A stretch of DNA of 64,000 nt from Mycolicibacterium aromaticivorans JS19b1 = JCM 16368 (lineage in GTDB: Bacteria; Actinomycetota; Actinomycetes; Mycobacteriales; Mycobacteriaceae). Both the position numbers and the translations under genes were made by a program. The notes below the pieces were generated by a model. The model was not told the DNA's origin. It searched no databases and saw only the letters and a list, made by a program, of their open reading frames with translations. The DNA lies in assembly GCF_000559085.1 (NCBI RefSeq), contig NZ_JALN02000001.1:992001-1056000 (forward strand), read 5' to 3'. Positions 1-64,000 of this stretch are shown here, piece after piece (position 1 is the stretch's first letter; each line of letters opens with the position of its first letter).

Positions 1-424
1 CCAGGCTGCGATCGGACCGATGAAGGACGGCGGCGGCGGGTCGATCGTCTCCATCGCCAGTGACGCGGCCTTCGGCCAGATCCGCCAGGGGGTCTACGGC
101 GCCTCGAAGGCGGCGATGGTGGCGTTGGCGCGCACCACGGCTCGCGAGCACGGCAGGCACGGCATCCGCTCCAACATCGTCTGCCCCGGTCTGGTGATCC
201 CGGAGAGCGCCGATGCGGTGGGCGCGGCCAGCCTGTGGTCGGTCGGCCAGGACGAGGTGTTCAATCCCAAGCAGATCGAGTTCATGCTCAAGGACACCCC
301 GACCCGTCAGCTCACCACCGCCGACGACGTCGGGAACGCAGTGCTGTTCTTCGCCTCCCCGGTGGCCGCCGGCCAGGTCACCGGACAGCTGATCTCGGTC
401 AGCGGCGGCTACACGATGCCCTGA
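1..424 (+). CDS. SDR family oxidoreductase, C-terminal part (5' truncated by window)
   Basis: This is the C-terminal part of a short-chain dehydrogenase/reductase, an NAD(P)-dependent Rossmann enzyme; the reading frame is already open at base 2, so the N-terminal cofactor site lies outside the window. The catalytic YxxxK is visible as YGASKAA, preceded by the strand and serine SIVSIAS. The family's closing motif is also present (GQVTGQLISVSGGYTMP). The substrate cannot be told. Its last 16 bases overlap the end of the convergent membrane-protein gene on the minus strand. Its position at the edge of the AveC/CrtI-like cluster makes a role in the same pathway possible but unproven. Confidence 0.85.
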   Translation, partial: QAAIGPMKDGGGGSIVSIASDAAFGQIRQGVYGASKAAMVALARTTAREHGRHGIRSNIVCPGLVIPESADAVGAASLWSVGQDEVFNPKQIEFMLKDTPTRQLTTADDVGNAVLFFASPVAAGQVTGQLISVSGGYTMP

Positions 425-1194
425 GACTCGGGCACCTTCGGTTCCACAAGCAGCCGGCCCAGCAAGCCCACCGTGCTGGCGATGCCGCCGACAACTGTCA
501 GCGCGGCGAGATGGACCAGCACCATCGGCGGGTTGTCGACCGAGTGGCGCACCGAAAGGTACAGGATCCCGGAGCCGAAAAGCCCTGCCGCGAAGGCCAT
601 CGGGACGACCGGGATCAGGTACAGGTAGCCGACTCCGCGCAACCGCGGGACCAGTCGATAAATCACGATGCCGCTGACCAGAGCCGATATCGCGTTGGTG
701 AAACCGAGGAAGATCGGGTAGCCGAGCACGACGAACGGCTGACTGTCCTGATACTCGTACACCTTCAGCACACTGATATAAGTCATCTCCGCCGCGATCG
801 CCATCACGACGATGAATGCGTACATCGTCCACACGGTGCGCATGGCAGGCCGGCGGGCAATCGTGCGAGCGATGAACACGCTGGCGCCGCCGTAGAACGT
901 CAGATATGCCGCAGGCACCCAGATCGGTTGATGACTACCAAATGTCGTGTAGAGGTGCCACTGGCCTTGCTCGCGGAACCATAACCCGTACAAGCGGTCG
1001 AAGAGCGGTTCCATCAGGCAGGTGAGCGTCCCGCTGACCAGGACGAACAGCGGCCAGACGATCGATTCCCGCCGGCACAGCCGCACAACCCACACCACCA
1101 CCATGGCCGCCAGAGCGAACGTGAGCACGGTGGCAATCCATTGGCCGGTCGGCCACACGGGCGTATCGATTCCTAGCGTCGTTACCGGTGCCAT
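409..1194 (-). CDS. Polytopic membrane protein, AveC-superfamily-like (copy 1 of 3 short type)
   Basis: A 261-residue protein with about seven hydrophobic segments and no exported domain. Helix 2 carries SGTLTCLMEPLFD, and the central part carries AEMTYISVLKVYEY followed by a proline and asparagine near GYPIFLGFTN. These two blocks (G..xC..EP..D and E-x9-Y-x-Y) recur in the genes at 3743 and 13702. They align in order with the two AveC-like proteins at 1207 and 9787, so I infer distant homology. A GGAGGA site lies just before the ATG. The gene begins 12 bases after the AveC-like stop, so the two are co-transcribed. The reaction is unknown; AveC itself is a spirocyclase/dehydratase acting in avermectin biosynthesis. 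Confidence 0.7.
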   Translation of the reverse strand: MAPVTTLGIDTPVWPTGQWIATVLTFALAAMVVVWVVRLCRRESIVWPLFVLVSGTLTCLMEPLFDRLYGLWFREQGQWHLYTTFGSHQPIWVPAAYLTFYGGASVFIARTIARRPAMRTVWTMYAFIVVMAIAAEMTYISVLKVYEYQDSQPFVVLGYPIFLGFTNAISALVSGIVIYRLVPRLRGVGYLYLIPVVPMAFAAGLFGSGILYLSVRHSVDNPPMVLVHLAALTVVGGIASTVGLLGRLLVEPKVPESQGIV

Positions 1195-1206
1195 CAGGTC
1201 CTCCGC

Positions 1207-2208
1207 TCAGCCCGCCAGCAGATAGCTGGGCAGATTGGCATGCGATGTTCCGATCAGCCCGAGCCAGTTGAACGGGAGGTGGTACACGAATACCAAAGTG
1301 ACCATGCAGAATCCGAGGACCGCGAAGTTGCGGACGTGACCGCGCAGCGACGGGCGCCACCGTTCGGCCCCGAGTTCGATCGGCGACTCTCCCACCGGCC
1401 GCTCCTCCGCCTCCATCCTGGCCCAGGTGAAGACACATCCCACGAAGGCCACCAGAATCGACTCGTAGATCGGGAACTGGTGCACCTCACCGGACCACAG
1501 GGTCAGCGGCTCATAGGTTTTCGCAAACGCGTAGGCGTGGGTGGTCCTGATCACCACATTCTCCACGACAAAATCGAAGATGAATTCGAAAATGAAGACA
1601 ATGGCGAACAGCCGAAATTTCGACATGGCCGGCCACCGGCGCCGCACCCGCTTCGCCTCGTGGCACGCTACGATGGCCACACCGGCGCAGAAGTAGATGT
1701 ACATCGGCGGGCCCCAAATCAGCGACTCCGCATACCGGCTCGGCGCCTCCGGGTTGTGGAACGGCAGAAACCGAACCCAGACACCGCGATTGACGTTCGC
1801 GCTGTTCCAGGCGAATAGATACTGCTGCACATTGAGGAAGGCGTCCGCCACGAAGCAGATGATGCCGCCGATCACGAACTTACCGTCAAGGCTCAACGAG
1901 CGGGTCTCACGCAGCGGCTTGACCACGCAATACCAGACGAAGGCCGCCATCACCGCGAGGCTGATCGCCTCGAAGATCCGCAGCGCGACCAGTCGCCAAT
2001 CTTCCATGACGTCGGGCCCGATCCGTGGCGCCGGGGTGAACTCCTCACCCGAAGTCACCCATCGCACAATGACTTCGACGCAGATCACGAACCACACGAC
2101 GCCGATGAGAGCCAGGAAGGTGGCCGGACCCTGCCGCCCCAGCGGCGGCGGATCCGAGACGGCCCGCTTCGCGGCGACCGTGTCACCGGGGCCCGTGGTC
2201 ACAGACAT
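1207..2208 (-). CDS. AveC-like (spirocyclase AveC family) membrane protein, copy 1
   Basis: A 333-residue polytopic membrane protein resembling the actinobacterial AveC-like family (AveC forms the spiroketal of avermectin). About seven membrane helices are visible. Marker blocks are GGIICFVADAFLN, then the soluble loop YLFAWNS..RGVWVRFLPFHNP, then VVENVVIRTTHAYAF, then HQFPIYESILV. The same blocks occur in the protein at 9787 (SGIDPLINYFHYTFAWN, VFIRTRVYAF, YQFPVYESIFV). A GGAGG ribosome site precedes the ATG by about nine bases. It is the first gene of a two-gene minus-strand unit and is divergent from a TetR gene 111 bases away, a likely regulator. The substrate is unknown; no polyketide synthase is in the window. 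Confidence 0.8.
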   Translation of the reverse strand: MSVTTGPGDTVAAKRAVSDPPPLGRQGPATFLALIGVVWFVICVEVIVRWVTSGEEFTPAPRIGPDVMEDWRLVALRIFEAISLAVMAAFVWYCVVKPLRETRSLSLDGKFVIGGIICFVADAFLNVQQYLFAWNSANVNRGVWVRFLPFHNPEAPSRYAESLIWGPPMYIYFCAGVAIVACHEAKRVRRRWPAMSKFRLFAIVFIFEFIFDFVVENVVIRTTHAYAFAKTYEPLTLWSGEVHQFPIYESILVAFVGCVFTWARMEAEERPVGESPIELGAERWRPSLRGHVRNFAVLGFCMVTLVFVYHLPFNWLGLIGTSHANLPSYLLAG

Positions 2209-2227
2209 CGCGAAAAACCTCCAGTAG

Positions 2228-2245
2228 ACAAACTAGTCATTTTGT
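2228..2245. promoter_or_regulatory. Possible TetR operator in divergent promoter
   Basis: An imperfect inverted repeat, ACAAA-N8-TTTGT, sits in the 111-base gap between the divergent AveC-like and TetR genes. A TAGACA half-site overlaps it on the left, and TAGACA is also part of the palindrome upstream of the next TetR pair at 3618. The arms are short and would occur by chance fairly often, so this is only a candidate autoregulatory site. Confidence 0.3.
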
Positions 2246-2319
2246 AACCGTTCGGGTGATAATGACGGCATACACGCCGTGATGTCAACGGGCGGGTCGA
2301 ACGCGGGTAGTCTGCCGAG

Positions 2320-2919
2320 ATGACTCCGACCCCACGCGAAGCCGCCCGAGGCCGGATCATCGCCGCGGCGCGGGAGCTGTTCCGCGCCAACGGGGTACGT
2401 GCGGTGACGATGACGGATGTCGCCCGCGGCGCGGGCTACAGCAGGCAGATGGTGTACAAGGTTTTCTTCGATCGTCGCGAGTTGGTGCTGGCCGCCGCCA
2501 TCGAGCGGATCGTCGAGATTGCCGATGCCGCCGCGCCTTGCGCCACCATTCCGGACGGTAGCTTCACCGAGTCGTTCGTCGAGCTCTCGGTGCAGATCAT
2601 CGAGACATTGCGCAATGACCCCGAACTGTCGGGACTGCTCGGCGACGGCAGCCCGATCACCGCGCACGAGGCCCTGTGGTCAGCCGAACTGGTGGAGCGC
2701 GGGCTACGCTTCTGGCAGCCGTGGCTCGACGTCGGCCGCGCACGGCATCTGCTTCGCGACGATCTGTCGAATCGGGATATCTCCGACTGGCTCCACACCG
2801 TCTACGCGTCGATCATCCTGCGCCGCAACATCCCTGAGGACGACGAGCGGGCGATGATCGAACGGTTCGTGATGACGTCACTCGCCATGGCGAGCGTTAC
2901 GCAACCTCACCTGCCGTAG
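2320..2919 (+). CDS. TetR family transcriptional regulator
   Basis: A 199-residue one-domain repressor. Residues about 5-50 form the TetR helix-turn-helix: AREAARGRIIAAARELF, then AVTMTDVARGAGYSRQMVYKVFFDRRELV. The remainder is the all-helical ligand-binding domain. It starts at an ATG 111 bases from the divergent AveC-like gene, the usual layout for a local autoregulator of its neighbour. Its 3' end overlaps the convergent TetR gene at 2907 by 13 bases. The ligand is unknown. Confidence 0.9.
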   Translation: MTPTPREAARGRIIAAARELFRANGVRAVTMTDVARGAGYSRQMVYKVFFDRRELVLAAAIERIVEIADAAAPCATIPDGSFTESFVELSVQIIETLRNDPELSGLLGDGSPITAHEALWSAELVERGLRFWQPWLDVGRARHLLRDDLSNRDISDWLHTVYASIILRRNIPEDDERAMIERFVMTSLAMASVTQPHLP

Positions 2920-3542
2920 AGCGTCCCGTTCCACATCGCGACGAGTGGGCCGACCATCGCCTCTTCGTCGGTCAGCTCGGGATCCACTCCCATGCCGGCG
3001 ATGTGCAGCACCCGCTCGGTGCTCCAGAACAGGGTGGCTGCCAGCGTCCGGCTCGGCAGGTCCGAGGTGATGAGCCCGGCCGCACGCTCGCGATCGATCT
3101 CGGCGGCACCTGCGGCGACGAAGCGCTCGACGACCGCAAGCCAGAGCGTGCGCAACGCCGGCTCGCTGTGCCAGTGCTGGTTGGCCGCCTGCAACACCGC
3201 CCGGTGCCGATGCCAGGTATGAGTCACCGCACGGATACTTCGCTCCAACGCCAACGAGGGTGGGTCGTCGGGCGAGCGCTCGAGAAACGGCTGCACGGTT
3301 CCGAAGATGTCCTCCATCGCCGCCTCGAGCAGACCGGACAGCACCGAGAACTTCGACGAGAAGTAAAAGTAGAACGTGGCTCTCGAGATGTTCGCCTCAG
3401 TGAGGATCTGCGCCACGCTGATGTCGGCGAACGCCTGACGCTCCATCAGCCGGGCCGTCGCCGCGTAGATGGCATCGACCGGCGGCACCCCGTTGAGGTC
3501 AACCGAGCGCGGTCGACGCGTCGCCTCCGTCATCGCAGCCAC
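2907..3542 (-). CDS. TetR family transcriptional regulator
   Basis: A 211-residue regulator with the TetR DNA-binding domain at about residues 20-65 (AIYAATARLMERQAFADISVAQILTEANISR, ending ATFYFYFSSK). The C-terminal half is helical and compatible with a TetR effector domain. It is divergent from the membrane-protein gene at 3743. The 200-base gap holds the perfect palindrome TGTCTAGACA at 3618-3627, a plausible binding site. It is not closely similar to the TetR next door, so the two may sense different ligands. Confidence 0.9.
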   Translation of the reverse strand: MAAMTEATRRPRSVDLNGVPPVDAIYAATARLMERQAFADISVAQILTEANISRATFYFYFSSKFSVLSGLLEAAMEDIFGTVQPFLERSPDDPPSLALERSIRAVTHTWHRHRAVLQAANQHWHSEPALRTLWLAVVERFVAAGAAEIDRERAAGLITSDLPSRTLAATLFWSTERVLHIAGMGVDPELTDEEAMVGPLVAMWNGTLYGR

Positions 3543-3617
3543 CTTACCGTCGCCGAGAGCCGCTCCACGCGGGCCCGTCCAATCAATCTAATCTAATTTC
3601 AAAACAGCTATACACAA

Positions 3618-3627
3618 TGTCTAGACA
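3618..3627. promoter_or_regulatory. Palindrome TGTCTAGACA, candidate TetR operator
   Basis: A perfect 10-base palindrome lies between the divergent TetR (3542, minus) and the membrane-protein operon (3743, plus). A wider dyad, ACAC...GTGT, surrounds it. The sequence around it is AT-richer than the flanking genes, as expected of a promoter. Binding is inferred only from position and symmetry. Confidence 0.45.
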
Positions 3628-3742
3628 CGATGTTAGTGTGAGCTGGTCCACAGGCGCCGAGCGGTGCCAGCGCCGCGGCAACCGCGGAGAAACAGCACGT
3701 CAGCGGGCATGCGGGCCCGAATCATAAGGAGAGGCCGAATCG

Positions 3743-4777
3743 ATGAGTCCCACGTTGAGCCTGAGTTGGTCACCCCTGGTGCAGGGTCAAGGATGGCCGC
3801 CCAACATCCTGCCGGCGCCCGGTGATTTCAGCGTCAGCCTGACCGCGGAGATCGCCTTCTTCTTGATCGCGGGCGCGCTGGCGGTTGTCGTCGCGCTGCC
3901 CTGGGCGATCCGGGCCGCGGTGCGCAGCCGCAACTACGTCCCGCTGATCGTGCTCGCCAGTGGCCTGATCTGCAGCCTGCTCGAGCCGATGCTCGACCTG
4001 CTCGGCCATCTGCACTGGGCCAACAACCTGATCCCCGCGTTCACCAACTTCGGGATCACGGTGCCCCTGCTGATCCCGCCGTGCTACATGGCGTTCCTGG
4101 GACTCGAGGCGTATTTCTGCTACTTCGTGATCCGCAATGGCGCCCATGCCAGCCACTTCGTGATGTTGCTGGGGATGGGCATCGTCACCGACGCCATCAT
4201 GGAGACCGCAGGCATCAACCTGGGCACGTACCTCTATTACGGCGTGCAACCGTTCAGCTTCCTGAACTTCCCGTACTGGTGGGGCTTCATCAACGGTGGT
4301 TCGTTCGTCACGATCGGCGCCATCCTCGCCTTCGCTGTCCCGAGACTCAAAGGCGCGCAGAAGCTCTTGCTGCTGCTGGTGGCTCCGTTCGGCATGATGG
4401 TCGCCTACTTCGGTGTGGGCTTCCCGCACATCCTGATCCACAACTCCACGCTGCCGACCGCCGTGCGTTGGATTGGCGCCGCCGTCATGATGGCGATGAT
4501 GGTGGGCTGGATGTTCGTGCTGCATCGCCTTGTCGGACGGCCGAATTCGCAGCCCGCGCCCAAGTGGACCTTCTGGCGGGTGTTCGCCTACGGCAAGTTC
4601 ATCCCGACCCGCACCGGCCGGCAGAACCTGTGGCGCAAGATGTGCGAGGAAGGCGGCGTCACGCCCGGCGACGGAATCGCCGTCGACCCCGAGGATCCCG
4701 CCCAGGCGCTTGTCGTCGGCCCGACCATCATCCTCAACGGATCCCAGCAGAACCGCCAGCCGGCAACGACGCTCTGA
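3743..4777 (+). CDS. Polytopic membrane protein, AveC-superfamily-like (short-type copy 2, with C-terminal extension)
   Basis: A 344-residue membrane protein and first gene of the plus-strand operon; an AGGAGA site lies about eight bases before the ATG. It shares with its paralogs SGLICSLLEPMLD in the second helix and METAGINLGTYLYYG, then FPYWWGFINGG, in the middle. These correspond to the blocks of the AveC-like proteins. Unlike the other two short-type copies it has a hydrophilic C-terminal tail of about 80 residues after the last helix (from about residue 265), which could contact a soluble partner such as the flavoprotein encoded next. Function is unknown. Confidence 0.7.
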   Translation: MSPTLSLSWSPLVQGQGWPPNILPAPGDFSVSLTAEIAFFLIAGALAVVVALPWAIRAAVRSRNYVPLIVLASGLICSLLEPMLDLLGHLHWANNLIPAFTNFGITVPLLIPPCYMAFLGLEAYFCYFVIRNGAHASHFVMLLGMGIVTDAIMETAGINLGTYLYYGVQPFSFLNFPYWWGFINGGSFVTIGAILAFAVPRLKGAQKLLLLLVAPFGMMVAYFGVGFPHILIHNSTLPTAVRWIGAAVMMAMMVGWMFVLHRLVGRPNSQPAPKWTFWRVFAYGKFIPTRTGRQNLWRKMCEEGGVTPGDGIAVDPEDPAQALVVGPTIILNGSQQNRQPATTL

Positions 4778-4789
4778 CCCGCGAAGCGG

Positions 4790-4823
4790 TGGGCCGGTTC
4801 CGAGTGCAACCGGTTCCGGCCCA
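4790..4823. terminator. GC-rich hairpin between operon genes 1 and 2
   Basis: Arms TGGGCCGG and CCGGCCCA are perfectly complementary; a nested CCGGTT/AACCGG pair inside the loop offers an alternative fold. There is no clear T-run. It sits in the 88-base gap between the membrane-protein gene and the flavoprotein gene. It could partly terminate transcription or stabilise the upstream mRNA so that the two genes differ in level. Confidence 0.4.
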
Positions 4824-4865
4824 TCGCCTTCCGTCCTTCCCTTCTACCTTCGATGAGGACTTGTC

Positions 4866-6587
4866 ATGTCTGAAGTTGCCCAGCCCCCGCGCGAAGTCGA
4901 CGTCGTTGTCGTCGGCTCCGGGCACAACGGCCTAGTCGCTGCGGCCTACCTGGCCAAGGCCGGGCTCAAGGTCTTGGTCGTGGAGGCGGCGGCCACCGCC
5001 GGTGGTATGACATCGACGAACTCGTTCGCCCCGGAAGCACCCGAATACACCATCAACGAGGCCTCGATTCAAGCGTCGTTGTTCCGCACCACCACGATCA
5101 ACGACGACCTCGAGCTGTCGACCCGTTACGGGCTGCGCCAGACCGTCATCGACCCTGCGCATTTCCAGCTGGCCGCCGACGGCAGCTCGCTCGGTCTGTG
5201 GCGCGACCCACGCAAGACGGCCTCGGAACTGGAGTACTTCTCCCGCAGGGATGCTCGCGCACTCCTCGAGCTCTACGAAGTGATCGACGCCGCTGTCGAG
5301 ATCGGCCTGCCGATGATGCAGACCAACGTTGTGGCACCCGACATCTCGGCAATCCTCAAGGCCGCCAGAGGCGTTGCGAAAAATCGCAGACAACTGAGTG
5401 CGATCGGGCGCTGGATGGCAAGCTCGCAGACCGAAGCGGTGGAAGAGAGCTTCGAGCACGACATGATCCGGGCGCCACTGCTGACATCGCTGCCGTTCAT
5501 GCCGTTCGACGCCGACCTGTCCGGGTGGTCGCTGATCTATCTCGGCGTGCTGTCCAAGTACGGCGTCGCCATGTTCCACGGCGGTACCGGTTCGCTGCCC
5601 AAGGCGCTGATCGGGGTCATCAAGGACAACGGCGGCGACATCATCACCAGCTCACCGGTTGAGGAACTCATCGTCGAGTCCAATCGCTGCGTCGGCGTCC
5701 GGGTTCGTGGCGGCACCGAGATCCGCGCCCGGCGTGGTGTTTTGACCGCATGCAGCCCGAAGACCACCCTGACCCGGCTGCTCCCCCGCGGCATCCTCGA
5801 GCACAAGAAGCAGGTTGCCGCCGACCACATCCCGACCCGCAAGCGCGGTATCGCCGACGCGAAAGTCAATGTCGCACTGTCGGGCCGGGTGGACATGTCC
5901 AAGCACGAGAAGTGGCGCGGCGACGGTATCGACCTGCGACTGGCCTGCAACTGCTACCACACTTACGAGCAAGCCAAAGAAGCCGCAAAGTCGTGCGTCC
6001 GGGGCCAGGTGCCCGACGCGATCCCCGGCCTGGCGCAGGTGACCAACGCGTTCGATCCGTCGATGTCGCCGCCGGGCAAGGACCTGTGGTGGTTCTGGAC
6101 CGGGCTGACCCCATCCTTTCCCGAAGAGGGGTGGGATGTGGCGCGCAAGAAGATCACCGACAGCATCATCAAAGATGCCGACCAGTACTACAAGGGTGTC
6201 GAGGATCTCCAGGTTGCCGTGCGGCCCTTGGTGTTGCCCGATATCGAGGAGCGGTTCTGGGCCATCGACGGCTCGGTGTATCACGTCGATCCGACGATCA
6301 GCCGATTCGGGCCCAACAAGCCGGTCAGCGGGTTCGCCGGCTATCGCACGCCGGTCGAAGGGCTGTTCCTGACCGGCTCGGGCACCCATCCGGTCGCCGG
6401 GATCAGCGGGATGCCCGGCCAGAATGCGGCGCGCACCATGCTCAAGCAGTTCCGCCTGGAAGATCAGGGCGGGCGCCTTGGCGCTCTGAAAGACCGGCTG
6501 CGGCGGGAACGTAAGCGCGTGGCGTTGTCCGAGAACCCATACGCGAGCGGGCCCAACGATCCCTTCCCGACTGAACTCTCGTCATGA
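4866..6587 (+). CDS. FAD-dependent oxidoreductase, phytoene-desaturase/PYROXD2-like, copy 1
   Basis: A 573-residue flavoprotein of the CrtI-type amine-oxidoreductase superfamily. The dinucleotide-binding motif is at residues about 13-40 (VVVVGSGHNGLVAAAYLAKAG, ending VVEA). GGMTSTNSF follows. The C-terminal FAD signature is GLFLTGSGTHPVAGISGMPG near residue 510. Members desaturate or isomerise polyenes and related lipids; the substrate is unknown, and no phytoene synthase (crtB) or GGPP synthase is in the window, so true carotenogenesis is not supported. It overlaps the next gene by four bases (ATGA). A diverged paralog lies at 8154 on the other strand. Confidence 0.85.
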   Translation: MSEVAQPPREVDVVVVGSGHNGLVAAAYLAKAGLKVLVVEAAATAGGMTSTNSFAPEAPEYTINEASIQASLFRTTTINDDLELSTRYGLRQTVIDPAHFQLAADGSSLGLWRDPRKTASELEYFSRRDARALLELYEVIDAAVEIGLPMMQTNVVAPDISAILKAARGVAKNRRQLSAIGRWMASSQTEAVEESFEHDMIRAPLLTSLPFMPFDADLSGWSLIYLGVLSKYGVAMFHGGTGSLPKALIGVIKDNGGDIITSSPVEELIVESNRCVGVRVRGGTEIRARRGVLTACSPKTTLTRLLPRGILEHKKQVAADHIPTRKRGIADAKVNVALSGRVDMSKHEKWRGDGIDLRLACNCYHTYEQAKEAAKSCVRGQVPDAIPGLAQVTNAFDPSMSPPGKDLWWFWTGLTPSFPEEGWDVARKKITDSIIKDADQYYKGVEDLQVAVRPLVLPDIEERFWAIDGSVYHVDPTISRFGPNKPVSGFAGYRTPVEGLFLTGSGTHPVAGISGMPGQNAARTMLKQFRLEDQGGRLGALKDRLRRERKRVALSENPYASGPNDPFPTELSS

Positions 6588-7291
6588 CGCGCGACGTTCA
6601 GCGCGTCATGGCGGTGTGCGGCGCAGCATTTGTATTGCTGCTGTTTCCGGCCATCATCATGATCGGGCTGCTGCCGCCGATGTCGCCGATGCGGACCGCC
6701 GAGCAGGTCGCGCAGTTCTGGTCGACCAACACCGGACTCAAGCGAACGGGTTTGGTGATCATGCTGGCCGCAGCGGGATTACAGGCGCCCTTCGGAGCAT
6801 TGATGGCGGTCCGGATTCGGCAGATGGACGGCACTCGGTACTCGCCGCTGGCCTACACCCAACTGGTCGGCACCGGACTTGCGGTGGTAGCGATCCTGAT
6901 GCCGACGTTCGCGTTCGCCGCGGCGTCGTACCGTCCGGAACGCGATCCTGAGGTCACCCAGGCGCTCAACGATCTGGGCTGGCTGCCCTTCGTGATGAAC
7001 TGGCCGGCCGCCACCATCCAGTGCCTGGTGATCGGGTTCGCCATCTTCGGGGCCAAGACCGCCGTCTGGCCGCGGTGGCTGGGTTACTTCAACGTGTGGT
7101 GCGCCTTCATCTTCGCCGCAGGCGGATTGGTGGTGCTCTTCAAAGACGGTGTCTTCGCGTGGAACGGGCTGCTGGCCTTCTGGTTGGTCGCGGTATTCTT
7201 CGGAGTGTGGTTCCTGATCATGTCGTGGCAGCTGTGGGTCACCGCATCGAGCGACGAAAGATGTTCGGCACAAGGCGTTTTGGCGACGTGA
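6584..7291 (+). CDS. Integral membrane protein, unknown function
   Basis: A 235-residue protein with about six hydrophobic segments. A first helix (VMAVCGAAFVLLLFPAIIMIG) is followed by an extracytoplasmic stretch, MSPMRTAEQVAQFWSTN. I do not recognise a named family with certainty. The start ATG overlaps the flavoprotein stop (ATGA), and its own stop overlaps the GTG of the oxidase-subunit-III gene (GTGA). It therefore sits inside a tightly coupled four-gene unit and probably works with the flavoprotein or the oxidase-like subunits as a membrane partner. Confidence 0.75.
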   Translation: MTRDVQRVMAVCGAAFVLLLFPAIIMIGLLPPMSPMRTAEQVAQFWSTNTGLKRTGLVIMLAAAGLQAPFGALMAVRIRQMDGTRYSPLAYTQLVGTGLAVVAILMPTFAFAAASYRPERDPEVTQALNDLGWLPFVMNWPAATIQCLVIGFAIFGAKTAVWPRWLGYFNVWCAFIFAAGGLVVLFKDGVFAWNGLLAFWLVAVFFGVWFLIMSWQLWVTASSDERCSAQGVLAT

Positions 7292-7875
7292 CTGCACTGC
7301 ACGACGTGGAGCCGCAGACCCAGCGCAGGATTCCCGGCGAAGAAGGAATCTGGGTTTTCGTCCTCGGCGATATGACGGTGTTCGCGCTGTTCTTCGCGAC
7401 CTTCATGTATTCGCGGGGCAAGAACCCACAGTCGTTCGCCGCGGGGCACGCCGACCTCCACGTCGCGCTCGGGACCGTGAACATCGTTCTGCTGCTGAGT
7501 AGTTCACTGCTGGTCGTCCTCGGCGTTCAGCGGGTGCTCGCCGGTCGGCATCAGAACGCCACCCGGTTGTTCACCGGTGCGATCGGCTGTGGTGCCGGGT
7601 TCGTGGTGGTCAAAGCCGTCGAGTGGACTCAACTGTTCAGCGCAGGCAAGGGTGTCAGCAGCGGTGAATACTTCTCGTACTACTTCGTGTTCACCGGAAT
7701 CCACCTGGTGCATGTGCTGATCGGGATGGCGCTGCTCACCCGGTTGACCTTCCTCACCCGGCGGCCCACGCTCGAAGATACTCAGCGCCGGCTGTGTGAG
7801 ACCGGTGGAATCTTCTGGCACATGGTGGATCTGCTCTGGGTGGTTCTGTTCGCGCTGTTCTATCTGGTGAGGTGA
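7288..7875 (+). CDS. Cytochrome c oxidase subunit III family protein (CtaE/NorE-like), orphan
   Basis: About 195 residues with five membrane helices of the heme-copper oxidase subunit III type. Family marks are KAVEWTQLF, FVFTGIHLVHVLIGM and the last helix FWHMVDLLWVVLFALFYL. I chose the GTG at 7288 because it gives the GTGA overlap with the upstream stop, as in the other junctions of this operon. An in-frame ATG at 7261 would add nine residues. No subunit I or II is adjacent: the only ctaD in the window is 38 kb away. The role may be in an alternative oxidase, as with NorE, or in a complex with the cluster's flavoprotein. Confidence 0.85.
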   Translation: MTALHDVEPQTQRRIPGEEGIWVFVLGDMTVFALFFATFMYSRGKNPQSFAAGHADLHVALGTVNIVLLLSSSLLVVLGVQRVLAGRHQNATRLFTGAIGCGAGFVVVKAVEWTQLFSAGKGVSSGEYFSYYFVFTGIHLVHVLIGMALLTRLTFLTRRPTLEDTQRRLCETGGIFWHMVDLLWVVLFALFYLVR

Positions 7876-8147
7876 CGATGACCGCCACGCGTCGGTTGAC
7901 CCTGGTGTGGGCAGTGCTCCTGGCGCTGACCTTCGGATCGTTCGTGGTCGGTATCGAGCAGAGCGCCGATCTCGCTGGGGCCGCCGCGATCGCGATCATC
8001 GGGATCGCCCTGTTCAAGGTGCGCCTCATCGGTCTGCATTTCATGGACGTACGGATTGCGCCGACGGCCCTGCGTGTCCTGTTCGAGGGTTACGTGCTCG
8101 TGGTGTTCGCGGCACTGGTCGTCCTCGACCTGGTGGTCAGGCCCTGA
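7872..8147 (+). CDS. Cytochrome c oxidase subunit IV-like (COX4/CyoD-type) small membrane protein
   Basis: 91 residues with three hydrophobic segments (LTLVWAVLLALTFGSFVVG, AAAIAIIGIALFKVRLIGLHFM, YVLVVFAALVVLDLVV). KVRLIGLHFMDVR matches the conserved prokaryotic subunit IV loop. The start is GTG at 7872, overlapping the subunit III stop by GTGA, so the pair is translationally coupled. It ends the plus-strand operon and is convergent with the flavoprotein at 8154, with six bases between. Subunit IV stabilises heme-copper oxidases; here its catalytic partner is not evident. Confidence 0.75.
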   Translation: MTMTATRRLTLVWAVLLALTFGSFVVGIEQSADLAGAAAIAIIGIALFKVRLIGLHFMDVRIAPTALRVLFEGYVLVVFAALVVLDLVVRP

Positions 8148-8157
8148 GGGGTCTCAG
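8144..8157. terminator. Small hairpin at convergent gene ends
   Basis: CTGAG-GGGT-CTCAG overlaps both stop regions where the two cluster operons meet tail to tail. The stem has five pairs and there is no T-run, so it is at best a weak bidirectional terminator. Confidence 0.25.
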
Positions 8158-9773
8158 CCCTTCGCGCGATCGCGAAGAGCGGTCTGCGCGGCCAGCTTTC
8201 CCGGCAGCGCACACACACCGCCGACCGGGTGAGTGCCGGCCCCGCTGAGGTACAGCCCCTTTACCGGGGTCCGATACGCACCGAGACCAGGCGCCGGCTT
8301 CAACGGTCCGAACCGGGTGATCAACGGATCGACGTGGTAGACATTGCCGGCGGGCGCATTGAAGCGCTGCTCGATATCGGGGCCACCCAACACCGCCCGG
8401 TCGATCTCGAGACTGTCGAGTCCCTCGTAGTACAGGGCGCAGTCACGCAGTACGGAATCGCCGATCTTGTCGCGGACGTCCTCCCACGGTTCCCGTGGGG
8501 TCACCGGAATCACCCCCGACCACAGCCACAGGTTGCTGCGCCCCGGCGGAGCCTGTGACGGATCGACCGCGGACGGGATGATCGCGCAGCTCACCGGCAC
8601 CGGGTCGGGCCATTCGCCGCGGACCAGCGAGTTCCATCCGGCGTCCTGTTCCTCGAGCGTGTGCCACGCGACGAGATACTTGCGCAGGTCGAGATCGTTG
8701 CCTCGCCACTTCTCGTGGCGCTGCATCGACACTTCCCCGTCGATGGCGACATTGATCTTCAGCGATGTGGCATGCGTCTTGCGGATCGGGATGTCCTTGG
8801 CCCGCGCTGACAGCTTGGTGTCCAAAACCCCCTGGGGCAGAAGCTCATTGAGCGTGATCACCGGATTGCAGGTGGCGATCACGGCGGTGCGCGCCTTGAC
8901 GACCTGCCCGGTGTCGAGCTGCACACCGGTGACCCGATCGCCGCTCATCACGAATTCGTGGACCCGACTGTCGGTGTGGACCGTCCCCCCGAGCGCGAGC
9001 AGGCAGCGATGCAGCGCTGCCGGCAGCGCACCGGTGCCCCCGACCGGCATCCCGTTCGCAACCTTTTGCACCACGCCCAGGTAGATCATCGCCCACGCCG
9101 TCATGTCCAGGCGCATCTGGGAGAAGGCCGCCATCGCCGCCAGGGCACCCTTGGGCAATTCGGACTCAAAGGTCTCTTCCAGGAACTCGGTGTGCGATGC
9201 GGTGGCCATGTGCCGCAGCGACCACAGCCGCTTGGGGTGCCGGGCCGCGCGGGCAAAAGCTTTGCCCATCTCGGCATTCCACGGCCGCAGCGGATGCGAC
9301 TTCATATAGGCGACCACCACATCCATGGCCGGGTCCAGCGCATTGGCCAGATCCAGCCATGCCCGCGCATCCTTCGGCGAAAATCGCCGCAGTTCGTCGG
9401 CGGTGCGGCTGGCGTCCTTCCAGATCGCCAATGAGCTTTCATCCGGAGCTAATTGGACGTGGGCGGGATCGACCGAGATCTGCCGCAAGCCGTACTTGTG
9501 CAATTCGAGGTCCTCGGCGACCCCCGACAACTGAAATATGCCGGTGAGCTGGATAGCGCCCTCGTTGAAGAAATGTCCGGGTGCGCTGGGCAGGGTGGCG
9601 TTGGTCGACGTCATACCGCCGACCGTCGGTGACGCTTCGACGACGGCGACGCTGTGGCCGGCGCGAGCCAGATAACAGGCGGCCGTCAGCCCGTTGTGTC
9701 CCGCGCCGACGATGACGTAATCGGCTTCAGCGGGCAGCGGCTGGGGTTGGGTTTGCGATGACACGGGGTGCAC
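8154..9773 (-). CDS. FAD-dependent oxidoreductase, phytoene-desaturase/PYROXD2-like, copy 2
   Basis: A 539-residue paralog of the flavoprotein at 4866. The N-terminal FAD site is YVIVGAGHNGLTAACYLARAGH at residues about 19-40 (core GAGHNG), followed by GGMTSTNATLPSAPGHFFNEGAIQLTG. The C-terminal signature is GLYLSGAGTHPVGGVCALPG. The middle carries MRLDMTAWAMIYLGVVQKVANG, matching DADLSGWSLIYLGVLSK in copy 1, so the two share domain order throughout. The start is one of two GTG codons (9773 or 9764); an AGGAGAA site fits the second slightly better. It is the last gene of the minus-strand operon, 13 bases after the AveC-like stop. Substrate unknown. Confidence 0.85.
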   Translation of the reverse strand: MHPVSSQTQPQPLPAEADYVIVGAGHNGLTAACYLARAGHSVAVVEASPTVGGMTSTNATLPSAPGHFFNEGAIQLTGIFQLSGVAEDLELHKYGLRQISVDPAHVQLAPDESSLAIWKDASRTADELRRFSPKDARAWLDLANALDPAMDVVVAYMKSHPLRPWNAEMGKAFARAARHPKRLWSLRHMATASHTEFLEETFESELPKGALAAMAAFSQMRLDMTAWAMIYLGVVQKVANGMPVGGTGALPAALHRCLLALGGTVHTDSRVHEFVMSGDRVTGVQLDTGQVVKARTAVIATCNPVITLNELLPQGVLDTKLSARAKDIPIRKTHATSLKINVAIDGEVSMQRHEKWRGNDLDLRKYLVAWHTLEEQDAGWNSLVRGEWPDPVPVSCAIIPSAVDPSQAPPGRSNLWLWSGVIPVTPREPWEDVRDKIGDSVLRDCALYYEGLDSLEIDRAVLGGPDIEQRFNAPAGNVYHVDPLITRFGPLKPAPGLGAYRTPVKGLYLSGAGTHPVGGVCALPGKLAAQTALRDRAKG

Positions 9774-9786
9774 TTCTCCTCGAGAG

Positions 9787-10776
9787 TTACGGCGTTGTGG
9801 GACCGGGCAGCATGTAGGACGGCGGAGTGATGATCGAGTCGGGATTGACCGACATCCAGCTCCAGGGGATGAAGTACGCCAGTGCCGCCCACACGGCGCA
9901 GAACCCGATGACTGCGAGCAGCTTCACCGGCGTCCGGAACTGGCTGGGCCAGCGCTGGATTCCGCGATGTAAGAACGGAGTCCCGTCCGCACTGTCGTGG
10001 GCTGACATCCGCAGATAGGTGAATCCGGCGGCGTAGATCGCGACGAAGATGCTCTCGTACACCGGGAACTGATAGGGCGTGCCGGCGAACAGGGTGAGGG
10101 CTTCCCACGCGCGGGGGAAGGCGTAGACCCGGGTGCGGATGAATACCTGCTCGATCACCATGTCCACGCAGAAGATGGCGACGAACGCCACGCTGAACGA
10201 CCGAATGTTGGGGATGCTCGGGTAGCGCCGGCGCAGCGCGAGGATGATGCGGCACTCGATGGCGGCCAAACCAATGCCCAGGTAGAGGTACTGCGGCACG
10301 AACCAGGCCAATCCCTCGGCGTATCGCGTCGGTCCCTGGTGCAGCGGGAAGAACGCCAGCCACGATCCAGCGTTGAGCGCGTGCGCATTCCACGCGAACG
10401 TGTAGTGAAAGTAGTTGATCAGCGGGTCGATACCGGAGGCGAGCAGCGATCCGATGACGATCATCCCGTCTAGGGTCAGCTTGCGCTGCACGATCAACGG
10501 CTTGATGAGGAACACCCAGATGGTCGCCGCGGCGATCAGCAGGCTGACCACCTCGATGACGCGCAGCACCACCAGCGCGGTGCCGTCGAATACATCCGGC
10601 CCCTGGATGGGCGCCGGGCCGAACTGCGTGTCGGACAGAACCCATCGGGTCCACGCCTGCCCGACGAACAGGATCCACGCGACACCCAGTAGCGCCCACA
10701 GCGAGACCGCACCTCGTTGCGCGTCGGCGCCGAGCGTGTCTGGAGTGGTACGGCGGGACGGACTGTCGGTCAGCAC
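9787..10776 (-). CDS. AveC-like (spirocyclase AveC family) membrane protein, copy 2
   Basis: About 329 residues, a clear paralog of the protein at 1207: both have WVL/WVT..FxPAPxxGPDV near the N-terminus, a FAWN loop, RTRVYAFPRAWEALTLFAG and YQFPVYESIFVAIY. It has about seven membrane helices. I chose the GTG at 10776, seven bases after the phosphotransferase stop; an upstream GTG at 10815 would overlap that gene by 32 bases. It is the third gene of the four-gene minus-strand operon. Whether it cyclises, dehydrates or transports is unknown. Confidence 0.8.
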   Translation of the reverse strand: MLTDSPSRRTTPDTLGADAQRGAVSLWALLGVAWILFVGQAWTRWVLSDTQFGPAPIQGPDVFDGTALVVLRVIEVVSLLIAAATIWVFLIKPLIVQRKLTLDGMIVIGSLLASGIDPLINYFHYTFAWNAHALNAGSWLAFFPLHQGPTRYAEGLAWFVPQYLYLGIGLAAIECRIILALRRRYPSIPNIRSFSVAFVAIFCVDMVIEQVFIRTRVYAFPRAWEALTLFAGTPYQFPVYESIFVAIYAAGFTYLRMSAHDSADGTPFLHRGIQRWPSQFRTPVKLLAVIGFCAVWAALAYFIPWSWMSVNPDSIITPPSYMLPGPTTP

Positions 10777-10783
10777 GGGGTGC

Positions 10784-11893
10784 TCAACGGTTGCCGATGA
10801 ACGTCGCGGTCTCACCCGTCAGCGCCGAGAGGCCGAGCAATTCGGCCAACAGCTGGCTGGCCGGATTGTTCAGTGCCATCGGCGAATCCGGCGGCATAAG
10901 GCCCATCGCGATCATCATGTGTGCGGCCCGCACCATGATGATGGACAGTTTGGTGGCGGCGAGGATCTCGTAATAGTCGATGTCCACCGGGGTGTAGCCG
11001 GTGATCGACGTGTAGTACGCCAGAGTGTCGGCGCGATCCGGAATGCCCTCCGGGAGCGGAAATCCGATCCCCTCGGTGTGGTGCCGCATCAGGAACAGCC
11101 ACCAACCGAGGTCGAGTTCACGGCAGCCCAGGGTCACCATCTCCCAGTCGAGCAGCGCGGCGGCCGACAGGTCGTCGGCGAAGATGATGTTGCCGACCCG
11201 GGCGTCACCCCAATTCAGCACCGTCGCCGACGGCGCGGCGGGAACATTGTCGGCGAGCCATTCCAATGCGTGCTCGATGGTGGGATTGGCCTCCCCGTCG
11301 GCCGCCCAGGTGAACGACTCACGCCAGTTGGCGAGCTGGGCGTGCACTCCGCTGCCGTTGGCATCGGTGTCCAAGAAGTCCAGGCCCAGCGCCCGCCAAT
11401 CAGCGGCGTGGATCTGTGCGAGCGCATTGATACTGTTGTGCCACATGGTGGTTCGTTGCTCCGGGGTGAGATCGAGGACCCACCCACCCGCGGTGAACGG
11501 CGGATCATCAGAGGGCACCCGGCCGTCGACCCGCTGCATGACCAGGAAGGGCGACCCGAACACCGCCGGATCCTGCTCGTAGAAATACACCTCGGGTACC
11601 GGCACCCCCACCGAGCCAAGCGCAGCGATGACACTGGCTTCCTTGCCGAGGTCATACGACGCGAACACGCCTTGGCCCGCCGGTTGCACCCGGGCCACCA
11701 TCTTGCGGGTGTGGACCGTCCCAGCCTGGTGCCACGATGCCGTGAACAACACCGTTTCGTTGGACAGACCTGCCGAGGCAGGAACTTCCAGGTCGGTCAC
11801 CTGAACATGTTGGGCTCCATCGATTTTCGATTCCATCCACGCGGCCAGTCGCCGCGATGCATCCTCGGTGTCGATCTCGTTCTTCAACGCCAT
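10784..11893 (-). CDS. Phosphotransferase family protein (APH/ACAD10-like kinase fold)
   Basis: 369 residues. The kinase-like fold shows the catalytic loop LNWGDARVGNIIF (aspartate and asparagine of the Brenner motif) and the metal-binding LLDWEM, with the N-lobe segment AGLSNETVLFTASW and the hinge FLVMQRVDGRVP. Relatives phosphorylate small hydroxylated molecules, including hydroxyacyl-CoA in the ACAD10 group; antibiotic resistance is less likely in this context. The ATG at 11893 is the start: the frame stays open upstream, but that stretch only shadows the next gene. It is the second gene of the minus-strand operon. Confidence 0.85.
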   Translation of the reverse strand: MALKNEIDTEDASRRLAAWMESKIDGAQHVQVTDLEVPASAGLSNETVLFTASWHQAGTVHTRKMVARVQPAGQGVFASYDLGKEASVIAALGSVGVPVPEVYFYEQDPAVFGSPFLVMQRVDGRVPSDDPPFTAGGWVLDLTPEQRTTMWHNSINALAQIHAADWRALGLDFLDTDANGSGVHAQLANWRESFTWAADGEANPTIEHALEWLADNVPAAPSATVLNWGDARVGNIIFADDLSAAALLDWEMVTLGCRELDLGWWLFLMRHHTEGIGFPLPEGIPDRADTLAYYTSITGYTPVDIDYYEILAATKLSIIMVRAAHMMIAMGLMPPDSPMALNNPASQLLAELLGLSALTGETATFIGNR

Positions 11894-11906
11894 GTCGGTG
11901 TTCCTC

Positions 11907-12962
11907 TCACGCTGTCGGTGTGGGCAGCAGGCGGTGACCGAGCATCGCCCGCTGGTAGGTGTCGAACCAGATCTCCTGGTAGGTGGCATGGGTGACCCGC
12001 CCGTGGTCGTCCTCCCACCGATAAACGCTGTCGTGGAACGAGACGTTGGGCCAGGCGGGAAGTACCGCCGACGCAATGGCTTCGCCGCGGAAACGGTAGG
12101 TGTCACCGCACGCGTCTTGCGCGGTGATCTCCTGGCGGGTGGCCAGGTGGATGGTGGGGTGGTACTCGAGCACGTCGCGACGCACCGATGTGACGGCTCG
12201 TGTTTCGTCACCACGTTGCACCCATGCGTAGTGGTGCGACGGACGATCGCCCACCTCGTACAGGCCCGCCCAGCGGGGATCGGTGTCGAGGGGTTCGAAG
12301 CTGATCTGGTTGAAGACGAGGTCGGGCCCGAAGTACATGGGCGACCAGCCGACCGGCGGGCTCGGAACCGCCCCGCGTCGTTCCACCCGGATCTGGCGCC
12401 AGGACCGGTCCCGCGGCGCGAAGCATTCGACGTCATAGCTGGTGCCGTCCAACCGCAGCTGACCGGTGACGTGCATGAACTGCTCGCTGCCCCCGGGCTG
12501 GCGGGAGTGCACGTGATGAGCTTCCTCGCCGGGCATGACGTGCCCGCGGGCCAGCAGCGGCGTGACCGCCTCGGCGATGAGATCGAACGACATGCGGTCG
12601 TCGACTGCGGTGTAGCGCAGTCGAGCCACCGCGCCGGGCTCGATGAATTCGATCGAGAAACCGTTGTCGGTGGTGATCGTGTTTCCGTCTACCGTCGGCC
12701 ACGGCATCGTGATCTCGTAGTCGTGGTAGGCGATGTCGGTCAGTTCGATGTTGTCGTTGCCCTGGAACACGCACACGCCCCCCTGGGACAGCGGGAATGC
12801 CGGCTGATAGCGGATATAGAGGAACGCGCCGATCGCGGCCTCGGGAACCGAGAAGCCGAAGTAGTGCGTGTGGATCAGATGCGGATCCCAGCTCTCGCCT
12901 GCCGCCGGCAGCGGGATCAGCAGGTCGGTGTCGCCACCATGAATCCCCAATTCCGAACTCAC
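11907..12962 (-). CDS. Hypothetical protein, AttH/CrtC-like beta-barrel type
   Basis: 351 residues, soluble, rich in alternating beta strands, with no signal peptide or membrane segment. Repeated aromatic blocks such as IHTHYFGFSVPE, MPWPTVDGN and FAPRDRSWRQIRV recall the AttH/hydroxyneurosporene-synthase (CrtC) lipocalin-like fold, whose members hydrate lipids or carotenoids. This assignment is by pattern only. It is the first gene of the four-gene operon with the phosphotransferase, AveC-like and CrtI-like genes, which suits a lipid-modifying role. The promoter region is shared with the divergent TetR at 13047. Confidence 0.55.
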   Translation of the reverse strand: MSSELGIHGGDTDLLIPLPAAGESWDPHLIHTHYFGFSVPEAAIGAFLYIRYQPAFPLSQGGVCVFQGNDNIELTDIAYHDYEITMPWPTVDGNTITTDNGFSIEFIEPGAVARLRYTAVDDRMSFDLIAEAVTPLLARGHVMPGEEAHHVHSRQPGGSEQFMHVTGQLRLDGTSYDVECFAPRDRSWRQIRVERRGAVPSPPVGWSPMYFGPDLVFNQISFEPLDTDPRWAGLYEVGDRPSHHYAWVQRGDETRAVTSVRRDVLEYHPTIHLATRQEITAQDACGDTYRFRGEAIASAVLPAWPNVSFHDSVYRWEDDHGRVTHATYQEIWFDTYQRAMLGHRLLPTPTA

Positions 12963-13009
12963 TCCGCACCATCCCTCATGTGAACCTGCCCAACCTTCGC
13001 TAACATAAC

Positions 13010-13024
13010 GTCCGATGAACGGAC
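13010..13024. promoter_or_regulatory. Inverted repeat GTCCG-N5-CGGAC
   Basis: A perfect five-base dyad with a five-base spacer in the 84-base divergent promoter between the AttH-like operon and the TetR at 13047. It is next to, and distinct from, the 20-base motif at 13028. It may be a second operator or overlap the minus-strand promoter. Confidence 0.4.
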
Positions 13025-13027
13025 TAT

Positions 13028-13047
13028 CAAGTATGAAAATTCATTCA
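13028..13047 (-). promoter_or_regulatory. 20-base operator candidate, copy A
   Basis: CAAGTATGAAAATTCATTCA (plus-strand reading) contains the dyads ATGAA-AA-TTCAT and TGAA-N6-TTCA. The same 20-mer with two changes occurs at 14634-14653. In both cases the motif begins 63-66 bases upstream of a minus-strand start codon (12962 and 14571). Copy A also reaches the first base of the TetR start codon at 13047, so binding would block that gene. This is strong evidence of a shared local regulator, most simply the TetR itself. Confidence 0.6.
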
Positions 13048-13697
13048 TGGTAGACAATCGCACTGTGCCGACACAGGACAAGCCCGCGACGCGGACCGAA
13101 CGCCAGCGCGAACGCACCCGCCGGCAACTGCTGGACGCCGGCCGTACCCTGATCGCCTCGAAAGGCGTTCCCGGACTTCGCATCCAGGAGATCACCGAGC
13201 AAGCCGACATCGCGCTCGGTTCGTTCTACAACTACTTCCCTTCCAAAGAAGAGTTCTTGGAAGCGGTGATCACCGAGAGCCTTTCGGATCTGGCGTCGGC
13301 GACCATCAGCGACGTCGACGATTCGACCGATCCCGCCGAAGTCGTCACCTTGGCCTCGCTGCGGGTGATCAGGTTGGCGTACACCGAGCCCGATTTCGCC
13401 CGGCTGATCGTCAACATCGGTCATTCGGAGGCATTGTTCGGGGCCGCCATGCACCCCCATGCCCGGGTGGCCGTCGAACGCGGCGTTGCCAGTGGCCGTT
13501 TCGAGATCGCCGATCTCGAGGTATTGCTGACGACGGTGATCGGCGCTGCTTTCGCGCTGATCCGGGAGATTCTCGACGGTCGTCACAATGACCATGCCGA
13601 ACGCGCGTTCGCCCGCCACATCCTCGCGATGCTGGGCCTCACGCCGGCCGAGGCCAAGGCGGTCGTCACCAAGGTCGCCAAGTCCGAACGGTCCTGA
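13047..13697 (+). CDS. TetR family transcriptional regulator
   Basis: 216 residues. The DNA-binding domain spans about residues 18-65 (RTERQRERTRRQLLDAGRTL, then IQEITEQADIALGSFYNYFPSKEEF). A helical ligand-binding domain follows. The start ATG lies directly on the 20-base repeated motif, implying autorepression. It is divergent from the AttH-like four-gene operon and ends four bases from the convergent membrane gene at 13702, whose promoter carries the second motif copy. It is the best candidate for the regulator of this half of the cluster. Confidence 0.9.
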   Translation: MVDNRTVPTQDKPATRTERQRERTRRQLLDAGRTLIASKGVPGLRIQEITEQADIALGSFYNYFPSKEEFLEAVITESLSDLASATISDVDDSTDPAEVVTLASLRVIRLAYTEPDFARLIVNIGHSEALFGAAMHPHARVAVERGVASGRFEIADLEVLLTTVIGAAFALIREILDGRHNDHAERAFARHILAMLGLTPAEAKAVVTKVAKSERS

Positions 13698-13701
13698 CCG
13701 G

Positions 13702-14571
13702 TCAGGCCGTCGCCGGTTCTCTGGCCTTGACGGTGTCGCCCGCCCCGAATACCGCCGCCTTGAGAATGCCGGCCTTCGACTTGATGAACACCTCCTCGTC
13801 GGGGCGCGCCACCACGAACGACAGCACCCAGACGTAGGTCAGCGCCAGACCCAGAGTGACCAGCCAGGCGAAGTGCGTGACCCACAGCGAGGCGTCAAGG
13901 TTCAGCGCCGTCCACACCGGCCACGCGGCGGCACCATTGGCGATCCCGTCCGACATCGGAATGAAGGCGACGACCAGCGCCAGCCGCCATCCCGGCAGGT
14001 GCTGACGCATCCGGTAAATCAGTGCGCCAGCCGTCATCGGCATCAGCGGATTCACGCACACCCACCACAGCGGCAGACCCCAGAAGTTCAGCGGTTGCGG
14101 GCCGTAGTACTCATAGGCACCCATGAGTACCCCGGGACTCTCCAGAAAGATGTTGATGAACACGTCGATCACGTAGAGCTGGAAGATCTGCTTGCGGGTC
14201 ACTCCCGTCGAATAGATGCGAAATGCCAGGTAGGCCAGGCCGCCGACGTACCAGATGTAGACGAAGTTGATGAACAGCGGAAAGTCGCGCCCCATCGAGG
14301 AGAACGTCGTCGTGACCGCGCCCTGGCGGATATAGCACAACCCCAACGTGTCCACAATCGGCTCGAACAGGCAGGCAATGCCACCGCCGATCAGGCAGAA
14401 CAGCAGCAACGGCCCCTTCCCGACAATCAAATGCCGAACCGCGAAGAACACCATGACGACCACCGGAATACCGAGGAAGACGGTGAACAGCACCTCGGGC
14501 ACGAACGGCATCGGGGTTGTCGGATGCGCGGGAATCGGCGGTGCGGCAAGCACATTGTCGAGCGCGGACAT
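13702..14571 (-). CDS. Polytopic membrane protein, AveC-superfamily-like (short-type copy 3)
   Basis: 289 residues with about seven hydrophobic helices. It carries IGGGIACLFEPIVD in the early helix and FLESPGVLMGAYEYYG, then LPLWWVCVNPL, in the centre, matching SGLICSLLEPMLD and METAGINLGTYLYYG of the copy at 3743. It appears monocistronic, with its own promoter containing motif copy B. Three copies of such a protein within 14 kb, each beside AveC-like or CrtI-like genes, suggest heteromeric assembly or parallel substrates. Exact function unknown. Confidence 0.7.
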   Translation of the reverse strand: MSALDNVLAAPPIPAHPTTPMPFVPEVLFTVFLGIPVVVMVFFAVRHLIVGKGPLLLFCLIGGGIACLFEPIVDTLGLCYIRQGAVTTTFSSMGRDFPLFINFVYIWYVGGLAYLAFRIYSTGVTRKQIFQLYVIDVFINIFLESPGVLMGAYEYYGPQPLNFWGLPLWWVCVNPLMPMTAGALIYRMRQHLPGWRLALVVAFIPMSDGIANGAAAWPVWTALNLDASLWVTHFAWLVTLGLALTYVWVLSFVVARPDEEVFIKSKAGILKAAVFGAGDTVKAREPATA

Positions 14572-14633
14572 GTCTGTCTCCTTAGGTGCGCATTCATCGG
14601 CACCCGGAGCGTAACGTCGAGTGAATCAGTATT

Positions 14634-14653
14634 CAAGTATGAAAAGTTATTCA
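14634..14653 (-). promoter_or_regulatory. 20-base operator candidate, copy B
   Basis: CAAGTATGAAAAGTTATTCA matches 18 of 20 bases of the site at 13028 in the same orientation and at nearly the same distance from a minus-strand start (63 versus 66 bases). An extra dyad, TGAAT-N4-ATTCA, lies immediately to its left at about 14622-14635. It belongs to the promoter of the membrane gene at 14571 and lies just outside the end of the protease gene. Confidence 0.6.
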
Positions 14654-14657
14654 GTGA

Positions 14658-15305
14658 TCACGGCAGGATCCGCAACCCCCACTGCGCCAGCAAGGGCTGC
14701 ACGAGGGTGAAGTACGTCGTGTAGTCGTCGCCGTCGGGCGAGGACATCAAGATGCCGACTGCGCTGACGGTGCCGTCCGGATTCTTGACGAAGCCCGGAC
14801 TGCCGCTGTCCCCTTCGAGGCTGTAGACGCTGGCTTCGACGACATCACCCTCGACGCCCTTGACTTCACCGCAGGTCTCCCCGGTGACCGCGCCGACCTT
14901 GCAGAACGGCATACCGGCGCGAATCTGGCTGGCGCCCAGCACGTCCCGAACCAAGTATCGGCCGCCGACGTCGCCGTTGGGTGGGCCAACGCCGGGGTCG
15001 AGACGAATGATGGCCGCGTCCCGCTTGTCGCCATTCACCTCGCTCGCACTGATGGTCCCGAGCAGAGTGTCGTCTTCGCCGTACGTCCACGCCGAGCCGT
15101 CGTGCGCATCGCAGTGCCCGCTGGTCAGCAGGTAATTGTTGCCGTCGTTGTCCTGTGCCGCGAAACCCGCTGTGCAGCGACCACTTTCGTCGTCGACCTC
15201 GATGCCTGGCGTGGGAGGCGGCGCCGCCATCGCTGGGCTGGCCAAGCCGACCGCAGCGCTCAGAGCAACACTCGCCAGGCACGCGAACCGCCACCGGACA
15301 CCCAT
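14658..15305 (-). CDS. Secreted S1 (chymotrypsin-fold) serine protease
   Basis: 215 residues. A signal peptide is visible (MGVRWRFACLASVALSAAVG, cleavage likely after AMA). The mature part has the S1 catalytic marks: histidine in LTSGHC, a likely aspartate in DAAIIRLD and serine in GDSGSPG. Two disulfide pairs are possible. The mature domain of about 185 residues matches the alpha-lytic/streptogrisin size but lacks a long pro-region, so it may act without one. The ATG at 15305 is chosen for the very strong AGGGGAGG site and the signal peptide. It is divergent from the FMO-like gene. Confidence 0.9.
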   Translation of the reverse strand: MGVRWRFACLASVALSAAVGLASPAMAAPPPTPGIEVDDESGRCTAGFAAQDNDGNNYLLTSGHCDAHDGSAWTYGEDDTLLGTISASEVNGDKRDAAIIRLDPGVGPPNGDVGGRYLVRDVLGASQIRAGMPFCKVGAVTGETCGEVKGVEGDVVEASVYSLEGDSGSPGFVKNPDGTVSAVGILMSSPDGDDYTTYFTLVQPLLAQWGLRILP

Positions 15306-15367
15306 TTCGACCTCCCCTGGAGTGAATCGAGGCGATCGTACGACAGGACCGTGGAAGACTTCGTCCA

Positions 15368-16876
15368 ATGACGGCGAACGTCGCGGTGATCGGTGCCGGC
15401 CCGGCCGGGCTGGTGGTGTCGCGGTGGCTGCTGTCGCAGGGTCTCCAACCGTCGATCTTCGAGGAGGGTTCCAGCCTCGGCGGACAGTGGACCGCACGAC
15501 TTGGCCGAAGCGGCGTGTGGCCGGGCATGCACACCAACACCAGCCGCATCCTGACCGCGTTCAGCGATCTGCCGCTCGACGGCGATCTCGTATTTCCCTC
15601 GGGCACAGACATTCTCGACTACCTGCACCGTTACGCCCGCCTGTTCGAGTTGGACTCCCGGATTCGGTTCGGGGTGCGGGTCGATGCCGTCGCCCGCGCC
15701 GGACAACGTTGGGTCGTCAGCCATGACGGGATCGACGAACACTTCGACAGAGTCGTCATCGCCACCGGGCGGTTTCACTCCGCGTTCGTCCCGCCGGTGC
15801 CCGGCCTGGACACCTTCGCCGGATCAGCCGGTGCGATCACGTCGTATGAGTACCGCGGGCCGTCCCCTTATCGCGACAAGCGCGTGCTGGTCGCGGGGTG
15901 CGCGGTGAGCGCCCTGGAGGTCGCCGCCGACCTCGCCGCAGGGGGTGCGGACCGCGTGGTCGTCACTCAACGACGCCAGCGGTATGTGCTGCCGAAGTTC
16001 GTGGCAGGCGTGCCGTCGGATCACCGGATGTTCACCCGCTACGGAGCGCTGGCCGACGAGGCGCTGCCGGCCGCCGAGATCGACCGCCAGCTCAAAGAGA
16101 TCGTCGTCGAATCCGCAGGCAGTCCCGAGCAGTACGGCGCCCCGCGTCCCGCCGAGTCACTCTTCGCTGCCGGCGTGACTCTCAACCAGAACTACTTGCC
16201 AGCCGTCGCCGAGGGCTCGATCACGATCCGACCCTGGCCGCAGGCGGTCGACGGCCCCACAGTGAAGTTCGGTGACGGGCACACCCAGGAATTCGACGGC
16301 ATCGTGTTCGGAACAGGTTTCACGCTGAGCCTGCCGTTCCTCGCCGACGATGTCCGGGCGACGCTCAACCTCGATGCCGGGAAGTTCGACACCGACCGGC
16401 ACACCTTCCACCCCGATCTCCCGGGGCTGGCCTTCATGGGCATGTGGGATCAGTCGGGCGGATACTTCGTCCCCCTGGAACTGCAGGCGCGCTGGATCGC
16501 GTACACCTGGGGCGGCATGATCGCACCACCGGACCATGCCCAGCAGCGCGAGGCCGTCGCCGCGTGCCACTCACTCGGGCCGCGAAAAACGCGAATGAAC
16601 CTGGCCGCCATCACTTTTGCCCGCGCGGCGGGCGTAGAACCGCGGCTGGAGAATTGGCCGGGCCTGCGGCGGGCGCTGCTGTTCGGTCCGCTCGCGCCGA
16701 GTTGCTTTCGACTGGAGGGTCCCGACGCGCTGCCGGCCGCCGCGGCACGGTTCGCCCGGGAGGCGGCCGCCTTCGGCGCCATCACCGACAATGACCTGAC
16801 CGGCCGAGAGCGCAGCTACTGGTCGGACGTCGAACAGGCCCGTGCGCAGGCTCACCCCACGGTTTCGGGGAAGTAA
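15368..16876 (+). CDS. FAD/NAD(P)-binding monooxygenase-like protein (FMO/BVMO-type)
   Basis: 502 residues with two Rossmann motifs: VAVIGAGPAGLVVSRWLL at residues about 5-22 for FAD and VLVAGCAVSALEVAADLAAGG near 175 for NADPH. GGQWTARLGRSGVWPGMHTN matches the segment after the FAD site in flavin-containing monooxygenases. The exact FMO fingerprint is not clear, so oxygenation of a ketone or heteroatom is inferred. It stands alone, divergent from the protease 62 bases away, with no partner downstream. Substrate unknown. Confidence 0.8.
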   Translation: MTANVAVIGAGPAGLVVSRWLLSQGLQPSIFEEGSSLGGQWTARLGRSGVWPGMHTNTSRILTAFSDLPLDGDLVFPSGTDILDYLHRYARLFELDSRIRFGVRVDAVARAGQRWVVSHDGIDEHFDRVVIATGRFHSAFVPPVPGLDTFAGSAGAITSYEYRGPSPYRDKRVLVAGCAVSALEVAADLAAGGADRVVVTQRRQRYVLPKFVAGVPSDHRMFTRYGALADEALPAAEIDRQLKEIVVESAGSPEQYGAPRPAESLFAAGVTLNQNYLPAVAEGSITIRPWPQAVDGPTVKFGDGHTQEFDGIVFGTGFTLSLPFLADDVRATLNLDAGKFDTDRHTFHPDLPGLAFMGMWDQSGGYFVPLELQARWIAYTWGGMIAPPDHAQQREAVAACHSLGPRKTRMNLAAITFARAAGVEPRLENWPGLRRALLFGPLAPSCFRLEGPDALPAAAARFAREAAAFGAITDNDLTGRERSYWSDVEQARAQAHPTVSGK

Positions 16877-16949
16877 CGGTCGAGCAGCGTTATCGCAAAC
16901 AAAGCCCGCGCACTCCCCCGCACCGAACCGCAGGCCAGCGAAGAAAATA

Positions 16950-17087
16950 ATGGCGTTCTGGCAAATTTTCTTAGCGACGTATTACCGCTTGGAGCTTGCC
17001 ACCTTAATTTTGGCCCATACGTTGAACCTCATGTTGATCGACGTTCGCTGGCTTCAGTTCCTGCTGAAGCGCCCCGCGCACAAATAA
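16950..17087 (+). CDS. Possible 45-residue membrane-associated small protein
   Basis: A short frame in the 318-base gap between the FMO-like gene and the alcohol dehydrogenase. The predicted product begins MAFWQIFLATYYRLELATL and ends in a basic tail (LLKRPAHK). Its base use is clearly lower in GC than the neighbours and the ribosome site is weak. It could be a real small protein, a remnant, or chance. The rest of this gap shows nothing I can name. Confidence 0.25.
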   Translation: MAFWQIFLATYYRLELATLILAHTLNLMLIDVRWLQFLLKRPAHK

Positions 17088-17194
17088 GCCCGCCCCCGGC
17101 GGCGACGCCGGACCTGCCTCTGGGCATGGTCGGCGGTCTCGGCCATCATCGGCGATGCCGATTGTCCCCGCCTTGTGGCCCGCCGCCCCCTGGG

Positions 17195-18241
17195 CTATCG
17201 GGCTGCAGTCATTAAAACCTTCAATGCTCCGGTTTCGGCCGCGTTGGCGAAGGCGTCGTAGGCGGCCTCGAACTCCTCGAAACCGAATCGGTGCGTCACC
17301 ATCGGCGTGGTGTCCAGACGGTGGCTGGCAACCAGCCCGATGAGTGTCGGCGTGGAATAGGTATCGACCAGGCCGGTGGTGATGGTCAGGTTCTTGATCC
17401 AGATGTCTTCCAGGTGCAGGGTCGCCGGCGCGCCGTGCACACCGATATTGGCGACGTGACCGCCGGGGCGGACCAACCGCACCGCCTGCTCAAACGTTTG
17501 CGGAAGCCCGACAGCCTCCATCACCACGTCAGCTCCCAGTCCCCCGGTCAGCTCTCCGATGACCGCCGCGGGGTCGTCGCGGCCACTGTTGACCATCATG
17601 TCCGCGCCGAACTTGCGGGCCGCCTCCAGCCGGGACTCGGCCAGGTCGATCGCCACGATGTGGCTGGGACTGAACAGTTGCGCAGTCATGATCGCGGCCA
17701 ATCCGATGGGTCCCGCACCGATGATCGCGACGACGTCAGCGGGACGGACCGCGCCGTTGAGCACTCCCACCTCGTAGGCGGTCGGCAGGATGTCGGCGAG
17801 CACGATCATCTGTTCATCGGTGACCCCGTCAGGAACGTGGTGGGTGGAGTTGTCGGCGAAGGGAACCCGCACATATTCGGCCTGGGTGCCGTCGATCAGG
17901 TGACCGAGGATCCACCCGCCGCCGCCGAGGCACTGGCCGTAGCTGCTGTCGCGGCAGAACCGGCAGTTGCCGCACGACGAGATGCAGGAAACCAGCACTC
18001 GATCCCCGATCGCCAGCCTCTGCACCGACGAGCCGACCTCCGTGACCGTGCCGACTGCCTCGTGTCCGAGGATCCGGCCGGGGGCTACCTCCGGTATATC
18101 GCCGCCGAGAATGTGCAGATCCGTGCCGCAGATCGTGGCAGTGTCGACGTGTACCACCGCGTCCGTTGGTTCGTGAATGTTGGCATCGGGAACTTCTTCC
18201 CACGCACGGCTACCGGGACCGTGATACACAAGCGCCTTCAT
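17195..18241 (-). CDS. Zinc-dependent alcohol dehydrogenase (MDR family)
   Basis: 348 residues. Catalytic zinc ligands are suggested by CGTDLH and GHEAVG; the structural zinc lobe is reduced to CGNCRFC..YGQC. The NAD site is IIGAGPIGLAAIMTAQ. TYEV and AIDL segments follow the usual order. It oxidises or reduces an alcohol/aldehyde pair; close relatives act on secondary or aromatic alcohols. The ATG at 18241 (MKALVYHGPG) is the family start. It is the third gene of a minus-strand unit behind the stomatin-like gene and a 70-residue protein, 58 bases downstream of the latter. Confidence 0.9.
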   Translation of the reverse strand: MKALVYHGPGSRAWEEVPDANIHEPTDAVVHVDTATICGTDLHILGGDIPEVAPGRILGHEAVGTVTEVGSSVQRLAIGDRVLVSCISSCGNCRFCRDSSYGQCLGGGGWILGHLIDGTQAEYVRVPFADNSTHHVPDGVTDEQMIVLADILPTAYEVGVLNGAVRPADVVAIIGAGPIGLAAIMTAQLFSPSHIVAIDLAESRLEAARKFGADMMVNSGRDDPAAVIGELTGGLGADVVMEAVGLPQTFEQAVRLVRPGGHVANIGVHGAPATLHLEDIWIKNLTITTGLVDTYSTPTLIGLVASHRLDTTPMVTHRFGFEEFEAAYDAFANAAETGALKVLMTAAR

Positions 18242-18299
18242 GATCGGTGTTCCTCTCTCAATATCATTGCGCAACTGTCCGGTTCGCCGTTGATCTGCT

Positions 18300-18512
18300 T
18301 CACGGTGCCTCGTCGCTCAGCAGCCGGACTAGCTGACGGTCGTCCAGCGCGGTCCAGGCGAGCCACCGATCGGGGGCATCTTCGGGCTCGATGGCTGCTG
18401 TCCTGGGTGGCGCACACCCGTCCGGCGCTATCGCCGGCCTGTCCCGTTTGGCGCGGCGCGCCCGCCAGATGCTGTAGGCGAACAGCGAGAGGCACTGAAT
18501 CACGATGCTCAC
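18300..18512 (-). CDS. Small protein (70 aa) with N-terminal hydrophobic segment
   Basis: Starts at a GTG overlapping the stomatin-like stop (GTGA), which is good evidence of real translation. Residues 1-14 ([14 protein letters not shown]) are hydrophobic and are followed by a basic stretch (RRAKRDRP), suggesting membrane anchoring. The C-terminal half is acidic ([17 protein letters not shown]). I do not recognise the family. Coupling suggests it partners the SPFH protein, as NfeD-like proteins do elsewhere, although it lacks an NfeD domain. Confidence 0.55.
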
Positions 18513-19372
18513 GGCCGGCTCCCTGCACTGGACGCCCCGTTGGCCACCGTGTCAACGGGCGTCGGGACCGGGATGGGCGGCTGCGGCTCCGGCCGGTCGG
18601 CCGCGGATGCCTCCCGCGCCAGAAACGCACCGAGTTCGGCGATGGTCGACATCAACGGCGCCGGAAACACGACGGTGGTGTTCTTGTCCACACCGAGCTC
18701 GACCAAGGTCTGCAAATTGCGCAGCTGCAGCGCCAGCGGGTGCGCCATCATGGTGTCCGAGGCGTCACCGAGAGCCGCAGCTGCCAGCGATTCGCCTTCG
18801 GCGTTGATGATTTTCGCGCGTTTCTCCCGCTCCGCCTCCGCCTGGCGCGCCATCGCACGCTTCATGCTGTCGGGCAGTTGGATGTCCTTGAGCTCGACCA
18901 GGGTGACCTGAACACCCCACTCGATGGTGGTGACGTCGAGGATGTCCTGGATGTCGAGGTTGATCTTGTCGGTCTCCGAAAGCGTCTCGTCCAGAGTGTG
19001 CTGACCGACGACCTTACGCAACGTCGTTTGCGCGATCTGATCGATCGCGGAGTGGACGTTCTCGATCGCCACCACCGACTTCACCGCGTCGACAACCTTG
19101 AAGTAGGCCACGGCCGACACATCGACACTGACGTTGTCCCGGGTGATGATGCCCTGGGACTGGATCGGCATCGTCACGATCCGCAGCGAGATCCGATGCA
19201 GCACATCGACGAACGGGATGATCAGCCGCAGACCCGGTCTGCGTTCCCCCACCACGCGACCCAGCCGGAACAGCACGCCATTTTCGTACTGCTTGACGAT
19301 GCGCACCGACATGGCGGCGCCCAGCACGAAAAGGACAGCGAGGGTAGCGAGTACCGCGATCAACGTGCTCAT
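18509..19372 (-). CDS. SPFH-domain stomatin/slipin-like membrane protein
   Basis: 287 residues. One N-terminal membrane helix ([18 protein letters not shown]) is followed by the SPFH core: [35 protein letters not shown], then [18 protein letters not shown] helical region follows with [20 protein letters not shown], typical of oligomerising stomatins. Such proteins scaffold membrane microdomains. It leads the operon with the 70-residue protein and the alcohol dehydrogenase and is divergent from the P-type ATPase. Confidence 0.9.
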
Positions 19373-20047
19373 CGCCGGCCACCCCTCGCATCTGCCGGCG
19401 AGGCGCAGCGTGATCGAGGAGAAGAATCGTGTGCAGAAATGAGTGAAGCCATCATGGTGATCCGGACGTCTGTGCGATCACCGGCATGTCACGGCTCGGA
19501 GCAAATGCTCCTGAGTTCTGCGGCGGACAGCCGAACTCATTCCGGACCAGCTGACATTCCCAGCCATACGCAACGCTACACCCCCGCTATAGCCGCCGCT
19601 CGTCGGTCACCGCAGCCGGATCGATCAGTCGACTCTCGGCCATCCTCGGCGCGGATCGACAGTGCGATCACGTTGTGCACCAGAAGCATTGGGCTACACA
19701 TGTTCCGCGAATCGGAAATCACCCACCCAAGTCCACCTGGATCCGCGGCCCCACCTGACGCGATGCGCCTTGCGCGTCGATCGGACCCCATCGAGCGCTC
19801 CCCTGGGTTGTTGCCGCGGGCATCCAGCGGCTTCCAAGGATCTTGCTCATCAGACTGCGCCTGCGGCGTGTAGCGTCGGGCATGGTTGAGCACATCAGCC
19901 AGTCCCGGACGGTTTGCTGTCCGCCGCTGCGCTTTGTGAGCAGCCTGTCGCACCGGACTCCTCGGTGATGACACCACCATTTGGGATGCACAGTGAACGC
20001 TCCGCCAGCCTTCAGCGCCAGTGGCGTTCCGGCCTGCCGATTACACA
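19373..20047. promoter_or_regulatory. 675-base divergent promoter region (stomatin / P-ATPase)
   Basis: No convincing gene is visible. The region holds a dyad, GGTGATC-N13-GATCACC (19456-19482), and a short hairpin, GAGCA-AA-TGCTC (19500-19511 approximately). Both are candidate regulator sites for the minus-strand stomatin operon. I looked for DosR-type boxes, expected from the gene content, and saw only half-matches (TTCCGGACCAGC near 19550). Confidence 0.35.
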
Positions 20048-22519
20048 ATGACCGCTGATACGCCTGCTGCCGACCTGAAGTCGGCGCCACTGGCCGAGGT
20101 CGAGAATCGACTCGGTTACTCGCCCGATGGGTTAAGCGCAGCCAACGCCGTGAAGCGGTTGGAAAAGTACGGACCCAACGAGATCGCCGAACACAAGACC
20201 AACCCGTTGTTGAAGTTCCTGAGCTACTTCTGGGGTCCGATCCCGTGGATGATCGAGATTGCCGTCGTGTTGTCGGGTGCGGTGGGGCACTGGCCGGATT
20301 TCTTCATCATCCTGGTGCTGCTGATGGCCAACGGGGTAGTCGGATACACCGAGGAACGTCAGGCCGGCAACGCCATTGACGCGCTGAAGGCCAAGCTGGC
20401 GGTCAATGCCCGCGTGATCCGCGACGGTGTGTGGATAACCACCCCGTCGCGGGAGTTGGTGCCCGGTGATGTGATCCGGCTGCGGCTCGGTGACATTGTC
20501 CCGGCCGACGCCCGACTGTTGGATGGTGATGAGATCGAGGTCGACCAGTCCGCGCTGACCGGCGAATCGCTGGCCGCCACCCGCGGGGCCGGTGAGGCGG
20601 TGTTCTCCGGGTCGATCGTCCGGCAAGGCGAGATCGGCGCCCTGGTCTATGCCACCGGCGCCGGCACCTACTTCGGCAAAACCGCTGAACTGGTTCAGGA
20701 CGCGCACACGGTCAGCCACTTCCAACGGGCCGTGCTCAAGATCGGCAACTCCCTGATCATCCTGGCCGGCGTGCTGGTGTCGGTCATCGTCGTGGCGTCG
20801 CTATTGCGCGGTAACGGCATCCTGACCACCCTGCAATTCGCGCTGGTGCTGACCGTGGCGGCGATCCCCGTGGCGATGCCGACCGTATTGTCGGTGACGA
20901 TGGCCGTCGGCGCGCGTCTGCTGGCCAAGAAACAGGCCATCGTCAGCCGGCTGGTGGCCATCGAGGAACTCGCCGGCGTGGACGTGCTCTGCGCGGACAA
21001 GACCGGCACCCTGACCCAGAACTCCCTGACGTTGGGCACCCCGTTCGCCGTCGACGGCGTCACCCCCGCGGACGTGATCCTCGACGGTGCGCTGGCCTCC
21101 CGCTCAGACAACGACGACCCAATCGACCGCGCCGTCCTCGGCGGACTCAAAGACGTCGCAGTCTTAAACCCTTACACGATCACTCATTTCGCACCGTTCG
21201 ACCCGGTGCACAAACGCACCGAGGCCGCCGTCACAGCCGCCGACGGGACCACATTCCGGGTCGCCAAGGGCGCCCCGCAGGTCATCCTGGCGCTGGCCCA
21301 CAACGCCGCGCAGATCACGGCGGCCGCCGACAAGGCGGTCAACGATTTCGCCACACGCGGCTTCCGGTCGCTGGGCGTGGCCCGCGCCGACTGCGACGGC
21401 GACTGGCAGTTCTCCGGTGTGCTGCCGCTGTTCGACCCGCCGCGCGACGATGCCGCAGCCACGATTTCCACCGCGGCCGCGATGGGCGTCACCGTCAAGA
21501 TGGTGACCGGGGATGCGCTGGCAATCGCCAAGGAAACGGCCGCCAAGATCGGTCTGGGCACCGATATCCTCGACGCCACCGGCCTGGGCGATACGAAGGA
21601 GGACGAATCGGCGGCGGTGGGCAAATCGATCGAGACCTCCGACGGTTTCGCGCAGGTCTTCCCCGAGCACAAATACCACATCGTCGATGTACTCCAGAAG
21701 CGTGGCCATATCGTGGGGATGACCGGCGACGGGGTCAATGACGCTCCCGCATTGAAGAAGGCGGACTGCGGCATCGCCGTGTCAGGGGCCACCGACGCCG
21801 CGCGGGCGGCCGCGGACATCGTGCTGCTGACCCCGGGTCTGTCGGTGATCATCGACGCAATCAAAGAGAGCCGCAAGATCTTTCAGCGGATGAACAGCTA
21901 CGCGATCTACCGCATCGCCGAAACCCTGCGGGTGTTGCTGTTCATGACAGTCGCGATCCTGGTGTTCAACTTCTACCCGCTGACCGCGATCATGATCGTG
22001 ATGCTCGCACTGCTCAACGACGGCGCGATCCTGTCCATCGCCTACGACACGGTGCACTACCGCAATGAGCCTGAGGCGTGGAACATGCGGATGGTGCTAG
22101 GAATCGCCACCGTGCTGGGCGTCCTCGGGCCGATCGCCGCGTTCGGCCTGTTTTACCTCGGTGACCGCGTTTTCGACCTCGGCCCTCAGCGCGTGCAGAC
22201 TCTGATGTATCTCATGCTCTCCATCGCCGGGCACCTCACGATCTTCCTGACCCGAACCCGTGGACCGTTCTGGTCCATCCGTCCCGCGCGCATCCTGCTG
22301 CTCGCTGTCTTCGGCACGCAGGCCATCGCCACACTCATCGCCGTGTACGGACTGTTCATGACCCCGCTCGGCTGGGGGTGGGCGGCCGTAGTCTGGGCAT
22401 ACGCTCTGGTGTGGTTCCTCATCAGCGACCGTGTGAAACTCGTCGCCTATCGCATCCTCGATTCGGCGAAAACCCCTGAAGGCCAGGATGAAAGACGCGT
22501 CGTCATCGGTCAGGGGTGA
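20048..22519 (+). CDS. Plasma-membrane proton-efflux type P-type ATPase (P3A)
   Basis: 823 residues. Visible domains are the actuator motif LTGES at about residue 165, the phosphorylation site CADKTGTLTQ near 320, nucleotide-domain KGAPQ, and the hinge TGDGVNDAPALKKAD. The size and the sequence PWMIEIAVVLSGAVGHWPDF fit the fungal/archaeal-type H+-ATPase (P3A) group, which pumps protons using ATP. The ATG at 20048 is preferred; a GTG at 20021 is possible, and neither has a strong ribosome site. It is followed 47 bases later by PPK2, which would link polyphosphate and nucleotide supply to this pump. Confidence 0.85.
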   Translation: MTADTPAADLKSAPLAEVENRLGYSPDGLSAANAVKRLEKYGPNEIAEHKTNPLLKFLSYFWGPIPWMIEIAVVLSGAVGHWPDFFIILVLLMANGVVGYTEERQAGNAIDALKAKLAVNARVIRDGVWITTPSRELVPGDVIRLRLGDIVPADARLLDGDEIEVDQSALTGESLAATRGAGEAVFSGSIVRQGEIGALVYATGAGTYFGKTAELVQDAHTVSHFQRAVLKIGNSLIILAGVLVSVIVVASLLRGNGILTTLQFALVLTVAAIPVAMPTVLSVTMAVGARLLAKKQAIVSRLVAIEELAGVDVLCADKTGTLTQNSLTLGTPFAVDGVTPADVILDGALASRSDNDDPIDRAVLGGLKDVAVLNPYTITHFAPFDPVHKRTEAAVTAADGTTFRVAKGAPQVILALAHNAAQITAAADKAVNDFATRGFRSLGVARADCDGDWQFSGVLPLFDPPRDDAAATISTAAAMGVTVKMVTGDALAIAKETAAKIGLGTDILDATGLGDTKEDESAAVGKSIETSDGFAQVFPEHKYHIVDVLQKRGHIVGMTGDGVNDAPALKKADCGIAVSGATDAARAAADIVLLTPGLSVIIDAIKESRKIFQRMNSYAIYRIAETLRVLLFMTVAILVFNFYPLTAIMIVMLALLNDGAILSIAYDTVHYRNEPEAWNMRMVLGIATVLGVLGPIAAFGLFYLGDRVFDLGPQRVQTLMYLMLSIAGHLTIFLTRTRGPFWSIRPARILLLAVFGTQAIATLIAVYGLFMTPLGWGWAAVVWAYALVWFLISDRVKLVAYRILDSAKTPEGQDERRVVIGQG

Positions 22520-22566
22520 CGGCGCTCGCTGGAGAAACAGATATCTGACATCACCAGGAGGCGACG

Positions 22567-23499
22567 ATGTCGGTGCAGTGGACAACGTTGGCAGCGGCCA
22601 CTCGAGTCACGCCCGGGTCGACGGTGGATCTGATGAAGCACTTCGATCCCGGCCGCCGCGACGAGAAACTGGGAAAGGATGGCGGCATCGCTGCGCTCGC
22701 TGAGGCAGAAGCGGCGCTGCTGGATCTGCAGGACCGCTTCTTCGCCCAAGCCGATCGGTCGCTGCTGATTGTCCTTCAGGGCATCGATGCGGCCGGCAAA
22801 GACGGCACGATCAAGCACGTGATGAGCGGTCTGAACCCCGAGGGGGTCGATATACACAGCTTCAAAGCGCCCTCAGCGGGCGAGCAGGCCCACGACTATC
22901 TATGGCGCCACCAAGCCGCGCTGCCGGAACTGGGACGCATCGCGGTGTTCAACCGGTCCCACTATGAGAACGTGCTCATCACCCGCGTGCACCCGGAGTT
23001 GTTGTGGCCCCGCACCGCAGTGCTCGACTCAAAGGACCTCTGGCAGCGGCGGTATCGCGATGTCAACGAGTGGGAGCGCTACCTCACCGACAACGGGACG
23101 ATCATCGTCAAGGTGTTCCTCAACCTGTCCAAGGGGGAACAGGAGCGCCGGTTCCTGGCACGCATCGAGGAGCCAGAGAAGAACTGGAAGTTCTCAGCTG
23201 ACGATCTCCGGGAGCGCCGCTTCTGGGACCATTATCAGAAGGCGTTCGGCGACATGCTCAGCCACACCAGCACCGCCTGGGCGCCCTGGCATGTGATTCC
23301 GGCAGACCACAAGTGGTTCAGCCACTTGTCGACCTCCGCGGTGCTGCTGGAGACCCTGCGGGACCTCAACCCGCACTATCCCCAGGTCGATGCCGCCGTC
23401 AAAACCGAACTGGCGCAAGCAAAGAAGGAACTACTAGGCACCAACACCGGGAAGCGCGCGCAGCTGCCACCGCGACCGACGCCTGAAGAGATTGGGTGA
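22567..23499 (+). CDS. Polyphosphate kinase 2 family protein (PPK2)
   Basis: 310 residues. It has the P-loop kinase motifs of PPK2: Walker A GIDAAGKDG at about residue 75 and Walker B-like VFNRSHYENVLI near 128, with the lid region ERRFLARIEEPEKNWKFS. PPK2 enzymes phosphorylate NDP or NMP with polyphosphate, or the reverse. The one-domain length fits class I or III; the class cannot be settled by eye. An AGGAGG site precedes the ATG. Its operon with the P-type ATPase suggests ATP or GTP regeneration under energy stress. Confidence 0.9.
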   Translation: MSVQWTTLAAATRVTPGSTVDLMKHFDPGRRDEKLGKDGGIAALAEAEAALLDLQDRFFAQADRSLLIVLQGIDAAGKDGTIKHVMSGLNPEGVDIHSFKAPSAGEQAHDYLWRHQAALPELGRIAVFNRSHYENVLITRVHPELLWPRTAVLDSKDLWQRRYRDVNEWERYLTDNGTIIVKVFLNLSKGEQERRFLARIEEPEKNWKFSADDLRERRFWDHYQKAFGDMLSHTSTAWAPWHVIPADHKWFSHLSTSAVLLETLRDLNPHYPQVDAAVKTELAQAKKELLGTNTGKRAQLPPRPTPEEIG

Positions 23500-23514
23500 C
23501 CGCACCACCGACGC

Positions 23515-26500
23515 TCAGCCGGGGAATCGGACGGTGGTTCCTGGCGTGAGCGCGACGACGCGACCATGGCATTCCACGTCGACTCGGCCGGTGTCGCGCG
23601 GATCCACGCTGATGATCACACCCTTGCCGCTGACCCGAAGGTGCAGATGTAGGCCGCGATAGTGGATCGGAACTGCCAGCACGCCCAGTGTCTCCGGCCA
23701 GTGCGGGGACAGAATGATGCGGCCGGAACGGGTCTCCAGCCCGGTGAAGCACCGCTGCATCAGGTCGACGCTGCCAGCCATCGCTGCGAGGTGAATGCCC
23801 TCGGACGTGGTGCCACCCTGGATGTCGGAAATGTCGGACGTCAGAACCTGTTGGAAGAACTCCATGGCGCGATCACGATTCCCCCGGGCCAGCACCCAGC
23901 TGTGGACCACACCACTGAGCGTCGACCCGTGCGATGTGCGGGCGATGTAGTAGTCGACCGTCTTCGGGATCTGTTCGCGCGTGAAGCGGTAGCCGAGCCG
24001 GTCTAGTATCTCCCGCAACTCGTCTGACGACATGAGATAGAGCAGCATTAAGGCATCGGCCTGCTTGGACGCCTGGTAGCGATTGACGTCGTCGTCCTCG
24101 GCCTCCAAGATGCGGTCGAGGCGCTGGATGTTGCCGTATTTCTCGCGGTAGGCGTCCCAATCCAGCTCCTTGAGATCGCCGTAGCCTTCGAACTGACTGA
24201 TGACATCCCCAACGGGCTCCGACCCGGTGCTCGGGGCAGAGTGGAACGGGACGAACATCCGGCGGCTCACCTGCTCCCAGTTCGCTAATTCGGCACTGTG
24301 CAGTCCCAGCGTCTCCCTCAGGTCGAGGCGGTTCGGCAGGGGTAGCAGATTCAGCGCGTCGAAGGCCCGCATGATCACCCACACCGCCATCACGTTGGTG
24401 TACGCGTTGTTGTCGATGCCGTCGTACGGCGCACTCGGATAGCCGGAGTGGAATTCGTCCGGCCCGATCACGCCCCGGATGCTGTAGCGGTCCCGCTCCT
24501 CGTCGTAGCTTGCTCTGCTGACGAAGAAGCGTGCGATCTCCGCCAGCATCTCCGCGCCGTAGTCGATCAGATACGCGAGATCGCCGGTGGCCTGGTAGAA
24601 CTTCCACGCGTTGTAGGCAACGGCGATTCCGATGTGGTGCGCGCGAGCGCTCGAGTCGGGGTTCCACCGGCCGCTGCGCGGATTCAGGTGCAGCAGTGGG
24701 CTTTCCTCTCGCCCATCGCTGCCCGACTGCCACGGGAACATCGCGCCGGCATAACCGGCCGCCGCAGCGGCGTGCCTGGCCTCCGGCAGTCTCCGGTAGC
24801 GGTATCGCAACAGGGAACGGGTGATCATCGGTAGCCGCAGGTTGAGCACGGGGAAGATGAAAAGCTCGTCCCAGAAGATGTGGCCGCGATACGCCTCGCC
24901 GTGCAGTCCGCGCGCCGGCACCCCGACGTCGAGATCGGAACTGTTCGGCGACACCGTCTGCAGCAGATGCAGCAGATGCAGTCGCAGGATGCGCAATTCG
25001 CCGGTGAAGTCCTCGAACTCGATGGACAGCCGCTCCCACAGGTGCACCCACTCGGTCAGGTGCCCGTCGAGTAGGTCCGCGAACCGGCCGATCTGGCTCA
25101 GCCGGCGTTGGGCGGCGACGCTGGGTTCGGATGTCGCGACGTCGCGCCCCGTATAGAGGGTTACCACCTTCTCCACCGTCACCGACTCACCGATTGACAG
25201 CCGCACGGAGATGTCGTGGCCGATTTCTGCGTCCTCGTCGAATGGCTGATAGGCAGCCGGCACGGGCTCGCCGTCGCGCCAGACGGTGCTACGCGCCGCC
25301 ATTGCGATGGGAATACGAGACTGGTTCGTCTGCATCGCCAAAAGCACCGAATTGCCTGAGATTTCGCGCTTCTCCAGCATTTCGAGATGAGCGTCGGCCA
25401 AGTCGCGATAACGCTCGACCAACGCGTTGCGGACATTGCCGTCCAGCGTCGAGCGAACCTCGATCACCCCTGACCAATTCTCGGCGACGATCGTCGTCGC
25501 GAGCGCACCAACGTGCGGCATGTGCATCGCGATGAACCGTTGTTGGGTCAGTGCGCTCGTGCGGCCTGCGTCATCGGTGAAACGGACCTCGCGCGTCAGA
25601 ACCGCGCCGCGAAGATCCAGGGTCTGCCGGTAGGACAGCACCGTGACCGCGTCGATGTCGAACCAACTGCCGTCGTCGATCCGGAAGGTCAGCGCCAGCC
25701 AGTTGGGCAGGTTCACCAGACTCTCGTTGTCGATCGTCTCGCCCGAAATGTCGTCGACGAGACGGTTGTACACCCCTGCGGCATAGGTGCCCGGGTAGTG
25801 CACCTGCCCGGCTTTCGACTCGGGCGCAGCACCCCGGATGGCGAAATAGCCGTTCCCCACTGTGCACAACGCCTCCCGGAGCTTTTCGCTCTGCGGGTCA
25901 TATCCCTCGAAGGTGAAGTCCCAGGCCTCGCCCGACGCGTGATTCTTGTAGGCCAGCCACCGAGACCCGCGCTCGATGAACGCACGCACCTGATCGGGAC
26001 CGGCCAGGGTGAAATGAGCAGCGGTCTTGCGGTCGCCGTCCTCGTCGTGCCCCACGACGATCCCGATACCGTCGAATTGCACTGCATCGAAAGCATCTTC
26101 GTCGGTCATATCGTCGCCGATGTAGATCGGCAGCAGGGAATCGGACCCATCGATTCGGTCGAGGATCCAGGCCAGCGTGGTTCCTTTGTCCCAGTCGATG
26201 TCCGGGCGCAGCTCGACGAGCATGCGCCCGCTGGTGACCCGTAGATCATCGTGCTGTCCGAGCCGGTGCGTCGCGGCGACGATCTCGCCGACGTGTTCAG
26301 GGGCGACCTCGCGGTAATGCACCGCCACGGCGAAGCGCTTGTGCTCCACTCGTACACCGGGAATGTGCGCCAGGGTTGCGCGTAGCTCGTCGGCTGCGTT
26401 GCGCAGGGCGGCCACGGCCGCAGCGGCCGCCTCGTTCTGGTGGTACGTGCCGTCGGGTCCGATCAGCTCGAACCCATGGCTGCCGGCGTACCAGATGCCA

Positions 26501-27177
26501 GGTATGCCCACCCGGTCGCGGATGTCGGCGAGGTCGCGGCCGCTCAGGACCGCCACGGGGCACACCGCGGAGACGAGTTTCAGCGCCTCGGCCCCTCCCT
26601 CGACGAGCTCGGCCGCGGCGGGATCGGACACGATCGGGGCCAATGTTCCGTCGTAGTCGAGAAACAACACCGACTGTCGGGCATTGATGACACCGATGAG
26701 CTGACCGTAGGCTTCCAGCGCATTCGGGAGGTCGGAGATGCGCTTGTCCCCTGCCCGAACCGCGACGTCGGCAAGGTCTGCCAGCACGACATCGGCTCCG
26801 CACCGCACCAGCGTGTCGGGGTCCCCGGTTCCGTCGAGGCCGATAACAAGTGCGAATCCGCCATCGTGAGCCGCGGTCACCCCGGCGTCGGTGTCCTCCA
26901 CGACGGCCGCACGTTGTGGACTGACCCCGAGGCGGCGTGTGGCGCCCTCCAGACTGTCGATGCAGACATCGAACAGATCATCTACCCCGGCTGCTTTCAA
27001 CACGTCCTGAAAGCGCGGGTTGGACCCGTGGGCCGCCGTTGCGACGCCGCCGCCGCGCAGCTTGCGCGCCAGTTCGACCATCGCCCCGAACAGTCTCGGG
27101 TCATCGATCAACGCACCATCGAGGTCGAAGATCACCGCGTCGTGATAGCGGGGGTCGACAGTGACCGGCAACTTCAC
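23515..27177 (-). CDS. otsB1: HAD / trehalose-6-phosphate phosphatase / GH65 fusion (OtsB1-type)
   Basis: 1220 residues in three domains. Residues about 10-150 are a HAD phosphatase related to beta-phosphoglucomutase (VIFDLDGALIDD, then VVEDTDAGVTAAHDGG) with a cap that looks shortened. Residues about 165-400 are trehalose-phosphate phosphatase (LFLDYDGTLAPIV, YIGDDMTDEDAF). Residues about 415-1220 are a glycoside hydrolase 65 domain, with the likely general acid in GVIGPDEFHSG and the active-site segment HIFWDELFIFPVLN. M. tuberculosis OtsB1 (Rv2006) has the same architecture. It starts at a GTG with GGAG upstream and lies 52 bases after PEP synthase. The trehalose role is inferred from the family; activity of the first domain is uncertain. 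Confidence 0.85.
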   Translation of the reverse strand: MKLPVTVDPRYHDAVIFDLDGALIDDPRLFGAMVELARKLRGGGVATAAHGSNPRFQDVLKAAGVDDLFDVCIDSLEGATRRLGVSPQRAAVVEDTDAGVTAAHDGGFALVIGLDGTGDPDTLVRCGADVVLADLADVAVRAGDKRISDLPNALEAYGQLIGVINARQSVLFLDYDGTLAPIVSDPAAAELVEGGAEALKLVSAVCPVAVLSGRDLADIRDRVGIPGIWYAGSHGFELIGPDGTYHQNEAAAAAVAALRNAADELRATLAHIPGVRVEHKRFAVAVHYREVAPEHVGEIVAATHRLGQHDDLRVTSGRMLVELRPDIDWDKGTTLAWILDRIDGSDSLLPIYIGDDMTDEDAFDAVQFDGIGIVVGHDEDGDRKTAAHFTLAGPDQVRAFIERGSRWLAYKNHASGEAWDFTFEGYDPQSEKLREALCTVGNGYFAIRGAAPESKAGQVHYPGTYAAGVYNRLVDDISGETIDNESLVNLPNWLALTFRIDDGSWFDIDAVTVLSYRQTLDLRGAVLTREVRFTDDAGRTSALTQQRFIAMHMPHVGALATTIVAENWSGVIEVRSTLDGNVRNALVERYRDLADAHLEMLEKREISGNSVLLAMQTNQSRIPIAMAARSTVWRDGEPVPAAYQPFDEDAEIGHDISVRLSIGESVTVEKVVTLYTGRDVATSEPSVAAQRRLSQIGRFADLLDGHLTEWVHLWERLSIEFEDFTGELRILRLHLLHLLQTVSPNSSDLDVGVPARGLHGEAYRGHIFWDELFIFPVLNLRLPMITRSLLRYRYRRLPEARHAAAAAGYAGAMFPWQSGSDGREESPLLHLNPRSGRWNPDSSARAHHIGIAVAYNAWKFYQATGDLAYLIDYGAEMLAEIARFFVSRASYDEERDRYSIRGVIGPDEFHSGYPSAPYDGIDNNAYTNVMAVWVIMRAFDALNLLPLPNRLDLRETLGLHSAELANWEQVSRRMFVPFHSAPSTGSEPVGDVISQFEGYGDLKELDWDAYREKYGNIQRLDRILEAEDDDVNRYQASKQADALMLLYLMSSDELREILDRLGYRFTREQIPKTVDYYIARTSHGSTLSGVVHSWVLARGNRDRAMEFFQQVLTSDISDIQGGTTSEGIHLAAMAGSVDLMQRCFTGLETRSGRIILSPHWPETLGVLAVPIHYRGLHLHLRVSGKGVIISVDPRDTGRVDVECHGRVVALTPGTTVRFPG

Positions 27178-27229
27178 TGCTCAGCTCCTCAACAAATTGG
27201 CGATGGGCCGCAACGGAATTCGGCGGCGT

Positions 27230-29626
27230 TCATGACGAGTGCGCAAGCTGTTGCTCGAGCTGCAGCAACTGGCCGGTGGTCCTCACCACCGTGTCAGGAT
27301 TGAGGCTGATCGAATCGATACCGAGGCGGACCAGGAACTCGGCCATGTCGGGATAGTCCGACGGCGCCTGACCACACAGACCCGAGTGGATACCGTTGCG
27401 GCGGCAGCCCTCCACGGCCAGGCGGATCATCTCCATGACTCCTTCGTCGCGTTCGTCGTAGTCGAACGCCACGATCTCGCTGTCTCGGTCGACACCGAGG
27501 GTGAGCTGAGTCAGATCGTTGGAACCGATGGAGAATCCGTCGAAGCGTTTGGCGAACTCGTCGATCAGGATCACGTTGTTGGGGATCTCGCACATCGCGT
27601 ACACCTTGAGCCCGTTCTCGCCGCGGCGCAGACCGAGCTCGGCCATCGTCGCCAGAACCAGGTCCGCCTCGGCGACCCTGCGGACGAACGGCAGCATGAG
27701 CACGACGTTGGTCAGGCCCATCTCCTCGCGGACCCGCCGCATCGCGCGGCACTCCAGCGCGAAGCCCTCGGCATACGCGGGGTGGGCGTAACGCGAGGCG
27801 CCACGGAAACCCAGCATCGGATTACTTTCGGAGGGTTCGAAGCTCGCTCCGCCGACCAGGCTGGCGTACTCATTGGTCTTGAAGTCCGACATCCGCACCA
27901 CGACGGGCTTCGGCCAGAAGGCGGCCGCAATCGTGCCGATCCCCTCGGAGAGGCGCTCGGAAAAGAAGGCAGCCCCGTCGGGATAACCCTGGATGAGCCG
28001 GTCGATGGTGCGGCGGGCCTCGGCGTCGTCGACCTTCTCCGGGTGCAGCAGGGCCATCGGGTGGACCCTGATGTATTCGCTGATGATGAATTCCATCCGC
28101 GCCAGTCCCACACCATCGTTGGGCAGGAAGGACGTCTTGAAGGCGAGGTCGGGGTTCCCCAGGTTGATCATGATCTCGGTGCGCGGCCGCGGCATGTCCC
28201 CCACTTCGGTGCTATCCACACGGAAGGCCAGCGCGCCGCGGTAAACGCGTCCCGAGTCACCCTCGGCGCACGACACCGTCACAACGGTGCCGTCGGGGAC
28301 GGACGTGGTCGCGTCGCCTGCGCCCACCACGGCCGGGATACCGAGCTCCCGGGCGATGATCGAGGCGTGGCAGGTGCGTCCGCCCCGGTTGGTGACGATC
28401 GCGGCGGCGGTCTTCATCACCGGCTCCCAGTCGGGAGTGGTGGTGTCGGCGATCAGGACCTCGCCCGGCTGGAACTGCGCCAGATGCGTGACGTTCTCGA
28501 TCCGCCTCGCGGTGCCCGACGCGATCCTCTCCCCAACAGAGCGGCCCTCGGCGAGGATCTCGCCCCGGCCCTCGAGCACGTAGCTCTCCAGCGCGGTCAT
28601 GCTGCGCTGGGAGGCCACCGTCTCCGGCCGGGCCTGCACGATGTAGAGCTTTCCGTCCAGGCCGTCCTTGGCCCACTCCATGTCCATGGGGTGCCCGTAG
28701 TGCCCCTCGATCGTGCACGCATAGCCGGCCAGTTCCAGGACGTCTTCATCGGAGAGGCAGAATCGGGCGCGGTCGGCTTTGGGGGTGGGAATGTTGCGCG
28801 TGGTGTACTTCGTCTGCCCCTCGACGAAGATCATCTTCACCGCCTTGTCGCCAAGCAGTCGACGCAACACCGCGCGATGCCCGGCCAGGTAGGTCGGCTT
28901 GTGGACATAGAACTCGTCGGGGTCGACCGCGCCCTGAACCACGTTCTCGCCGAGACCGTATGCGCCAGTCACGAACACCACGTCGCGAAAGCCCGATTCG
29001 GTGTCCAGGGAGAACATCACCCCCGACGAGGCCAGGTCGGAGCGCACCATTTTCATCACGCCGATCGACAGCGAGACCTTGAACTGATCGAAACCCTGAT
29101 CGAGGCGGTAGTGAATGGCGCGATCGGTGAACAAGCTCGCGAAACACCGGCGGCACGCATCGAGGAGGCTCTCTTCGCCCTTGACGTTGAGATAGGTGTC
29201 CTGCTGGCCGGCGAAGCTCGCGGTCGGCAGGTCCTCGGCGGTCGCCGACGACCGCACAGCCAGACTGACCTCGTCCCCGTACTCGTCTTGGAGCCTGCGG
29301 TAGGCCTCGACGATCTCGGTGGCCAGGTCATCGGGAAGCCCGGCGCCGTAGACGATCTCCCGGGCACGTTTGGCCTTGCGTGCCAGCGCGGTGACGTCGG
29401 TCGGGTCGAGATCGTCCAGTTCGGCATGCAGCGGTTCCCAGGCGCCGGCGGCATCCAGCATGTAGCGATACGCCTCGGCGGTGATGGCAAAACCGTTCGG
29501 GATGCGCACGCCCTGTCCGGCCAGCTTTTGGTACATCTCGCCCAGCGAGGCGTTCTTGCCGCCCACCAACGGCACATCGGCGATGCCGAACTCCTCGAAG
29601 AAGCGGACGTATTTGGGAATGCTCAT
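27230..29626 (-). CDS. ppsA: Phosphoenolpyruvate synthase
   Basis: 798 residues. The N-terminal ATP-binding domain begins VPLVGGKNASLGEMYQ. The phosphohistidine swivel domain carries GGRTCHASIIARELGIPAVVG, with the catalytic histidine in TCHA. The C-terminal TIM-barrel PEP/pyruvate domain ends GLCGQAPSDYPDMAEFLVR. It converts pyruvate and ATP to PEP, AMP and phosphate for gluconeogenesis. An AAGGGA site precedes the ATG by about seven bases. It is the first gene of the operon with otsB1, linking gluconeogenic flux to trehalose metabolism. Confidence 0.92.
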   Translation of the reverse strand: MSIPKYVRFFEEFGIADVPLVGGKNASLGEMYQKLAGQGVRIPNGFAITAEAYRYMLDAAGAWEPLHAELDDLDPTDVTALARKAKRAREIVYGAGLPDDLATEIVEAYRRLQDEYGDEVSLAVRSSATAEDLPTASFAGQQDTYLNVKGEESLLDACRRCFASLFTDRAIHYRLDQGFDQFKVSLSIGVMKMVRSDLASSGVMFSLDTESGFRDVVFVTGAYGLGENVVQGAVDPDEFYVHKPTYLAGHRAVLRRLLGDKAVKMIFVEGQTKYTTRNIPTPKADRARFCLSDEDVLELAGYACTIEGHYGHPMDMEWAKDGLDGKLYIVQARPETVASQRSMTALESYVLEGRGEILAEGRSVGERIASGTARRIENVTHLAQFQPGEVLIADTTTPDWEPVMKTAAAIVTNRGGRTCHASIIARELGIPAVVGAGDATTSVPDGTVVTVSCAEGDSGRVYRGALAFRVDSTEVGDMPRPRTEIMINLGNPDLAFKTSFLPNDGVGLARMEFIISEYIRVHPMALLHPEKVDDAEARRTIDRLIQGYPDGAAFFSERLSEGIGTIAAAFWPKPVVVRMSDFKTNEYASLVGGASFEPSESNPMLGFRGASRYAHPAYAEGFALECRAMRRVREEMGLTNVVLMLPFVRRVAEADLVLATMAELGLRRGENGLKVYAMCEIPNNVILIDEFAKRFDGFSIGSNDLTQLTLGVDRDSEIVAFDYDERDEGVMEMIRLAVEGCRRNGIHSGLCGQAPSDYPDMAEFLVRLGIDSISLNPDTVVRTTGQLLQLEQQLAHSS

Positions 29627-30071
29627 GATCTATCCCTTCCCGACGCGCAAATGCGGTCGGATCCTGGCTCCCGCATGCAGTGGGGCCAAGATCCGCGAGT
29701 GCCGTTGCCCGACAACGCCTTTTCCACACCTGTCAACTTCGCACGGGGGGACACCCGCAGACAGGGCCGAAGGTCACCACATCGACACACGGCCGCAGGT
29801 CCCGGCGGAAAATGGCGTGGCGTATCTGCTGGTTCGCGTGCCGGGGGACGCCCCCAGCGGGGCTTGCGGTTGGTCGCTCTTTTAGCTGTTGCGCCGCACC
29901 GGGTTTCCGCGACGCTGTTCATGACAGACCACTCGGTGTTGAAGTGCTTCCGGACGAGGGTCGACGGGTGTCAGGCGTGACGACTTCTGCCGGTGGAGCC
30001 GTCCGCACTGCCCATGACTCGGTGACCTTGGACCCTTATCCATCCGGAATTGTGGGCGCAACATCGCCGGG
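29627..30071. promoter_or_regulatory. 445-base divergent promoter region with DosR-like box
   Basis: This gap separates ppsA (minus) from the SpoIIAA-like gene (plus). No gene is convincing. The block TCGGTGACCTTGGACCCTTA at 30019-30038 matches about 13 of 20 positions of the DosR consensus as I remember it, 34 bases before the SpoIIAA-like start. A weaker match, GGGGCCAAGATCC, lies near 29682 on the ppsA side. A matrix scan would be needed to call either. Confidence 0.3.
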
Positions 30072-30440
30072 ATGATCACCTACGACCTGGACAAGGCGAG
30101 TTCCATCCTCACGGTGCACCCGGAGTCCTCGCTCGACAAGGACGACTTCGATCAGATGGCCAAGGCGATTGACCCCGAGATCGAGGCCCACGGCGATCTC
30201 GCCGGCCTGATCATCAATGCGCAGGCCTTCCCCGGTTGGGACAGCTTCGGCGCGATGGTGACCCACTTCCGCTTCATCCGCGACCATCAGAAGCACATCA
30301 AGAAGGTTGCGGTGGTCACCGACTCCCACATGGGGGATGCCGCCGAACATTTGGCGTCGCATTTCGTCTCAGCGGAGGTCAGGCATTTCCCCGCTGACCA
30401 CGTCGAGCAGGCTCGACAGTGGATCTCCGACGGTCCATAA
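30072..30440 (+). CDS. SpoIIAA-like (STAS/SEC14-type) protein
   Basis: 122 residues of the SpoIIAA-like family, a STAS-related alpha/beta fold. Marks are the strand-turn pattern ASSILTVHPESSLDKDDFDQMA, then GLIINAQAFPGWDSFGAMVTH, then KKVAVVTDSHMGD. Such proteins are cytosolic and probably bind small ligands or partner proteins; no catalytic residues are evident. It probably stands alone, 58 bases before the GAF-ANTAR gene on the same strand. Confidence 0.8.
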   Translation: MITYDLDKASSILTVHPESSLDKDDFDQMAKAIDPEIEAHGDLAGLIINAQAFPGWDSFGAMVTHFRFIRDHQKHIKKVAVVTDSHMGDAAEHLASHFVSAEVRHFPADHVEQARQWISDGP

Positions 30441-30498
30441 AGTGCTGTGCTGCAATGCCACTGGTGGATCAGTTTGGCGGACTCAGCTGGCCTAGGAT

Positions 30499-31320
30499 GT
30501 GAGCCAGGCACCCCGTATGACCAAACTGACCGAGAATAACCCCAGCTCACCCGGCGGGTCTCTGACTCCTGAGCAGGCTCGCGCGGACGCCGCAGACCTG
30601 CGGGCCGCGATCGACGACCTCGCCGGTCTGGTGTCGGGAGGTCTCGGACTGCCCGAATTGCTCGCTGAGGTTGCGGCTTTTGCCGTTCACGCGATCCCGG
30701 GTGCTGAGGGAGCCGGGGTGACCTTGCTGCGGGTCGACCGGGAAGAGAATATGGTCCAGGCGCTGGCCGCGAGCGCGCCGTTCGTCGCCGAGATCGACGA
30801 GATTCAGTACGTGAGCCTGCAGGAAGGGCCCTGCATCACAGCGGCACGTGAACGGCGCACGGTACGGTCCGGGTCCTTGGGTGGGGAGGCCATGTGGCCG
30901 CGGTTCGGCCCACGGGTGGGCCGGCTCGGAGTGCACAGCGTGCTGTCACTGCCGCTATTACTGCGCGATCAGGTTGTCGGGGCGATCAACGTATACGCCC
31001 ACGGCAAAGACGCCTTTGACGCGCACGCTGCCGAACTCGGCGAACTGTTCGCCAAGCCCGCCGCCGTGGCGGTGCACAACGCCCAGGTCCTCGCGCAGGC
31101 TAGGGCATTGTCCGCCCAGTTGCAGACCGCGCTGGCGACTCGACCGGTAATCGACCAGGCTATCGGCCTGATCCGCGGACGCACCGGGCGCAACGACGAG
31201 GAGGCCTTCGCACAGCTGCGGGCCATGAGCCAGTCCGAACACCGTAAGTTGACGGACGTGGCTCAACGCATGATCGACGAAGCCGTGCGCCGCGCCCGCG
31301 CCCGCAACAACCCGAGCTGA
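30499..31320 (+). CDS. GAF and ANTAR domain protein (RNA-binding antiterminator type)
   Basis: 273 residues. A GAF sensor domain spans about 50-195 (GAEGAGVTLLRVD, SLQEGPCITAARERRTV, VHSVLSLPLLLRDQVVGAINVYA). The C-terminal ANTAR domain is at about 205-265 (LSAQLQTALATRPVIDQAIGLI, then EEAFAQLRAMSQSEHRKLTDVA). ANTAR domains bind paired RNA hairpins to prevent termination. The start may be the GTG at 30499 or the ATG at 30517. The target RNA is not evident within the window. Confidence 0.9.
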   Translation: MSQAPRMTKLTENNPSSPGGSLTPEQARADAADLRAAIDDLAGLVSGGLGLPELLAEVAAFAVHAIPGAEGAGVTLLRVDREENMVQALAASAPFVAEIDEIQYVSLQEGPCITAARERRTVRSGSLGGEAMWPRFGPRVGRLGVHSVLSLPLLLRDQVVGAINVYAHGKDAFDAHAAELGELFAKPAAVAVHNAQVLAQARALSAQLQTALATRPVIDQAIGLIRGRTGRNDEEAFAQLRAMSQSEHRKLTDVAQRMIDEAVRRARARNNPS

Positions 31321-31420
31321 GGCCACATTCTCCTGCCGGCCCACGGCGAAATGTGCGCCTCGGTTGTCAGGACCAACGTGAAAATGTTTGTGAGCGAGGA
31401 TATCTCGGCAATCTCGTTGC

Positions 31421-31750
31421 TCAGCCCTCCGAGTCGTGAAGCTTGTTCAACGTCCGGTCCGCGCTGCGAACGACGCTGCGCAGAAACTGGTATTGCGTCG
31501 TGACGAGCTCGTCGGCCAATTCGAGAGCGCCGTCGACGAGCGTCTCACGCAGCGGATGTACCGCCTCGGGAAGTGCCTTGTCGACGGTGTCGACGAACTT
31601 GCGGATGGCCGCGATCGCAGCCTGCTGTCCGGTTTTGACCGAGTCGAGCACCTCGTCCGACAGGTCTACTGCTCGGGGCAGCACATCCACGGTCTTCGCG
31701 GCGCCCTCGCTCGTCTTGCCGTTCTTGGTCGTTTCGGGGTGCTGAGTCAT
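31421..31750 (-). CDS. Hypothetical helical protein (109 aa), phasin/HBHA-like character
   Basis: Almost entirely amphipathic helix after a charged N-terminus (VDVLPRAVDLSDEVLDSVKT, then AAIAAIRKFVDTVDKALPEAV). It has no membrane segment or signal peptide. The overall look resembles phasin-like or heparin-binding-hemagglutinin-like coiled-coil proteins of mycobacteria, but I cannot assign a family. Its promoter lies in the 352-base gap before the GntR gene. Confidence 0.65.
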   Translation of the reverse strand: MTQHPETTKNGKTSEGAAKTVDVLPRAVDLSDEVLDSVKTGQQAAIAAIRKFVDTVDKALPEAVHPLRETLVDGALELADELVTTQYQFLRSVVRSADRTLNKLHDSEG

Positions 31751-31886
31751 GGCGAAGCTCCTAAATACTGAACACAGACGGGTGCCGTCAGGTCGACCGG
31801 CCTGCTACGAATGGAACCCGGACACGGTGTCTCCGTGGTTTCCAATCCTCTTACTTCAGCATCCGCACTTGTGGTTTCGCCCGACA

Positions 31887-31900
31887 GGGTCTTTCGACCC
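31887..31900. promoter_or_regulatory. Inverted repeat GGGTC-TTTC-GACCC, DosR-box-like
   Basis: A perfect five-base dyad resembling 11 of 14 core positions of the DosR palindrome (GGGAC...GTCCC) but with A and T exchanged symmetrically. It lies about 137 bases upstream of the helical protein at 31750 (minus) and about 200 upstream of the GntR gene. The rest of the 31751-32102 gap shows no gene. Confidence 0.3.
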
Positions 31901-32056
31901 CGGAAGCAGGGCGGCGCATGCTTGGCGGCGGCAAGTGGTGAGCGGTGAGCGGTGAAAAGGGATCTGTGAATACACGATTCGTGGCCGAGTCGGCCATCGG
32001 GCTTTGCGAACGCAAAGTCCACGCTGCTCGGCGTTCGCCTCAACCGTCGAGCCGAT

Positions 32057-32084
32057 GCTTGTACGATGCACATCATTTGCAAGC
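32057..32084. promoter_or_regulatory. Imperfect dyad upstream of GntR gene
   Basis: GCTTGTACGATG and CATCATTTGCAAGC form an imperfect inverted repeat with a two-base centre, ending about 19 bases before the proposed GTG start. GntR/FadR-type regulators usually bind such sites near their own promoter. This is a candidate only. Confidence 0.35.
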
Positions 32085-32102
32085 GCGATAGAAAACCGGT
32101 CC

Positions 32103-32867
32103 GTGTCAGAACCAACGATTCAATTCCGCCGCCTCGCCGAGCAGGTTGCTGATCAACTTCGACGGCGAATTCTGTTGGGCGAGCTGGCCGACGGCAGCAT
32201 CCTGCCCAAAGAGGACGAACTGCTGCGCGAGTTCCCGGTGAGCAAGCCGTCGCTGCGCGAGGCGATGCGGATCCTGGAGGCCGAGGGACTGCTGCGGGTG
32301 CGGCGCGGCAAGCTCGGCGGCGCGGTGGTGCGCCGCCCCAACGCCGCGAACGTCGCCTACACCATCGGACTGGTGCTCGGCTCGCAAGACGTGAGCCTGT
32401 CGGATGTAGGTGGGGCGCTGCGGCAGATGGAGCCGGCATGCGCAGCGTTGTGCGCCGAACGCGCCGACCGAGGACACATGGTCGTTCCGGCGCTGCGTGC
32501 ACTGCACGCCGAGGCAGTCGAGGCCGCCGACGACTTCCAGAGCGCGATTTCGGCGAGCCGTCGCTTCCACGAAGCGCTGGTTGCCCTGTGCGGGAACCAG
32601 ACCATGATCATGCTGGCCGGGGCGCTCGAGACGCTGTGGTCGGCACACGAGCAGGGCTGGTCGACGCGGGTGACCGACGACGGCATCGTGCCCATCGACG
32701 AGCGGCTGGCCGTCCTCGAGGAGCACCGGCAGGTGATCGACGCGATCGAGTCCGGCGATGCCCACAGGGCCCACGACCTCGCCGCCGCGCATCTGATCAC
32801 CGCACAGCACTACCCCGGATCGGCGGGAATGGTCGACCCCGCGATGGTGCGGCACTGGGATCATTGA
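32103..32867 (+). CDS. GntR family regulator, FCD (FadR) subgroup
   Basis: 254 residues. The winged helix occupies residues 5-75 (LAEQVADQLRRRILLGELAD, then LPKEDELLREFPVSKPSLREAMRILEAEGLLRVRRGK). The helical FCD effector domain follows, with RRFHEALVALCGNQ and the late EEHRQVIDAIESGDAHRA typical of its metal/ligand pocket. The GTG at 32103 gives the normal domain length; in-frame upstream codons would add a stretch unlike the family. It is 30 bases ahead of the acyl-CoA synthetase and most likely controls that catabolic operon. Confidence 0.85.
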   Translation: MSEPTIQFRRLAEQVADQLRRRILLGELADGSILPKEDELLREFPVSKPSLREAMRILEAEGLLRVRRGKLGGAVVRRPNAANVAYTIGLVLGSQDVSLSDVGGALRQMEPACAALCAERADRGHMVVPALRALHAEAVEAADDFQSAISASRRFHEALVALCGNQTMIMLAGALETLWSAHEQGWSTRVTDDGIVPIDERLAVLEEHRQVIDAIESGDAHRAHDLAAAHLITAQHYPGSAGMVDPAMVRHWDH

Positions 32868-32897
32868 CTCCGGTCCTTATTTTCATATGATTTGGTG

Positions 32898-34490
32898 ATG
32901 GCTGATCCCGCCGTCGTGAGCAGCGCCGAAGCGGCGCACTACCGGGCCGCCGGCTGGTGGACGGACAGGACGCTGTCCGACTGCGTACGTCGCAACGCGG
33001 CGGGCTCCCCCGACAAGGCCGCCTACGTCGACTTCACCCCCGACTCTTCGGACCGGGCGCTGACCTGGTCGGAGTTCGACAACGCCGCCACCAACCTGGC
33101 CGTGCGGCTGCATCGTCTGGGCGTAGCCCCCGGTGACCGGGTGGCGGTCTGGCACGGCGACAGCATCGCCATCCACGTCCTGCTGGTGGCGATCGAGCGC
33201 TGCGGCGCGGTGAGCGTCGGCCTCGGCGCGCGCGCCGGGGTCCGCGAGGCCACGCAGATCATGCGGACCGCGCAGCCGTCACTTCTGGTCAGCGACGAGG
33301 GGCGTGCCGCGCAGGCCGCGCAGGCTGCCGCCGACGCATCGGTGCGGGCGGTGGTGATCGGGGCCGGCGACCTCACCATCGACACCGCTGCGGCTTCCAT
33401 GACCGAGCTCTCGCAGGTCGGGCCGGACGACGCCTTCCTGATCAACTCCACCTCGGGAACCACCGGGCTGCCGAAATGTGTTGTGCACAACCAGAACCGG
33501 TGGCATTACTTTCATCAGAAGGCGGTCGCCAACGGCGAGCTGACCGCCGACGACGTCTTCCTGCCGGTCATCCCCACCCCGTTCGGATTCGGAATCTGGA
33601 CCTCCCACACCACACCCATCTACCTCGGGGCGACGACCGTGCGCATCGAGCGGTTCGACGCCGCGGCGACATGCGCCGCCATCGAACGCCACCGAGCGAC
33701 CGTATTATGCTGTGTAAGTACACAATTGATGATGATCCTGGCCAACGACGCCTCGCGCGAGCATGACCTGTCCAGTCTGCGGGTGGTGTTCACCGGCGGC
33801 GAACCGCTGCCATACACCCAGGCCGCGCGATTCGAGGAACTGACGGGCGTCACGATCCTGCAGTTCTACGGCTCCAACGAGACCGGCATGCTCAGCGCCA
33901 CGACCGTCGACGACTCACTACACCATCGGCTGCGTACCGCCGGGCGCATCGTCCCCGAGATGCAGGTCCGCCTCTTCGACGGAGACGACGATGTCACGAA
34001 ATCCGGTCGGGGCCAGCCTGCTTGCCGCGGACCTGCGCTGAGCCTCGGCTATCTGGGCGGCACCGATCACGACAAGCTGTACACAAGGGACGGCTGGATG
34101 CGGATGGGTGACATCTGCGACCTGGACGACGACGGCTACCTGGTGCTCGCCGGACGAACCTCGGATTTCATCCTGCGCGGCGGCAAGAACATCAGCGCGG
34201 TCGCGGTGGAGGAGGTCGTGGCCAGCCACCCCGCCATCGCCGTAGCCGCCGCCGTGGCGATGCCCGATCCCCTGTTCGGGGAGCGGGTGTGCGTGTTCGC
34301 CGAACTCAAGAACCCCGGTGACACGCTCGTGCTCAGCGAGCTCGTCGAGCACCTGCTGGCGCAAGGTGTCTCCAAAGAACTGCTGCCCGAACGGCTCGAG
34401 GTGCTCGACGAGTTGCCGCGGTCATCCGGCGGCAAGATCGCCAAAGGCCAACTCCGCGAAACCATTCGATCGATACTGGAGCAATCATGA
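32898..34490 (+). CDS. AMP-dependent acyl-CoA synthetase/ligase
   Basis: 530 residues of the ANL superfamily. The ATP-binding P-loop is INSTSGTTGLPKCV at about residue 180. YGSNETG follows at about 325. The hinge aspartate is in DGWMRMGDICDLDDDGYLVLAGRTSD, then FILRGGKNIS, and the catalytic lysine is in SSGGKIAKGQ near the C-terminus. It activates a carboxylic acid to its CoA thioester; the acid is unknown, perhaps aromatic given the neighbours. Start ATG 32898 (TTG and GTG codons precede it in frame). It overlaps the next gene by ATGA. Confidence 0.88.
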   Translation: MADPAVVSSAEAAHYRAAGWWTDRTLSDCVRRNAAGSPDKAAYVDFTPDSSDRALTWSEFDNAATNLAVRLHRLGVAPGDRVAVWHGDSIAIHVLLVAIERCGAVSVGLGARAGVREATQIMRTAQPSLLVSDEGRAAQAAQAAADASVRAVVIGAGDLTIDTAAASMTELSQVGPDDAFLINSTSGTTGLPKCVVHNQNRWHYFHQKAVANGELTADDVFLPVIPTPFGFGIWTSHTTPIYLGATTVRIERFDAAATCAAIERHRATVLCCVSTQLMMILANDASREHDLSSLRVVFTGGEPLPYTQAARFEELTGVTILQFYGSNETGMLSATTVDDSLHHRLRTAGRIVPEMQVRLFDGDDDVTKSGRGQPACRGPALSLGYLGGTDHDKLYTRDGWMRMGDICDLDDDGYLVLAGRTSDFILRGGKNISAVAVEEVVASHPAIAVAAAVAMPDPLFGERVCVFAELKNPGDTLVLSELVEHLLAQGVSKELLPERLEVLDELPRSSGGKIAKGQLRETIRSILEQS

Positions 34491-35260
34491 GCACACCGGA
34501 AGTGCGCCGGGGCGGCCTGGGAGTATGGGCGCCCTCGACGATGCCGCCCATCGGCGTCGACCTCACCGACGAGCAGAAGATGGCGATCGCGTTTCGCCAC
34601 CTCGCAGACATCGGGTTCGCGGAGAACATGGCCGGCCACATCACCTGGCAACCCGACGGGCACAGTGAGATGTTCGTCAACCCCTGGGGGCTGTGGTGGC
34701 AGGAGCTCACCGCATCCGACATCTGCGTCGTCGACGAGGACGCGCACGTGCTCCGCGGCCGCTGGGATGTCACTCCGGCCATCCACCTGCACACCGAGAT
34801 CCACCGGCAGCGACCCGATGCCCGGGTGGTGATTCACAACCACCCGTACTACGTCAGTCTCATCGCCGCGCTGGGAATGCTGCCTGAACTCGTCCACCAG
34901 ACCGGGGCGCTGTTCCTCGACGACATGTATCTGGTGGAGAAGTACGACGGCGAGATCGACGCTCCCTGGCGCGCAGCCGAACTCGCAGGCCAGATCGGAT
35001 CGGCCAACCTGATCATCCTGGCCAACCACGGCGTGATCGCCACCGGTCATGATCTGGCCGCGGCGGTATACCGCGCGGTGTCCATCGAACGGGTATGCCG
35101 ACTGGCCTACGACGTGCTGGTCAGCGGGCGCGAGCCGTCGAAGATGAATCGCGGCGACCTGGTCGGCATGCAGGCCTCGCTGATCGAACGTGCCGCCGAC
35201 GTGTACTGGGCCGGCGCTGCGCGCATAACCATCAAGGCCGACCGCGGCGTGCTGGACTGA
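34487..35260 (+). CDS. Class II aldolase/adducin family protein
   Basis: 257 residues. Zinc-site histidines are visible in VVIHNHPYY and in NHGVIATGHDL, in the order of fuculose-1-phosphate aldolase-like enzymes. Members cleave aldols or, in aromatic and sterol catabolism, decarboxylate or hydrate acids. The four-base overlap with the ligase gene shows coupling, and the amidohydrolase follows 14 bases later. Substrate unknown. Confidence 0.85.
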   Translation: MSTPEVRRGGLGVWAPSTMPPIGVDLTDEQKMAIAFRHLADIGFAENMAGHITWQPDGHSEMFVNPWGLWWQELTASDICVVDEDAHVLRGRWDVTPAIHLHTEIHRQRPDARVVIHNHPYYVSLIAALGMLPELVHQTGALFLDDMYLVEKYDGEIDAPWRAAELAGQIGSANLIILANHGVIATGHDLAAAVYRAVSIERVCRLAYDVLVSGREPSKMNRGDLVGMQASLIERAADVYWAGAARITIKADRGVLD

Positions 35261-35274
35261 AAGGGACTCCTGTC

Positions 35275-36543
35275 ATGGCTTCCATCGAGGATCTGCAGTC
35301 GAATCTGAGCTTCACCACCGCCAAGACCGGTGCCGAAAGGACCGTGACATTTCTGCCGGAACCGGAACGCGCCGAACGGTTTTACACGGTCATCTCGGTC
35401 GACGATCACATCGTCGAACCACCCGACACCTTCGAGGGCCGGGTGCCGAGCAAGTTCGCCGACCGGGCGCCGCGGGTGGTGGACACCGGGGACGGCGGCC
35501 AGACCTGGATGTACGACGGGAAGTCGCTGCCCAATGTCGGGTTCAATGCCGTGGTCGGCAGGCCGGTGTCGGAGTACGGCTTCGAGCCGGCCCGATTCGA
35601 CGAAATGCGCCGCGGCGCTTGGGATATCCACGCCCGAGTCAAGGACATGGATGTCAACGGCGTGTACGCGTCGCTGAACTTTCCGTCCTTCCTGCCGGGC
35701 TTTGCCGGTCAACGGCTGCAGCAGGTGACCACCGATCGGGACCTGGCGATGGCGTCGGTGCGGGCCTGGAACGACTGGCACATCGACGCGTGGGCCGGGG
35801 CCTACCCCGACCGGATCATCCCCTGCCAGCTGCCCTGGCTGCTCGACCCCGACGTCGGCGCACAGATGATCTACGAGAACGCCGAACGGGGATTCCATGC
35901 GGTGACGTTCAGCGAGAATCCGGCGCTCCTGGGGCTGCCGACCATCCACTCGGGTTACTGGGAGCCCATGATGGCGGCCTGCGCGGAGACGGGCACTGTG
36001 CTGAACCTTCACATCGGCTCGTCGGGAACCTCACCGTCGACCACCGATGACGCCCCGCCCGACGTGCCCGGTGTGCTGTTCTTCGCCTATGCCATCAGCG
36101 CGGCGGTGGACTGGCTGTACTCGGGAGTGTGCACCCGGTACCCGGACCTTCGAATCTGCTTGTCGGAAGGCGGAATCGGCTGGGTGGCCGGCCTGCTGGA
36201 CCGTCTCGACCACATGCTGAGCTACCACGAGATGTACGGGACGTGGAAGCGCCTCGGGGAAACGCTGACGCCGGCGGAGGTGTTCACCCGCAACTTCCGG
36301 TTCTGCGCGGTCGAGGATCAGTCGTCGTTCGTGCAGTACGACCGGATCGGCGCGGACAACATCATGCTCGAGGCGGACTACCCGCACTGCGACTCGACGT
36401 GGCCGCACACCCAGCGCACCATCCGCGAACAGATCAGCGGTCTGCCTGACGAGATCATCCGCAAAGTGACATGGGAGAACGCGTCGCGGCTCTACCAGCA
36501 CCCGGTGCCGGTGGCCGTTCAGCAGGATCCGAACGCCTACTGA
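35275..36543 (+). CDS. Amidohydrolase family 2 (metal-dependent TIM-barrel hydrolase/decarboxylase)
   Basis: 422 residues. The PF04909-type start SVDDHIVEPPDTF is at about residue 44. A central histidine is in LNLHIGSSG, and the late LEADYPHCDSTWP carries the catalytic aspartate region. Relatives (ACMSD-like) decarboxylate or hydrolyse cyclic acids. The start ATG has AAAGGGA upstream; the open frame extending further 5' only shadows the aldolase gene. It completes the ligase-aldolase-amidohydrolase operon, which looks like a degradation pathway for an aromatic or cyclic acid. Confidence 0.85.
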   Translation: MASIEDLQSNLSFTTAKTGAERTVTFLPEPERAERFYTVISVDDHIVEPPDTFEGRVPSKFADRAPRVVDTGDGGQTWMYDGKSLPNVGFNAVVGRPVSEYGFEPARFDEMRRGAWDIHARVKDMDVNGVYASLNFPSFLPGFAGQRLQQVTTDRDLAMASVRAWNDWHIDAWAGAYPDRIIPCQLPWLLDPDVGAQMIYENAERGFHAVTFSENPALLGLPTIHSGYWEPMMAACAETGTVLNLHIGSSGTSPSTTDDAPPDVPGVLFFAYAISAAVDWLYSGVCTRYPDLRICLSEGGIGWVAGLLDRLDHMLSYHEMYGTWKRLGETLTPAEVFTRNFRFCAVEDQSSFVQYDRIGADNIMLEADYPHCDSTWPHTQRTIREQISGLPDEIIRKVTWENASRLYQHPVPVAVQQDPNAY

Positions 36544-37491
36544 TCAGCGCCGGTCGAGCCACTCCCCGATGGCGGCGACCGCATCGCGAAAGAAGATGCG
36601 GTACGGGCGGTCGGCGACGTAGCCGATGTGCGGGGTGGCGACGACGTTGTCAAGGGTGCGCAGCGGATGCGCCTGCGGCAGCGGCTCGGTGTCGAAGACG
36701 TCGAGCGCGGCCTTGATGGTGGTGGTCCGCAGCGCGTCGACCAGCGCCGCCTCGTCGACGATCGGGCCGCGAGAGGTGTTGACCAGCAAGGCTTTTGGCT
36801 TCATCTGCGCCAGCTCGGCCGCACCGACCAGACCGGTGGAACGCTCGCTGAGCTTCATGTGGATGGTCAGGACGTCGGACCTGCTGAACAGCTCGTCCTT
36901 GCCGACGTAGGTCGCCCCGGCCTCGGCGGCCGCCTCCGGGGTGAGATTCTCGCTCCAGGCGATGACGTCCATGCCGAACGCCTCACCGATGCGGGCGACG
37001 CGGGCACCGATGCGGCCCAACCCGAGGATGCCGAGGACCCGGCCGGACAGTTCGCGGCCCACCCCGGTCTGCCATCCGCCGTCGCGCACCGACCGCGCCT
37101 CGGTGACCAGATCCCGGGCGCCGGCCAAGATGAGCGCCCAGGTCAGTTCGACCGTCGAGGCTACGGTGCCGCCGGTGGTCCCGACATGGATGCCGTGATC
37201 CTCGGCGGCAGCCATGTCGATGGACGCGTTGAACGGGCCCGTCGAGGCGATCATCTTCAGATTCGGCAGGCGCTCGATGATGCTGCGCGGCAGGGGTGTT
37301 CGCTCCCTCATCACGAACACGACGTCGAAAGGCGCCAGGCGCGCGACGAGTTCATCAGGATCGGACACGTGATCGTTGAACACCGTGATGTCGGCATGGC
37401 CGGAGACCGGGGACCAATCGGTCATGGTCAACGCCACGTTCTGGTAGTCGTCGAGGACTGCCACGTGCGGCCGTCCGGTGTCACTGATCAT
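36544..37491 (-). CDS. D-2-hydroxyacid dehydrogenase family protein
   Basis: 315 residues. The NAD-binding motif LGILGLGRIGARVARIGEAFG is at about 150-170. Catalytic arginine is in NTSRGPIVDE, glutamate in FDTEPLP and histidine in ATPHIGY. The stop codon abuts the amidohydrolase stop, and the gene faces that operon. It reduces a 2-keto acid to a D-hydroxy acid or the reverse, and may handle a product of the neighbouring catabolic operon, though it is on the other strand. Confidence 0.9.
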   Translation of the reverse strand: MISDTGRPHVAVLDDYQNVALTMTDWSPVSGHADITVFNDHVSDPDELVARLAPFDVVFVMRERTPLPRSIIERLPNLKMIASTGPFNASIDMAAAEDHGIHVGTTGGTVASTVELTWALILAGARDLVTEARSVRDGGWQTGVGRELSGRVLGILGLGRIGARVARIGEAFGMDVIAWSENLTPEAAAEAGATYVGKDELFSRSDVLTIHMKLSERSTGLVGAAELAQMKPKALLVNTSRGPIVDEAALVDALRTTTIKAALDVFDTEPLPQAHPLRTLDNVVATPHIGYVADRPYRIFFRDAVAAIGEWLDRR

Positions 37492-37636
37492 GCCCGCAGG
37501 CTAACCCGATCGGCGCTAGAGTCAACGACCAGTGACCGGTCCGCCGTCGTGATCCGGCGCGGTTTCCGTCGCACAGCGCCGGTTATCGCGCCCAAGATGA
37601 GGGAATAGTCCACACACGAGAGGAGTTGAGCGGTCC

Positions 37637-38059
37637 ATGACTGAGAACGCGGAATTGAGCCCCACTGATTGGGTGCGGGAGCAGACCGAACAGATTCTGA
37701 AGCAAGGCACCACCGACGGCGTCCACATCATGGACCGCCCGGTCGTCCTGTTCACGACCACCGGTGCCAAGTCCGGCAAGAAGCGCTACGTGCCGCTCAT
37801 GCGCGTCGAGGAGAACGGCAAGTATGCGATGGTCGCCTCCAAGGGCGGTGACCCGGCGCATCCGTCATGGTATTTCAACGTCAAGGCCAATCCGACGGTG
37901 ACCGCCCAGGATGGCGACACGACCGTGACGCTGACCGCCCGCGAGGTCTCCGGCGAGGAGCGCGAGCACTGGTGGCAGCTGGCCGTCGAGGCCTACCCGC
38001 CCTACGCCGAATACCAGACCAAGACCGAACGTCTGATTCCGGTTTTCGTACTGGAGTAG
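37637..38059 (+). CDS. Deazaflavin (F420)-dependent nitroreductase family protein (Ddn-like)
   Basis: 140 residues. The family core is RPVVLFTTTGAKSGKKRYVPL, then NGKYAMVASKGGDPAHPSWYFNVKANP, which holds the F420-phosphate-binding and substrate-facing residues. Such split-barrel enzymes use reduced coenzyme F420 to reduce quinones or nitro compounds; this supports a mycobacterial host. It is followed 16 bases later by the BBE-like flavoprotein on the same strand. Confidence 0.9.
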   Translation: MTENAELSPTDWVREQTEQILKQGTTDGVHIMDRPVVLFTTTGAKSGKKRYVPLMRVEENGKYAMVASKGGDPAHPSWYFNVKANPTVTAQDGDTTVTLTAREVSGEEREHWWQLAVEAYPPYAEYQTKTERLIPVFVLE

Positions 38060-38075
38060 CACTAGCATTCAGCCT

Positions 38076-39515
38076 GTGTCGGGGCAGATGTCCCGCCAGG
38101 AGTTCGTCCGGCGGGCAGTGGGTGGGCTGGCGGTCACTGCCGTACTGAGCGCGTGCCGTACCGTCACACCCCGCGCGGTCTCGGGTCCAGGCCCGTCGGA
38201 CTGGGCAGGTCTTCGCGGCCGCCTCGACGGCACGCTGTGGCTGCCCTCCGACCCGCAGTATGCGGCGGCCAAAAGCACCTTCAATTCACGCTTCGACGCA
38301 TCCGCGCCTGCCGCGGTGCTGGCGGCAGCCTCCGTCGCGGATGTGCAGAAAGCCGTCGAATTCGCCTCCAGTCACCACATCGGGGTGAGTGTGCGCAGCG
38401 GCGGGCACTCCTACATCGGTGCGTCGTCGCTCAATGCCACTCTGGTGATCGACCTACGGCGGCTGCCCGGTGGCATCGACGCCGGCACCGACACGATGAC
38501 GGTGTCGCCCGCCACTGACCTGGACTCCGTCCAGACCGCACTCGCGTCTAGGAGCCGGTCGATTCCGTCCGGCAGCTGCCCGACGGTCGCCATCGCGGGA
38601 CTGACGCTGGGTGGTGGTCTGGGTCCGGACGCCCGCCTTCACGGGCTGACCTGCGACGCGCTGGTGTCGGCGACGTTGGTATTGCCCAGCGGCGACATGC
38701 TCTCGGCGTCCGCTGACGATCATCCCGACGTGTTCTGGGCGCTGCGTGGTGGCGGGGGCGGCAGTCTCGGCGTGGTGACGTCGATGACGTTTCGCACCTT
38801 CCCCGTCACCGACCGCGACGTGGTCACCGTCGCATTCCCGACGGACGCAGCCGCTGCCGTCATCGCCGGTTGGCAACAGTGGCAGCAGGCGGCTGATCGG
38901 GACATCTGGGGCATGGTCAACATCACCGTCGGGGACGGCCCTGGCCGCTGCACGGTCATCCTGGCGACTCCGCCGGGCAGCGGGCCTGCGGTCGCCGGCG
39001 ACATGCTTGCCACGGCCGGGTTGTCGGCGTCGTCGACCCGAACCAGAACACTCGACCGGATGGACTTCGTGCACTACTTCGAAGGCGGCGACGCCGCCCG
39101 GGCGCCCCGCGCGTTTGTCGCGGGCTCCGACATCATCGGCGAAATGACCACGTCGGCAGCGGAATCCATCGTCACCGCGATGGCGGCGTGGCCGGCCGGC
39201 GCGGGTTCGGCGACGGCGGTGGTGGAGTCGCTTTCCGGCGCGGTCGGCGACGTCGATCCGGCGGCAAGCGCCTTCCCGTGGCGTCGGCAGGCAGCATGCG
39301 TTCAGTGGTACACCGAGGCAAGCTCCGAGGCAGCAACTGGCTGGCTCACCGCGACGCACCAGGCGCTGGGGCCGGCGTCGGTGGGCGGCTACATCAACTA
39401 CCCCGGGAGCGGCGAACCGCTTGCACGGTACCTCGGCCCGAATGTGCAGCGATTCAACGCCATCTGCCGCACATACGACCCGGTCGGAGTGATGCTGTCC
39501 GGTATCGGCGGATGA
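38076..39515 (+). CDS. Exported BBE-like FAD-linked oxidoreductase (lipoprotein-type signal)
   Basis: 479 residues. The N-terminus has arginines, a hydrophobic core and a lipobox (VRRAVGGLAVTAVLSAC), so export and lipidation at Cys27 are likely. The FAD domain (PCMH type) has candidate bicovalent flavin residues His111 in RSGGHSY and Cys168 in SGSCPTVAIAG, as in berberine-bridge-type enzymes. The C-terminal BBE segment ends with a YxNYPG-like stretch (GGYINYPGSG). It oxidises a carbohydrate, alcohol or alkaloid outside the membrane; substrate unknown. Starts GTG 38076 and ATG 38088 are both possible. Confidence 0.85.
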   Translation: MSGQMSRQEFVRRAVGGLAVTAVLSACRTVTPRAVSGPGPSDWAGLRGRLDGTLWLPSDPQYAAAKSTFNSRFDASAPAAVLAAASVADVQKAVEFASSHHIGVSVRSGGHSYIGASSLNATLVIDLRRLPGGIDAGTDTMTVSPATDLDSVQTALASRSRSIPSGSCPTVAIAGLTLGGGLGPDARLHGLTCDALVSATLVLPSGDMLSASADDHPDVFWALRGGGGGSLGVVTSMTFRTFPVTDRDVVTVAFPTDAAAAVIAGWQQWQQAADRDIWGMVNITVGDGPGRCTVILATPPGSGPAVAGDMLATAGLSASSTRTRTLDRMDFVHYFEGGDAARAPRAFVAGSDIIGEMTTSAAESIVTAMAAWPAGAGSATAVVESLSGAVGDVDPAASAFPWRRQAACVQWYTEASSEAATGWLTATHQALGPASVGGYINYPGSGEPLARYLGPNVQRFNAICRTYDPVGVMLSGIGG

Positions 39516-39525
39516 CGCGAGCCGA

Positions 39526-42051
39526 CTACGGCGCCGGGCTCACCACGACGTTGACCGCGGTCACACCGGAATCGGAGGCGACCACCAATTGTGCGGCGTT
39601 GACAGCCGAGACGACGTGGCCGCCGGTGACAGTCACCTGGTAGCCGTTCGAGAACTCCACTCCTGGTACCGAAATCGTCGTCAGGGATCCATCGGCGAAC
39701 GTTCCGGAACCGTCGACCTTCGCGGTGGAATAGCCAAACGTGAAGGTTCCGTTGCTGAACGACCAGGACATCGGCGTGCCCGACACCATCTGCGGGTAGG
39801 GCGACGCCAAGGTCAGCAGATTACCGGTGTTCACGTTGTCGCCAACCGGCGGCTTGGTCGGGTCGTACACCAGACCCTCGACATCCGGCGACCCGGTGAT
39901 GTCACCGACGCCGGTGTACGCCCATTCGGCCCAACTCATGAGGTACCGGTCGCCGGACTTCATCTCCTTGGTGAGCGTGACGACGTCGCTGGTGGCGCCG
40001 AACTCGTTCATCATCACCGGAACGTTATGCCGCTTGGAGTAGTTCTCCGCCTGTACCGCAAGCGTATTGGCGATCTTGGTGCAAAGCGCACCCCCGATGG
40101 GGCCGCAGTAGTTGTGGAACGCCAGGACGTAGTTCGGGTCAACGACGCGGCCGAGCAGTGCAACGGGGACGCCGAGCAGGGTCGGGACTTCGGTGACCGC
40201 GGGGTTAGGCGGTTCCAGATAGAGCGGTGTGGTGCCGTCGACCGAGCGGATGGCGGCAGCGACCTGGTTGTACATCGGCGTCAGTTGTTGCGTGACGAAG
40301 AACGAGCCGCCGAGCAGCGCGACCGGATAGTTCGAGCCCGGGAACGGTTCGTTCATGATGTCGTAGCCGATGACCGCGGAATTACCCGCGAAATAGCTGG
40401 CGACGTGCTGCCAGGTCAGCGCGTAATTATCCAGCAGCCCAATGTTATTCGGCGCATCGGCGTTGCCCCAGAACGCATCCCAGGCGTGCCCGAGGGCACC
40501 GTTGACGTAGTAGTTGCCGGGGAACCCGGAGTTCTGGTTGGGCCGTCCGCCACCGTCGGATGCCCATTCGGGCGCACCCTCGCCGTAGAAGGTGCCGCTG
40601 TAGAGGTCTTGGTGCATGTCGATGACGGTGTAGATGCCGTGGTCGGCCAGCATCTGCACCGTGGCTTTGATCGAGTCGAGGTAGGCGGTGTTGATCACTC
40701 CCGGCTGCGGCTCCACGCCGGCCCAGATCACGCCCAGCCGCACGACATTGAATCCGTTGTCGGCCAGGAACTGTGCGTCCTGCGCATTGAAGCCGCTGGC
40801 CGACGGTTCGTACGGCGCCAGTTTGTAGACCTCGTTGACACCGTGCAAGATGACGGCCTGTCCGGCACTGTTGGTGAGCCAGGTACCGATCTGCGACAGC
40901 GGCGGTACCGATCCGGTTGCGGGCGCGGCTGCGGCTTGCGCACCCGAGTTGCCCACGGCGCCATGGTTTCCGAGCCAACCAGCCGAGCCGCCGGCGCCAC
41001 CGAGCGCCGGTAGACCCACGGAGGCTCCGCCCACACCGCTCTTACCCGCGTTGCCACCGCCTCCGCCGCTGCCGAGGAACGTTGCGCAGTTGCCGCCGTT
41101 ACCGCCTCGTCCGCCGTCGGTGCCGTCACCGCCGGCGCCGCCGTGCCCGCCGACGCCGAAGATCAGGCCGGTTGCGTCGCCGCCGGCACCCCCGCGTCCT
41201 CCGACGGCGCCGATGACAGCGGCGCCCGCATTACCGCCTGCCCCGCCGATTCCCATCAGCTGCCCGCCGGCACCGCCCGCACCGCCATCAGCCCCCGCCC
41301 CACCGCCTCCGCCGGCTCCGCCATCGCCCACTGCCCCGGCTCGGCCACCTGCACCGCCCGACACCCCGGCCTCGGTGCTGTTCCAGCCGGCGCCGCCGTC
41401 GCCGAGAAGCCACCCGCCGGCGCCGCCGTTGTGGTTGGCCTCGGTGCCGTCAACGCCGTTGCCGATCACATAAGACCCGGCAGCGGAGTTGATGAAGTCG
41501 TCGACCTGCCGCCCGATCTCACTGGCGATCCACGCCTGCACGACAAGGTGAAGCGGGGTGTAGACCAGCTGCTGGAATACCGCCGTCAGGTTCGGCGGCG
41601 CCGAAATATGCGCTACCGCCGCGGCATTCGTCGCAGTGGTGGCGGCTGCGATCGGCTCCGCGGCTGCGCTCCTCGCGGACCTGCTTTGGGTGGATGAGGT
41701 TTCCACCGTCCCAACCACGGTGGCCAGGGCGAGTTCACCGGCGTTGACCGGCTCCATGGGATCAGCTGCGGCGGCCCGGGCGGTCGCTTTCACCGTCGTC
41801 GACATCACCGCCGTCGACGTCACCTTCTGCGTCGGAGCCGGCCGTTTGAGCACCGAATTGGCGCCTGCCTTGCTTGCTCGCGGAGCGCTCGGACCGGCCG
41901 CATGGCCACGCGCAGAGGAGGCCGCCGGGCGGGCGCTGCCGGAGCCGTCAGAGTCTGCCCATGCGACCGCTGTCGACGAGGCCAGTGCCGCACCGATACC
42001 CAGCGCGACCGCCAGACCACCGACTCGACCGATATGAGCAGACGCTTTCAT
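39526..42051 (-). CDS. Secreted PGRS-domain protein fused to GH5 (endoglycoceramidase-like) hydrolase
   Basis: 841 residues. Signal peptide residues 1-32 (VGGLAVALGIGAALASSTAVAWA core). An Ala-rich linker follows to about 150, then a PE/PGRS-family junction block (LVVQAWIASEIGRQVDDFIN) and a Gly/Ala-rich PGRS stretch at about 205-372. The catalytic GH5 domain runs from about 385 to 720: acid/base Glu568 in DIMNEPFPG and nucleophile Glu683 in MNEFGATSD. Their spacing of 115 and the NYCGP block resemble endoglycoceramidase. A beta-rich tail follows. It probably hydrolyses a glycolipid or glycan at the cell surface. The start ATG gives the signal peptide. Confidence 0.85.
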   Translation of the reverse strand: MKASAHIGRVGGLAVALGIGAALASSTAVAWADSDGSGSARPAASSARGHAAGPSAPRASKAGANSVLKRPAPTQKVTSTAVMSTTVKATARAAAADPMEPVNAGELALATVVGTVETSSTQSRSARSAAAEPIAAATTATNAAAVAHISAPPNLTAVFQQLVYTPLHLVVQAWIASEIGRQVDDFINSAAGSYVIGNGVDGTEANHNGGAGGWLLGDGGAGWNSTEAGVSGGAGGRAGAVGDGGAGGGGGAGADGGAGGAGGQLMGIGGAGGNAGAAVIGAVGGRGGAGGDATGLIFGVGGHGGAGGDGTDGGRGGNGGNCATFLGSGGGGGNAGKSGVGGASVGLPALGGAGGSAGWLGNHGAVGNSGAQAAAAPATGSVPPLSQIGTWLTNSAGQAVILHGVNEVYKLAPYEPSASGFNAQDAQFLADNGFNVVRLGVIWAGVEPQPGVINTAYLDSIKATVQMLADHGIYTVIDMHQDLYSGTFYGEGAPEWASDGGGRPNQNSGFPGNYYVNGALGHAWDAFWGNADAPNNIGLLDNYALTWQHVASYFAGNSAVIGYDIMNEPFPGSNYPVALLGGSFFVTQQLTPMYNQVAAAIRSVDGTTPLYLEPPNPAVTEVPTLLGVPVALLGRVVDPNYVLAFHNYCGPIGGALCTKIANTLAVQAENYSKRHNVPVMMNEFGATSDVVTLTKEMKSGDRYLMSWAEWAYTGVGDITGSPDVEGLVYDPTKPPVGDNVNTGNLLTLASPYPQMVSGTPMSWSFSNGTFTFGYSTAKVDGSGTFADGSLTTISVPGVEFSNGYQVTVTGGHVVSAVNAAQLVVASDSGVTAVNVVVSPAP
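40936..41439 (-). repeat. PGRS glycine-rich repeat tract in the GH5 protein
   Basis: Irregular GGAGG/GGNGG-type triplets with Gly every second or third residue, about 168 codons. At DNA level this gives GC-rich quasi-repeats of CCG/GCC, prone to slippage and length change. The antisense strand shows long Pro-rich open frames that are only shadows. Confidence 0.85.
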
Positions 42052-42106
42052 GCATCTGTGTATACGGGACCTGGCGCAGCAGTGGAGTCAATTTGCCGCC
42101 ACCGTC

Positions 42107-42799
42107 TCATTCCGCGGCGTTCAGCAACCGCTCCGCGAAGTCGGCGGGCCGGACGAACGGAGACATGTGAGCCCACGCGTCCACGGTCTGCAGGCGGGCA
42201 TCGGGCAGGTCAGCCGCCAGTGTGGACATCACTTCGGGGGTGCACCCGAGATCCTGGCGCCCGCAGAGCAGGGTCGCCGGCGACCGAATCTGCGCAAGCT
42301 CCGCGCCGCGGTCGTAGGTTGCCAGCGCTTCCAGTGTGGTCGCGTAGGCCGACGATGACACCGCTGCCAGGCGCCGGCGGACGTCCTGGATCACCGGGCC
42401 CTCATCGGCGATCTCGGCTGCGGTGAACCAGCGCGTGATGGTTGCCTCGACGTCGAGCGGCGCTCCTGCGCGCAGTGCTCGTGCCGCTTCGTGAAATTCG
42501 GCCACCGGGATATCGCGCGTGCACACCAGGATCAATCGGCGAACACGGTGCGGCGCAAGCAAAGCCATTTCCATGGCCACCTGGCCGCCTAGGGAATGCC
42601 CGACGACGATCAGCGGGCCGTCAGGCTCCCCGTCCAGGACCGCGGCGGCGAGGCGCTGCTGGAGGAGACCGCCGGCCTGCGGTCGGTTGAGGTCGGCGGC
42701 AACCGAATCGGCAGGCAGGTGGACGCGGACCGCATCCCAGATGCTGGGGTCAAGCGGTGTGCCGTGGAGAAGCATCCATCGTGCTGCGGGTGTCGGCAT
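42107..42799 (-). CDS. Alpha/beta hydrolase
   Basis: 230 residues. The oxyanion strand is WMLLHGTPLDPSIWD; the nucleophile elbow is VVGHSLGGQV with Ser; candidate acid and histidine are in ATLLCGRQD and VDAWAHMSPF near the end. The size and motifs fit esterase/lactonase members. The ATG at 42799 is chosen; a longer frame upstream would overlap the divergent VOC gene. The natural substrate is unknown. Confidence 0.85.
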   Translation of the reverse strand: MPTPAARWMLLHGTPLDPSIWDAVRVHLPADSVAADLNRPQAGGLLQQRLAAAVLDGEPDGPLIVVGHSLGGQVAMEMALLAPHRVRRLILVCTRDIPVAEFHEAARALRAGAPLDVEATITRWFTAAEIADEGPVIQDVRRRLAAVSSSAYATTLEALATYDRGAELAQIRSPATLLCGRQDLGCTPEVMSTLAADLPDARLQTVDAWAHMSPFVRPADFAERLLNAAE

Positions 42800-42866
42800 A
42801 AGTCCTCGACGTGATACCGGAGTAGAGCGTTTGCGCCGCGGGTGGGCAGGGGTGCAATCATGACTG

Positions 42867-43265
42867 ATGCTCGGGCATCTGGGAATCAACGTCACTGACT
42901 TGGCGGCGGCCAAGGCCTACTACGACACGCTGATGCCACTTCTCGGGTTCGAACCATTTCTCGCCGACCATGACCAGTTCGCCTTCCGTCCCGCGGGCGG
43001 CAAGCCCGGGACGTATCTGTTCTTCTATCCAGCGGGCGATCCGTGCCCGTACTCCCGTGATGGCGCGGGCCTGCAGCACCTCGCCTTCATGGTGAAAACC
43101 CGCAACGCCGTCAACGAGATTCACCGCCAGGTACAACAGCTAGGTGGGCAAATCGTGCATGAGCCGCAATTCTTCCCGCAGTATCCGCCGCCCTACTTCG
43201 CGACGTTCTGGCTCGACCCGTTCGGCGTGTTGTTGGAAGCAGTCTGTCACCACGACCGCAGCTGA
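42867..43265 (+). CDS. VOC superfamily (glyoxalase/dioxygenase-fold) protein
   Basis: 132 residues with two beta-alpha-beta modules. Likely metal ligands are His4 in LGHLGINVTDL, a histidine in GLQHLAFMV and a glutamate in VLLEAVCHH. The fold covers glyoxalase I, extradiol dioxygenases and resistance proteins; the activity cannot be chosen. It is divergent from the alpha/beta hydrolase 67 bases away and is followed by a strong terminator. Confidence 0.85.
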   Translation: MLGHLGINVTDLAAAKAYYDTLMPLLGFEPFLADHDQFAFRPAGGKPGTYLFFYPAGDPCPYSRDGAGLQHLAFMVKTRNAVNEIHRQVQQLGGQIVHEPQFFPQYPPPYFATFWLDPFGVLLEAVCHHDRS

Positions 43266-43278
43266 TCGTACACAGGTC

Positions 43279-43308
43279 GGTGGCTCCGGCACACAAGCCG
43301 GAGCCACC
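43279..43308. terminator. Strong bidirectional hairpin between convergent genes
   Basis: GGTGGCTCCGGC-ACACAA-GCCGGAGCCACC forms a perfect 12-pair stem with a six-base loop. It sits exactly between the VOC stop (43265) and the PGRS-protein stop (43326). There is no U-run, which is common for mycobacterial terminators. It is the clearest terminator in the window. Confidence 0.85.
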
Positions 43309-43325
43309 GAATCAGCTACTGCGAC

Positions 43326-44849
43326 TTAGCCGTTCTGGCCGTTTGCGCCGTTGCTGGTCGTACCCGTGCCGCCCTTGCCGCCGTGGCCCGGACGGCTGCC
43401 GGCCAAGCCACCACCGGTGCCGCCGTTACCGCCCTTGCCTCCGGTGCCGACGCCGGTGACCGCAACGCCTGGCCCGCCGTTGCCGCCGTCTCCACCTGAA
43501 CCGGTGTACGCACCGCCGCCCCCGCCGTTTCCACCGGTGCCGCCGGTACCGTTTCCGGTGCCGGTGGATATGCCGCTGCCCGCAGTGCCACCCTTACCGC
43601 CGTTACCGGCGAATGTGCCTCCGCGACCGGCATTTCCACCGTCGCCACCGACGCCGGTGCCGGTCACCGAGGTGCCGCTGCCACCCGTTCCGCCGTTCCC
43701 GCCGGAGCCGGCCAGGCCGGAATGACCACCGCGACCGCCGGTGCCGCCGGTCGCCGTCCCGGTCGTCGAGAGCACGTTGCCACCGGTGCCGCCATTGCCG
43801 CCGTTCCCGAAGGCGCCGGATGCGCCACCGCGACCGCCGTTGCCGCCGGTGCCGTCACCGGTAAGGGCGAGGTTGGAACTTCCGTTGCCGCCGCTCCCGC
43901 CGTTGCCGCCGAATTGGCCGCCGCTACCGCCGTTTCCACCGTCGTTTGGCGTGCCCGTCACCGCGTCGGTGGTGCCGCCGCCGCCGTTACCGCCGTTGCC
44001 GATACCGCCGGAGTTACCGCCATTGCCGCCCTTGCCACCAAGGACGGCACTGCCATCGCCGCCATTACCGCCGTTGCCGTAGAAGCCGCCGTTACCTCCC
44101 CTGCCACCATCGCCGGCGGTCAACACATTTCCGGCGCCACCGTCGCCGCCGTTGCCATAGATGAGCCCGCCGTTACCGCCGTTGCCACCCAGGACACTGC
44201 TTCCGCCGTTGCCGAACAGACCGGCGTTGCCGCCATTGCCCGTGCCGGCCGTACCACCGTTGCCTGCGAAGGCGCCGCCGTTGCCGCCATTGCCGCCGGT
44301 GGCACTGTTGCCGCCGTTGCCGATGAATCCGGCATTGCCACCGTTGGCGAATGCGCTGTTACCGCCTGAGCCGTAGAACAGTCCGCCGTTGCCGCCGTTT
44401 TGCCCGGGCAGCACACCTGCTGCACCGTTGCCGATCAGGAATCCGCCGTTCTGGCCGGGCAGTGTTCCGTCGCCGATCATCCCCCCGGTGAACACGAGCG
44501 TGAGCGGATTGGCCAGGATCGGTTCGGCGAACGCGTTGATGATCGTGATGGGATCCAAGCCGGGGATCCCCGGCGCGGCATTCGCGTGCAACAGAGCCTG
44601 TGTAACGGAGCCGGCTCCGGAATCCCCGACCAGTGAACTCGCGGGCAGGGCCGTGCAGAGCGGCGCCACGTTGCAGGCCGGAGCGGTTGGAATGGTTGGC
44701 GCCGCCGACGCGGTCGCAGCTCCGAATGCACCGGTGACCCCAGCCGTCAGAGCTGCCCCGATCATCGCGCCGCCGGCAGCCTTCCTGGCCACCGAACCTC
44801 GATTGACTTGTGTTTTGCGGTGTTTGCCCATCGCCATTGATTTGGACAT
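43326..44849 (-). CDS. Secreted PGRS-domain protein without PE domain
   Basis: 507 residues. A basic N-terminus ([19 protein letters not shown]) is followed by a hydrophobic signal core ([20 protein letters not shown]) cleaved after ASA. A unique segment of about 100 residues follows ([25 protein letters not shown]), then about 370 residues of GGNGG repeats. There is no catalytic domain. I chose the ATG at 44849 with AAAGGAA upstream. It is probably surface-exposed or secreted. In pathogens PGRS tracts bind calcium or alter host responses; the role here is unknown. Confidence 0.85.
43380..44480 (-). repeat. PGRS repeat tract (GGNGG-type)
   Basis: Long Gly-Asn-Gly-Gly array with blocks such as [20 protein letters not shown] and quasi-periodic [11 protein letters not shown] breaks (for example [11 protein letters not shown]). 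It reads as degenerate tandem copies of about 40-60 bases. Slippage-driven polymorphism between strains is expected. Boundaries are approximate. Confidence 0.8.
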
Positions 44850-47301
<2,452 letters not shown>

Positions 47302-47397
47302 GTAGTGCCACTACTGTCCCAGCCGGTGGGCACGACCGAGCCCTCGACGGGAGGCAGTCGAGCGTGCGCCTGTATCGGCTCAGGGGCATCGGGATCG

Positions 47398-48126
47398 CTA
47401 ACTGTCTGGAGTGAGATTCACAGCCAACCCGTGAAGAAGCAGATCGAGGAAGCGGTCCAGTTCGGCGGCGCCGTCGTAGGAGGCCAGGGCAGGTGCGACT
47501 GCGCGCACAAGGGGGAATTCGGTGATCGCGAGCCGATGCAGACCGAGACGCAGTACGTGGTCGGTTTCCTCGGGTCGCTCGATCACCTCCTGCAACTCGT
47601 TGAGGATGTGGCCGTAGAGGAAGCCAAACAGCAGCCGGTAGATGTGGAGCGCCTCGTCGCCGGTGAACCCGGCAGAGGTGAGCAGTGCGAGGACGTCTTC
47701 GAGTGGGCGCAGCATGCCTGGTGGTCGCTGTCCAAGCGGAGTGGCCAACGGTCGCGTGACCAGCAGCGGCACCACATTCGGATGGGTCAGGGCCAACTGC
47801 CGGAAGGAGTGCGCGACGGTGCGCAGTTGACCTGCCCAGTCAGGGTCTGCGGTGTCTACCGATAGCTGCGCGAGCACAATCTCGGCGACGCCGTCGAGCA
47901 CCGCGGCCTTGTTGGGTACGTGCCGGTAGATCATCACCGGATCGCGACCCAGTGCCTCGCTGAGGCGGCGCATGGACAATCGATCCACGCCGTCCCGGTC
48001 GACGATCGCTTGCGCCGTTTGCAGGATCATCGACCGGGTGAGCTGATCGTTGTCTCGAGCGGCGACCGGCGCGAACTGTTCGCCGTCGCCAGTGCCTGCA
48101 GCTGGCTCGCCCGGCGGTCTCGTCAT
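47398..48126 (-). CDS. TetR family regulator (TetR_C-type)
   Basis: 242 residues. The DNA-binding domain is at about residues 30-75 (LTRSMILQTAQAIVDRDGVD, then MRRLSEALGRDPVMIYRHVPNK). The C-terminal domain resembles TetR_C (LALTHPNVVPLLVTRPLATP). I chose the ATG at 48126, with GGAAG ten bases upstream; a longer start at 48198 would run through the operator region. The probable operator at 48193-48233 lies between it and the divergent gene at 48288. Confidence 0.9.
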   Translation of the reverse strand: MTRPPGEPAAGTGDGEQFAPVAARDNDQLTRSMILQTAQAIVDRDGVDRLSMRRLSEALGRDPVMIYRHVPNKAAVLDGVAEIVLAQLSVDTADPDWAGQLRTVAHSFRQLALTHPNVVPLLVTRPLATPLGQRPPGMLRPLEDVLALLTSAGFTGDEALHIYRLLFGFLYGHILNELQEVIERPEETDHVLRLGLHRLAITEFPLVRAVAPALASYDGAAELDRFLDLLLHGLAVNLTPDS

Positions 48127-48192
48127 TGCCGTTGCACTTCCTTTCCGCTTCCCGCCTCGTCGTGGGGTCCTACGGGGCGGGTCCACACTACA

Positions 48193-48233
48193 TGTCAACG
48201 TTGTGCGTCAACAGTGTGTTTACGGTGTTGACA
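48193..48233. promoter_or_regulatory. Operator array with TGTCAAC/GTTGACA half-sites
   Basis: TGTCAAC (48193-48199) is repeated directly as GTCAAC (48207-48212, 13 bases on) and inverted as GTTGACA (48227-48233). The arrangement is compatible with two TetR dimers. GTTGACA also resembles a -35 element. It is placed between the TetR gene and the small membrane-protein gene, so both are likely controlled. Confidence 0.6.
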
Positions 48234-48287
48234 TCGACCCATATGCGGCGTGTACTGGAGGTCTAACACCGGGATCAGAGGCGCAAC

Positions 48288-48740
48288 ATGATCGTCATTA
48301 TTGGATTGGTCGTCCTGCTCATCGCGGTGTTCGTGGGGTTCACCGGCGTACTTGCCAACGCGGGGGCTACGCATCCGTTGACCGAAAACTTCTCGGTGCT
48401 CGGCTATCACGTGACCGGCTCGACCGGGACATTGTTTCTCTTCGGCATCGTCGTCGGCCTGGTAGCGATGCTGGGACTTTCAGTGTTGCTCGCCGGAGCG
48501 CGGCGCACTGCCGGCCGCGGCCGCGACGCCCGAAATCAACTCGCCAGGTCGCAGCGCGAAACGGAGTTTCTCAACCACGAACGCGACGAAAGGGTCGACA
48601 GGCGGCCCGTCGCTGCGACCACCGACCCTGAGACGAACCCGCAACCGGCACCGACCCGCCGCGGAAGGATTCGCCTGCTCAGTCGGTTCTCGCGCGACAC
48701 AGAATCCACCGAAACCGCACACGTCGCCGAACGCCGGTAG
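48288..48740 (+). CDS. Small membrane protein (150 aa) with two TM helices and charged tail
   Basis: Two membrane helices (IVIIGLVVLLIAVFVGFTGVL and FLFGIVVGLVAMLGLSVLLAG) flank a loop with NFSVLGYHVTGSTGTLFL. A hydrophilic, Arg-rich cytoplasmic tail of about 80 residues follows. The arrangement recalls LapA-type envelope proteins, although I cannot be certain of the family. It is divergent from the TetR at 47398, whose operator lies in its promoter, so it is a probable direct target. It is followed on the same strand by the CsbD-like gene. Confidence 0.7.
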   Translation: MIVIIGLVVLLIAVFVGFTGVLANAGATHPLTENFSVLGYHVTGSTGTLFLFGIVVGLVAMLGLSVLLAGARRTAGRGRDARNQLARSQRETEFLNHERDERVDRRPVAATTDPETNPQPAPTRRGRIRLLSRFSRDTESTETAHVAERR

Positions 48741-48806
48741 CCGGTTCACCCGAGCCGAATTCTGTTGCATACAAAAGTTTTTGACCCATGAAAGAGAGAA
48801 TCCGCA

Positions 48807-48980
48807 ATGAGCATCGGAAAGAAGCTCGCGCATAAGGTCCAGACCGCCAAGGGCGCCACGAAGAAGTATCTCGGCCGCGCCACCGGCAACACCCGGCTGC
48901 GCATCGAGGGACGCGTCGATCGGTTCAAGGGCAACAGCAAACAGGCAGGAGACAAAATCGCCGACGCTCTTAAACCATGA
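48807..48980 (+). CDS. CsbD family stress protein (57 aa)
   Basis: MSIGKKLAHKVQTAKGATKK begins the product; the later part carries TRLRIEGRVDRFKGNSKQAG and ends ADALKP. The pattern (KG...K..G..TG...L..EG..D..KG...QAGDK) is that of CsbD-like proteins, which rise under general stress; the molecular role is unknown. An AAGAGAG site precedes the ATG. Its last bases sit just before the next small membrane gene. Confidence 0.8.
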   Translation: MSIGKKLAHKVQTAKGATKKYLGRATGNTRLRIEGRVDRFKGNSKQAGDKIADALKP

Positions 48981-49030
48981 CACGACGGCCCCAACGCCAC
49001 ACACCACCGCATCGAAATCAGGTAAATGTC

Positions 49031-49210
49031 ATGATCGTCCTCGGAATCATCCTCATCGTGCTGGGGCTGCTGCTGCCCAGCCTCGTACCGACCTTCGCCT
49101 TCGCGCACATCGTTCTGGTCATCGGAGTCATCCTCCTGGTTGTCGGATTGCTGCTCATGCTCATGGGGCGAATGGGGCATGCGGTCGGCGGCCGGCGTCA
49201 CTACTACTGA
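49031..49210 (+). CDS. Small two-helix membrane protein (DUF6131-like, 59 aa)
   Basis: Product begins MIVLGIILIVLGLLLPSLVP and has a second helix AHIVLVIGVILLVVGLLLML, then GGRRHYY. I chose the ATG at 49031 (AGGTAAA upstream) because the product then starts directly at the first helix, as in this family; an ATG at 48977 would overlap the CsbD stop. Function unknown; such proteins are common in mycobacterial stress loci. Confidence 0.75.
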   Translation: MIVLGIILIVLGLLLPSLVPTFAFAHIVLVIGVILLVVGLLLMLMGRMGHAVGGRRHYY

Positions 49211-49348
49211 TCGGACTACCGAATCACCGGGGCGCCAAATCTCACAGCGGCGAATTACCAGATGCCCCAGTTCAATTCAGACCGCCGAGCAAGCTCCAAC
49301 GCGATCGGTGTCAACTAACGAACCATTCAACCAAGTCAAGGAACCGCC

Positions 49349-49786
49349 ATGACAACAAGCACCATCCTTCTGATCGTCGTCATCGCGGTCGCGGCACTTG
49401 TGCTCGTCGCCGCAATCGCGGTGGTGGCACGTAACAAACGGATCCAACACCGTCGAACCGAAGCCGCAAACATCCGCGACAAAGCCACCGAAGAGTCGCA
49501 CATGGTCAGGCAACGCGAGGCGCTCGCCGATGAGATAGCCGCCAGGGGCCGTGTCGCCCACGCCGAGGCCGACGCCAAAGCAGCCCATGCCGCGGGCCTG
49601 GAGCATCAAGCGCACATACGTCGCAATGACGCCAGCACCGCCCGCGACAAAGTGAATGAGGAGTTCAAGCGCGCTGACAAGATTGATCCAGACACCCACG
49701 CCCGCGATGACACACCGCGGGATGACGCCGAATCCCAAGACAGCGTTCGCGATATCCCCGCGTCAAGCAACGCAGCCCATCGATGA
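49349..49786 (+). CDS. Single-pass membrane protein with coiled-coil tail (145 aa)
   Basis: The N-terminal helix (ILLIVVIAVAALVLVAAIAVV) is followed by basic residues and a long charged helix (IRDKATEESHMVRQREALAD, EADAKAAHAAGLEHQA) likely to form a coiled coil in the cytoplasm. The C-terminus is acidic and unstructured. No family recognised. It lies in the run of small stress/envelope genes from 48288 to 50410, each with its own ribosome site. Confidence 0.7.
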   Translation: MTTSTILLIVVIAVAALVLVAAIAVVARNKRIQHRRTEAANIRDKATEESHMVRQREALADEIAARGRVAHAEADAKAAHAAGLEHQAHIRRNDASTARDKVNEEFKRADKIDPDTHARDDTPRDDAESQDSVRDIPASSNAAHR

Positions 49787-49993
49787 CCAGACCACCTAGC
49801 CTCGCAGAATTCCGCTAGCCAGCCGTGGCCACACGCACCAAAATGTAAGTGCGTCTGGCGATTCCGGGGCCGGGCGCCGGCAATTCTTGGGCTTCAAGGC
49901 GTGCTCAGTGACTCGTGTTCCCTCAGATCAGCCGCGACTAGCCGAGCCAATTAAGACCCACCGACGACAAATAGACCACGGAAAGGACCGACG

Positions 49994-50410
49994 ATGTCAG
50001 AAAAATGGGGCATATCCAGAATTGGTAAGCCGGAGCTTGAAGTCGGTGAAACCCTTCAGGAAGCGATCATTCGGCTTCAGATCCTGCCTCTCCCCCCGTT
50101 TGCCTGGACGGATTGCTTCCTGCAAACGGTTCGCGGACATCAAGTCACGATCACCGGGACAGAGAACCACCCCGACAAAATTGAGGCCGTCGCACGTCCT
50201 GCGGATGTCGAGGAAGTCCTTCGAAAGATCGACTCCGCGATCGACAATGCCAACAAGTACGTGGAGAAGGTCGTGCACGCCACGCGACTCACCGACAGTG
50301 CCATCAAAGAGGTCGCGGACGATGACAGGAAGAAGCTTCAATCTGAGCTCAACCAGCTCGCGGAGCGACTCGCCAAGCCGGAATACGCGGTAGCCCCAGG
50401 CTCCGAGTGA
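49994..50410 (+). CDS. Hypothetical protein (138 aa)
   Basis: Soluble protein beginning MSEKWGISRIGKPELEVGET. An alpha/beta N-terminal half (RLQILPLPPFAWTDCFLQTV, then GHQVTITGTENHP) is followed by a helical C-terminal half (VEEVLRKIDSAIDNANKYVE, later RKKLQSELNQLAERLAKPEY). I do not recognise the family. It has an AAAGGA site before the ATG and stands alone between the small-gene run and the MgtA-type ATPase. Confidence 0.7.
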   Translation: MSEKWGISRIGKPELEVGETLQEAIIRLQILPLPPFAWTDCFLQTVRGHQVTITGTENHPDKIEAVARPADVEEVLRKIDSAIDNANKYVEKVVHATRLTDSAIKEVADDDRKKLQSELNQLAERLAKPEYAVAPGSE

Positions 50411-50681
50411 GCGCATTAATTCTGGCTGGCGGCCCCTGGAGGCACGGGGCGGTGGTTGCTGTGGACTACGGCATGCGTTTTGGATTCCGCGGACTTGGAG
50501 CCCGTTGGGAGATGGATCGTCGAGATTGATTCGGCGGGAATTGGTTTGCCTGCAGATGGCGTCGGGGTGAAAGCCGAATCTTCGTGGCGCAGGTTGTCCG
50601 ACGGGGCTACAGTTCGCTCGGCGAGGGCAACTCGTTGAGACGCCTCGCCGCGTTCGTCAGCCGATCGTCGGGAGAGCTGCC

Positions 50682-53321
50682 ATGTCGATGACGCCGAAGG
50701 CGCCCGCCGCGGCGTTGCCGGCGGTGCTGCCCGCCGCACAGGTCGCGGCGGCTCCGGTTGATGAGGTCCTCGGTTGGCTGGATAGTTCCGCGCAGGGGTT
50801 GTCCAGTGCGCAGGCGTCTGAGCGGCTGCAGAAATTCGGCCCGAATGCCGTTCGGACCCATCATGTCAACGCGCTCGCGGTGCTCGGGCGTCAGTTGCGC
50901 AGCGCGGTTCTGATCTTGTTGGCGGCCACCGCCGTTGTCTCGTATTTTCTCGGGGACAGCTTGCAGGCGATCATCATCGGCGTGATCTTGGCCGCCAGTA
51001 TCGGTCTGGGTTTTATCAACGAGTACCGCGCCGAGCGGGCCGCCGCGGCCCTGCACTCGGGTGTCCGCCACACCGCGGTCGTTCGCCGCGACGGCGCGTT
51101 CGCCGCGCTCGATGTCACCCAACTGGTACCAGGCGATGTGATCCGGCTGTCGCTCGGCGAGGCCGTTCCTGCGGACCTACGCATGATCGAGGCGACCGGC
51201 CTGGAATGCAATGAGAGCATCCTGACTGGGGAGTCGACAGGCTCGGAGAAGTCGCCTCGCCCGGTGGCCGCCGATGCCGAGCTGGCCGAATCTAGCGATC
51301 TGGCATTCATGGGCACGATCGTGAGCGCCGGCGAGGGAGTAGGGGTGGTGTATGCCACCGGGCGAAACGCCGAATTCGGCCGTATCGCGGCCGGTCTGGG
51401 TGAGCGGCAGCCCGAGACCGACTTTCAGGTCGGTCTGCGCCGGTTCTCCTATCTGCTGCTGCAAGTTGCGATCGCGTTGACAGTCTTGATCTTGGTCAGC
51501 AACCTGTTGCTGCGTAAACCGGTGATCGATTCAGTGCTGTTCTCACTCGCGATCGCCGTGGGGATCACTCCACAACTGCTGCCGGCGGTGGTCAGCGCCA
51601 GTCTGGCGACAGGGTCACGCCAACTGGCCAAAGCCAGGGTGTTGGTCAAACGCTTAGTGTGTATCGAAGACCTCGGCGACATCGACATCCTGATCACCGA
51701 CAAGACCGGTACGTTGACCGAAGGCCGGATCAGCCTGGTCGACGCAGTCGACCACGCCGGCACGCATAGCGATTCAGTCCTGCGTCTTGGGCTGCTCGCC
51801 ACTGATGTCGACCCGACCTCGGGTGGGGTCAGCGCGAATGCGTTGGACGCCGCACTCTGGGAATCGCCCAAGGCCAAGGATCTGGTAGGCGCCGGAGTAC
51901 GACATGTCGCGAGCGTGCCCTTCGACCATATCCGCCGCGCGACCTCGGTACTGGTCGATGACAACGGGAAACAGATCGTGGTCCTCAAGGGTGCACCTGA
52001 GCAAGTGCTGGCCCGATGCCGGATGACCCCGCAGGACACACAGGAAACGCTGGACGTGTTGTTCGCCGCCGGCCGCCGGGTGGTCGCGGTGGCCGCTAAA
52101 CCAGCGGCCGAGCTGACCACGATCACCGCGGACGACGAGTGCGATTTGATGTTGGCCGGGTTCGTCGTCTTCGCCGACGAACCGAAAGCCGCTGCGCGCC
52201 AGTCCCTGAATCAACTGGCCGCTCTGGGCATCGAGCTGAAGATCGCCACCGGCGACAACCCCCGTGTTGCCGAAAAAGTCTGCGCCGACTTGGGTTTGGC
52301 GTCCAAGGGCACCATCACCGGTGCGCAACTGGAGGCGCTCGGCGCCGACGACTTCAGCGATGCCGCGCAGAATCACACGATCTTCGCCCGCATCTCCCCG
52401 GAGCAGAAGGCGCAGCTGATCACCTCCGCGCGGCGCACTGGTCGATCGGTCGGCTTCCTCGGAGACGGTGTCAACGATGCCTTGGCACTGCACGCCGCCG
52501 ACGTCGGGATCTCGGTGGAAAGCGCCACCGACGTCGCCAAAGACGCCGCCGATGTGGTGCTGTTGGAGAAGGACCTCGGCGTGCTGGCCACCGGGGTGGC
52601 CGAGGGCCGGCGGATCTTCGCCAACACCATCAAGTACGTGCTCATGGGCACCTCGAGCAACTTCGGAAACATGTTCAGCGCCGCCGCCGCGTCGGCCCTT
52701 TTGCCGTTCCTGCCGATGCTGCCCAGCCAGATCCTGTTGAACAATCTGCTCTACGACAGCTCACAGCTCGCCATTCCCACCGACCGCGTCGACGAGGACC
52801 AACTGCAAGCACCCTCACACTGGAACATCGGCTTCATCCGACGATTCATGCTCACCTTCGGCCCGATCAGTTCGCTGTTCGACTTCCTGACCTTCGGCCT
52901 GATGTTGGGTGTGCTGCACGCCGGTGCCACTGAATTCCGCACCGGCTGGTTCGTGGAATCGCTTGCCACACAAACGTTGATCATCTTCGCGATCCGTACA
53001 CGCAGGGTGCCGTTTTTCCGCAGCCGGGCCAGCGTTCCATTAACGCTCACCAGTTTCGCCGTGGTTGCAATCGGCATCCTGATCACGATTTCGCCGCTGG
53101 CGCGCCCACTGGGCTTCACGGCGCTACCGCTGCAGTTCTTCGCCGCGCTTGCCGGCTTCGTCGTTGTCTACCTGATCCTGGTGGAGTTCACCAAGAAGTG
53201 GTTCTATGCCGAGCAGACCCGCATGGCCGAAAAGCCGCAGCGCACCCGCGGCCGCGAACATCGCATCCATCGAAGGGCCGCACGGTTCAGTCACCCCGGT
53301 GCCATCACCGGCAGCACATAA
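50682..53321 (+). CDS. Magnesium-type P-type ATPase (MgtA/MgtB-like, P3B)
   Basis: 879 residues. The cation ATPase N-domain is at about 20-90, the actuator LTGEST at about 180, the phosphorylation site ITDKTGTLTEGRIS near 335, and the hinge FLGDGVNDALALHAADVGIS near 595. The membrane helix sequence SSNFGNMFSAAAASALLPFLPMLPSQILLNN is typical of MgtA. It imports Mg2+, or possibly serves another ion. It differs from the proton-type ATPase at 20048. A weak DosR-like match (GGACTTGGAGCCC, 50491-50503) lies in its promoter region. Confidence 0.85.
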   Translation: MSMTPKAPAAALPAVLPAAQVAAAPVDEVLGWLDSSAQGLSSAQASERLQKFGPNAVRTHHVNALAVLGRQLRSAVLILLAATAVVSYFLGDSLQAIIIGVILAASIGLGFINEYRAERAAAALHSGVRHTAVVRRDGAFAALDVTQLVPGDVIRLSLGEAVPADLRMIEATGLECNESILTGESTGSEKSPRPVAADAELAESSDLAFMGTIVSAGEGVGVVYATGRNAEFGRIAAGLGERQPETDFQVGLRRFSYLLLQVAIALTVLILVSNLLLRKPVIDSVLFSLAIAVGITPQLLPAVVSASLATGSRQLAKARVLVKRLVCIEDLGDIDILITDKTGTLTEGRISLVDAVDHAGTHSDSVLRLGLLATDVDPTSGGVSANALDAALWESPKAKDLVGAGVRHVASVPFDHIRRATSVLVDDNGKQIVVLKGAPEQVLARCRMTPQDTQETLDVLFAAGRRVVAVAAKPAAELTTITADDECDLMLAGFVVFADEPKAAARQSLNQLAALGIELKIATGDNPRVAEKVCADLGLASKGTITGAQLEALGADDFSDAAQNHTIFARISPEQKAQLITSARRTGRSVGFLGDGVNDALALHAADVGISVESATDVAKDAADVVLLEKDLGVLATGVAEGRRIFANTIKYVLMGTSSNFGNMFSAAAASALLPFLPMLPSQILLNNLLYDSSQLAIPTDRVDEDQLQAPSHWNIGFIRRFMLTFGPISSLFDFLTFGLMLGVLHAGATEFRTGWFVESLATQTLIIFAIRTRRVPFFRSRASVPLTLTSFAVVAIGILITISPLARPLGFTALPLQFFAALAGFVVVYLILVEFTKKWFYAEQTRMAEKPQRTRGREHRIHRRAARFSHPGAITGST

Positions 53322-53379
53322 ACGCTCGCATTCCTTGCGTGTCAGCTTCGTTCGCCGGCGCCCCCGGCGTCTCCGCTGC

Positions 53380-53517
53380 TCATCGAATCTGCTCGCGCAC
53401 AGCAAGACGCAGACCTGATCGACGGCGGCCGACCTCGACGGCATGGTCGGCGAAGCGTTCGTAGAAGCAACCAAGCAGCGCGGTGTCGGCTGCCGCGGGT
53501 ATCCCATGCTGCCACGT
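53380..53517 (-). pseudogene. PhoU-like (PhoY) C-terminal remnant
   Basis: Minus-strand translation gives [20 protein letters not shown] followed by [11 protein letters not shown] and a stop. This matches the end of mycobacterial PhoU/PhoY phosphate-signalling proteins ([15 protein letters not shown].). The N-terminal two-thirds is absent: upstream sequence in this frame loses similarity within a few codons. No start codon is available, so it is a decayed fragment. It may mark an old deletion next to the cyclase remnant. Confidence 0.65.
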
Positions 53518-53634
53518 CGGGCCACAGGTAGCGCATGCGTTGCAGCTGTTGGCGATTCGATAGACGTTAAAGCCGGCGATGTCGAAGGTCAGGATTTGGT
53601 TCGAGAGAACGCCGCGCCCTGCCAGTCGCTCATT

Positions 53635-53991
53635 TTAGAGCTTGTTCGCTCGCCGCAGGCGGTAGCTGGGGAGTTGCAGATAGCCGCGCACCCGGCGTAG
53701 TGCCCTAGGAGACAAGCTGAACTGGTTGGTATCGGCTAGTTCGGTAGCCATCGCCTGGTCAACCCGGATGGTGCCCATGCGGGCGATGTTGGCGAGGCGC
53801 GCGGCGATATCACCACGGAGCCGAACACGTCACCATCACGGTCAAGCACCGGCCCGGACGCTAGCCCGGCGCGCACGTGCGGCAGGGTGTCATCAGCAGT
53901 GAACATGTCGAGCAACTGCAAGGTGGCCTACGCCGCCGATACGGAATCACTGATCACGAAGAGGATTTCGTCGTCGAGGTTTCTGGATCAC
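53635..53991 (-). pseudogene. Class III adenylate cyclase C-terminal remnant with several lesions
   Basis: Minus-strand translation reads NLDDEILFVISDSVSAA, then a TAG stop, then ATLQLLDMFTADD, later PHVRAGLASGPVLDRDGDVF. After GSVV a one-base loss shifts the frame into IAARLANIARMGTIRVDQ, ending YRLRRANKL. This is the end of a cyclase domain (DE.LFV, VR.GLASGPVL..DGD.FG.VVN.AARLA). A further one-base insertion sits near 53985. At least two lesions make it non-functional. The 5' part is missing. Confidence 0.7.
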
Positions 53992-54129
53992 AAGGGTGAA
54001 ACGCTCGTGCCGCAAAGTAGGTTCCAGGTAAACACGAAGCAGCAGCGCGCCTTGCGCCGGCGCCCCCGTAACGCGCTCATGCGGAATTGGTGATCTGGTT
54101 GTCATCTAGTCCCGATAACGTTCCGATGC

Positions 54130-54330
54130 ATGAGGATCGTCTTGCCTGTGATCGCCGTGGTGCTGCTCGTCGGCGCGATTGCGGAATTCATGTGGTGGAT
54201 CCTTGCCGCGATCGTCGTGTACTGGCTCTACTGCGGCGGCCGGCGAGTCCTGCGCTGGTATCAGGCCCAAGCATTTGCCCTCAGACCTCGGCAAGCTGAG
54301 ATCCCAGGCTACGGAGTCTCGGCCTTCTGA
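54130..54330 (+). CDS. Small membrane protein (66 aa)
   Basis: Product begins MRIVLPVIAVVLLVGAIAEF with a second hydrophobic stretch WWILAAIVVYWLYCGG, then Arg/Trp-rich RRVLRWYQAQAF. It is typical of short actinobacterial membrane proteins; no named family. It follows the decayed region and precedes the palindrome at 54379. The coding call rests on the two helices and a plain ATG. Confidence 0.5.
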   Translation: MRIVLPVIAVVLLVGAIAEFMWWILAAIVVYWLYCGGRRVLRWYQAQAFALRPRQAEIPGYGVSAF

Positions 54331-54378
54331 GCTACGGGCCTGGCCGGTTTCCGCACGCAGGACATAAGGCTATGGCGT

Positions 54379-54396
54379 CAGCTGATCAATCAGCTG
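54379..54396. repeat. Near-perfect palindrome CAGCTGAT-CA-ATCAGCTG
   Basis: Eight-base arms with a two-base centre in the 183-base gap between two genes. On the minus strand it falls within a short coding-like remnant (VAAFTEQQLIDQLTP then stop) that may be the tail of a lost gene. It could act as a hairpin terminator for the minus-strand Coq4-like gene, whose stop is at 54514. Confidence 0.4.
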
Positions 54397-54513
54397 TTGC
54401 TCGGTGAACGCGGCCACACTGTTTAGGTTGCGCGCGGCGGTGCGGGCCCGTCAATAGGCCGAAGACACTCCCGACCACCCAGTGACCGACGCCGAGTCGG
54501 TGCGTATGGCTGC

Positions 54514-55650
54514 TCACTCATCTAAGTGGGGGCGGTCATCGATGGCGACATCGCTCACCTGCGGTGGCGGTGGCATGCCCGGGCGTTCGTAGTCACCGCG
54601 GCGCACATCGTCGTCGATGACGGCAGCGTCGGCCGCATCAAGCCGCGGAATGCCGTAACGCAGACGCAGGTCTACAACCTGCTCGGTGGCGACCGACCAG
54701 AGGTCCCAGTGCCCGGAGTAAAGATCTTCGGTGGTGGCCACACCGCGATCCCAGGCGACCCAGAGCTTCGCCAGATCAAGTCCAAGATGCACGTTTCCCT
54801 GATAATTATCCCGCCAGGACGGGTCGGCCGCGATCCGATCATGATCGCCGGCGTTCAGACCCTTATTGATGTCAATGCCCATGTGATAAATCAAAATCGT
54901 TGGAATGATATGACTTTCCATCAAATCGGTGTTGCCTCGCTTGGCGGCGCCGGTGAACGCCGCAACCAGGAGTTCCCCCTGCGCCGAGGTGCTGTAGCCG
55001 CTGAGCACATGCAGGCTGTCGTGGGGTGTTGCCCACGTCTCGTTAAGCGCCCGCGGGTCGCCGGGAAACGCGTATCCGTTGTCGCGATAATGCTCGAAAA
55101 AAGCGCGCCCGAGGCTTCCTGCCGGAAAATCTCTGAGCGCATCGTAGCGGGCGCGCAGCTGGGGATCCGCCCGATCGCCGCCGTACGGCAGGAACGGCCC
55201 GTACGGATCGTCGGGGATCCACGGCATCCCGGGGATGGTGGCGACGTTGTGGCGAATTTGGTCGAAGGCAGCCCATGCGATGTCGTTGGCCAGCAGCGCG
55301 GCCATAGCGGCGACGAAGTCCGCACGGACATCGAGGGCGGACGCATAGCGCCCCACCAGAGCGAGCTTGGCGTCTTCTATGACGCCATCATTGAGCGCCA
55401 TCACCGAGAGCATCCGGATCGCGTTGAGCCGCAGTCCTTCGCTCGACAGGATGTCACCCAGTTCGGTAGGCGTGATGGTCGGCAGCGCGTCCACGTCGAC
55501 ATCATCAGGCTGCCCGAACACGGTGTTGAAAGCGCTGCTGATACCGCGTGCGTCAGCCGCGGACAGCGGAAGCGTGTTATCGGCGCTGGCAACCGTTCGC
55601 ATCGCGCGCAACACCGCAATCGCTTCGGCAGGACTCGCGGCAACGAACAT
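54514..55650 (-). CDS. TerB-like N-domain fused to Coq4-like protein
   Basis: 378 residues. Residues about 8-120 are helical with TerB-like character (AIAVLRAMRTVASADNTLPL, later MALNDGVIEDAKLALVGRYA). Residues about 185-330 resemble Coq4: PHDSLHVLSGYSTSAQGE gives His210, Asp211, His214 and Glu226, an exact HDxxHx11E zinc motif. Coq4 acts in ubiquinone biosynthesis, yet mycobacteria use menaquinone, so another lipid is likely. The ATG at 55650 follows a GGAG site. It is probably monocistronic. Note the longer upstream frame is not supported. Confidence 0.65.
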   Translation of the reverse strand: MFVAASPAEAIAVLRAMRTVASADNTLPLSAADARGISSAFNTVFGQPDDVDVDALPTITPTELGDILSSEGLRLNAIRMLSVMALNDGVIEDAKLALVGRYASALDVRADFVAAMAALLANDIAWAAFDQIRHNVATIPGMPWIPDDPYGPFLPYGGDRADPQLRARYDALRDFPAGSLGRAFFEHYRDNGYAFPGDPRALNETWATPHDSLHVLSGYSTSAQGELLVAAFTGAAKRGNTDLMESHIIPTILIYHMGIDINKGLNAGDHDRIAADPSWRDNYQGNVHLGLDLAKLWVAWDRGVATTEDLYSGHWDLWSVATEQVVDLRLRYGIPRLDAADAAVIDDDVRRGDYERPGMPPPPQVSDVAIDDRPHLDE

Positions 55651-55794
55651 CAGAACTCCGATCCGACGGACGATTCTTGATCCGCAGCGCCCACTGATCC
55701 TTTGGGGAAGGCTTGTTGGAAACATACTGTAATTGCGGTGTGCCTGGCACTTGCTGCGTGATTCCCATGCAACCGCTGTGGGTTTCCTACGCCT

Positions 55795-55829
55795 TCGAGA
55801 GCCCGTCGACGGTCGAGAGCCCGTCGACG
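55795..55829. repeat. 18-base tandem duplication
   Basis: TCGAGAGCCCGTCGACGG is followed directly by a second copy (TCGAGAGCCCGTCGACG). It lies in the 456-base gap between the Coq4-like gene and the membrane protein at 56107; nothing else in this gap looks coding. Each copy contains GTCGAC. It is a simple slippage event or paired protein site. Confidence 0.6.
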
Positions 55830-56106
55830 TTGGCTTATTGTGACAGCAGATAGCGTTGCTGGACTTGATGATTGAGATCATATTGTTAGGCGCCTCGCGG
55901 CCCCGTACCGCGGAACCTGCACCTGTCCGTTGAGCGATGCCGTACCGAACAACGTTGACTTCGATGGGGTCCGGCTGTCAACCTCAGGCGGCCAGTTTGG
56001 GCGATGTATCAATAGTGTGGGCTGGAATCCCCGATCTGCTCGGGCACATTGGGTAGCGATATCCGCGAACGTAGATTGCCTCGGGGCCAGCGAGATGGAG
56101 ATAGCC

Positions 56107-56643
56107 ATGATGTGGTCGGCTTGGGACAGTCTGGCGGATTACGGCCCGCTGTTCACCCCTATCGCCGCGGGGATCGGTGCGGCCGTGCATGTTTGGCGTG
56201 TTCGCCCGTGTCCGCCCGGACGGCCCAGCGAGATCGTGCTGCTGTGGCTATTCGGCGGGGTGGTGGGGATAGGAGGGCTGGTGGTCACCATCTCGCACGT
56301 CTTCTTCGCCCAATCCACGGCTCAGCAGATCGGCTTTCCCGCCGGTAACCCGTTCCAATTCGAGGTCGGCATGGCCAATCTCGCCTTCGCGCTCCTGGGC
56401 CTCGCCTGCATCTGGATCCGCGAACGGTTCTGGGAGGCTACGGCTGCCGGTTTCGCTGTGTTCTACTGGGGTGCCGCAGTCGGCCACTTCATCGAGCTGT
56501 TCGGCCACGGTGACAACGCACCGTATAACGCCGGACCCATCCTCGTCACCGATGTCGGCTTACCCGCACTCATTCTCATTGCGCTGGCGAATCTGCGGCA
56601 CACACAGCGTCTGAGCGGGCGGACCGAAGACGACCAGCGGTGA
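56107..56643 (+). CDS. Membrane protein, DUF6790-like
   Basis: 178 residues with about five hydrophobic segments, beginning MMWSAWDSLADYGPLFTPIA. LWLFGGVVGIGGLVVTISHVFF is an early helix; AAVGHFIELFGHGDNAPYNAG is a conserved-looking loop. I chose the ATG at 56107, with GGAG 6-7 bases upstream; ATG 56095 and longer starts are weaker. The family name is from memory. It stands alone between gaps. Confidence 0.65.
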   Translation: MMWSAWDSLADYGPLFTPIAAGIGAAVHVWRVRPCPPGRPSEIVLLWLFGGVVGIGGLVVTISHVFFAQSTAQQIGFPAGNPFQFEVGMANLAFALLGLACIWIRERFWEATAAGFAVFYWGAAVGHFIELFGHGDNAPYNAGPILVTDVGLPALILIALANLRHTQRLSGRTEDDQR

Positions 56644-56853
56644 AGCAGAGCCCCCGCTGGATCAAGACGATGCTGGATCAAGACGATTCAGCAGGAGCTG
56701 GCAACCCCGCCCTCGCGGGCTGATCGTGCGCCACCGGCGGGCAATCGAATGAGGGCACCGGCTACAGTGCGCGACGCACCTCAGCCACCATGTCAACTCG
56801 CCCAGCTCGGCGAATTGCACGGTACGTCACGCGAACAAGAGGCGCCAGCACTG

Positions 56854-57003
56854 ATCACGGTGCCGGGTGACCGCGCGGGATGCCAGCACGCTCTTGAACG
56901 CTTGGTAGCGGGCGGTGCTGATTTGGTTGTCCTGCAACCGATTCGCGGCAGGGAAGAACAGCAGATCGCACACGCTAAGGCCCATCTGATTCGCAGGGTG
57001 TGA
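56854..57003 (+). pseudogene. C-terminal remnant of luciferase-like (LLM) flavin oxidoreductase
   Basis: LITVPGDRAGCQHALERLVA followed by GADLVVLQPI matches the closing segment of F420/FMN luciferase-like oxidoreductases (V.GDP..C...L..L...GAD.VVL.P). The preceding frame (56749-56853) shows no similarity and there is no complete barrel, so this is a fragment. An open frame with an ATG at 56749 exists but would give an 84-residue chimera. Confidence 0.5.
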
Positions 57004-57039
57004 CCCCCCGACCGTGAGCGGCCCGCCAGGCGGCGTCCG

Positions 57040-57297
57040 CTATTGCGCGCCGCGGAAATAAGGTTCGACCGTGCCGCTGAGCTTGACGACCATCGGATTT
57101 CCCCGGCGATCCTTAGCGGTAGGAACTTCAACACGCACCCAACCCTCGGTCACGTTGTATTCGTGGACGTTGGTTTTTTCAACGCCGTTGAATCGAATAC
57201 CGACGTCGCGCAGAAGCACTTCCTCGTCGTAGAAGGCGCTTCGCGGATCGATGGAGAGGTGATTCGGTGGAACCTCTGGGTTCGGGTCCTCGGACAT
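57040..57297 (-). CDS. DUF3297 family protein
   Basis: 85 residues beginning MSEDPNPEVPPNHLSIDPRS and ending VKLSGTVEPYFRGAQ. The core IGIRFNG-like segment (VGIRFNGVEKTNVHEYNVTE) and the start match the DUF3297 proteins, which are cytosolic with unknown role. I chose the ATG at 57297; in-frame ATGs at 57309 and upstream would add unrelated residues. Complete by length. Confidence 0.85.
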   Translation of the reverse strand: MSEDPNPEVPPNHLSIDPRSAFYDEEVLLRDVGIRFNGVEKTNVHEYNVTEGWVRVEVPTAKDRRGNPMVVKLSGTVEPYFRGAQ

Positions 57298-57721
57298 GAT
57301 GGCTTTCATTGAAGGCTGCATTCGATCTTGGATGTGGTTCTCAAGGAATCTACGCGACCCCGGGTTGGCCGGTCTCACGTAGGGGATGGCGGGCCGACTC
57401 CGGGGATCACGAACGGTGGCCCGTCAGGCGAGTCTCACTGCGCACTCGACGTCTGCAGCCACGAACTGGCCGCAAACACGGCACTTGATGACAGTGGAGA
57501 ACGTTGCCACAGCCTCAATCCGCTAGGGACCGGTGTGGCCCGTCAAGACGGTTGGCCGCCTGCGTCAACGCCACGACGGCGCCGTTCCGAGTTCGTCATC
57601 CGAGGTCAGGTGCGACCGAGCCAGCGGTACTCGGCAGCGAAGTTTCAGATGCAGTCAGTCGACAACGTCGATAGAACAACGTCCAAATCCCTCTGAGCAA
57701 CAGAAAGAATGCCATCATGCC
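57298..57721. other. Intergenic stretch with no recognisable gene
   Basis: 424 bases between the DUF3297 gene and the tRNA 3' fragment. Six-frame reading gives only short unrelated frames. No promoter, repeat or RNA signal stands out. It is probably the chromosomal flank of the proposed integration junction. Confidence 0.4.
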
Positions 57722-57753
57722 TGGTGGAGCTAAGGGGATTCGAACCCCTGACC
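57722..57753 (-). other. tRNA 3'-end fragment, likely attachment-site core
   Basis: On the minus strand the sequence contains the T-arm AGGGGTTCGAATCCCCT followed by TAGCTCCACCA, the 3' half of the acceptor and the CCA. It looks like a tRNA-Ala type (5' partner would be GGGGCTA). The D-arm, anticodon arm and 5' acceptor are missing in the 60 bases upstream. A truncated 3' end of this kind is the usual att core left by a tyrosine recombinase. Confidence 0.7.
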
Positions 57754-57962
57754 CCCACACTGCCAGGAGCGGGCAGAGTCCGTGACCAGGCACGATAGGT
57801 CGCAAGTTGTCGTGTAGGGGACGTCGTTGAGGCAGCAACTGTCGTCAGCGTTGTCGTCAAAACTGTCGTCACTCGCCTCGTAAAAGCGGTGCCACTAACG
57901 GGCCGCTCCCCATGCGGCCGTCCTGTCGCTGCGATCGGTTGTGTCAAGGGTGGCGAAGCCAC
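57754..57962 (-). pseudogene. Integrase-tail-like sequence reading into the tRNA fragment
   Basis: A minus-strand frame with TTVLTTTLTTVAASTTSPTR, then APGSVGVRGSNPLSSTR, where the last block is the translated tRNA T-arm. Such endings are common at the 3' end of tRNA-adjacent integrase or recombinase ORFs. No catalytic recombinase motifs are present, so at most a C-terminal leftover remains. The adjoining DNA has imperfect CGTCGTCA-type repeats (57830-57885). Confidence 0.35.
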
Positions 57963-58188
57963 GACGAAGTCGCGCCGAAGGCGCTCTTTACTCGGCCGAT
58001 CAGCGGGCCAGACACTTCGGAAATGGAGGGTGGCAGCCGACCAGCTGCGCGTCGCGACCGCCGCCGGGGTCTCGTGACAACAGGCGTCTCGGCGTCGGTG
58101 GGCAAAGGTCGGCTTACGGGGCGATTGCCGCTTCAGACCGCTGCTTATGGGCCCAGAAAAACGCTGGGTGAGCTCTTAGGCTCGATTG

Positions 58189-58563
58189 ATGGCTTCCTCA
58201 CCGCTTCCTTCCGGTGCTCGTAGCGGCCGTCCAGCCCGGTGGCGACGTTGGATGCTCGAGGGGCTGTACAGTTTCGACCGCCGCGCAATCGCAGACTGGA
58301 CAAGCCTGATGTCCAGCAACCTCCAGCGCCCTCAAGGCGCGGCGCCGACCGCGACCACCCGCTACATCGTGGACCTCATTCATTACACGACCGATCTCCG
58401 ATATGCAGCACGGGTGCTGGCGGCACACGGTCATCCAGCCGGCCGCGCCTCGCTGGCCGATGCCGCGCTTGACTTCAATTCAGCATTAGATGGGCTTTGC
58501 GCCGCCCGCGACAAACTGCTGAAAGTTGTTTCCGCTGAACAGGTTACCGACACCGACGGCTAG
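58189..58563 (+). CDS. Hypothetical protein (124 aa)
   Basis: Soluble, Arg/Ala-rich; residues 1-30 are basic, then a helical part (RYIVDLIHYTTDLRYAARVL, then ALDFNSALDGLCAARDKLLK). I do not recognise it. Starts at an ATG at 58189 (a TTG precedes it). It may be part of the mobile segment right of the tRNA fragment, but it has no clear phage domain. Coding support is moderate. Confidence 0.45.
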   Translation: MASSPLPSGARSGRPARWRRWMLEGLYSFDRRAIADWTSLMSSNLQRPQGAAPTATTRYIVDLIHYTTDLRYAARVLAAHGHPAGRASLADAALDFNSALDGLCAARDKLLKVVSAEQVTDTDG

Positions 58564-58781
58564 GCGAGGTCGCATCTAAGCGGCCCGTGTTACGTAGGAC
58601 CACGCGACCCCCGGGAAGCGGCGGTGGCACGTTTTCGCAGTTCAGCAGCAGTTGTAATGGTTTCAGGGCAGCTCGTGACATTGACGGACGCGCACGCCGT
58701 TCGGCATCGCGCAAGCCGTTTGGCCCCAAAGTGGTCCCAGCAGAGAACGGTGCCGCGAACAACCACGCTCGTGGTCAGGCG

Positions 58782-58800
58782 GGGCCCCTCTCAGGGGCCC
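58782..58800. terminator. GC hairpin GGGCCCCT-CTC-AGGGGCCC
   Basis: Perfect eight-pair stem with a three-base loop, 55 bases upstream of the TetR gene at 58856. A short CCTTTAT follows but there is no real T-run. It probably terminates transcription coming from the left before the TetR unit. The rest of the gap 58564-58855 shows no gene. Confidence 0.6.
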
Positions 58801-58855
58801 AGGAGTGCCTTTATCTGAGACAGATTAGAAACTCTGTTGCATAGTTGATCGCGTA

Positions 58856-59506
58856 GTGCTGAGTCGTGTGCATACTGATCACGTGGCGACAAAGTCATTG
58901 CGCTGGGGCGCGTCCGCTGCGGCGGATGGGAGATCAGGGCGCGACCGATTGCTCGACGCCGCTGAGCGCTGCCTTGAGGTGCAGGGTCTCGCAGGCACCA
59001 CTATGGAGGACATCGCCAGAAATGCCGGTGTGTCACGGGCGACGGTTTACCGGTACTTCGCGAGTCGCGAGGCCGTGATCTCTGGGGTCATCATTCGCGC
59101 CACCGAAGAATACCTACGCCGGATGGAACCGCGGTTGTCCGGCCATAGTGACTTAGGTTCTGCGATCGTTGATTTCATCGATCACACTGTGATTGCGGCC
59201 CGCCGAAGGCCCATCATCGGCGTCCTATTCGGCAGCGATCGTGAACTCGCGGGTGTGGGCCTTGCCGAGGGAACATCGACCATGCTTTTCGAACTCGTCA
59301 CCGAGTTTCTTCGGCCTCTCTTCGCGACGCACTGGAACCAGTTGGCGCCCGGGGTCTCCGTTGATGACGCCGCGGAATGGATACTTCGCACCGTGCTGAG
59401 TCTGCTCACCGTTCGTGGCCCAAGGGATCGAAGCAGAGACGGACTGCGCACCTATCTGCAACGTCTTCTTCTACCCGCAATCGTCTCTGGCCAAGACGCA
59501 ACGTGA
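58856..59506 (+). CDS. TetR family transcriptional regulator
   Basis: 216 residues, with the HTH at about 30-75 (GRDRLLDAAERCLEVQGLAG, then MEDIARNAGVSRATVYRYFASRE). The C-terminal ligand domain includes RPIIGVLFGSDRELAGVG. The start may be the GTG at 58856 or a GTG at 58883; neither has a strong ribosome site. It leads a same-strand run of thioesterase, hydrolase, DUF6188-like and MmpL genes. It may bind the shared operator found before the last two. Confidence 0.88.
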   Translation: MLSRVHTDHVATKSLRWGASAAADGRSGRDRLLDAAERCLEVQGLAGTTMEDIARNAGVSRATVYRYFASREAVISGVIIRATEEYLRRMEPRLSGHSDLGSAIVDFIDHTVIAARRRPIIGVLFGSDRELAGVGLAEGTSTMLFELVTEFLRPLFATHWNQLAPGVSVDDAAEWILRTVLSLLTVRGPRDRSRDGLRTYLQRLLLPAIVSGQDAT

Positions 59507-59564
59507 TGTAACAAGTCAGGCGTAGTGTCTCAAACACCAGCCCCCACACCGAGGAGAGGTGAAC

Positions 59565-60008
59565 ATGTCCGCGAACTTCGCCGCATTCGACGCGCAGGTC
59601 GCCAACCAGTTAAAAGGGGCGGCGTTGACGGCCGGCGGCCTGGCTGGCTACTTAGGATTTCGTCATACCGATTTCTTAGCGGGACGCCTCGTCGTCGAGA
59701 TGGACGCCCGGGACGACTTAAAGACGCCCTTCGGCTCGTTGCACGGTGGCTGTCTGTCGGCGCTCGTTGACCACTGTCTCGGCGTCGTGTTCTATCCCGT
59801 CATTCCTGCCGGATCCTGGGTTGCGACCACCGAATTCAAGCTGAACCTACTCCGACCGGTGTCCAGCGGCACGTGCGTCGCGGTAGCCGAGATCATCTCG
59901 CTCGGGAAGAGCAGCGGTGTCGCGAGAATCGATATTACCAACGACGGGCGGGCTGTGTGCGCTGCCCAGGGCACTGTGACTGTTGTGGGCCAGAAGGCGG
60001 CCTCGTGA
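59565..60008 (+). CDS. PaaI-type hotdog thioesterase
   Basis: 147 residues. The hotdog marker FGSLHGGCLSALVDHCLGVV places the catalytic region at about 64-83 and is followed by ATTEFKLNLLRPV. Such enzymes hydrolyse acyl-CoA thioesters. I chose the ATG at 59565 with GAGGAGAGG upstream over the GTG at 59559. Its stop TGA overlaps the next start (TGATG), so it is coupled with the hydrolase. Confidence 0.88.
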   Translation: MSANFAAFDAQVANQLKGAALTAGGLAGYLGFRHTDFLAGRLVVEMDARDDLKTPFGSLHGGCLSALVDHCLGVVFYPVIPAGSWVATTEFKLNLLRPVSSGTCVAVAEIISLGKSSGVARIDITNDGRAVCAAQGTVTVVGQKAAS

Positions 60009-60922
60009 TGTCCCCCGGGCTCGGCAGGCGGCGCAGGGTAAGACCTGTCCTCCAGCGAGTGCCCACCACCGACGGAGTCTCCTTGGCGGTCGACCTGTAT
60101 CCGTGCGCGAAGCCGCGGGCAGCCGTATTGCTGCTACACGGAGGAGGCCAAAGCCGTCATGCGTGGGATGCGACAGCGCAGCGCTTACACGCACGCGGCT
60201 ACCTCGCGGCGGCCTACGATGCGCGCGGACACGGGGATAGTGACTGGGACCCGGATGGCCGCTATGACCTTGATCGACTCGGCGGCGACCTGCTCGCGGT
60301 GCGTTCGCACGCGGCAGGTGGGCACCCTGTTGTGGCCATTGGAGCTTCCCTCGGCGGTCTGACGATCCTGGGCACTCACCTACTCGCATCACCTGACCTG
60401 TGGGACGCCGTGGTGCTGGTGGACATCACTCCACGCATGGAGATGCAGGGCGCACGGCGCGTCGTCGCATTCATGGCGGCGCACCCCGACGGTTTCGCCG
60501 ATCTTGAGTCTGCCGCCGAGGTTATCGCCGCGTACAACCCACACAGATCGAAGCCAAGCAGCCTCGACGGACTACGGAAGGTCTTGCAGCAGCGCGCCGA
60601 CGACCGTTGGGTATGGCGGTGGGATCCGGCCTTTGTGGCGTCGAATTTTGGCTTCCTGCAAGGTAATCCAGATGAGGGCGCAGCGGAGTTCGACCGGATG
60701 AGCATGGTGTTGATCGACGGCGCACGGCAGGTATCTGCTCCTACGCTTCTTGTGCGGGGGCTGTTGTCGGACGTGGTGTCGGAGGAGACAGTGAACGACT
60801 TCGTCGACCTCGTGCCGCACGCGCGCACGGTGGACGTGACCGACGCTGGTCACATGATCGCTGGAGACGACAACGACGCGTTCTCCGAAGCCGTCATCGA
60901 TTTCCTCGACGAGGTTGTCTAA
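60008..60922 (+). CDS. Alpha/beta hydrolase (epoxide-hydrolase/haloperoxidase-like)
   Basis: 304 residues. The oxyanion block is AAVLLLHGGGQSRHAWDA; the nucleophile elbow is VAIGASLGGLTILG with Ser; acid is in LLVRGLLSDVV; histidine is in VTDAGHMIAGDDN. It starts by TGATG overlap with the thioesterase, so both probably act on the same acyl or ester substrate. The exact reaction is unknown. Confidence 0.88.
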   Translation: MSPGLGRRRRVRPVLQRVPTTDGVSLAVDLYPCAKPRAAVLLLHGGGQSRHAWDATAQRLHARGYLAAAYDARGHGDSDWDPDGRYDLDRLGGDLLAVRSHAAGGHPVVAIGASLGGLTILGTHLLASPDLWDAVVLVDITPRMEMQGARRVVAFMAAHPDGFADLESAAEVIAAYNPHRSKPSSLDGLRKVLQQRADDRWVWRWDPAFVASNFGFLQGNPDEGAAEFDRMSMVLIDGARQVSAPTLLVRGLLSDVVSEETVNDFVDLVPHARTVDVTDAGHMIAGDDNDAFSEAVIDFLDEVV

Positions 60923-61277
60923 ATCGAGCTAGAGGGAGAGCTTGTCCCGGGCACGTTCAAGCTCGGCCGGGTCGTGGCATGCAGTCACCAGGACACGCGA
61001 CGCCCAGGGGCGCGTGCTGATGTAAGCGACGGTCGGCCAGGTCACGAGAATGCCGAACGCCAATAGCGCGGTCGCTGCGGGATCCGACAAGGAACGCACC
61101 CCTTGACGAATGGTCCCCAACGACTCGTTTGCTCGAAGTTGCCCGCCGTGCCCGTCGCAGCAAAATGCACAGCACCACCGCCGCACCCACGAGCTGCAAA
61201 ATAGGACCTTCTGGTATCGCTCCGATACTAGCAGTACCATAAATACAACACATCGGAGTGTTGAACAGGAGACCGAC
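60923..61277. other. 355-base gap with possible minus-strand remnant and promoter
   Basis: A minus-strand frame ending at 60929 gives SLSDPAATALLAFGILVTWP and further hydrophobic residues. An adjoining frame reads QLVGAAVVLCILLRRARR, so a small membrane gene split by a frameshift is possible, but neither half is identified. The right end is the promoter of the DUF6188-like gene and includes the operator at 61211. Confidence 0.3.
61211..61231. promoter_or_regulatory. Operator candidate, copy 1 (DUF6188-like gene)
   Basis: CTGGTATCGCTCCGATACTAG contains the perfect dyad GTATCG-CTC-CGATAC. Read on the minus strand it matches the site at 61774 in 16 of 18 core positions (TAGTATCGG-N-GC-N-ATACC). 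It ends 47 bases before the start of the DUF6188-like gene. A TetR-type regulator is implied. Confidence 0.65.
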
Positions 61278-61700
61278 ATGCATACGCAGTGGATCGAACA
61301 GCGCACCGTCCAGCGAGTTTCGTTGCGAGAAGGCCTGGTTCTGAGTCTCGACGACTACAACGAACTCGTCATCGCGCGGCCCATGAGGCTGACCTTGCCG
61401 GCGATCGGGTCGCATCCGTCCGAAGAAGTGCTTATCGATCCCGCCCGGGTGTCGGCTCAGGAGCGTCCACTACTCGATTTGGCCGGCGCAGTGTGCACAC
61501 GGGCCTGGTGCGATGACGAGGGGGCGCTGCATTTGGGCTTCTCCCGCGGGCATTGCATCGATGTCGATCCCGACAGCCACGAGACGGCGTGGGAGCTGTA
61601 CGGCAAACGGCATGGCTACATGGCTTGCCTCCCGCATGGACGTGTGCGCGTCGTTCGCCATGACCTGGTCGATGACGAAACTGACGGTGCTGCAAATTGA
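61278..61700 (+). CDS. DUF6188-like protein (140 aa)
   Basis: Product begins MHTQWIEQRTVQRVSLREGL and has LVLSLDDYNELVIARPMRLT, then LHLGFSRGHCIDVDPDSHET and AWELYGKRHGYMACLPHGRV. The layout matches a family I remember as DUF6188, common in mycobacteria and of unknown role. CAGGAGA precedes the ATG; longer frames upstream cross the operator. It shares an operator with the MmpL gene, so it likely works with that transporter. Confidence 0.75.
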   Translation: MHTQWIEQRTVQRVSLREGLVLSLDDYNELVIARPMRLTLPAIGSHPSEEVLIDPARVSAQERPLLDLAGAVCTRAWCDDEGALHLGFSRGHCIDVDPDSHETAWELYGKRHGYMACLPHGRVRVVRHDLVDDETDGAAN

Positions 61701-61773
61701 TTCGATGATTCGGAGCCGGGTTGCCGAGATAGCCGCCGTTTGCCCGGGGGTCGCGCGGGCAAATAGGAAACCG

Positions 61774-61797
61774 TTAGTATCGGTGCTATACCGATAG
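61774..61797. promoter_or_regulatory. Operator candidate, copy 2 (MmpL gene)
   Basis: TTAGTATCGGTGCTATACCG, followed by ATAG, includes the dyad TATCGGT-N5-ACCGATA (61778-61796). It lies 25 bases before the proposed MmpL start, overlapping where a promoter would be, and repeats the site at 61211. Repression by a common regulator is the simplest reading. Confidence 0.65.
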
Positions 61798-61821
61798 TTC
61801 CACTCTTGAGGGGGCGTGACG

Positions 61822-64000
61822 GTGGCTGATGATGTCCACGGTGTCGGGACCGTTTCTCGACGCGTCCGTCTTGCCGACCCCGCAGCGTCGCCGGAATACA
61901 GTGCGCGGCTGGCCAGGCTTGCCGCCTTCACGGTTCACCACAAGGCGCTCGTGATCGGTGGGTGGCTCGCCATTGCAGTGGTGCTAGCGCTGTTGTTCCC
62001 ACAGCTCGAAACCGTTGTGCGGCGACAGTCGGTCGACCTCATTCCCCGGGACGTGCCGTCATTTCAGACTGTTGACCGCATGAGCGCTGCGTTCGGCGAG
62101 CAAGGGTCGAAGACGATGCTGTTCGTCGCCATGGAAAGCCCCGCTGGGCTGACGCAGCAGGCGCGGGATCGATACTCGAGGCTCGTCGAGCGCCTTCGAG
62201 CCGATCACGCCCACGTGCTGCTGGTGCAGGACTTGCTGGCCGATCCCGTGATGAAGGCACAAGCCGTCAGCGCAGACGGCAAAGCGTGGTTCCTACCGGT
62301 GGGGGTGGCCGGGACTCTGGGTGATCCCACTGCAGCGGAATCGGTGCAGGCAGTCCGCGCCACCGCCCAACGCGCCTTCGACGGGTCGGACATCACCGTC
62401 CGCGTGACCGGTCCCCCGGCAACCTTCAGTGACCAAATCGCTTCTGCCGAACACGATTTGCTGTTCATCTCGATCGCAACGGCCGGGTTGATCGCGTTGA
62501 TCCTGCTGATGGTCTACCGGTCGTTGTTTACCGCGTTATTGCCCTTGCTAGTCATCGGGCTGAGTCTGGCCGTCGGCCGTGGTGTCTTGTCCGCATTCGG
62601 GCAGCTGGGCATGCCGGTTTCGCAGTTCACCGTGGCATTCATGACCGCGATCCTTCTCGGCGCAGGAACCGATTACACAGTCTTTTTGATCAGCCGGTAC
62701 CACGAACAGCGGCGCGCCGGTACCCCTGCCGATCTCGCTGTCATTCACGCGACGGCCAGCATCGGACGAGTGATCTTCGCGTCGGCAGCTACTGTCGCCC
62801 TGGCTTTTCTGGCCATGGTCTTCGCCACGCTGAGCGTGTTCGCCGGATTGGGACCAGCGTGCGCGGTTGCCGTACTTGTGGGCTTCCTGGCTACGGTGAC
62901 ACTGTTGCCGCCAGTGTTGGCGTTGGCGGCCCGACGCGGTATCGGTGAACCCAAGCCCGACCGCACCCGCCGGTACTGGAACAGCGTCGCTGTGGCGGTC
63001 GTGCGTCACCCTCGGCCGTTGCTCGTTGCTAGCTTGATGATCCTCCTGGCTCTTTCCGGTGCAGCTGCCACGATGAAGATCAGCTACGACGACCGAAAAG
63101 GACAACCTCCCACCACGGCTAGCAATGAGGGCTACCAGCTCCTCGACCGACACTTTCGCAAAGACGTCGTCATCACCGAGTTCCTAGTGGTCGAAAACCC
63201 CGTCGACATGCGCACCGGGAAAGGGCTGGCCGACCTCGACGAAATGGCATCGCGCATCTCCCAGATCCCCGGCGTGGTCAAGATATCCGGAGTCACCCGT
63301 CCGGCAGGCACCCGCCTTGACCAAGCGCAATTATCGTGGCAGAACAGGCAAATCGGCGACAAGATGGCCGGTGCCGTCGCCGATGGCAATTCCCGCCGCG
63401 ATGACCTCGCCAAGCTCACCGATGGAGCCAACCAACTGGCCAACGGACTCGCGCAGCTCGACACATCTGTACGGACCGCACTGAAACCATTAGGCCCAGT
63501 GCTCACCCAAGCACAGTCCGCCGGCCAGGACTTCCAACGGTTTGCCCCACTTCTGCACCAACTCTCAGCGACCAGCCCCAGTATCGACAACGCAATACAA
63601 GCCGGCCCAGGCATCCGCCCGCTGGCCGAACGCACACAAGGCGCCATCGACACCCTGAACCCGCTCGTCGACCTGCTCAATGGGTCACCCTGGTGCGTCA
63701 CAACTCCCCAATGCGCTCAAATCCGCGACCAGGTCCAGATCCTGGTTGCTCTGAGAAACAACGGATTCTTCTCCCAGGTCGCCGCGCTGGGTGACCGCTA
63801 CGACCCCGCCACCAACGCCACCGTAACCGGCACCATCGCCGACGTTCAGACTGCCGTCAATGCCATAAACAAGGCATTCGGCGCGCTGGGAAAGCCCGCC
63901 GATCTCGCGGCCAACATCACCCGGCTACAAGACGGCATCAGCCAGCTCGCCTCCGGTTCCCGCGCGCTGGCCGATGGGGTAAAGACGCTGGCGGACAGCA
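61822..64000 (+). CDS. MmpL/RND family lipid transporter (3' truncated by window)
   Basis: At least 726 residues are visible. After a cytoplasmic start comes helix 1 (ALVIGGWLAIAVVLALLFP), a porter domain, then helices 2-6 with the proton-relay segment AGTDYTVFLISRYHEQRRAG. A seventh helix (PLLVASLMILLALSGAAATM) is followed by a second extracytoplasmic loop rich in Asp/Gln helical repeats (KLTDGANQLANGLAQLD). That order is typical of MmpL proteins, which export lipids with proton motive force. The GTG at 61822 has AGGGGG seven bases upstream; GTG 61816 is also possible. The end is beyond base 64000. Confidence 0.9.
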   Translation, partial: MADDVHGVGTVSRRVRLADPAASPEYSARLARLAAFTVHHKALVIGGWLAIAVVLALLFPQLETVVRRQSVDLIPRDVPSFQTVDRMSAAFGEQGSKTMLFVAMESPAGLTQQARDRYSRLVERLRADHAHVLLVQDLLADPVMKAQAVSADGKAWFLPVGVAGTLGDPTAAESVQAVRATAQRAFDGSDITVRVTGPPATFSDQIASAEHDLLFISIATAGLIALILLMVYRSLFTALLPLLVIGLSLAVGRGVLSAFGQLGMPVSQFTVAFMTAILLGAGTDYTVFLISRYHEQRRAGTPADLAVIHATASIGRVIFASAATVALAFLAMVFATLSVFAGLGPACAVAVLVGFLATVTLLPPVLALAARRGIGEPKPDRTRRYWNSVAVAVVRHPRPLLVASLMILLALSGAAATMKISYDDRKGQPPTTASNEGYQLLDRHFRKDVVITEFLVVENPVDMRTGKGLADLDEMASRISQIPGVVKISGVTRPAGTRLDQAQLSWQNRQIGDKMAGAVADGNSRRDDLAKLTDGANQLANGLAQLDTSVRTALKPLGPVLTQAQSAGQDFQRFAPLLHQLSATSPSIDNAIQAGPGIRPLAERTQGAIDTLNPLVDLLNGSPWCVTTPQCAQIRDQVQILVALRNNGFFSQVAALGDRYDPATNATVTGTIADVQTAVNAINKAFGALGKPADLAANITRLQDGISQLASGSRALADGVKTLADS

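Follow-up and report, generated by a model that had tools for sequence, protein, structure and literature searches.

The window analysed here is a whole stretch of 64,000 nt from Mycolicibacterium aromaticivorans JS19b1 = JCM 16368 (GCF_000559085.1, NZ_JALN02000001.1, positions 992,001-1,056,000), and the locus under study occupies its positions 1-14,571. The gene positions given in an earlier note on this DNA were all confirmed, as were its calls of a phosphotransferase (APH, PF01636) and of an SDR (adh_short). The genes of the locus are as follows.

1..424, + strand: SDR, 3' part (adh_short; 265 aa in full, L014:11628-12425), part of the upstream catabolic set
409..1194, - strand: short protein A, 261 aa, polytopic membrane protein, remote AveC homologue as judged from profiles
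1207..2208, - strand: AveC1, 333 aa, AveC_like (PF17198)
2320..2919, + strand: TetR regulator 1 (PF00440)
2907..3542, - strand: TetR regulator 2, with EthR_C domain
3743..4777, + strand: short protein B, 344 aa, member of the short family
4866..6587, + strand: flavoprotein 1, 573 aa, CrtO/CrtI-like, under the CrtO and CrtI cut-offs
6584..7291, + strand: membrane protein of 235 aa without Pfam family
7207..7875, + strand: cytochrome c oxidase subunit III-like protein (COX3), start uncertain
7872..8147, + strand: COX4_pro, 91 aa
8154..9773, - strand: flavoprotein 2, 539 aa, paralogue of flavoprotein 1
9787..10815, - strand: AveC2, 342 aa, AveC_like (PF17198)
10784..11893, - strand: APH-type phosphotransferase, 369 aa (PF01636)
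11907..12962, - strand: DUF7064 protein, 351 aa, the AttH/CrtC-like protein of the earlier note
13047..13697, + strand: TetR regulator 3 (family match)
13702..14571, - strand: short protein C, 289 aa

The window cuts the SDR gene, whose first 374 bases precede position 1; the genome holds the gene complete. The stop codon of AveC1 is followed after 12 bases by the start of short A on the same strand, and the GTG start of AveC2 runs into the APH gene, so that the real start may be more internal. The 351-aa protein scores above the Pfam cut-off for DUF7064 and below that for DUF7065, and relatives of the 235-aa membrane protein were found at 20 of the loci L015-L065.

The assignment of genes 1207 and 9787 to the AveC-like proteins was borne out by PF17198 scores of 100.7 bits (E 1e-28) for AveC1 and 104.5 bits (E 8e-30) for AveC2, both above the gathering cut-off of 26.6. 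Short A, B and C reached no Pfam or NCBIfam family above cut-off (for A and C, chance-level rows alone, E 0.26-0.64) and no PHROG at E 0.01. Because they stayed below the gathering cut-off of PF17198, with nothing at E <= 1, we term them remote relatives and not members of the AveC family; likewise, none of 41 short-family members matched AveC_like at E 0.1. Judged by their sequences, short A, B and C are homologous to one another, with mutual matches in the host genome at E 2.6e-17 to 1.4e-9.

The relation of the three short proteins to AveC, which the earlier note had proposed together with an HMM-HMM comparison as its check, was upheld as a remote one. Short-family and AveC profiles built from 40 and 18 sequences matched clearly (hhalign 94%, E 1e-7), with a score of 54, where none of 34 control families compared with the same profiles exceeded 24, and a true AveC profile scored 58 against the short family where locally shuffled AveC profiles gave at most 36. 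The alignment covers 6 helices, with helix agreement at 87% of positions (mean 55% and maximum 80% for shifted alignments), and conserved residues, including acids, tyrosines and a proline, mostly fall on conserved residues. The two-part motif that had been noticed in all five membrane proteins is real in a relaxed form, written after both families had been seen: it is present in 5 of 5 window proteins (short A, B, C, AveC1 and AveC2), in 89 of 115 short-family and 29 of 44 AveC-family proteins (counts that include the window proteins and near-identical orthologues), in 0 of 667 other proteins of 200-450 aa from the same loci, and in 4 of 3180 shuffles. The profile comparison thus shows, at the level of sequence, that short A, B, C, AveC1 and AveC2 form one superfamily with aligned acidic, tyrosine and proline residues. 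An accidental motif on convergent hydrophobic helices, in proteins unrelated to AveC, would agree with the failure of direct HMM searches to cross between the families (best cross-hits E 0.006 and 0.02), with the lack of any AveC_like match among the short proteins, and with a first, negative profile comparison made with 3 and 2 sequences only (2.7%); however, the separation from control families and from local shuffles, and the conserved residues and helices in register, make this explanation highly improbable.

Structures were predicted for one short protein (short C) and one AveC protein (AveC2). The model of short C consists of 7 long helices (pLDDT 87.8), and Foldseek found nothing at E <= 0.001 for either model. 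Among solved structures searched by sequence, the short-family profile found no relative and the AveC profile a single match at E 0.09. Compared with AveC, the short family is predicted from the alignment and the two models to miss the first AveC helix and to carry one extra helix at the end. We regard it as quite unlikely that the short proteins are non-enzymes, that is, membrane lipid binders, carriers or Insig-like sensors that present the substrate to the flavoproteins. In a second structural look at the AveC2 model MvINS (4xu4) was absent among the matches listed, and the INSIG family gave no match in 98 genomes, in which the control genomes were silent too; neither result speaks for or against an Insig-like fold.

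The two flavoproteins, described before as CrtI/PYROXD2-like, are of the flavin amine-oxidoreductase type; both fall below the CrtI cut-off (TIGR02734; 76 and 98 against 238 for flavoproteins 1 and 2). Their closest NCBIfam model is CrtO (NF045689), and they are not named CrtO because their scores, 259 and 238 bits, are below its cut-off of 1000. The sole PDB sequence match of flavoprotein 2 at 1e-5 was 4dgk, phytoene dehydrogenase.

A compact pathway of its own, as which the locus had been described, was not sustained: the five-protein locus closes, on the downstream side, a gene run of about 57 kb on the same contig, catabolic-looking and with genes for Mce import and CoA-dependent degradation. 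The block immediately upstream encodes three enoyl-CoA hydratases, Rieske alpha and beta subunits, two thiolases, an SDR, FadD and an HMG-CoA-synthase-like protein with a ChsH2 zinc ribbon; beyond it lie FadDs, an enoyl-CoA hydratase, acyl-CoA dehydrogenases, a flavin amine oxidase, a P450 and an aldehyde dehydrogenase, and then a YrbE/Mce operon contiguous with the run. Since these catabolic and Mce genes continue the run, a compact biosynthetic cluster was rejected as the first choice. The contiguity of the short/AveC genes with the Mce operon and the CoA degradation set is shown directly by the gene map, and several relatives keep these associations.

Of 297 genomes of the genus sampled, at least 51 carry the short family, in multiple copies; 7 candidates per genome were scored, so that this number and the numbers of copies are minimum values. 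A tally of the two genome lists gave AveC in 46 of the 51. The subfamily of short B is the one found in most named loci (27 of 51); 50 of the 51 entered one count, as L058 gave no short gene with the gene caller used. Whether the gene set is conserved together, on which the earlier note had let its proposal depend, received a mixed answer: 7 named genomes keep the set, as two modules whose spacing varies from both lying inside a single 21-kb stretch to a distance of about 84 kb, but many further loci carry one module or single genes only. A Rieske alpha gene lies near short/AveC genes at 10 of the 51 named loci, including those of Gordonia and Pseudomonas migulae, in differing arrangements.

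In other genomes of the genus, short-family genes are often neighbours of Mce permeases and of one score band of carotenoid-cleavage oxygenases. A YrbE permease was present at 14 of 70 short-gene loci. Within 15 genomes chosen by hand for several or divergent short genes, an RPE65/carotenoid oxygenase lay within 15 kb of 9 of the 40 short-gene clusters listed (0.8 expected), and a member of the rubber-oxygenase family MPAB_Lcp near 6 of the 40 (1.9 expected); these neighbour counts refer, for some of the 15 genomes, to the short-family matches listed, and one broken copy in G266 was counted as two short genes. The ten oxygenases near short genes were all among the 18 scoring below 320 bits, 2 of which are partial, and none was among the 32 scoring higher (50 of 52 rows used, two fragments dropped). 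The lipid or isoprenoid substrate that had been supposed for the locus agrees with these neighbours in so far as a hydrophobic, possibly isoprenoid, compound fits them.

The statement of the earlier note that it knew of no pathway composed in this way holds in part: most of these genes have been published as MmGI-1 of Mycobacterium massiliense, described as an island of 'putative lipid metabolism' (Sekizuka et al. 2014, PMC4263727), though as a gene list without a pathway. Its Table 1 contains two beta-carotene ketolases, hypothetical proteins of 346 and 291 aa, a phosphotransferase and TetRs, as well as a mce operon, three enoyl-CoA hydratases, a Rieske hydroxylase, HMG-CoA synthase, thiolases, a P450 and ALDH, and this likeness to the 57-kb run is one of product name and length only. 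The MmGI-1 genes from the 346-aa protein to YrbE stand in the same order as at locus L030, there from short B to YrbE, whereas relative to the window genome the order is alike within the Rieske/enoyl-CoA hydratase/thiolase block and the blocks are placed differently. The 346- and 291-aa proteins have the sizes of short proteins and are listed as hypothetical, without family or function; AveC is absent from the main text, AveC and short A are not recognisable in Table 1, and much of the table is unrelated to the island seen here. Within the literature searched, which covered few subscription journals, we found neither an AveC and Rieske gene cluster linked to degradation nor an AveC-like protein linked to carotenoids in mycobacteria, and the phrase 'spirocyclase AveC family' led to a single taxonomic paper.

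Taken as a whole, the locus is, in the reading we hold to be fairly probable, the membrane-enzyme end of a catabolic island, in which the superfamily proteins would be cofactor-free acid-base enzymes acting on a hydrophobic compound taken up from outside. This compound would most likely be an isoprenoid, such as a terpenoid or a carotenoid fragment. The Mce system would import the hydrophobic compound, and the P450 and aldehyde dehydrogenase would oxidise it. Inside the membrane the AveC-superfamily proteins may then act on it by cofactor-free acid-base chemistry, with E70 and mostly E144 of short C, and D130 and E222 of AveC2, as putative catalytic acids; the reaction could be hydration or dehydration, the shifting of a double bond, or the opening or closing of a ring. 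AveC itself is reported to form a spiroketal and to carry out a dehydration (PMC13303154, PMC6490886). The product would be handed over to the paired FAD enzymes, from short B to flavoprotein 1 and from AveC2 to flavoprotein 2, for desaturation or oxidation, while APH may phosphorylate a hydroxyl group, possibly as a leaving group; CoA ligases, enoyl-CoA hydratases, thiolases and the Rieske dioxygenase would complete the breakdown.

Alternatively, the short, AveC and flavoprotein genes could be biosynthetic, tailoring an isoprenoid or polyketide-like envelope lipid, with the catabolic neighbours recycling or supplying precursors. AveC itself is biosynthetic, CrtO and CrtI, the closest named models of the flavoproteins, stem from carotenoid synthesis, and the host genome carries two squalene/phytoene synthase genes, though these lie megabases from the locus. 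Set against this, a scan of part of the proteins of the cluster and of the upstream run found no backbone synthase, the Mce import operon and the CoA degradation set are contiguous with the genes in question, and the patchy distribution of the family in the genus suits an accessory island; we consider the biosynthetic explanation unlikely. The comparison with AveC of Streptomyces avermitilis was made only through its family model, PF17198: AveC1 and AveC2 pass its Pfam cut-off and so belong to the family, the short family aligns over 6 helices with the AveC1/AveC2-type profile yet is missed by the Pfam model, and the avermectin protein is biosynthetic whereas the window locus looks catabolic. 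The degradative reading suggests that the AveC fold also serves in an island for the import and degradation of lipids, away from macrolide biosynthesis. Multicopy membrane proteins without a Pfam family, present in no fewer than 51 of the 297 genus genomes, are thereby assigned to a superfamily and to a chemistry that can be tested.

Cofactor-free membrane enzymes acting on isoprenoids include the carotenoid hydratase CruF. Short-family and CruF (PF04240) profiles matched at 16-46% with scores of 31.7-37.5, against at most 20.5 with CruF and 22.0 with the short family for 53 control families each; the true profile scored 33 where local shuffles of the CruF profile gave up to 28. Both families have a Glu ... 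Gly-x-Tyr-x-Tyr ... Gly-x-Pro pattern, and a kinship between them is possible on this comparison; if true, a spirocyclase and the enzymes of carotenoid end groups would descend from a common ancestor. No window membrane protein matched PF04240 at E <= 1, and a search of the host genome for this family found none. AveC and CruF profiles scored 20-26.5 (20.0-21.0 first, 21.4 and 26.5 later), not clearly above controls. With the heterodimeric lycopene cyclase CrtYc/CrtYd (PF18916), no window membrane protein matched, and a first, smaller short profile gave nothing; later short-family profiles matched weakly (24.6-31.9 against at most 22.4 for controls; true profile 27, shuffles up to 23). AveC scored 28.6 and 30.5 against lycopene cyclases, over 33 and 9 columns only, and CruF and the cyclases gave no mutual match (20.8-22.4). 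The AveC-CruF and CruF-cyclase links are thus not or barely above controls, and only that between the short family and CruF is above them. We put forward as a tentative extension, of rather low probability, that AveC, the short family, CruF and CrtYc/CrtYd may be branches of a single old superfamily of membrane enzymes with 6-7 helices, which would protonate C=C or C-OH groups of isoprenoids and polyketides dissolved in the membrane. In mycobacteria and some gammaproteobacteria its members, working in pairs and alongside CrtO-like flavoproteins, would open an undescribed route of Mce import and terpenoid-lipid degradation. CrtYc and CrtYd are small polytopic proteins encoded by paired genes, and short genes were likewise paired in 10 of the 20 regions L131-L150, which had also been picked by hand for several or divergent short genes.

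The placement of genes in 1-16900 by the earlier note was matched by independent gene calls, and on the basis of strand and spacing the genes form the following operon-like groups, with three TetR genes in between.

409-1194, minus strand: short A, membrane protein of the short family (group 1)
1207-2208, minus strand: AveC1, AveC_like (PF17198) protein, followed by short A with 12 bases between genes (group 1)
3743-4777, plus strand: short B, short family (group 2)
4866-6587, plus strand: flavoprotein 1, CrtO/CrtI-like but below the CrtO/CrtI cut-offs (group 2)
6584-7291, plus strand: 235-aa membrane protein (group 2)
7207-8147, plus strand: COX3-like and COX4-like proteins (group 2)
8154-9773, minus strand: flavoprotein 2, similar in class to flavoprotein 1 (group 3)
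9787-10815, minus strand: AveC2, AveC_like protein, preceded by DUF7064 and APH genes (group 3)
13702-14571, minus strand: short C, single gene (group 4)

One or two AveC-superfamily genes are present in each of groups 1-3, and two groups carry a flavoprotein partner. The 235-aa family, without Pfam model, is represented in 20 of the loci from L015 to L065 and by several copies upstream (L100), often adjoining COX3/COX4-like genes; in several loci the COX3-like/COX4_pro pair (respiratory-type, NorE-like by eye) adjoins flavoproteins as well as short genes. The gene at 14658-15368 encodes an apparently secreted protein; a chymotrypsin-like motif was seen by eye, but there was no Pfam match at 1e-6. 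Close relatives (L054, L057, L059) also have it next to short C.

Short A, B and C belong to one family (25-29% identity; E 2.6e-17 to 1.4e-9 by single-sequence HMMER with B and C as queries against the own genome); neither Pfam nor NCBIfam has a family that matches them above its cut-off, and no PHROG matched at E 0.01. As judged from their profiles, the short proteins are remote relatives of AveC, as the earlier note had claimed. After iteration the short and AveC families stay separate, yet the best outsiders of each profile come from the opposite family (E 0.006 and 0.02). A comparison of only 3 and 2 sequences gave 2.7%, while hhalign of 40 short-family against 18 AveC sequences gave 90% (E 1.5e-6, score 54.2, 164 columns), compared with scores of at most 23.7 when both profiles were run against 34 further families from these loci (68 comparisons). 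Alignments A3 and A4 gave 94% (E 1e-7), and 75 short-family plus 26 AveC sequences gave 85 and 93%. Against a true score of 58.4, AveC profiles shuffled within 10-column blocks (n=25) reached at most 36.2 and reversed profiles (n=16) at most 23.1.

In an extended alignment (215 residue pairs), E70, P71, D74, Y105, E144, Y153, Y155 and P167 of short C pair with D130, P131, N134, Y176, E222, Y231, F233 and P251 of AveC2, respectively; the counterparts of P98, P160 and N174 are unlike. Among the 18 AveC sequences the D130 and Y176 columns are invariant and E222 and P251 are kept in 17, and the E70, P71, D74, Y105, E144 and P167 columns are invariant in 41 short-family sequences. In the widest short-family set (n=75), 73 sequences have Glu in the E70 column; the E144 column holds 65 Glu, 6 Gln and 3 Ile, so the activity of some members may be lost or changed. 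Helices predicted for the models of short C (pLDDT 87.8) and AveC2 (81.3), made from separate alignments, coincide at 87% of aligned positions, against a mean of 55% and a maximum of 80% for shifted alignments.

The locus had been described as a compact cluster, but it forms one end of an island of about 57 kb (genome positions about 949-1006.6 kb), running on upstream along the same contig into CoA-degradation, P450 and YrbE/Mce genes. Moving away from the window, the order is as follows.

Upstream 1: SDR; three enoyl-CoA hydratases; Rieske alpha and beta
Upstream 2: thiolase PRK06205 (over cut-off); HMG-CoA-synthase-like protein with ChsH2 zinc ribbon
Upstream 3: thiolase PRK06157 (over cut-off); SDR; FadD
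Upstream 4: second FadD, ECH, acyl-CoA dehydrogenase, 437-aa flavin amine oxidase, membrane proteins of the 235-aa family
Upstream 5: third FadD, P450, SDR (by eye), aldehyde dehydrogenase
Upstream 6: pyridine-nucleotide oxidoreductase, acyl-CoA dehydrogenase and thiolase (by similarity); two regulators (by eye)
Upstream 7: operon of two YrbE permeases, six Mce-like proteins and small companions (family assignment tested on one YrbE and one Mce protein)

As the genome carries 15 MlaE genes in about 8 operons, mere nearness of one such operon is unremarkable; its contiguity with the island is remarkable. The HMG-CoA-synthase-like protein (467 aa; L014:4583-5986) has a ChsH2-type zinc ribbon and adjoins a thiolase, a pair which resembles the paired retro-aldolases that degrade steroid side chains.

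The statement that no pathway of this composition is described holds in part only: the gene list is partly in print as MmGI-1, a genomic island of Mycobacterium massiliense (PMC4263727). Table 1 of that paper lists beta-carotene ketolases (564 and 540 aa), hypothetical proteins (346 and 291 aa), a phosphotransferase (370 aa), an mce operon, SDR (265), three enoyl-CoA hydratases, hydroxylase (422), HMG-CoA synthase (451), thiolases, FadD, phytoene dehydrogenase (433), P450 (419) and aldehyde dehydrogenase (466). The paper proposes additional lipid metabolism without a pathway, and its main text does not contain the word AveC. The likeness is one of product names and lengths, and the order of the blocks differs from that in the window's genome.

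The expectation that the gene set is kept together was borne out in seven genomes: the order short A-AveC1-TetR1-TetR2-short B-flavoprotein 1 is kept in seven loci (L015-L021), and the module flavoprotein 2-AveC2-APH-DUF7064-short C is present in the same genomes, about 10 to 84 kb distant. Elsewhere, only single modules or lone genes were found, newly arranged. A scan of species genomes with a pattern built from the alignment of short A, B and C gave 51 short-family loci, in Mycobacterium and its split genera, Gordonia, Amycolatopsis, Actinomycetospora, Nocardioides, Antrihabitans, Patulibacter, two metagenome-assembled actinobacteria (Solirubrobacterales, Sporichthya), Pseudomonas migulae, Pseudomaricurvus and Zhongshania. 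Within the genus, at least 51 of 297 genomes carry the short family, many in multicopy, and 222 carry AveC_like; by our own tally from genome lists, 46 of the 51 carry both. A search with short B as single query through a 150-genome sample of the order matched the own genome, plus two weak cases. Rieske alpha accompanies short or AveC genes in 10/51 loci, among them those of Gordonia oryzae and Pseudomonas migulae. At a distance of up to four genes from a short gene (50 loci) we found a flavoprotein of the same family as those of the window in 29, an APH- or EcKL-like kinase in 26, DUF7064 in 22 and AveC in 20, against 6, 0, 0 and 5 in 20 hand-picked regions; the short family therefore has settings outside the window-type cluster. 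Two or more short genes occur in 12 of these 20 regions. A flavin amine oxidase, absent from the window's cluster, adjoins extra short paralogues at L015:14456-15859 and L141:10263-11624.

Other short-gene neighbourhoods point to isoprenoids. Ten neighbours in L131, L134, L135 and L137 include two RPE65/carotenoid oxygenases and two MPAB_Lcp (rubber-oxygenase family) proteins, together with SCP2, SRPBCC, FMO-like and acyl-CoA dehydrogenase proteins. Of the 51 genomes of the genus with the short family, 15 were picked by hand (nine of these and the own one inspected beforehand); in them, an RPE65 gene lies within 15 kb of 9/40 short-gene clusters, against 0.8 expected from gene density, and MPAB_Lcp within 15 kb of 6/40, against 1.9. 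Four of the nine RPE65 cases were known before the count (G260, G397, G475, G502) and a fifth (G344) lies in a stretch covered beforehand; G240, G266, G375 and G500 are free of prior inspection. Related genomes are not independent. RPE65 proteins near short clusters make up 10/18 of those scoring below 320 bits and 0/32 of those higher, a score band rather than a tested clade; low-scoring examples are found in L134, L140 and L145. YrbE permeases occur in 14/70 short-gene loci (1.31 Mb in total), against about two expected by our own estimate from the density in the own genome. Near the window's own island there is no RPE65 or MPAB_Lcp gene.

The substrate, the catabolic or anabolic direction and the activity are proposed from the genes. 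Given the reported dual activity of AveC and the aligned acids, the AveC-superfamily proteins would carry out an acid-base step. That modules are paired with CrtO-like flavoproteins hints at an order of steps in which flavin oxidation comes after isomerisation or (de)hydration, and the APH kinases, or PPDK_N plus PEP-utilizer genes, in these loci suggest phosphorylation of a hydroxyl group. The latter genes were found at short-family loci in Amycolatopsis and M. franklinii. In L030 and L034, short B has as neighbours PPDK_N and PEP-utilizer genes and a gene for a DUF7065 protein, a set that looks like a split dikinase which would phosphorylate a hydroxyl group; L029 carries similar genes.
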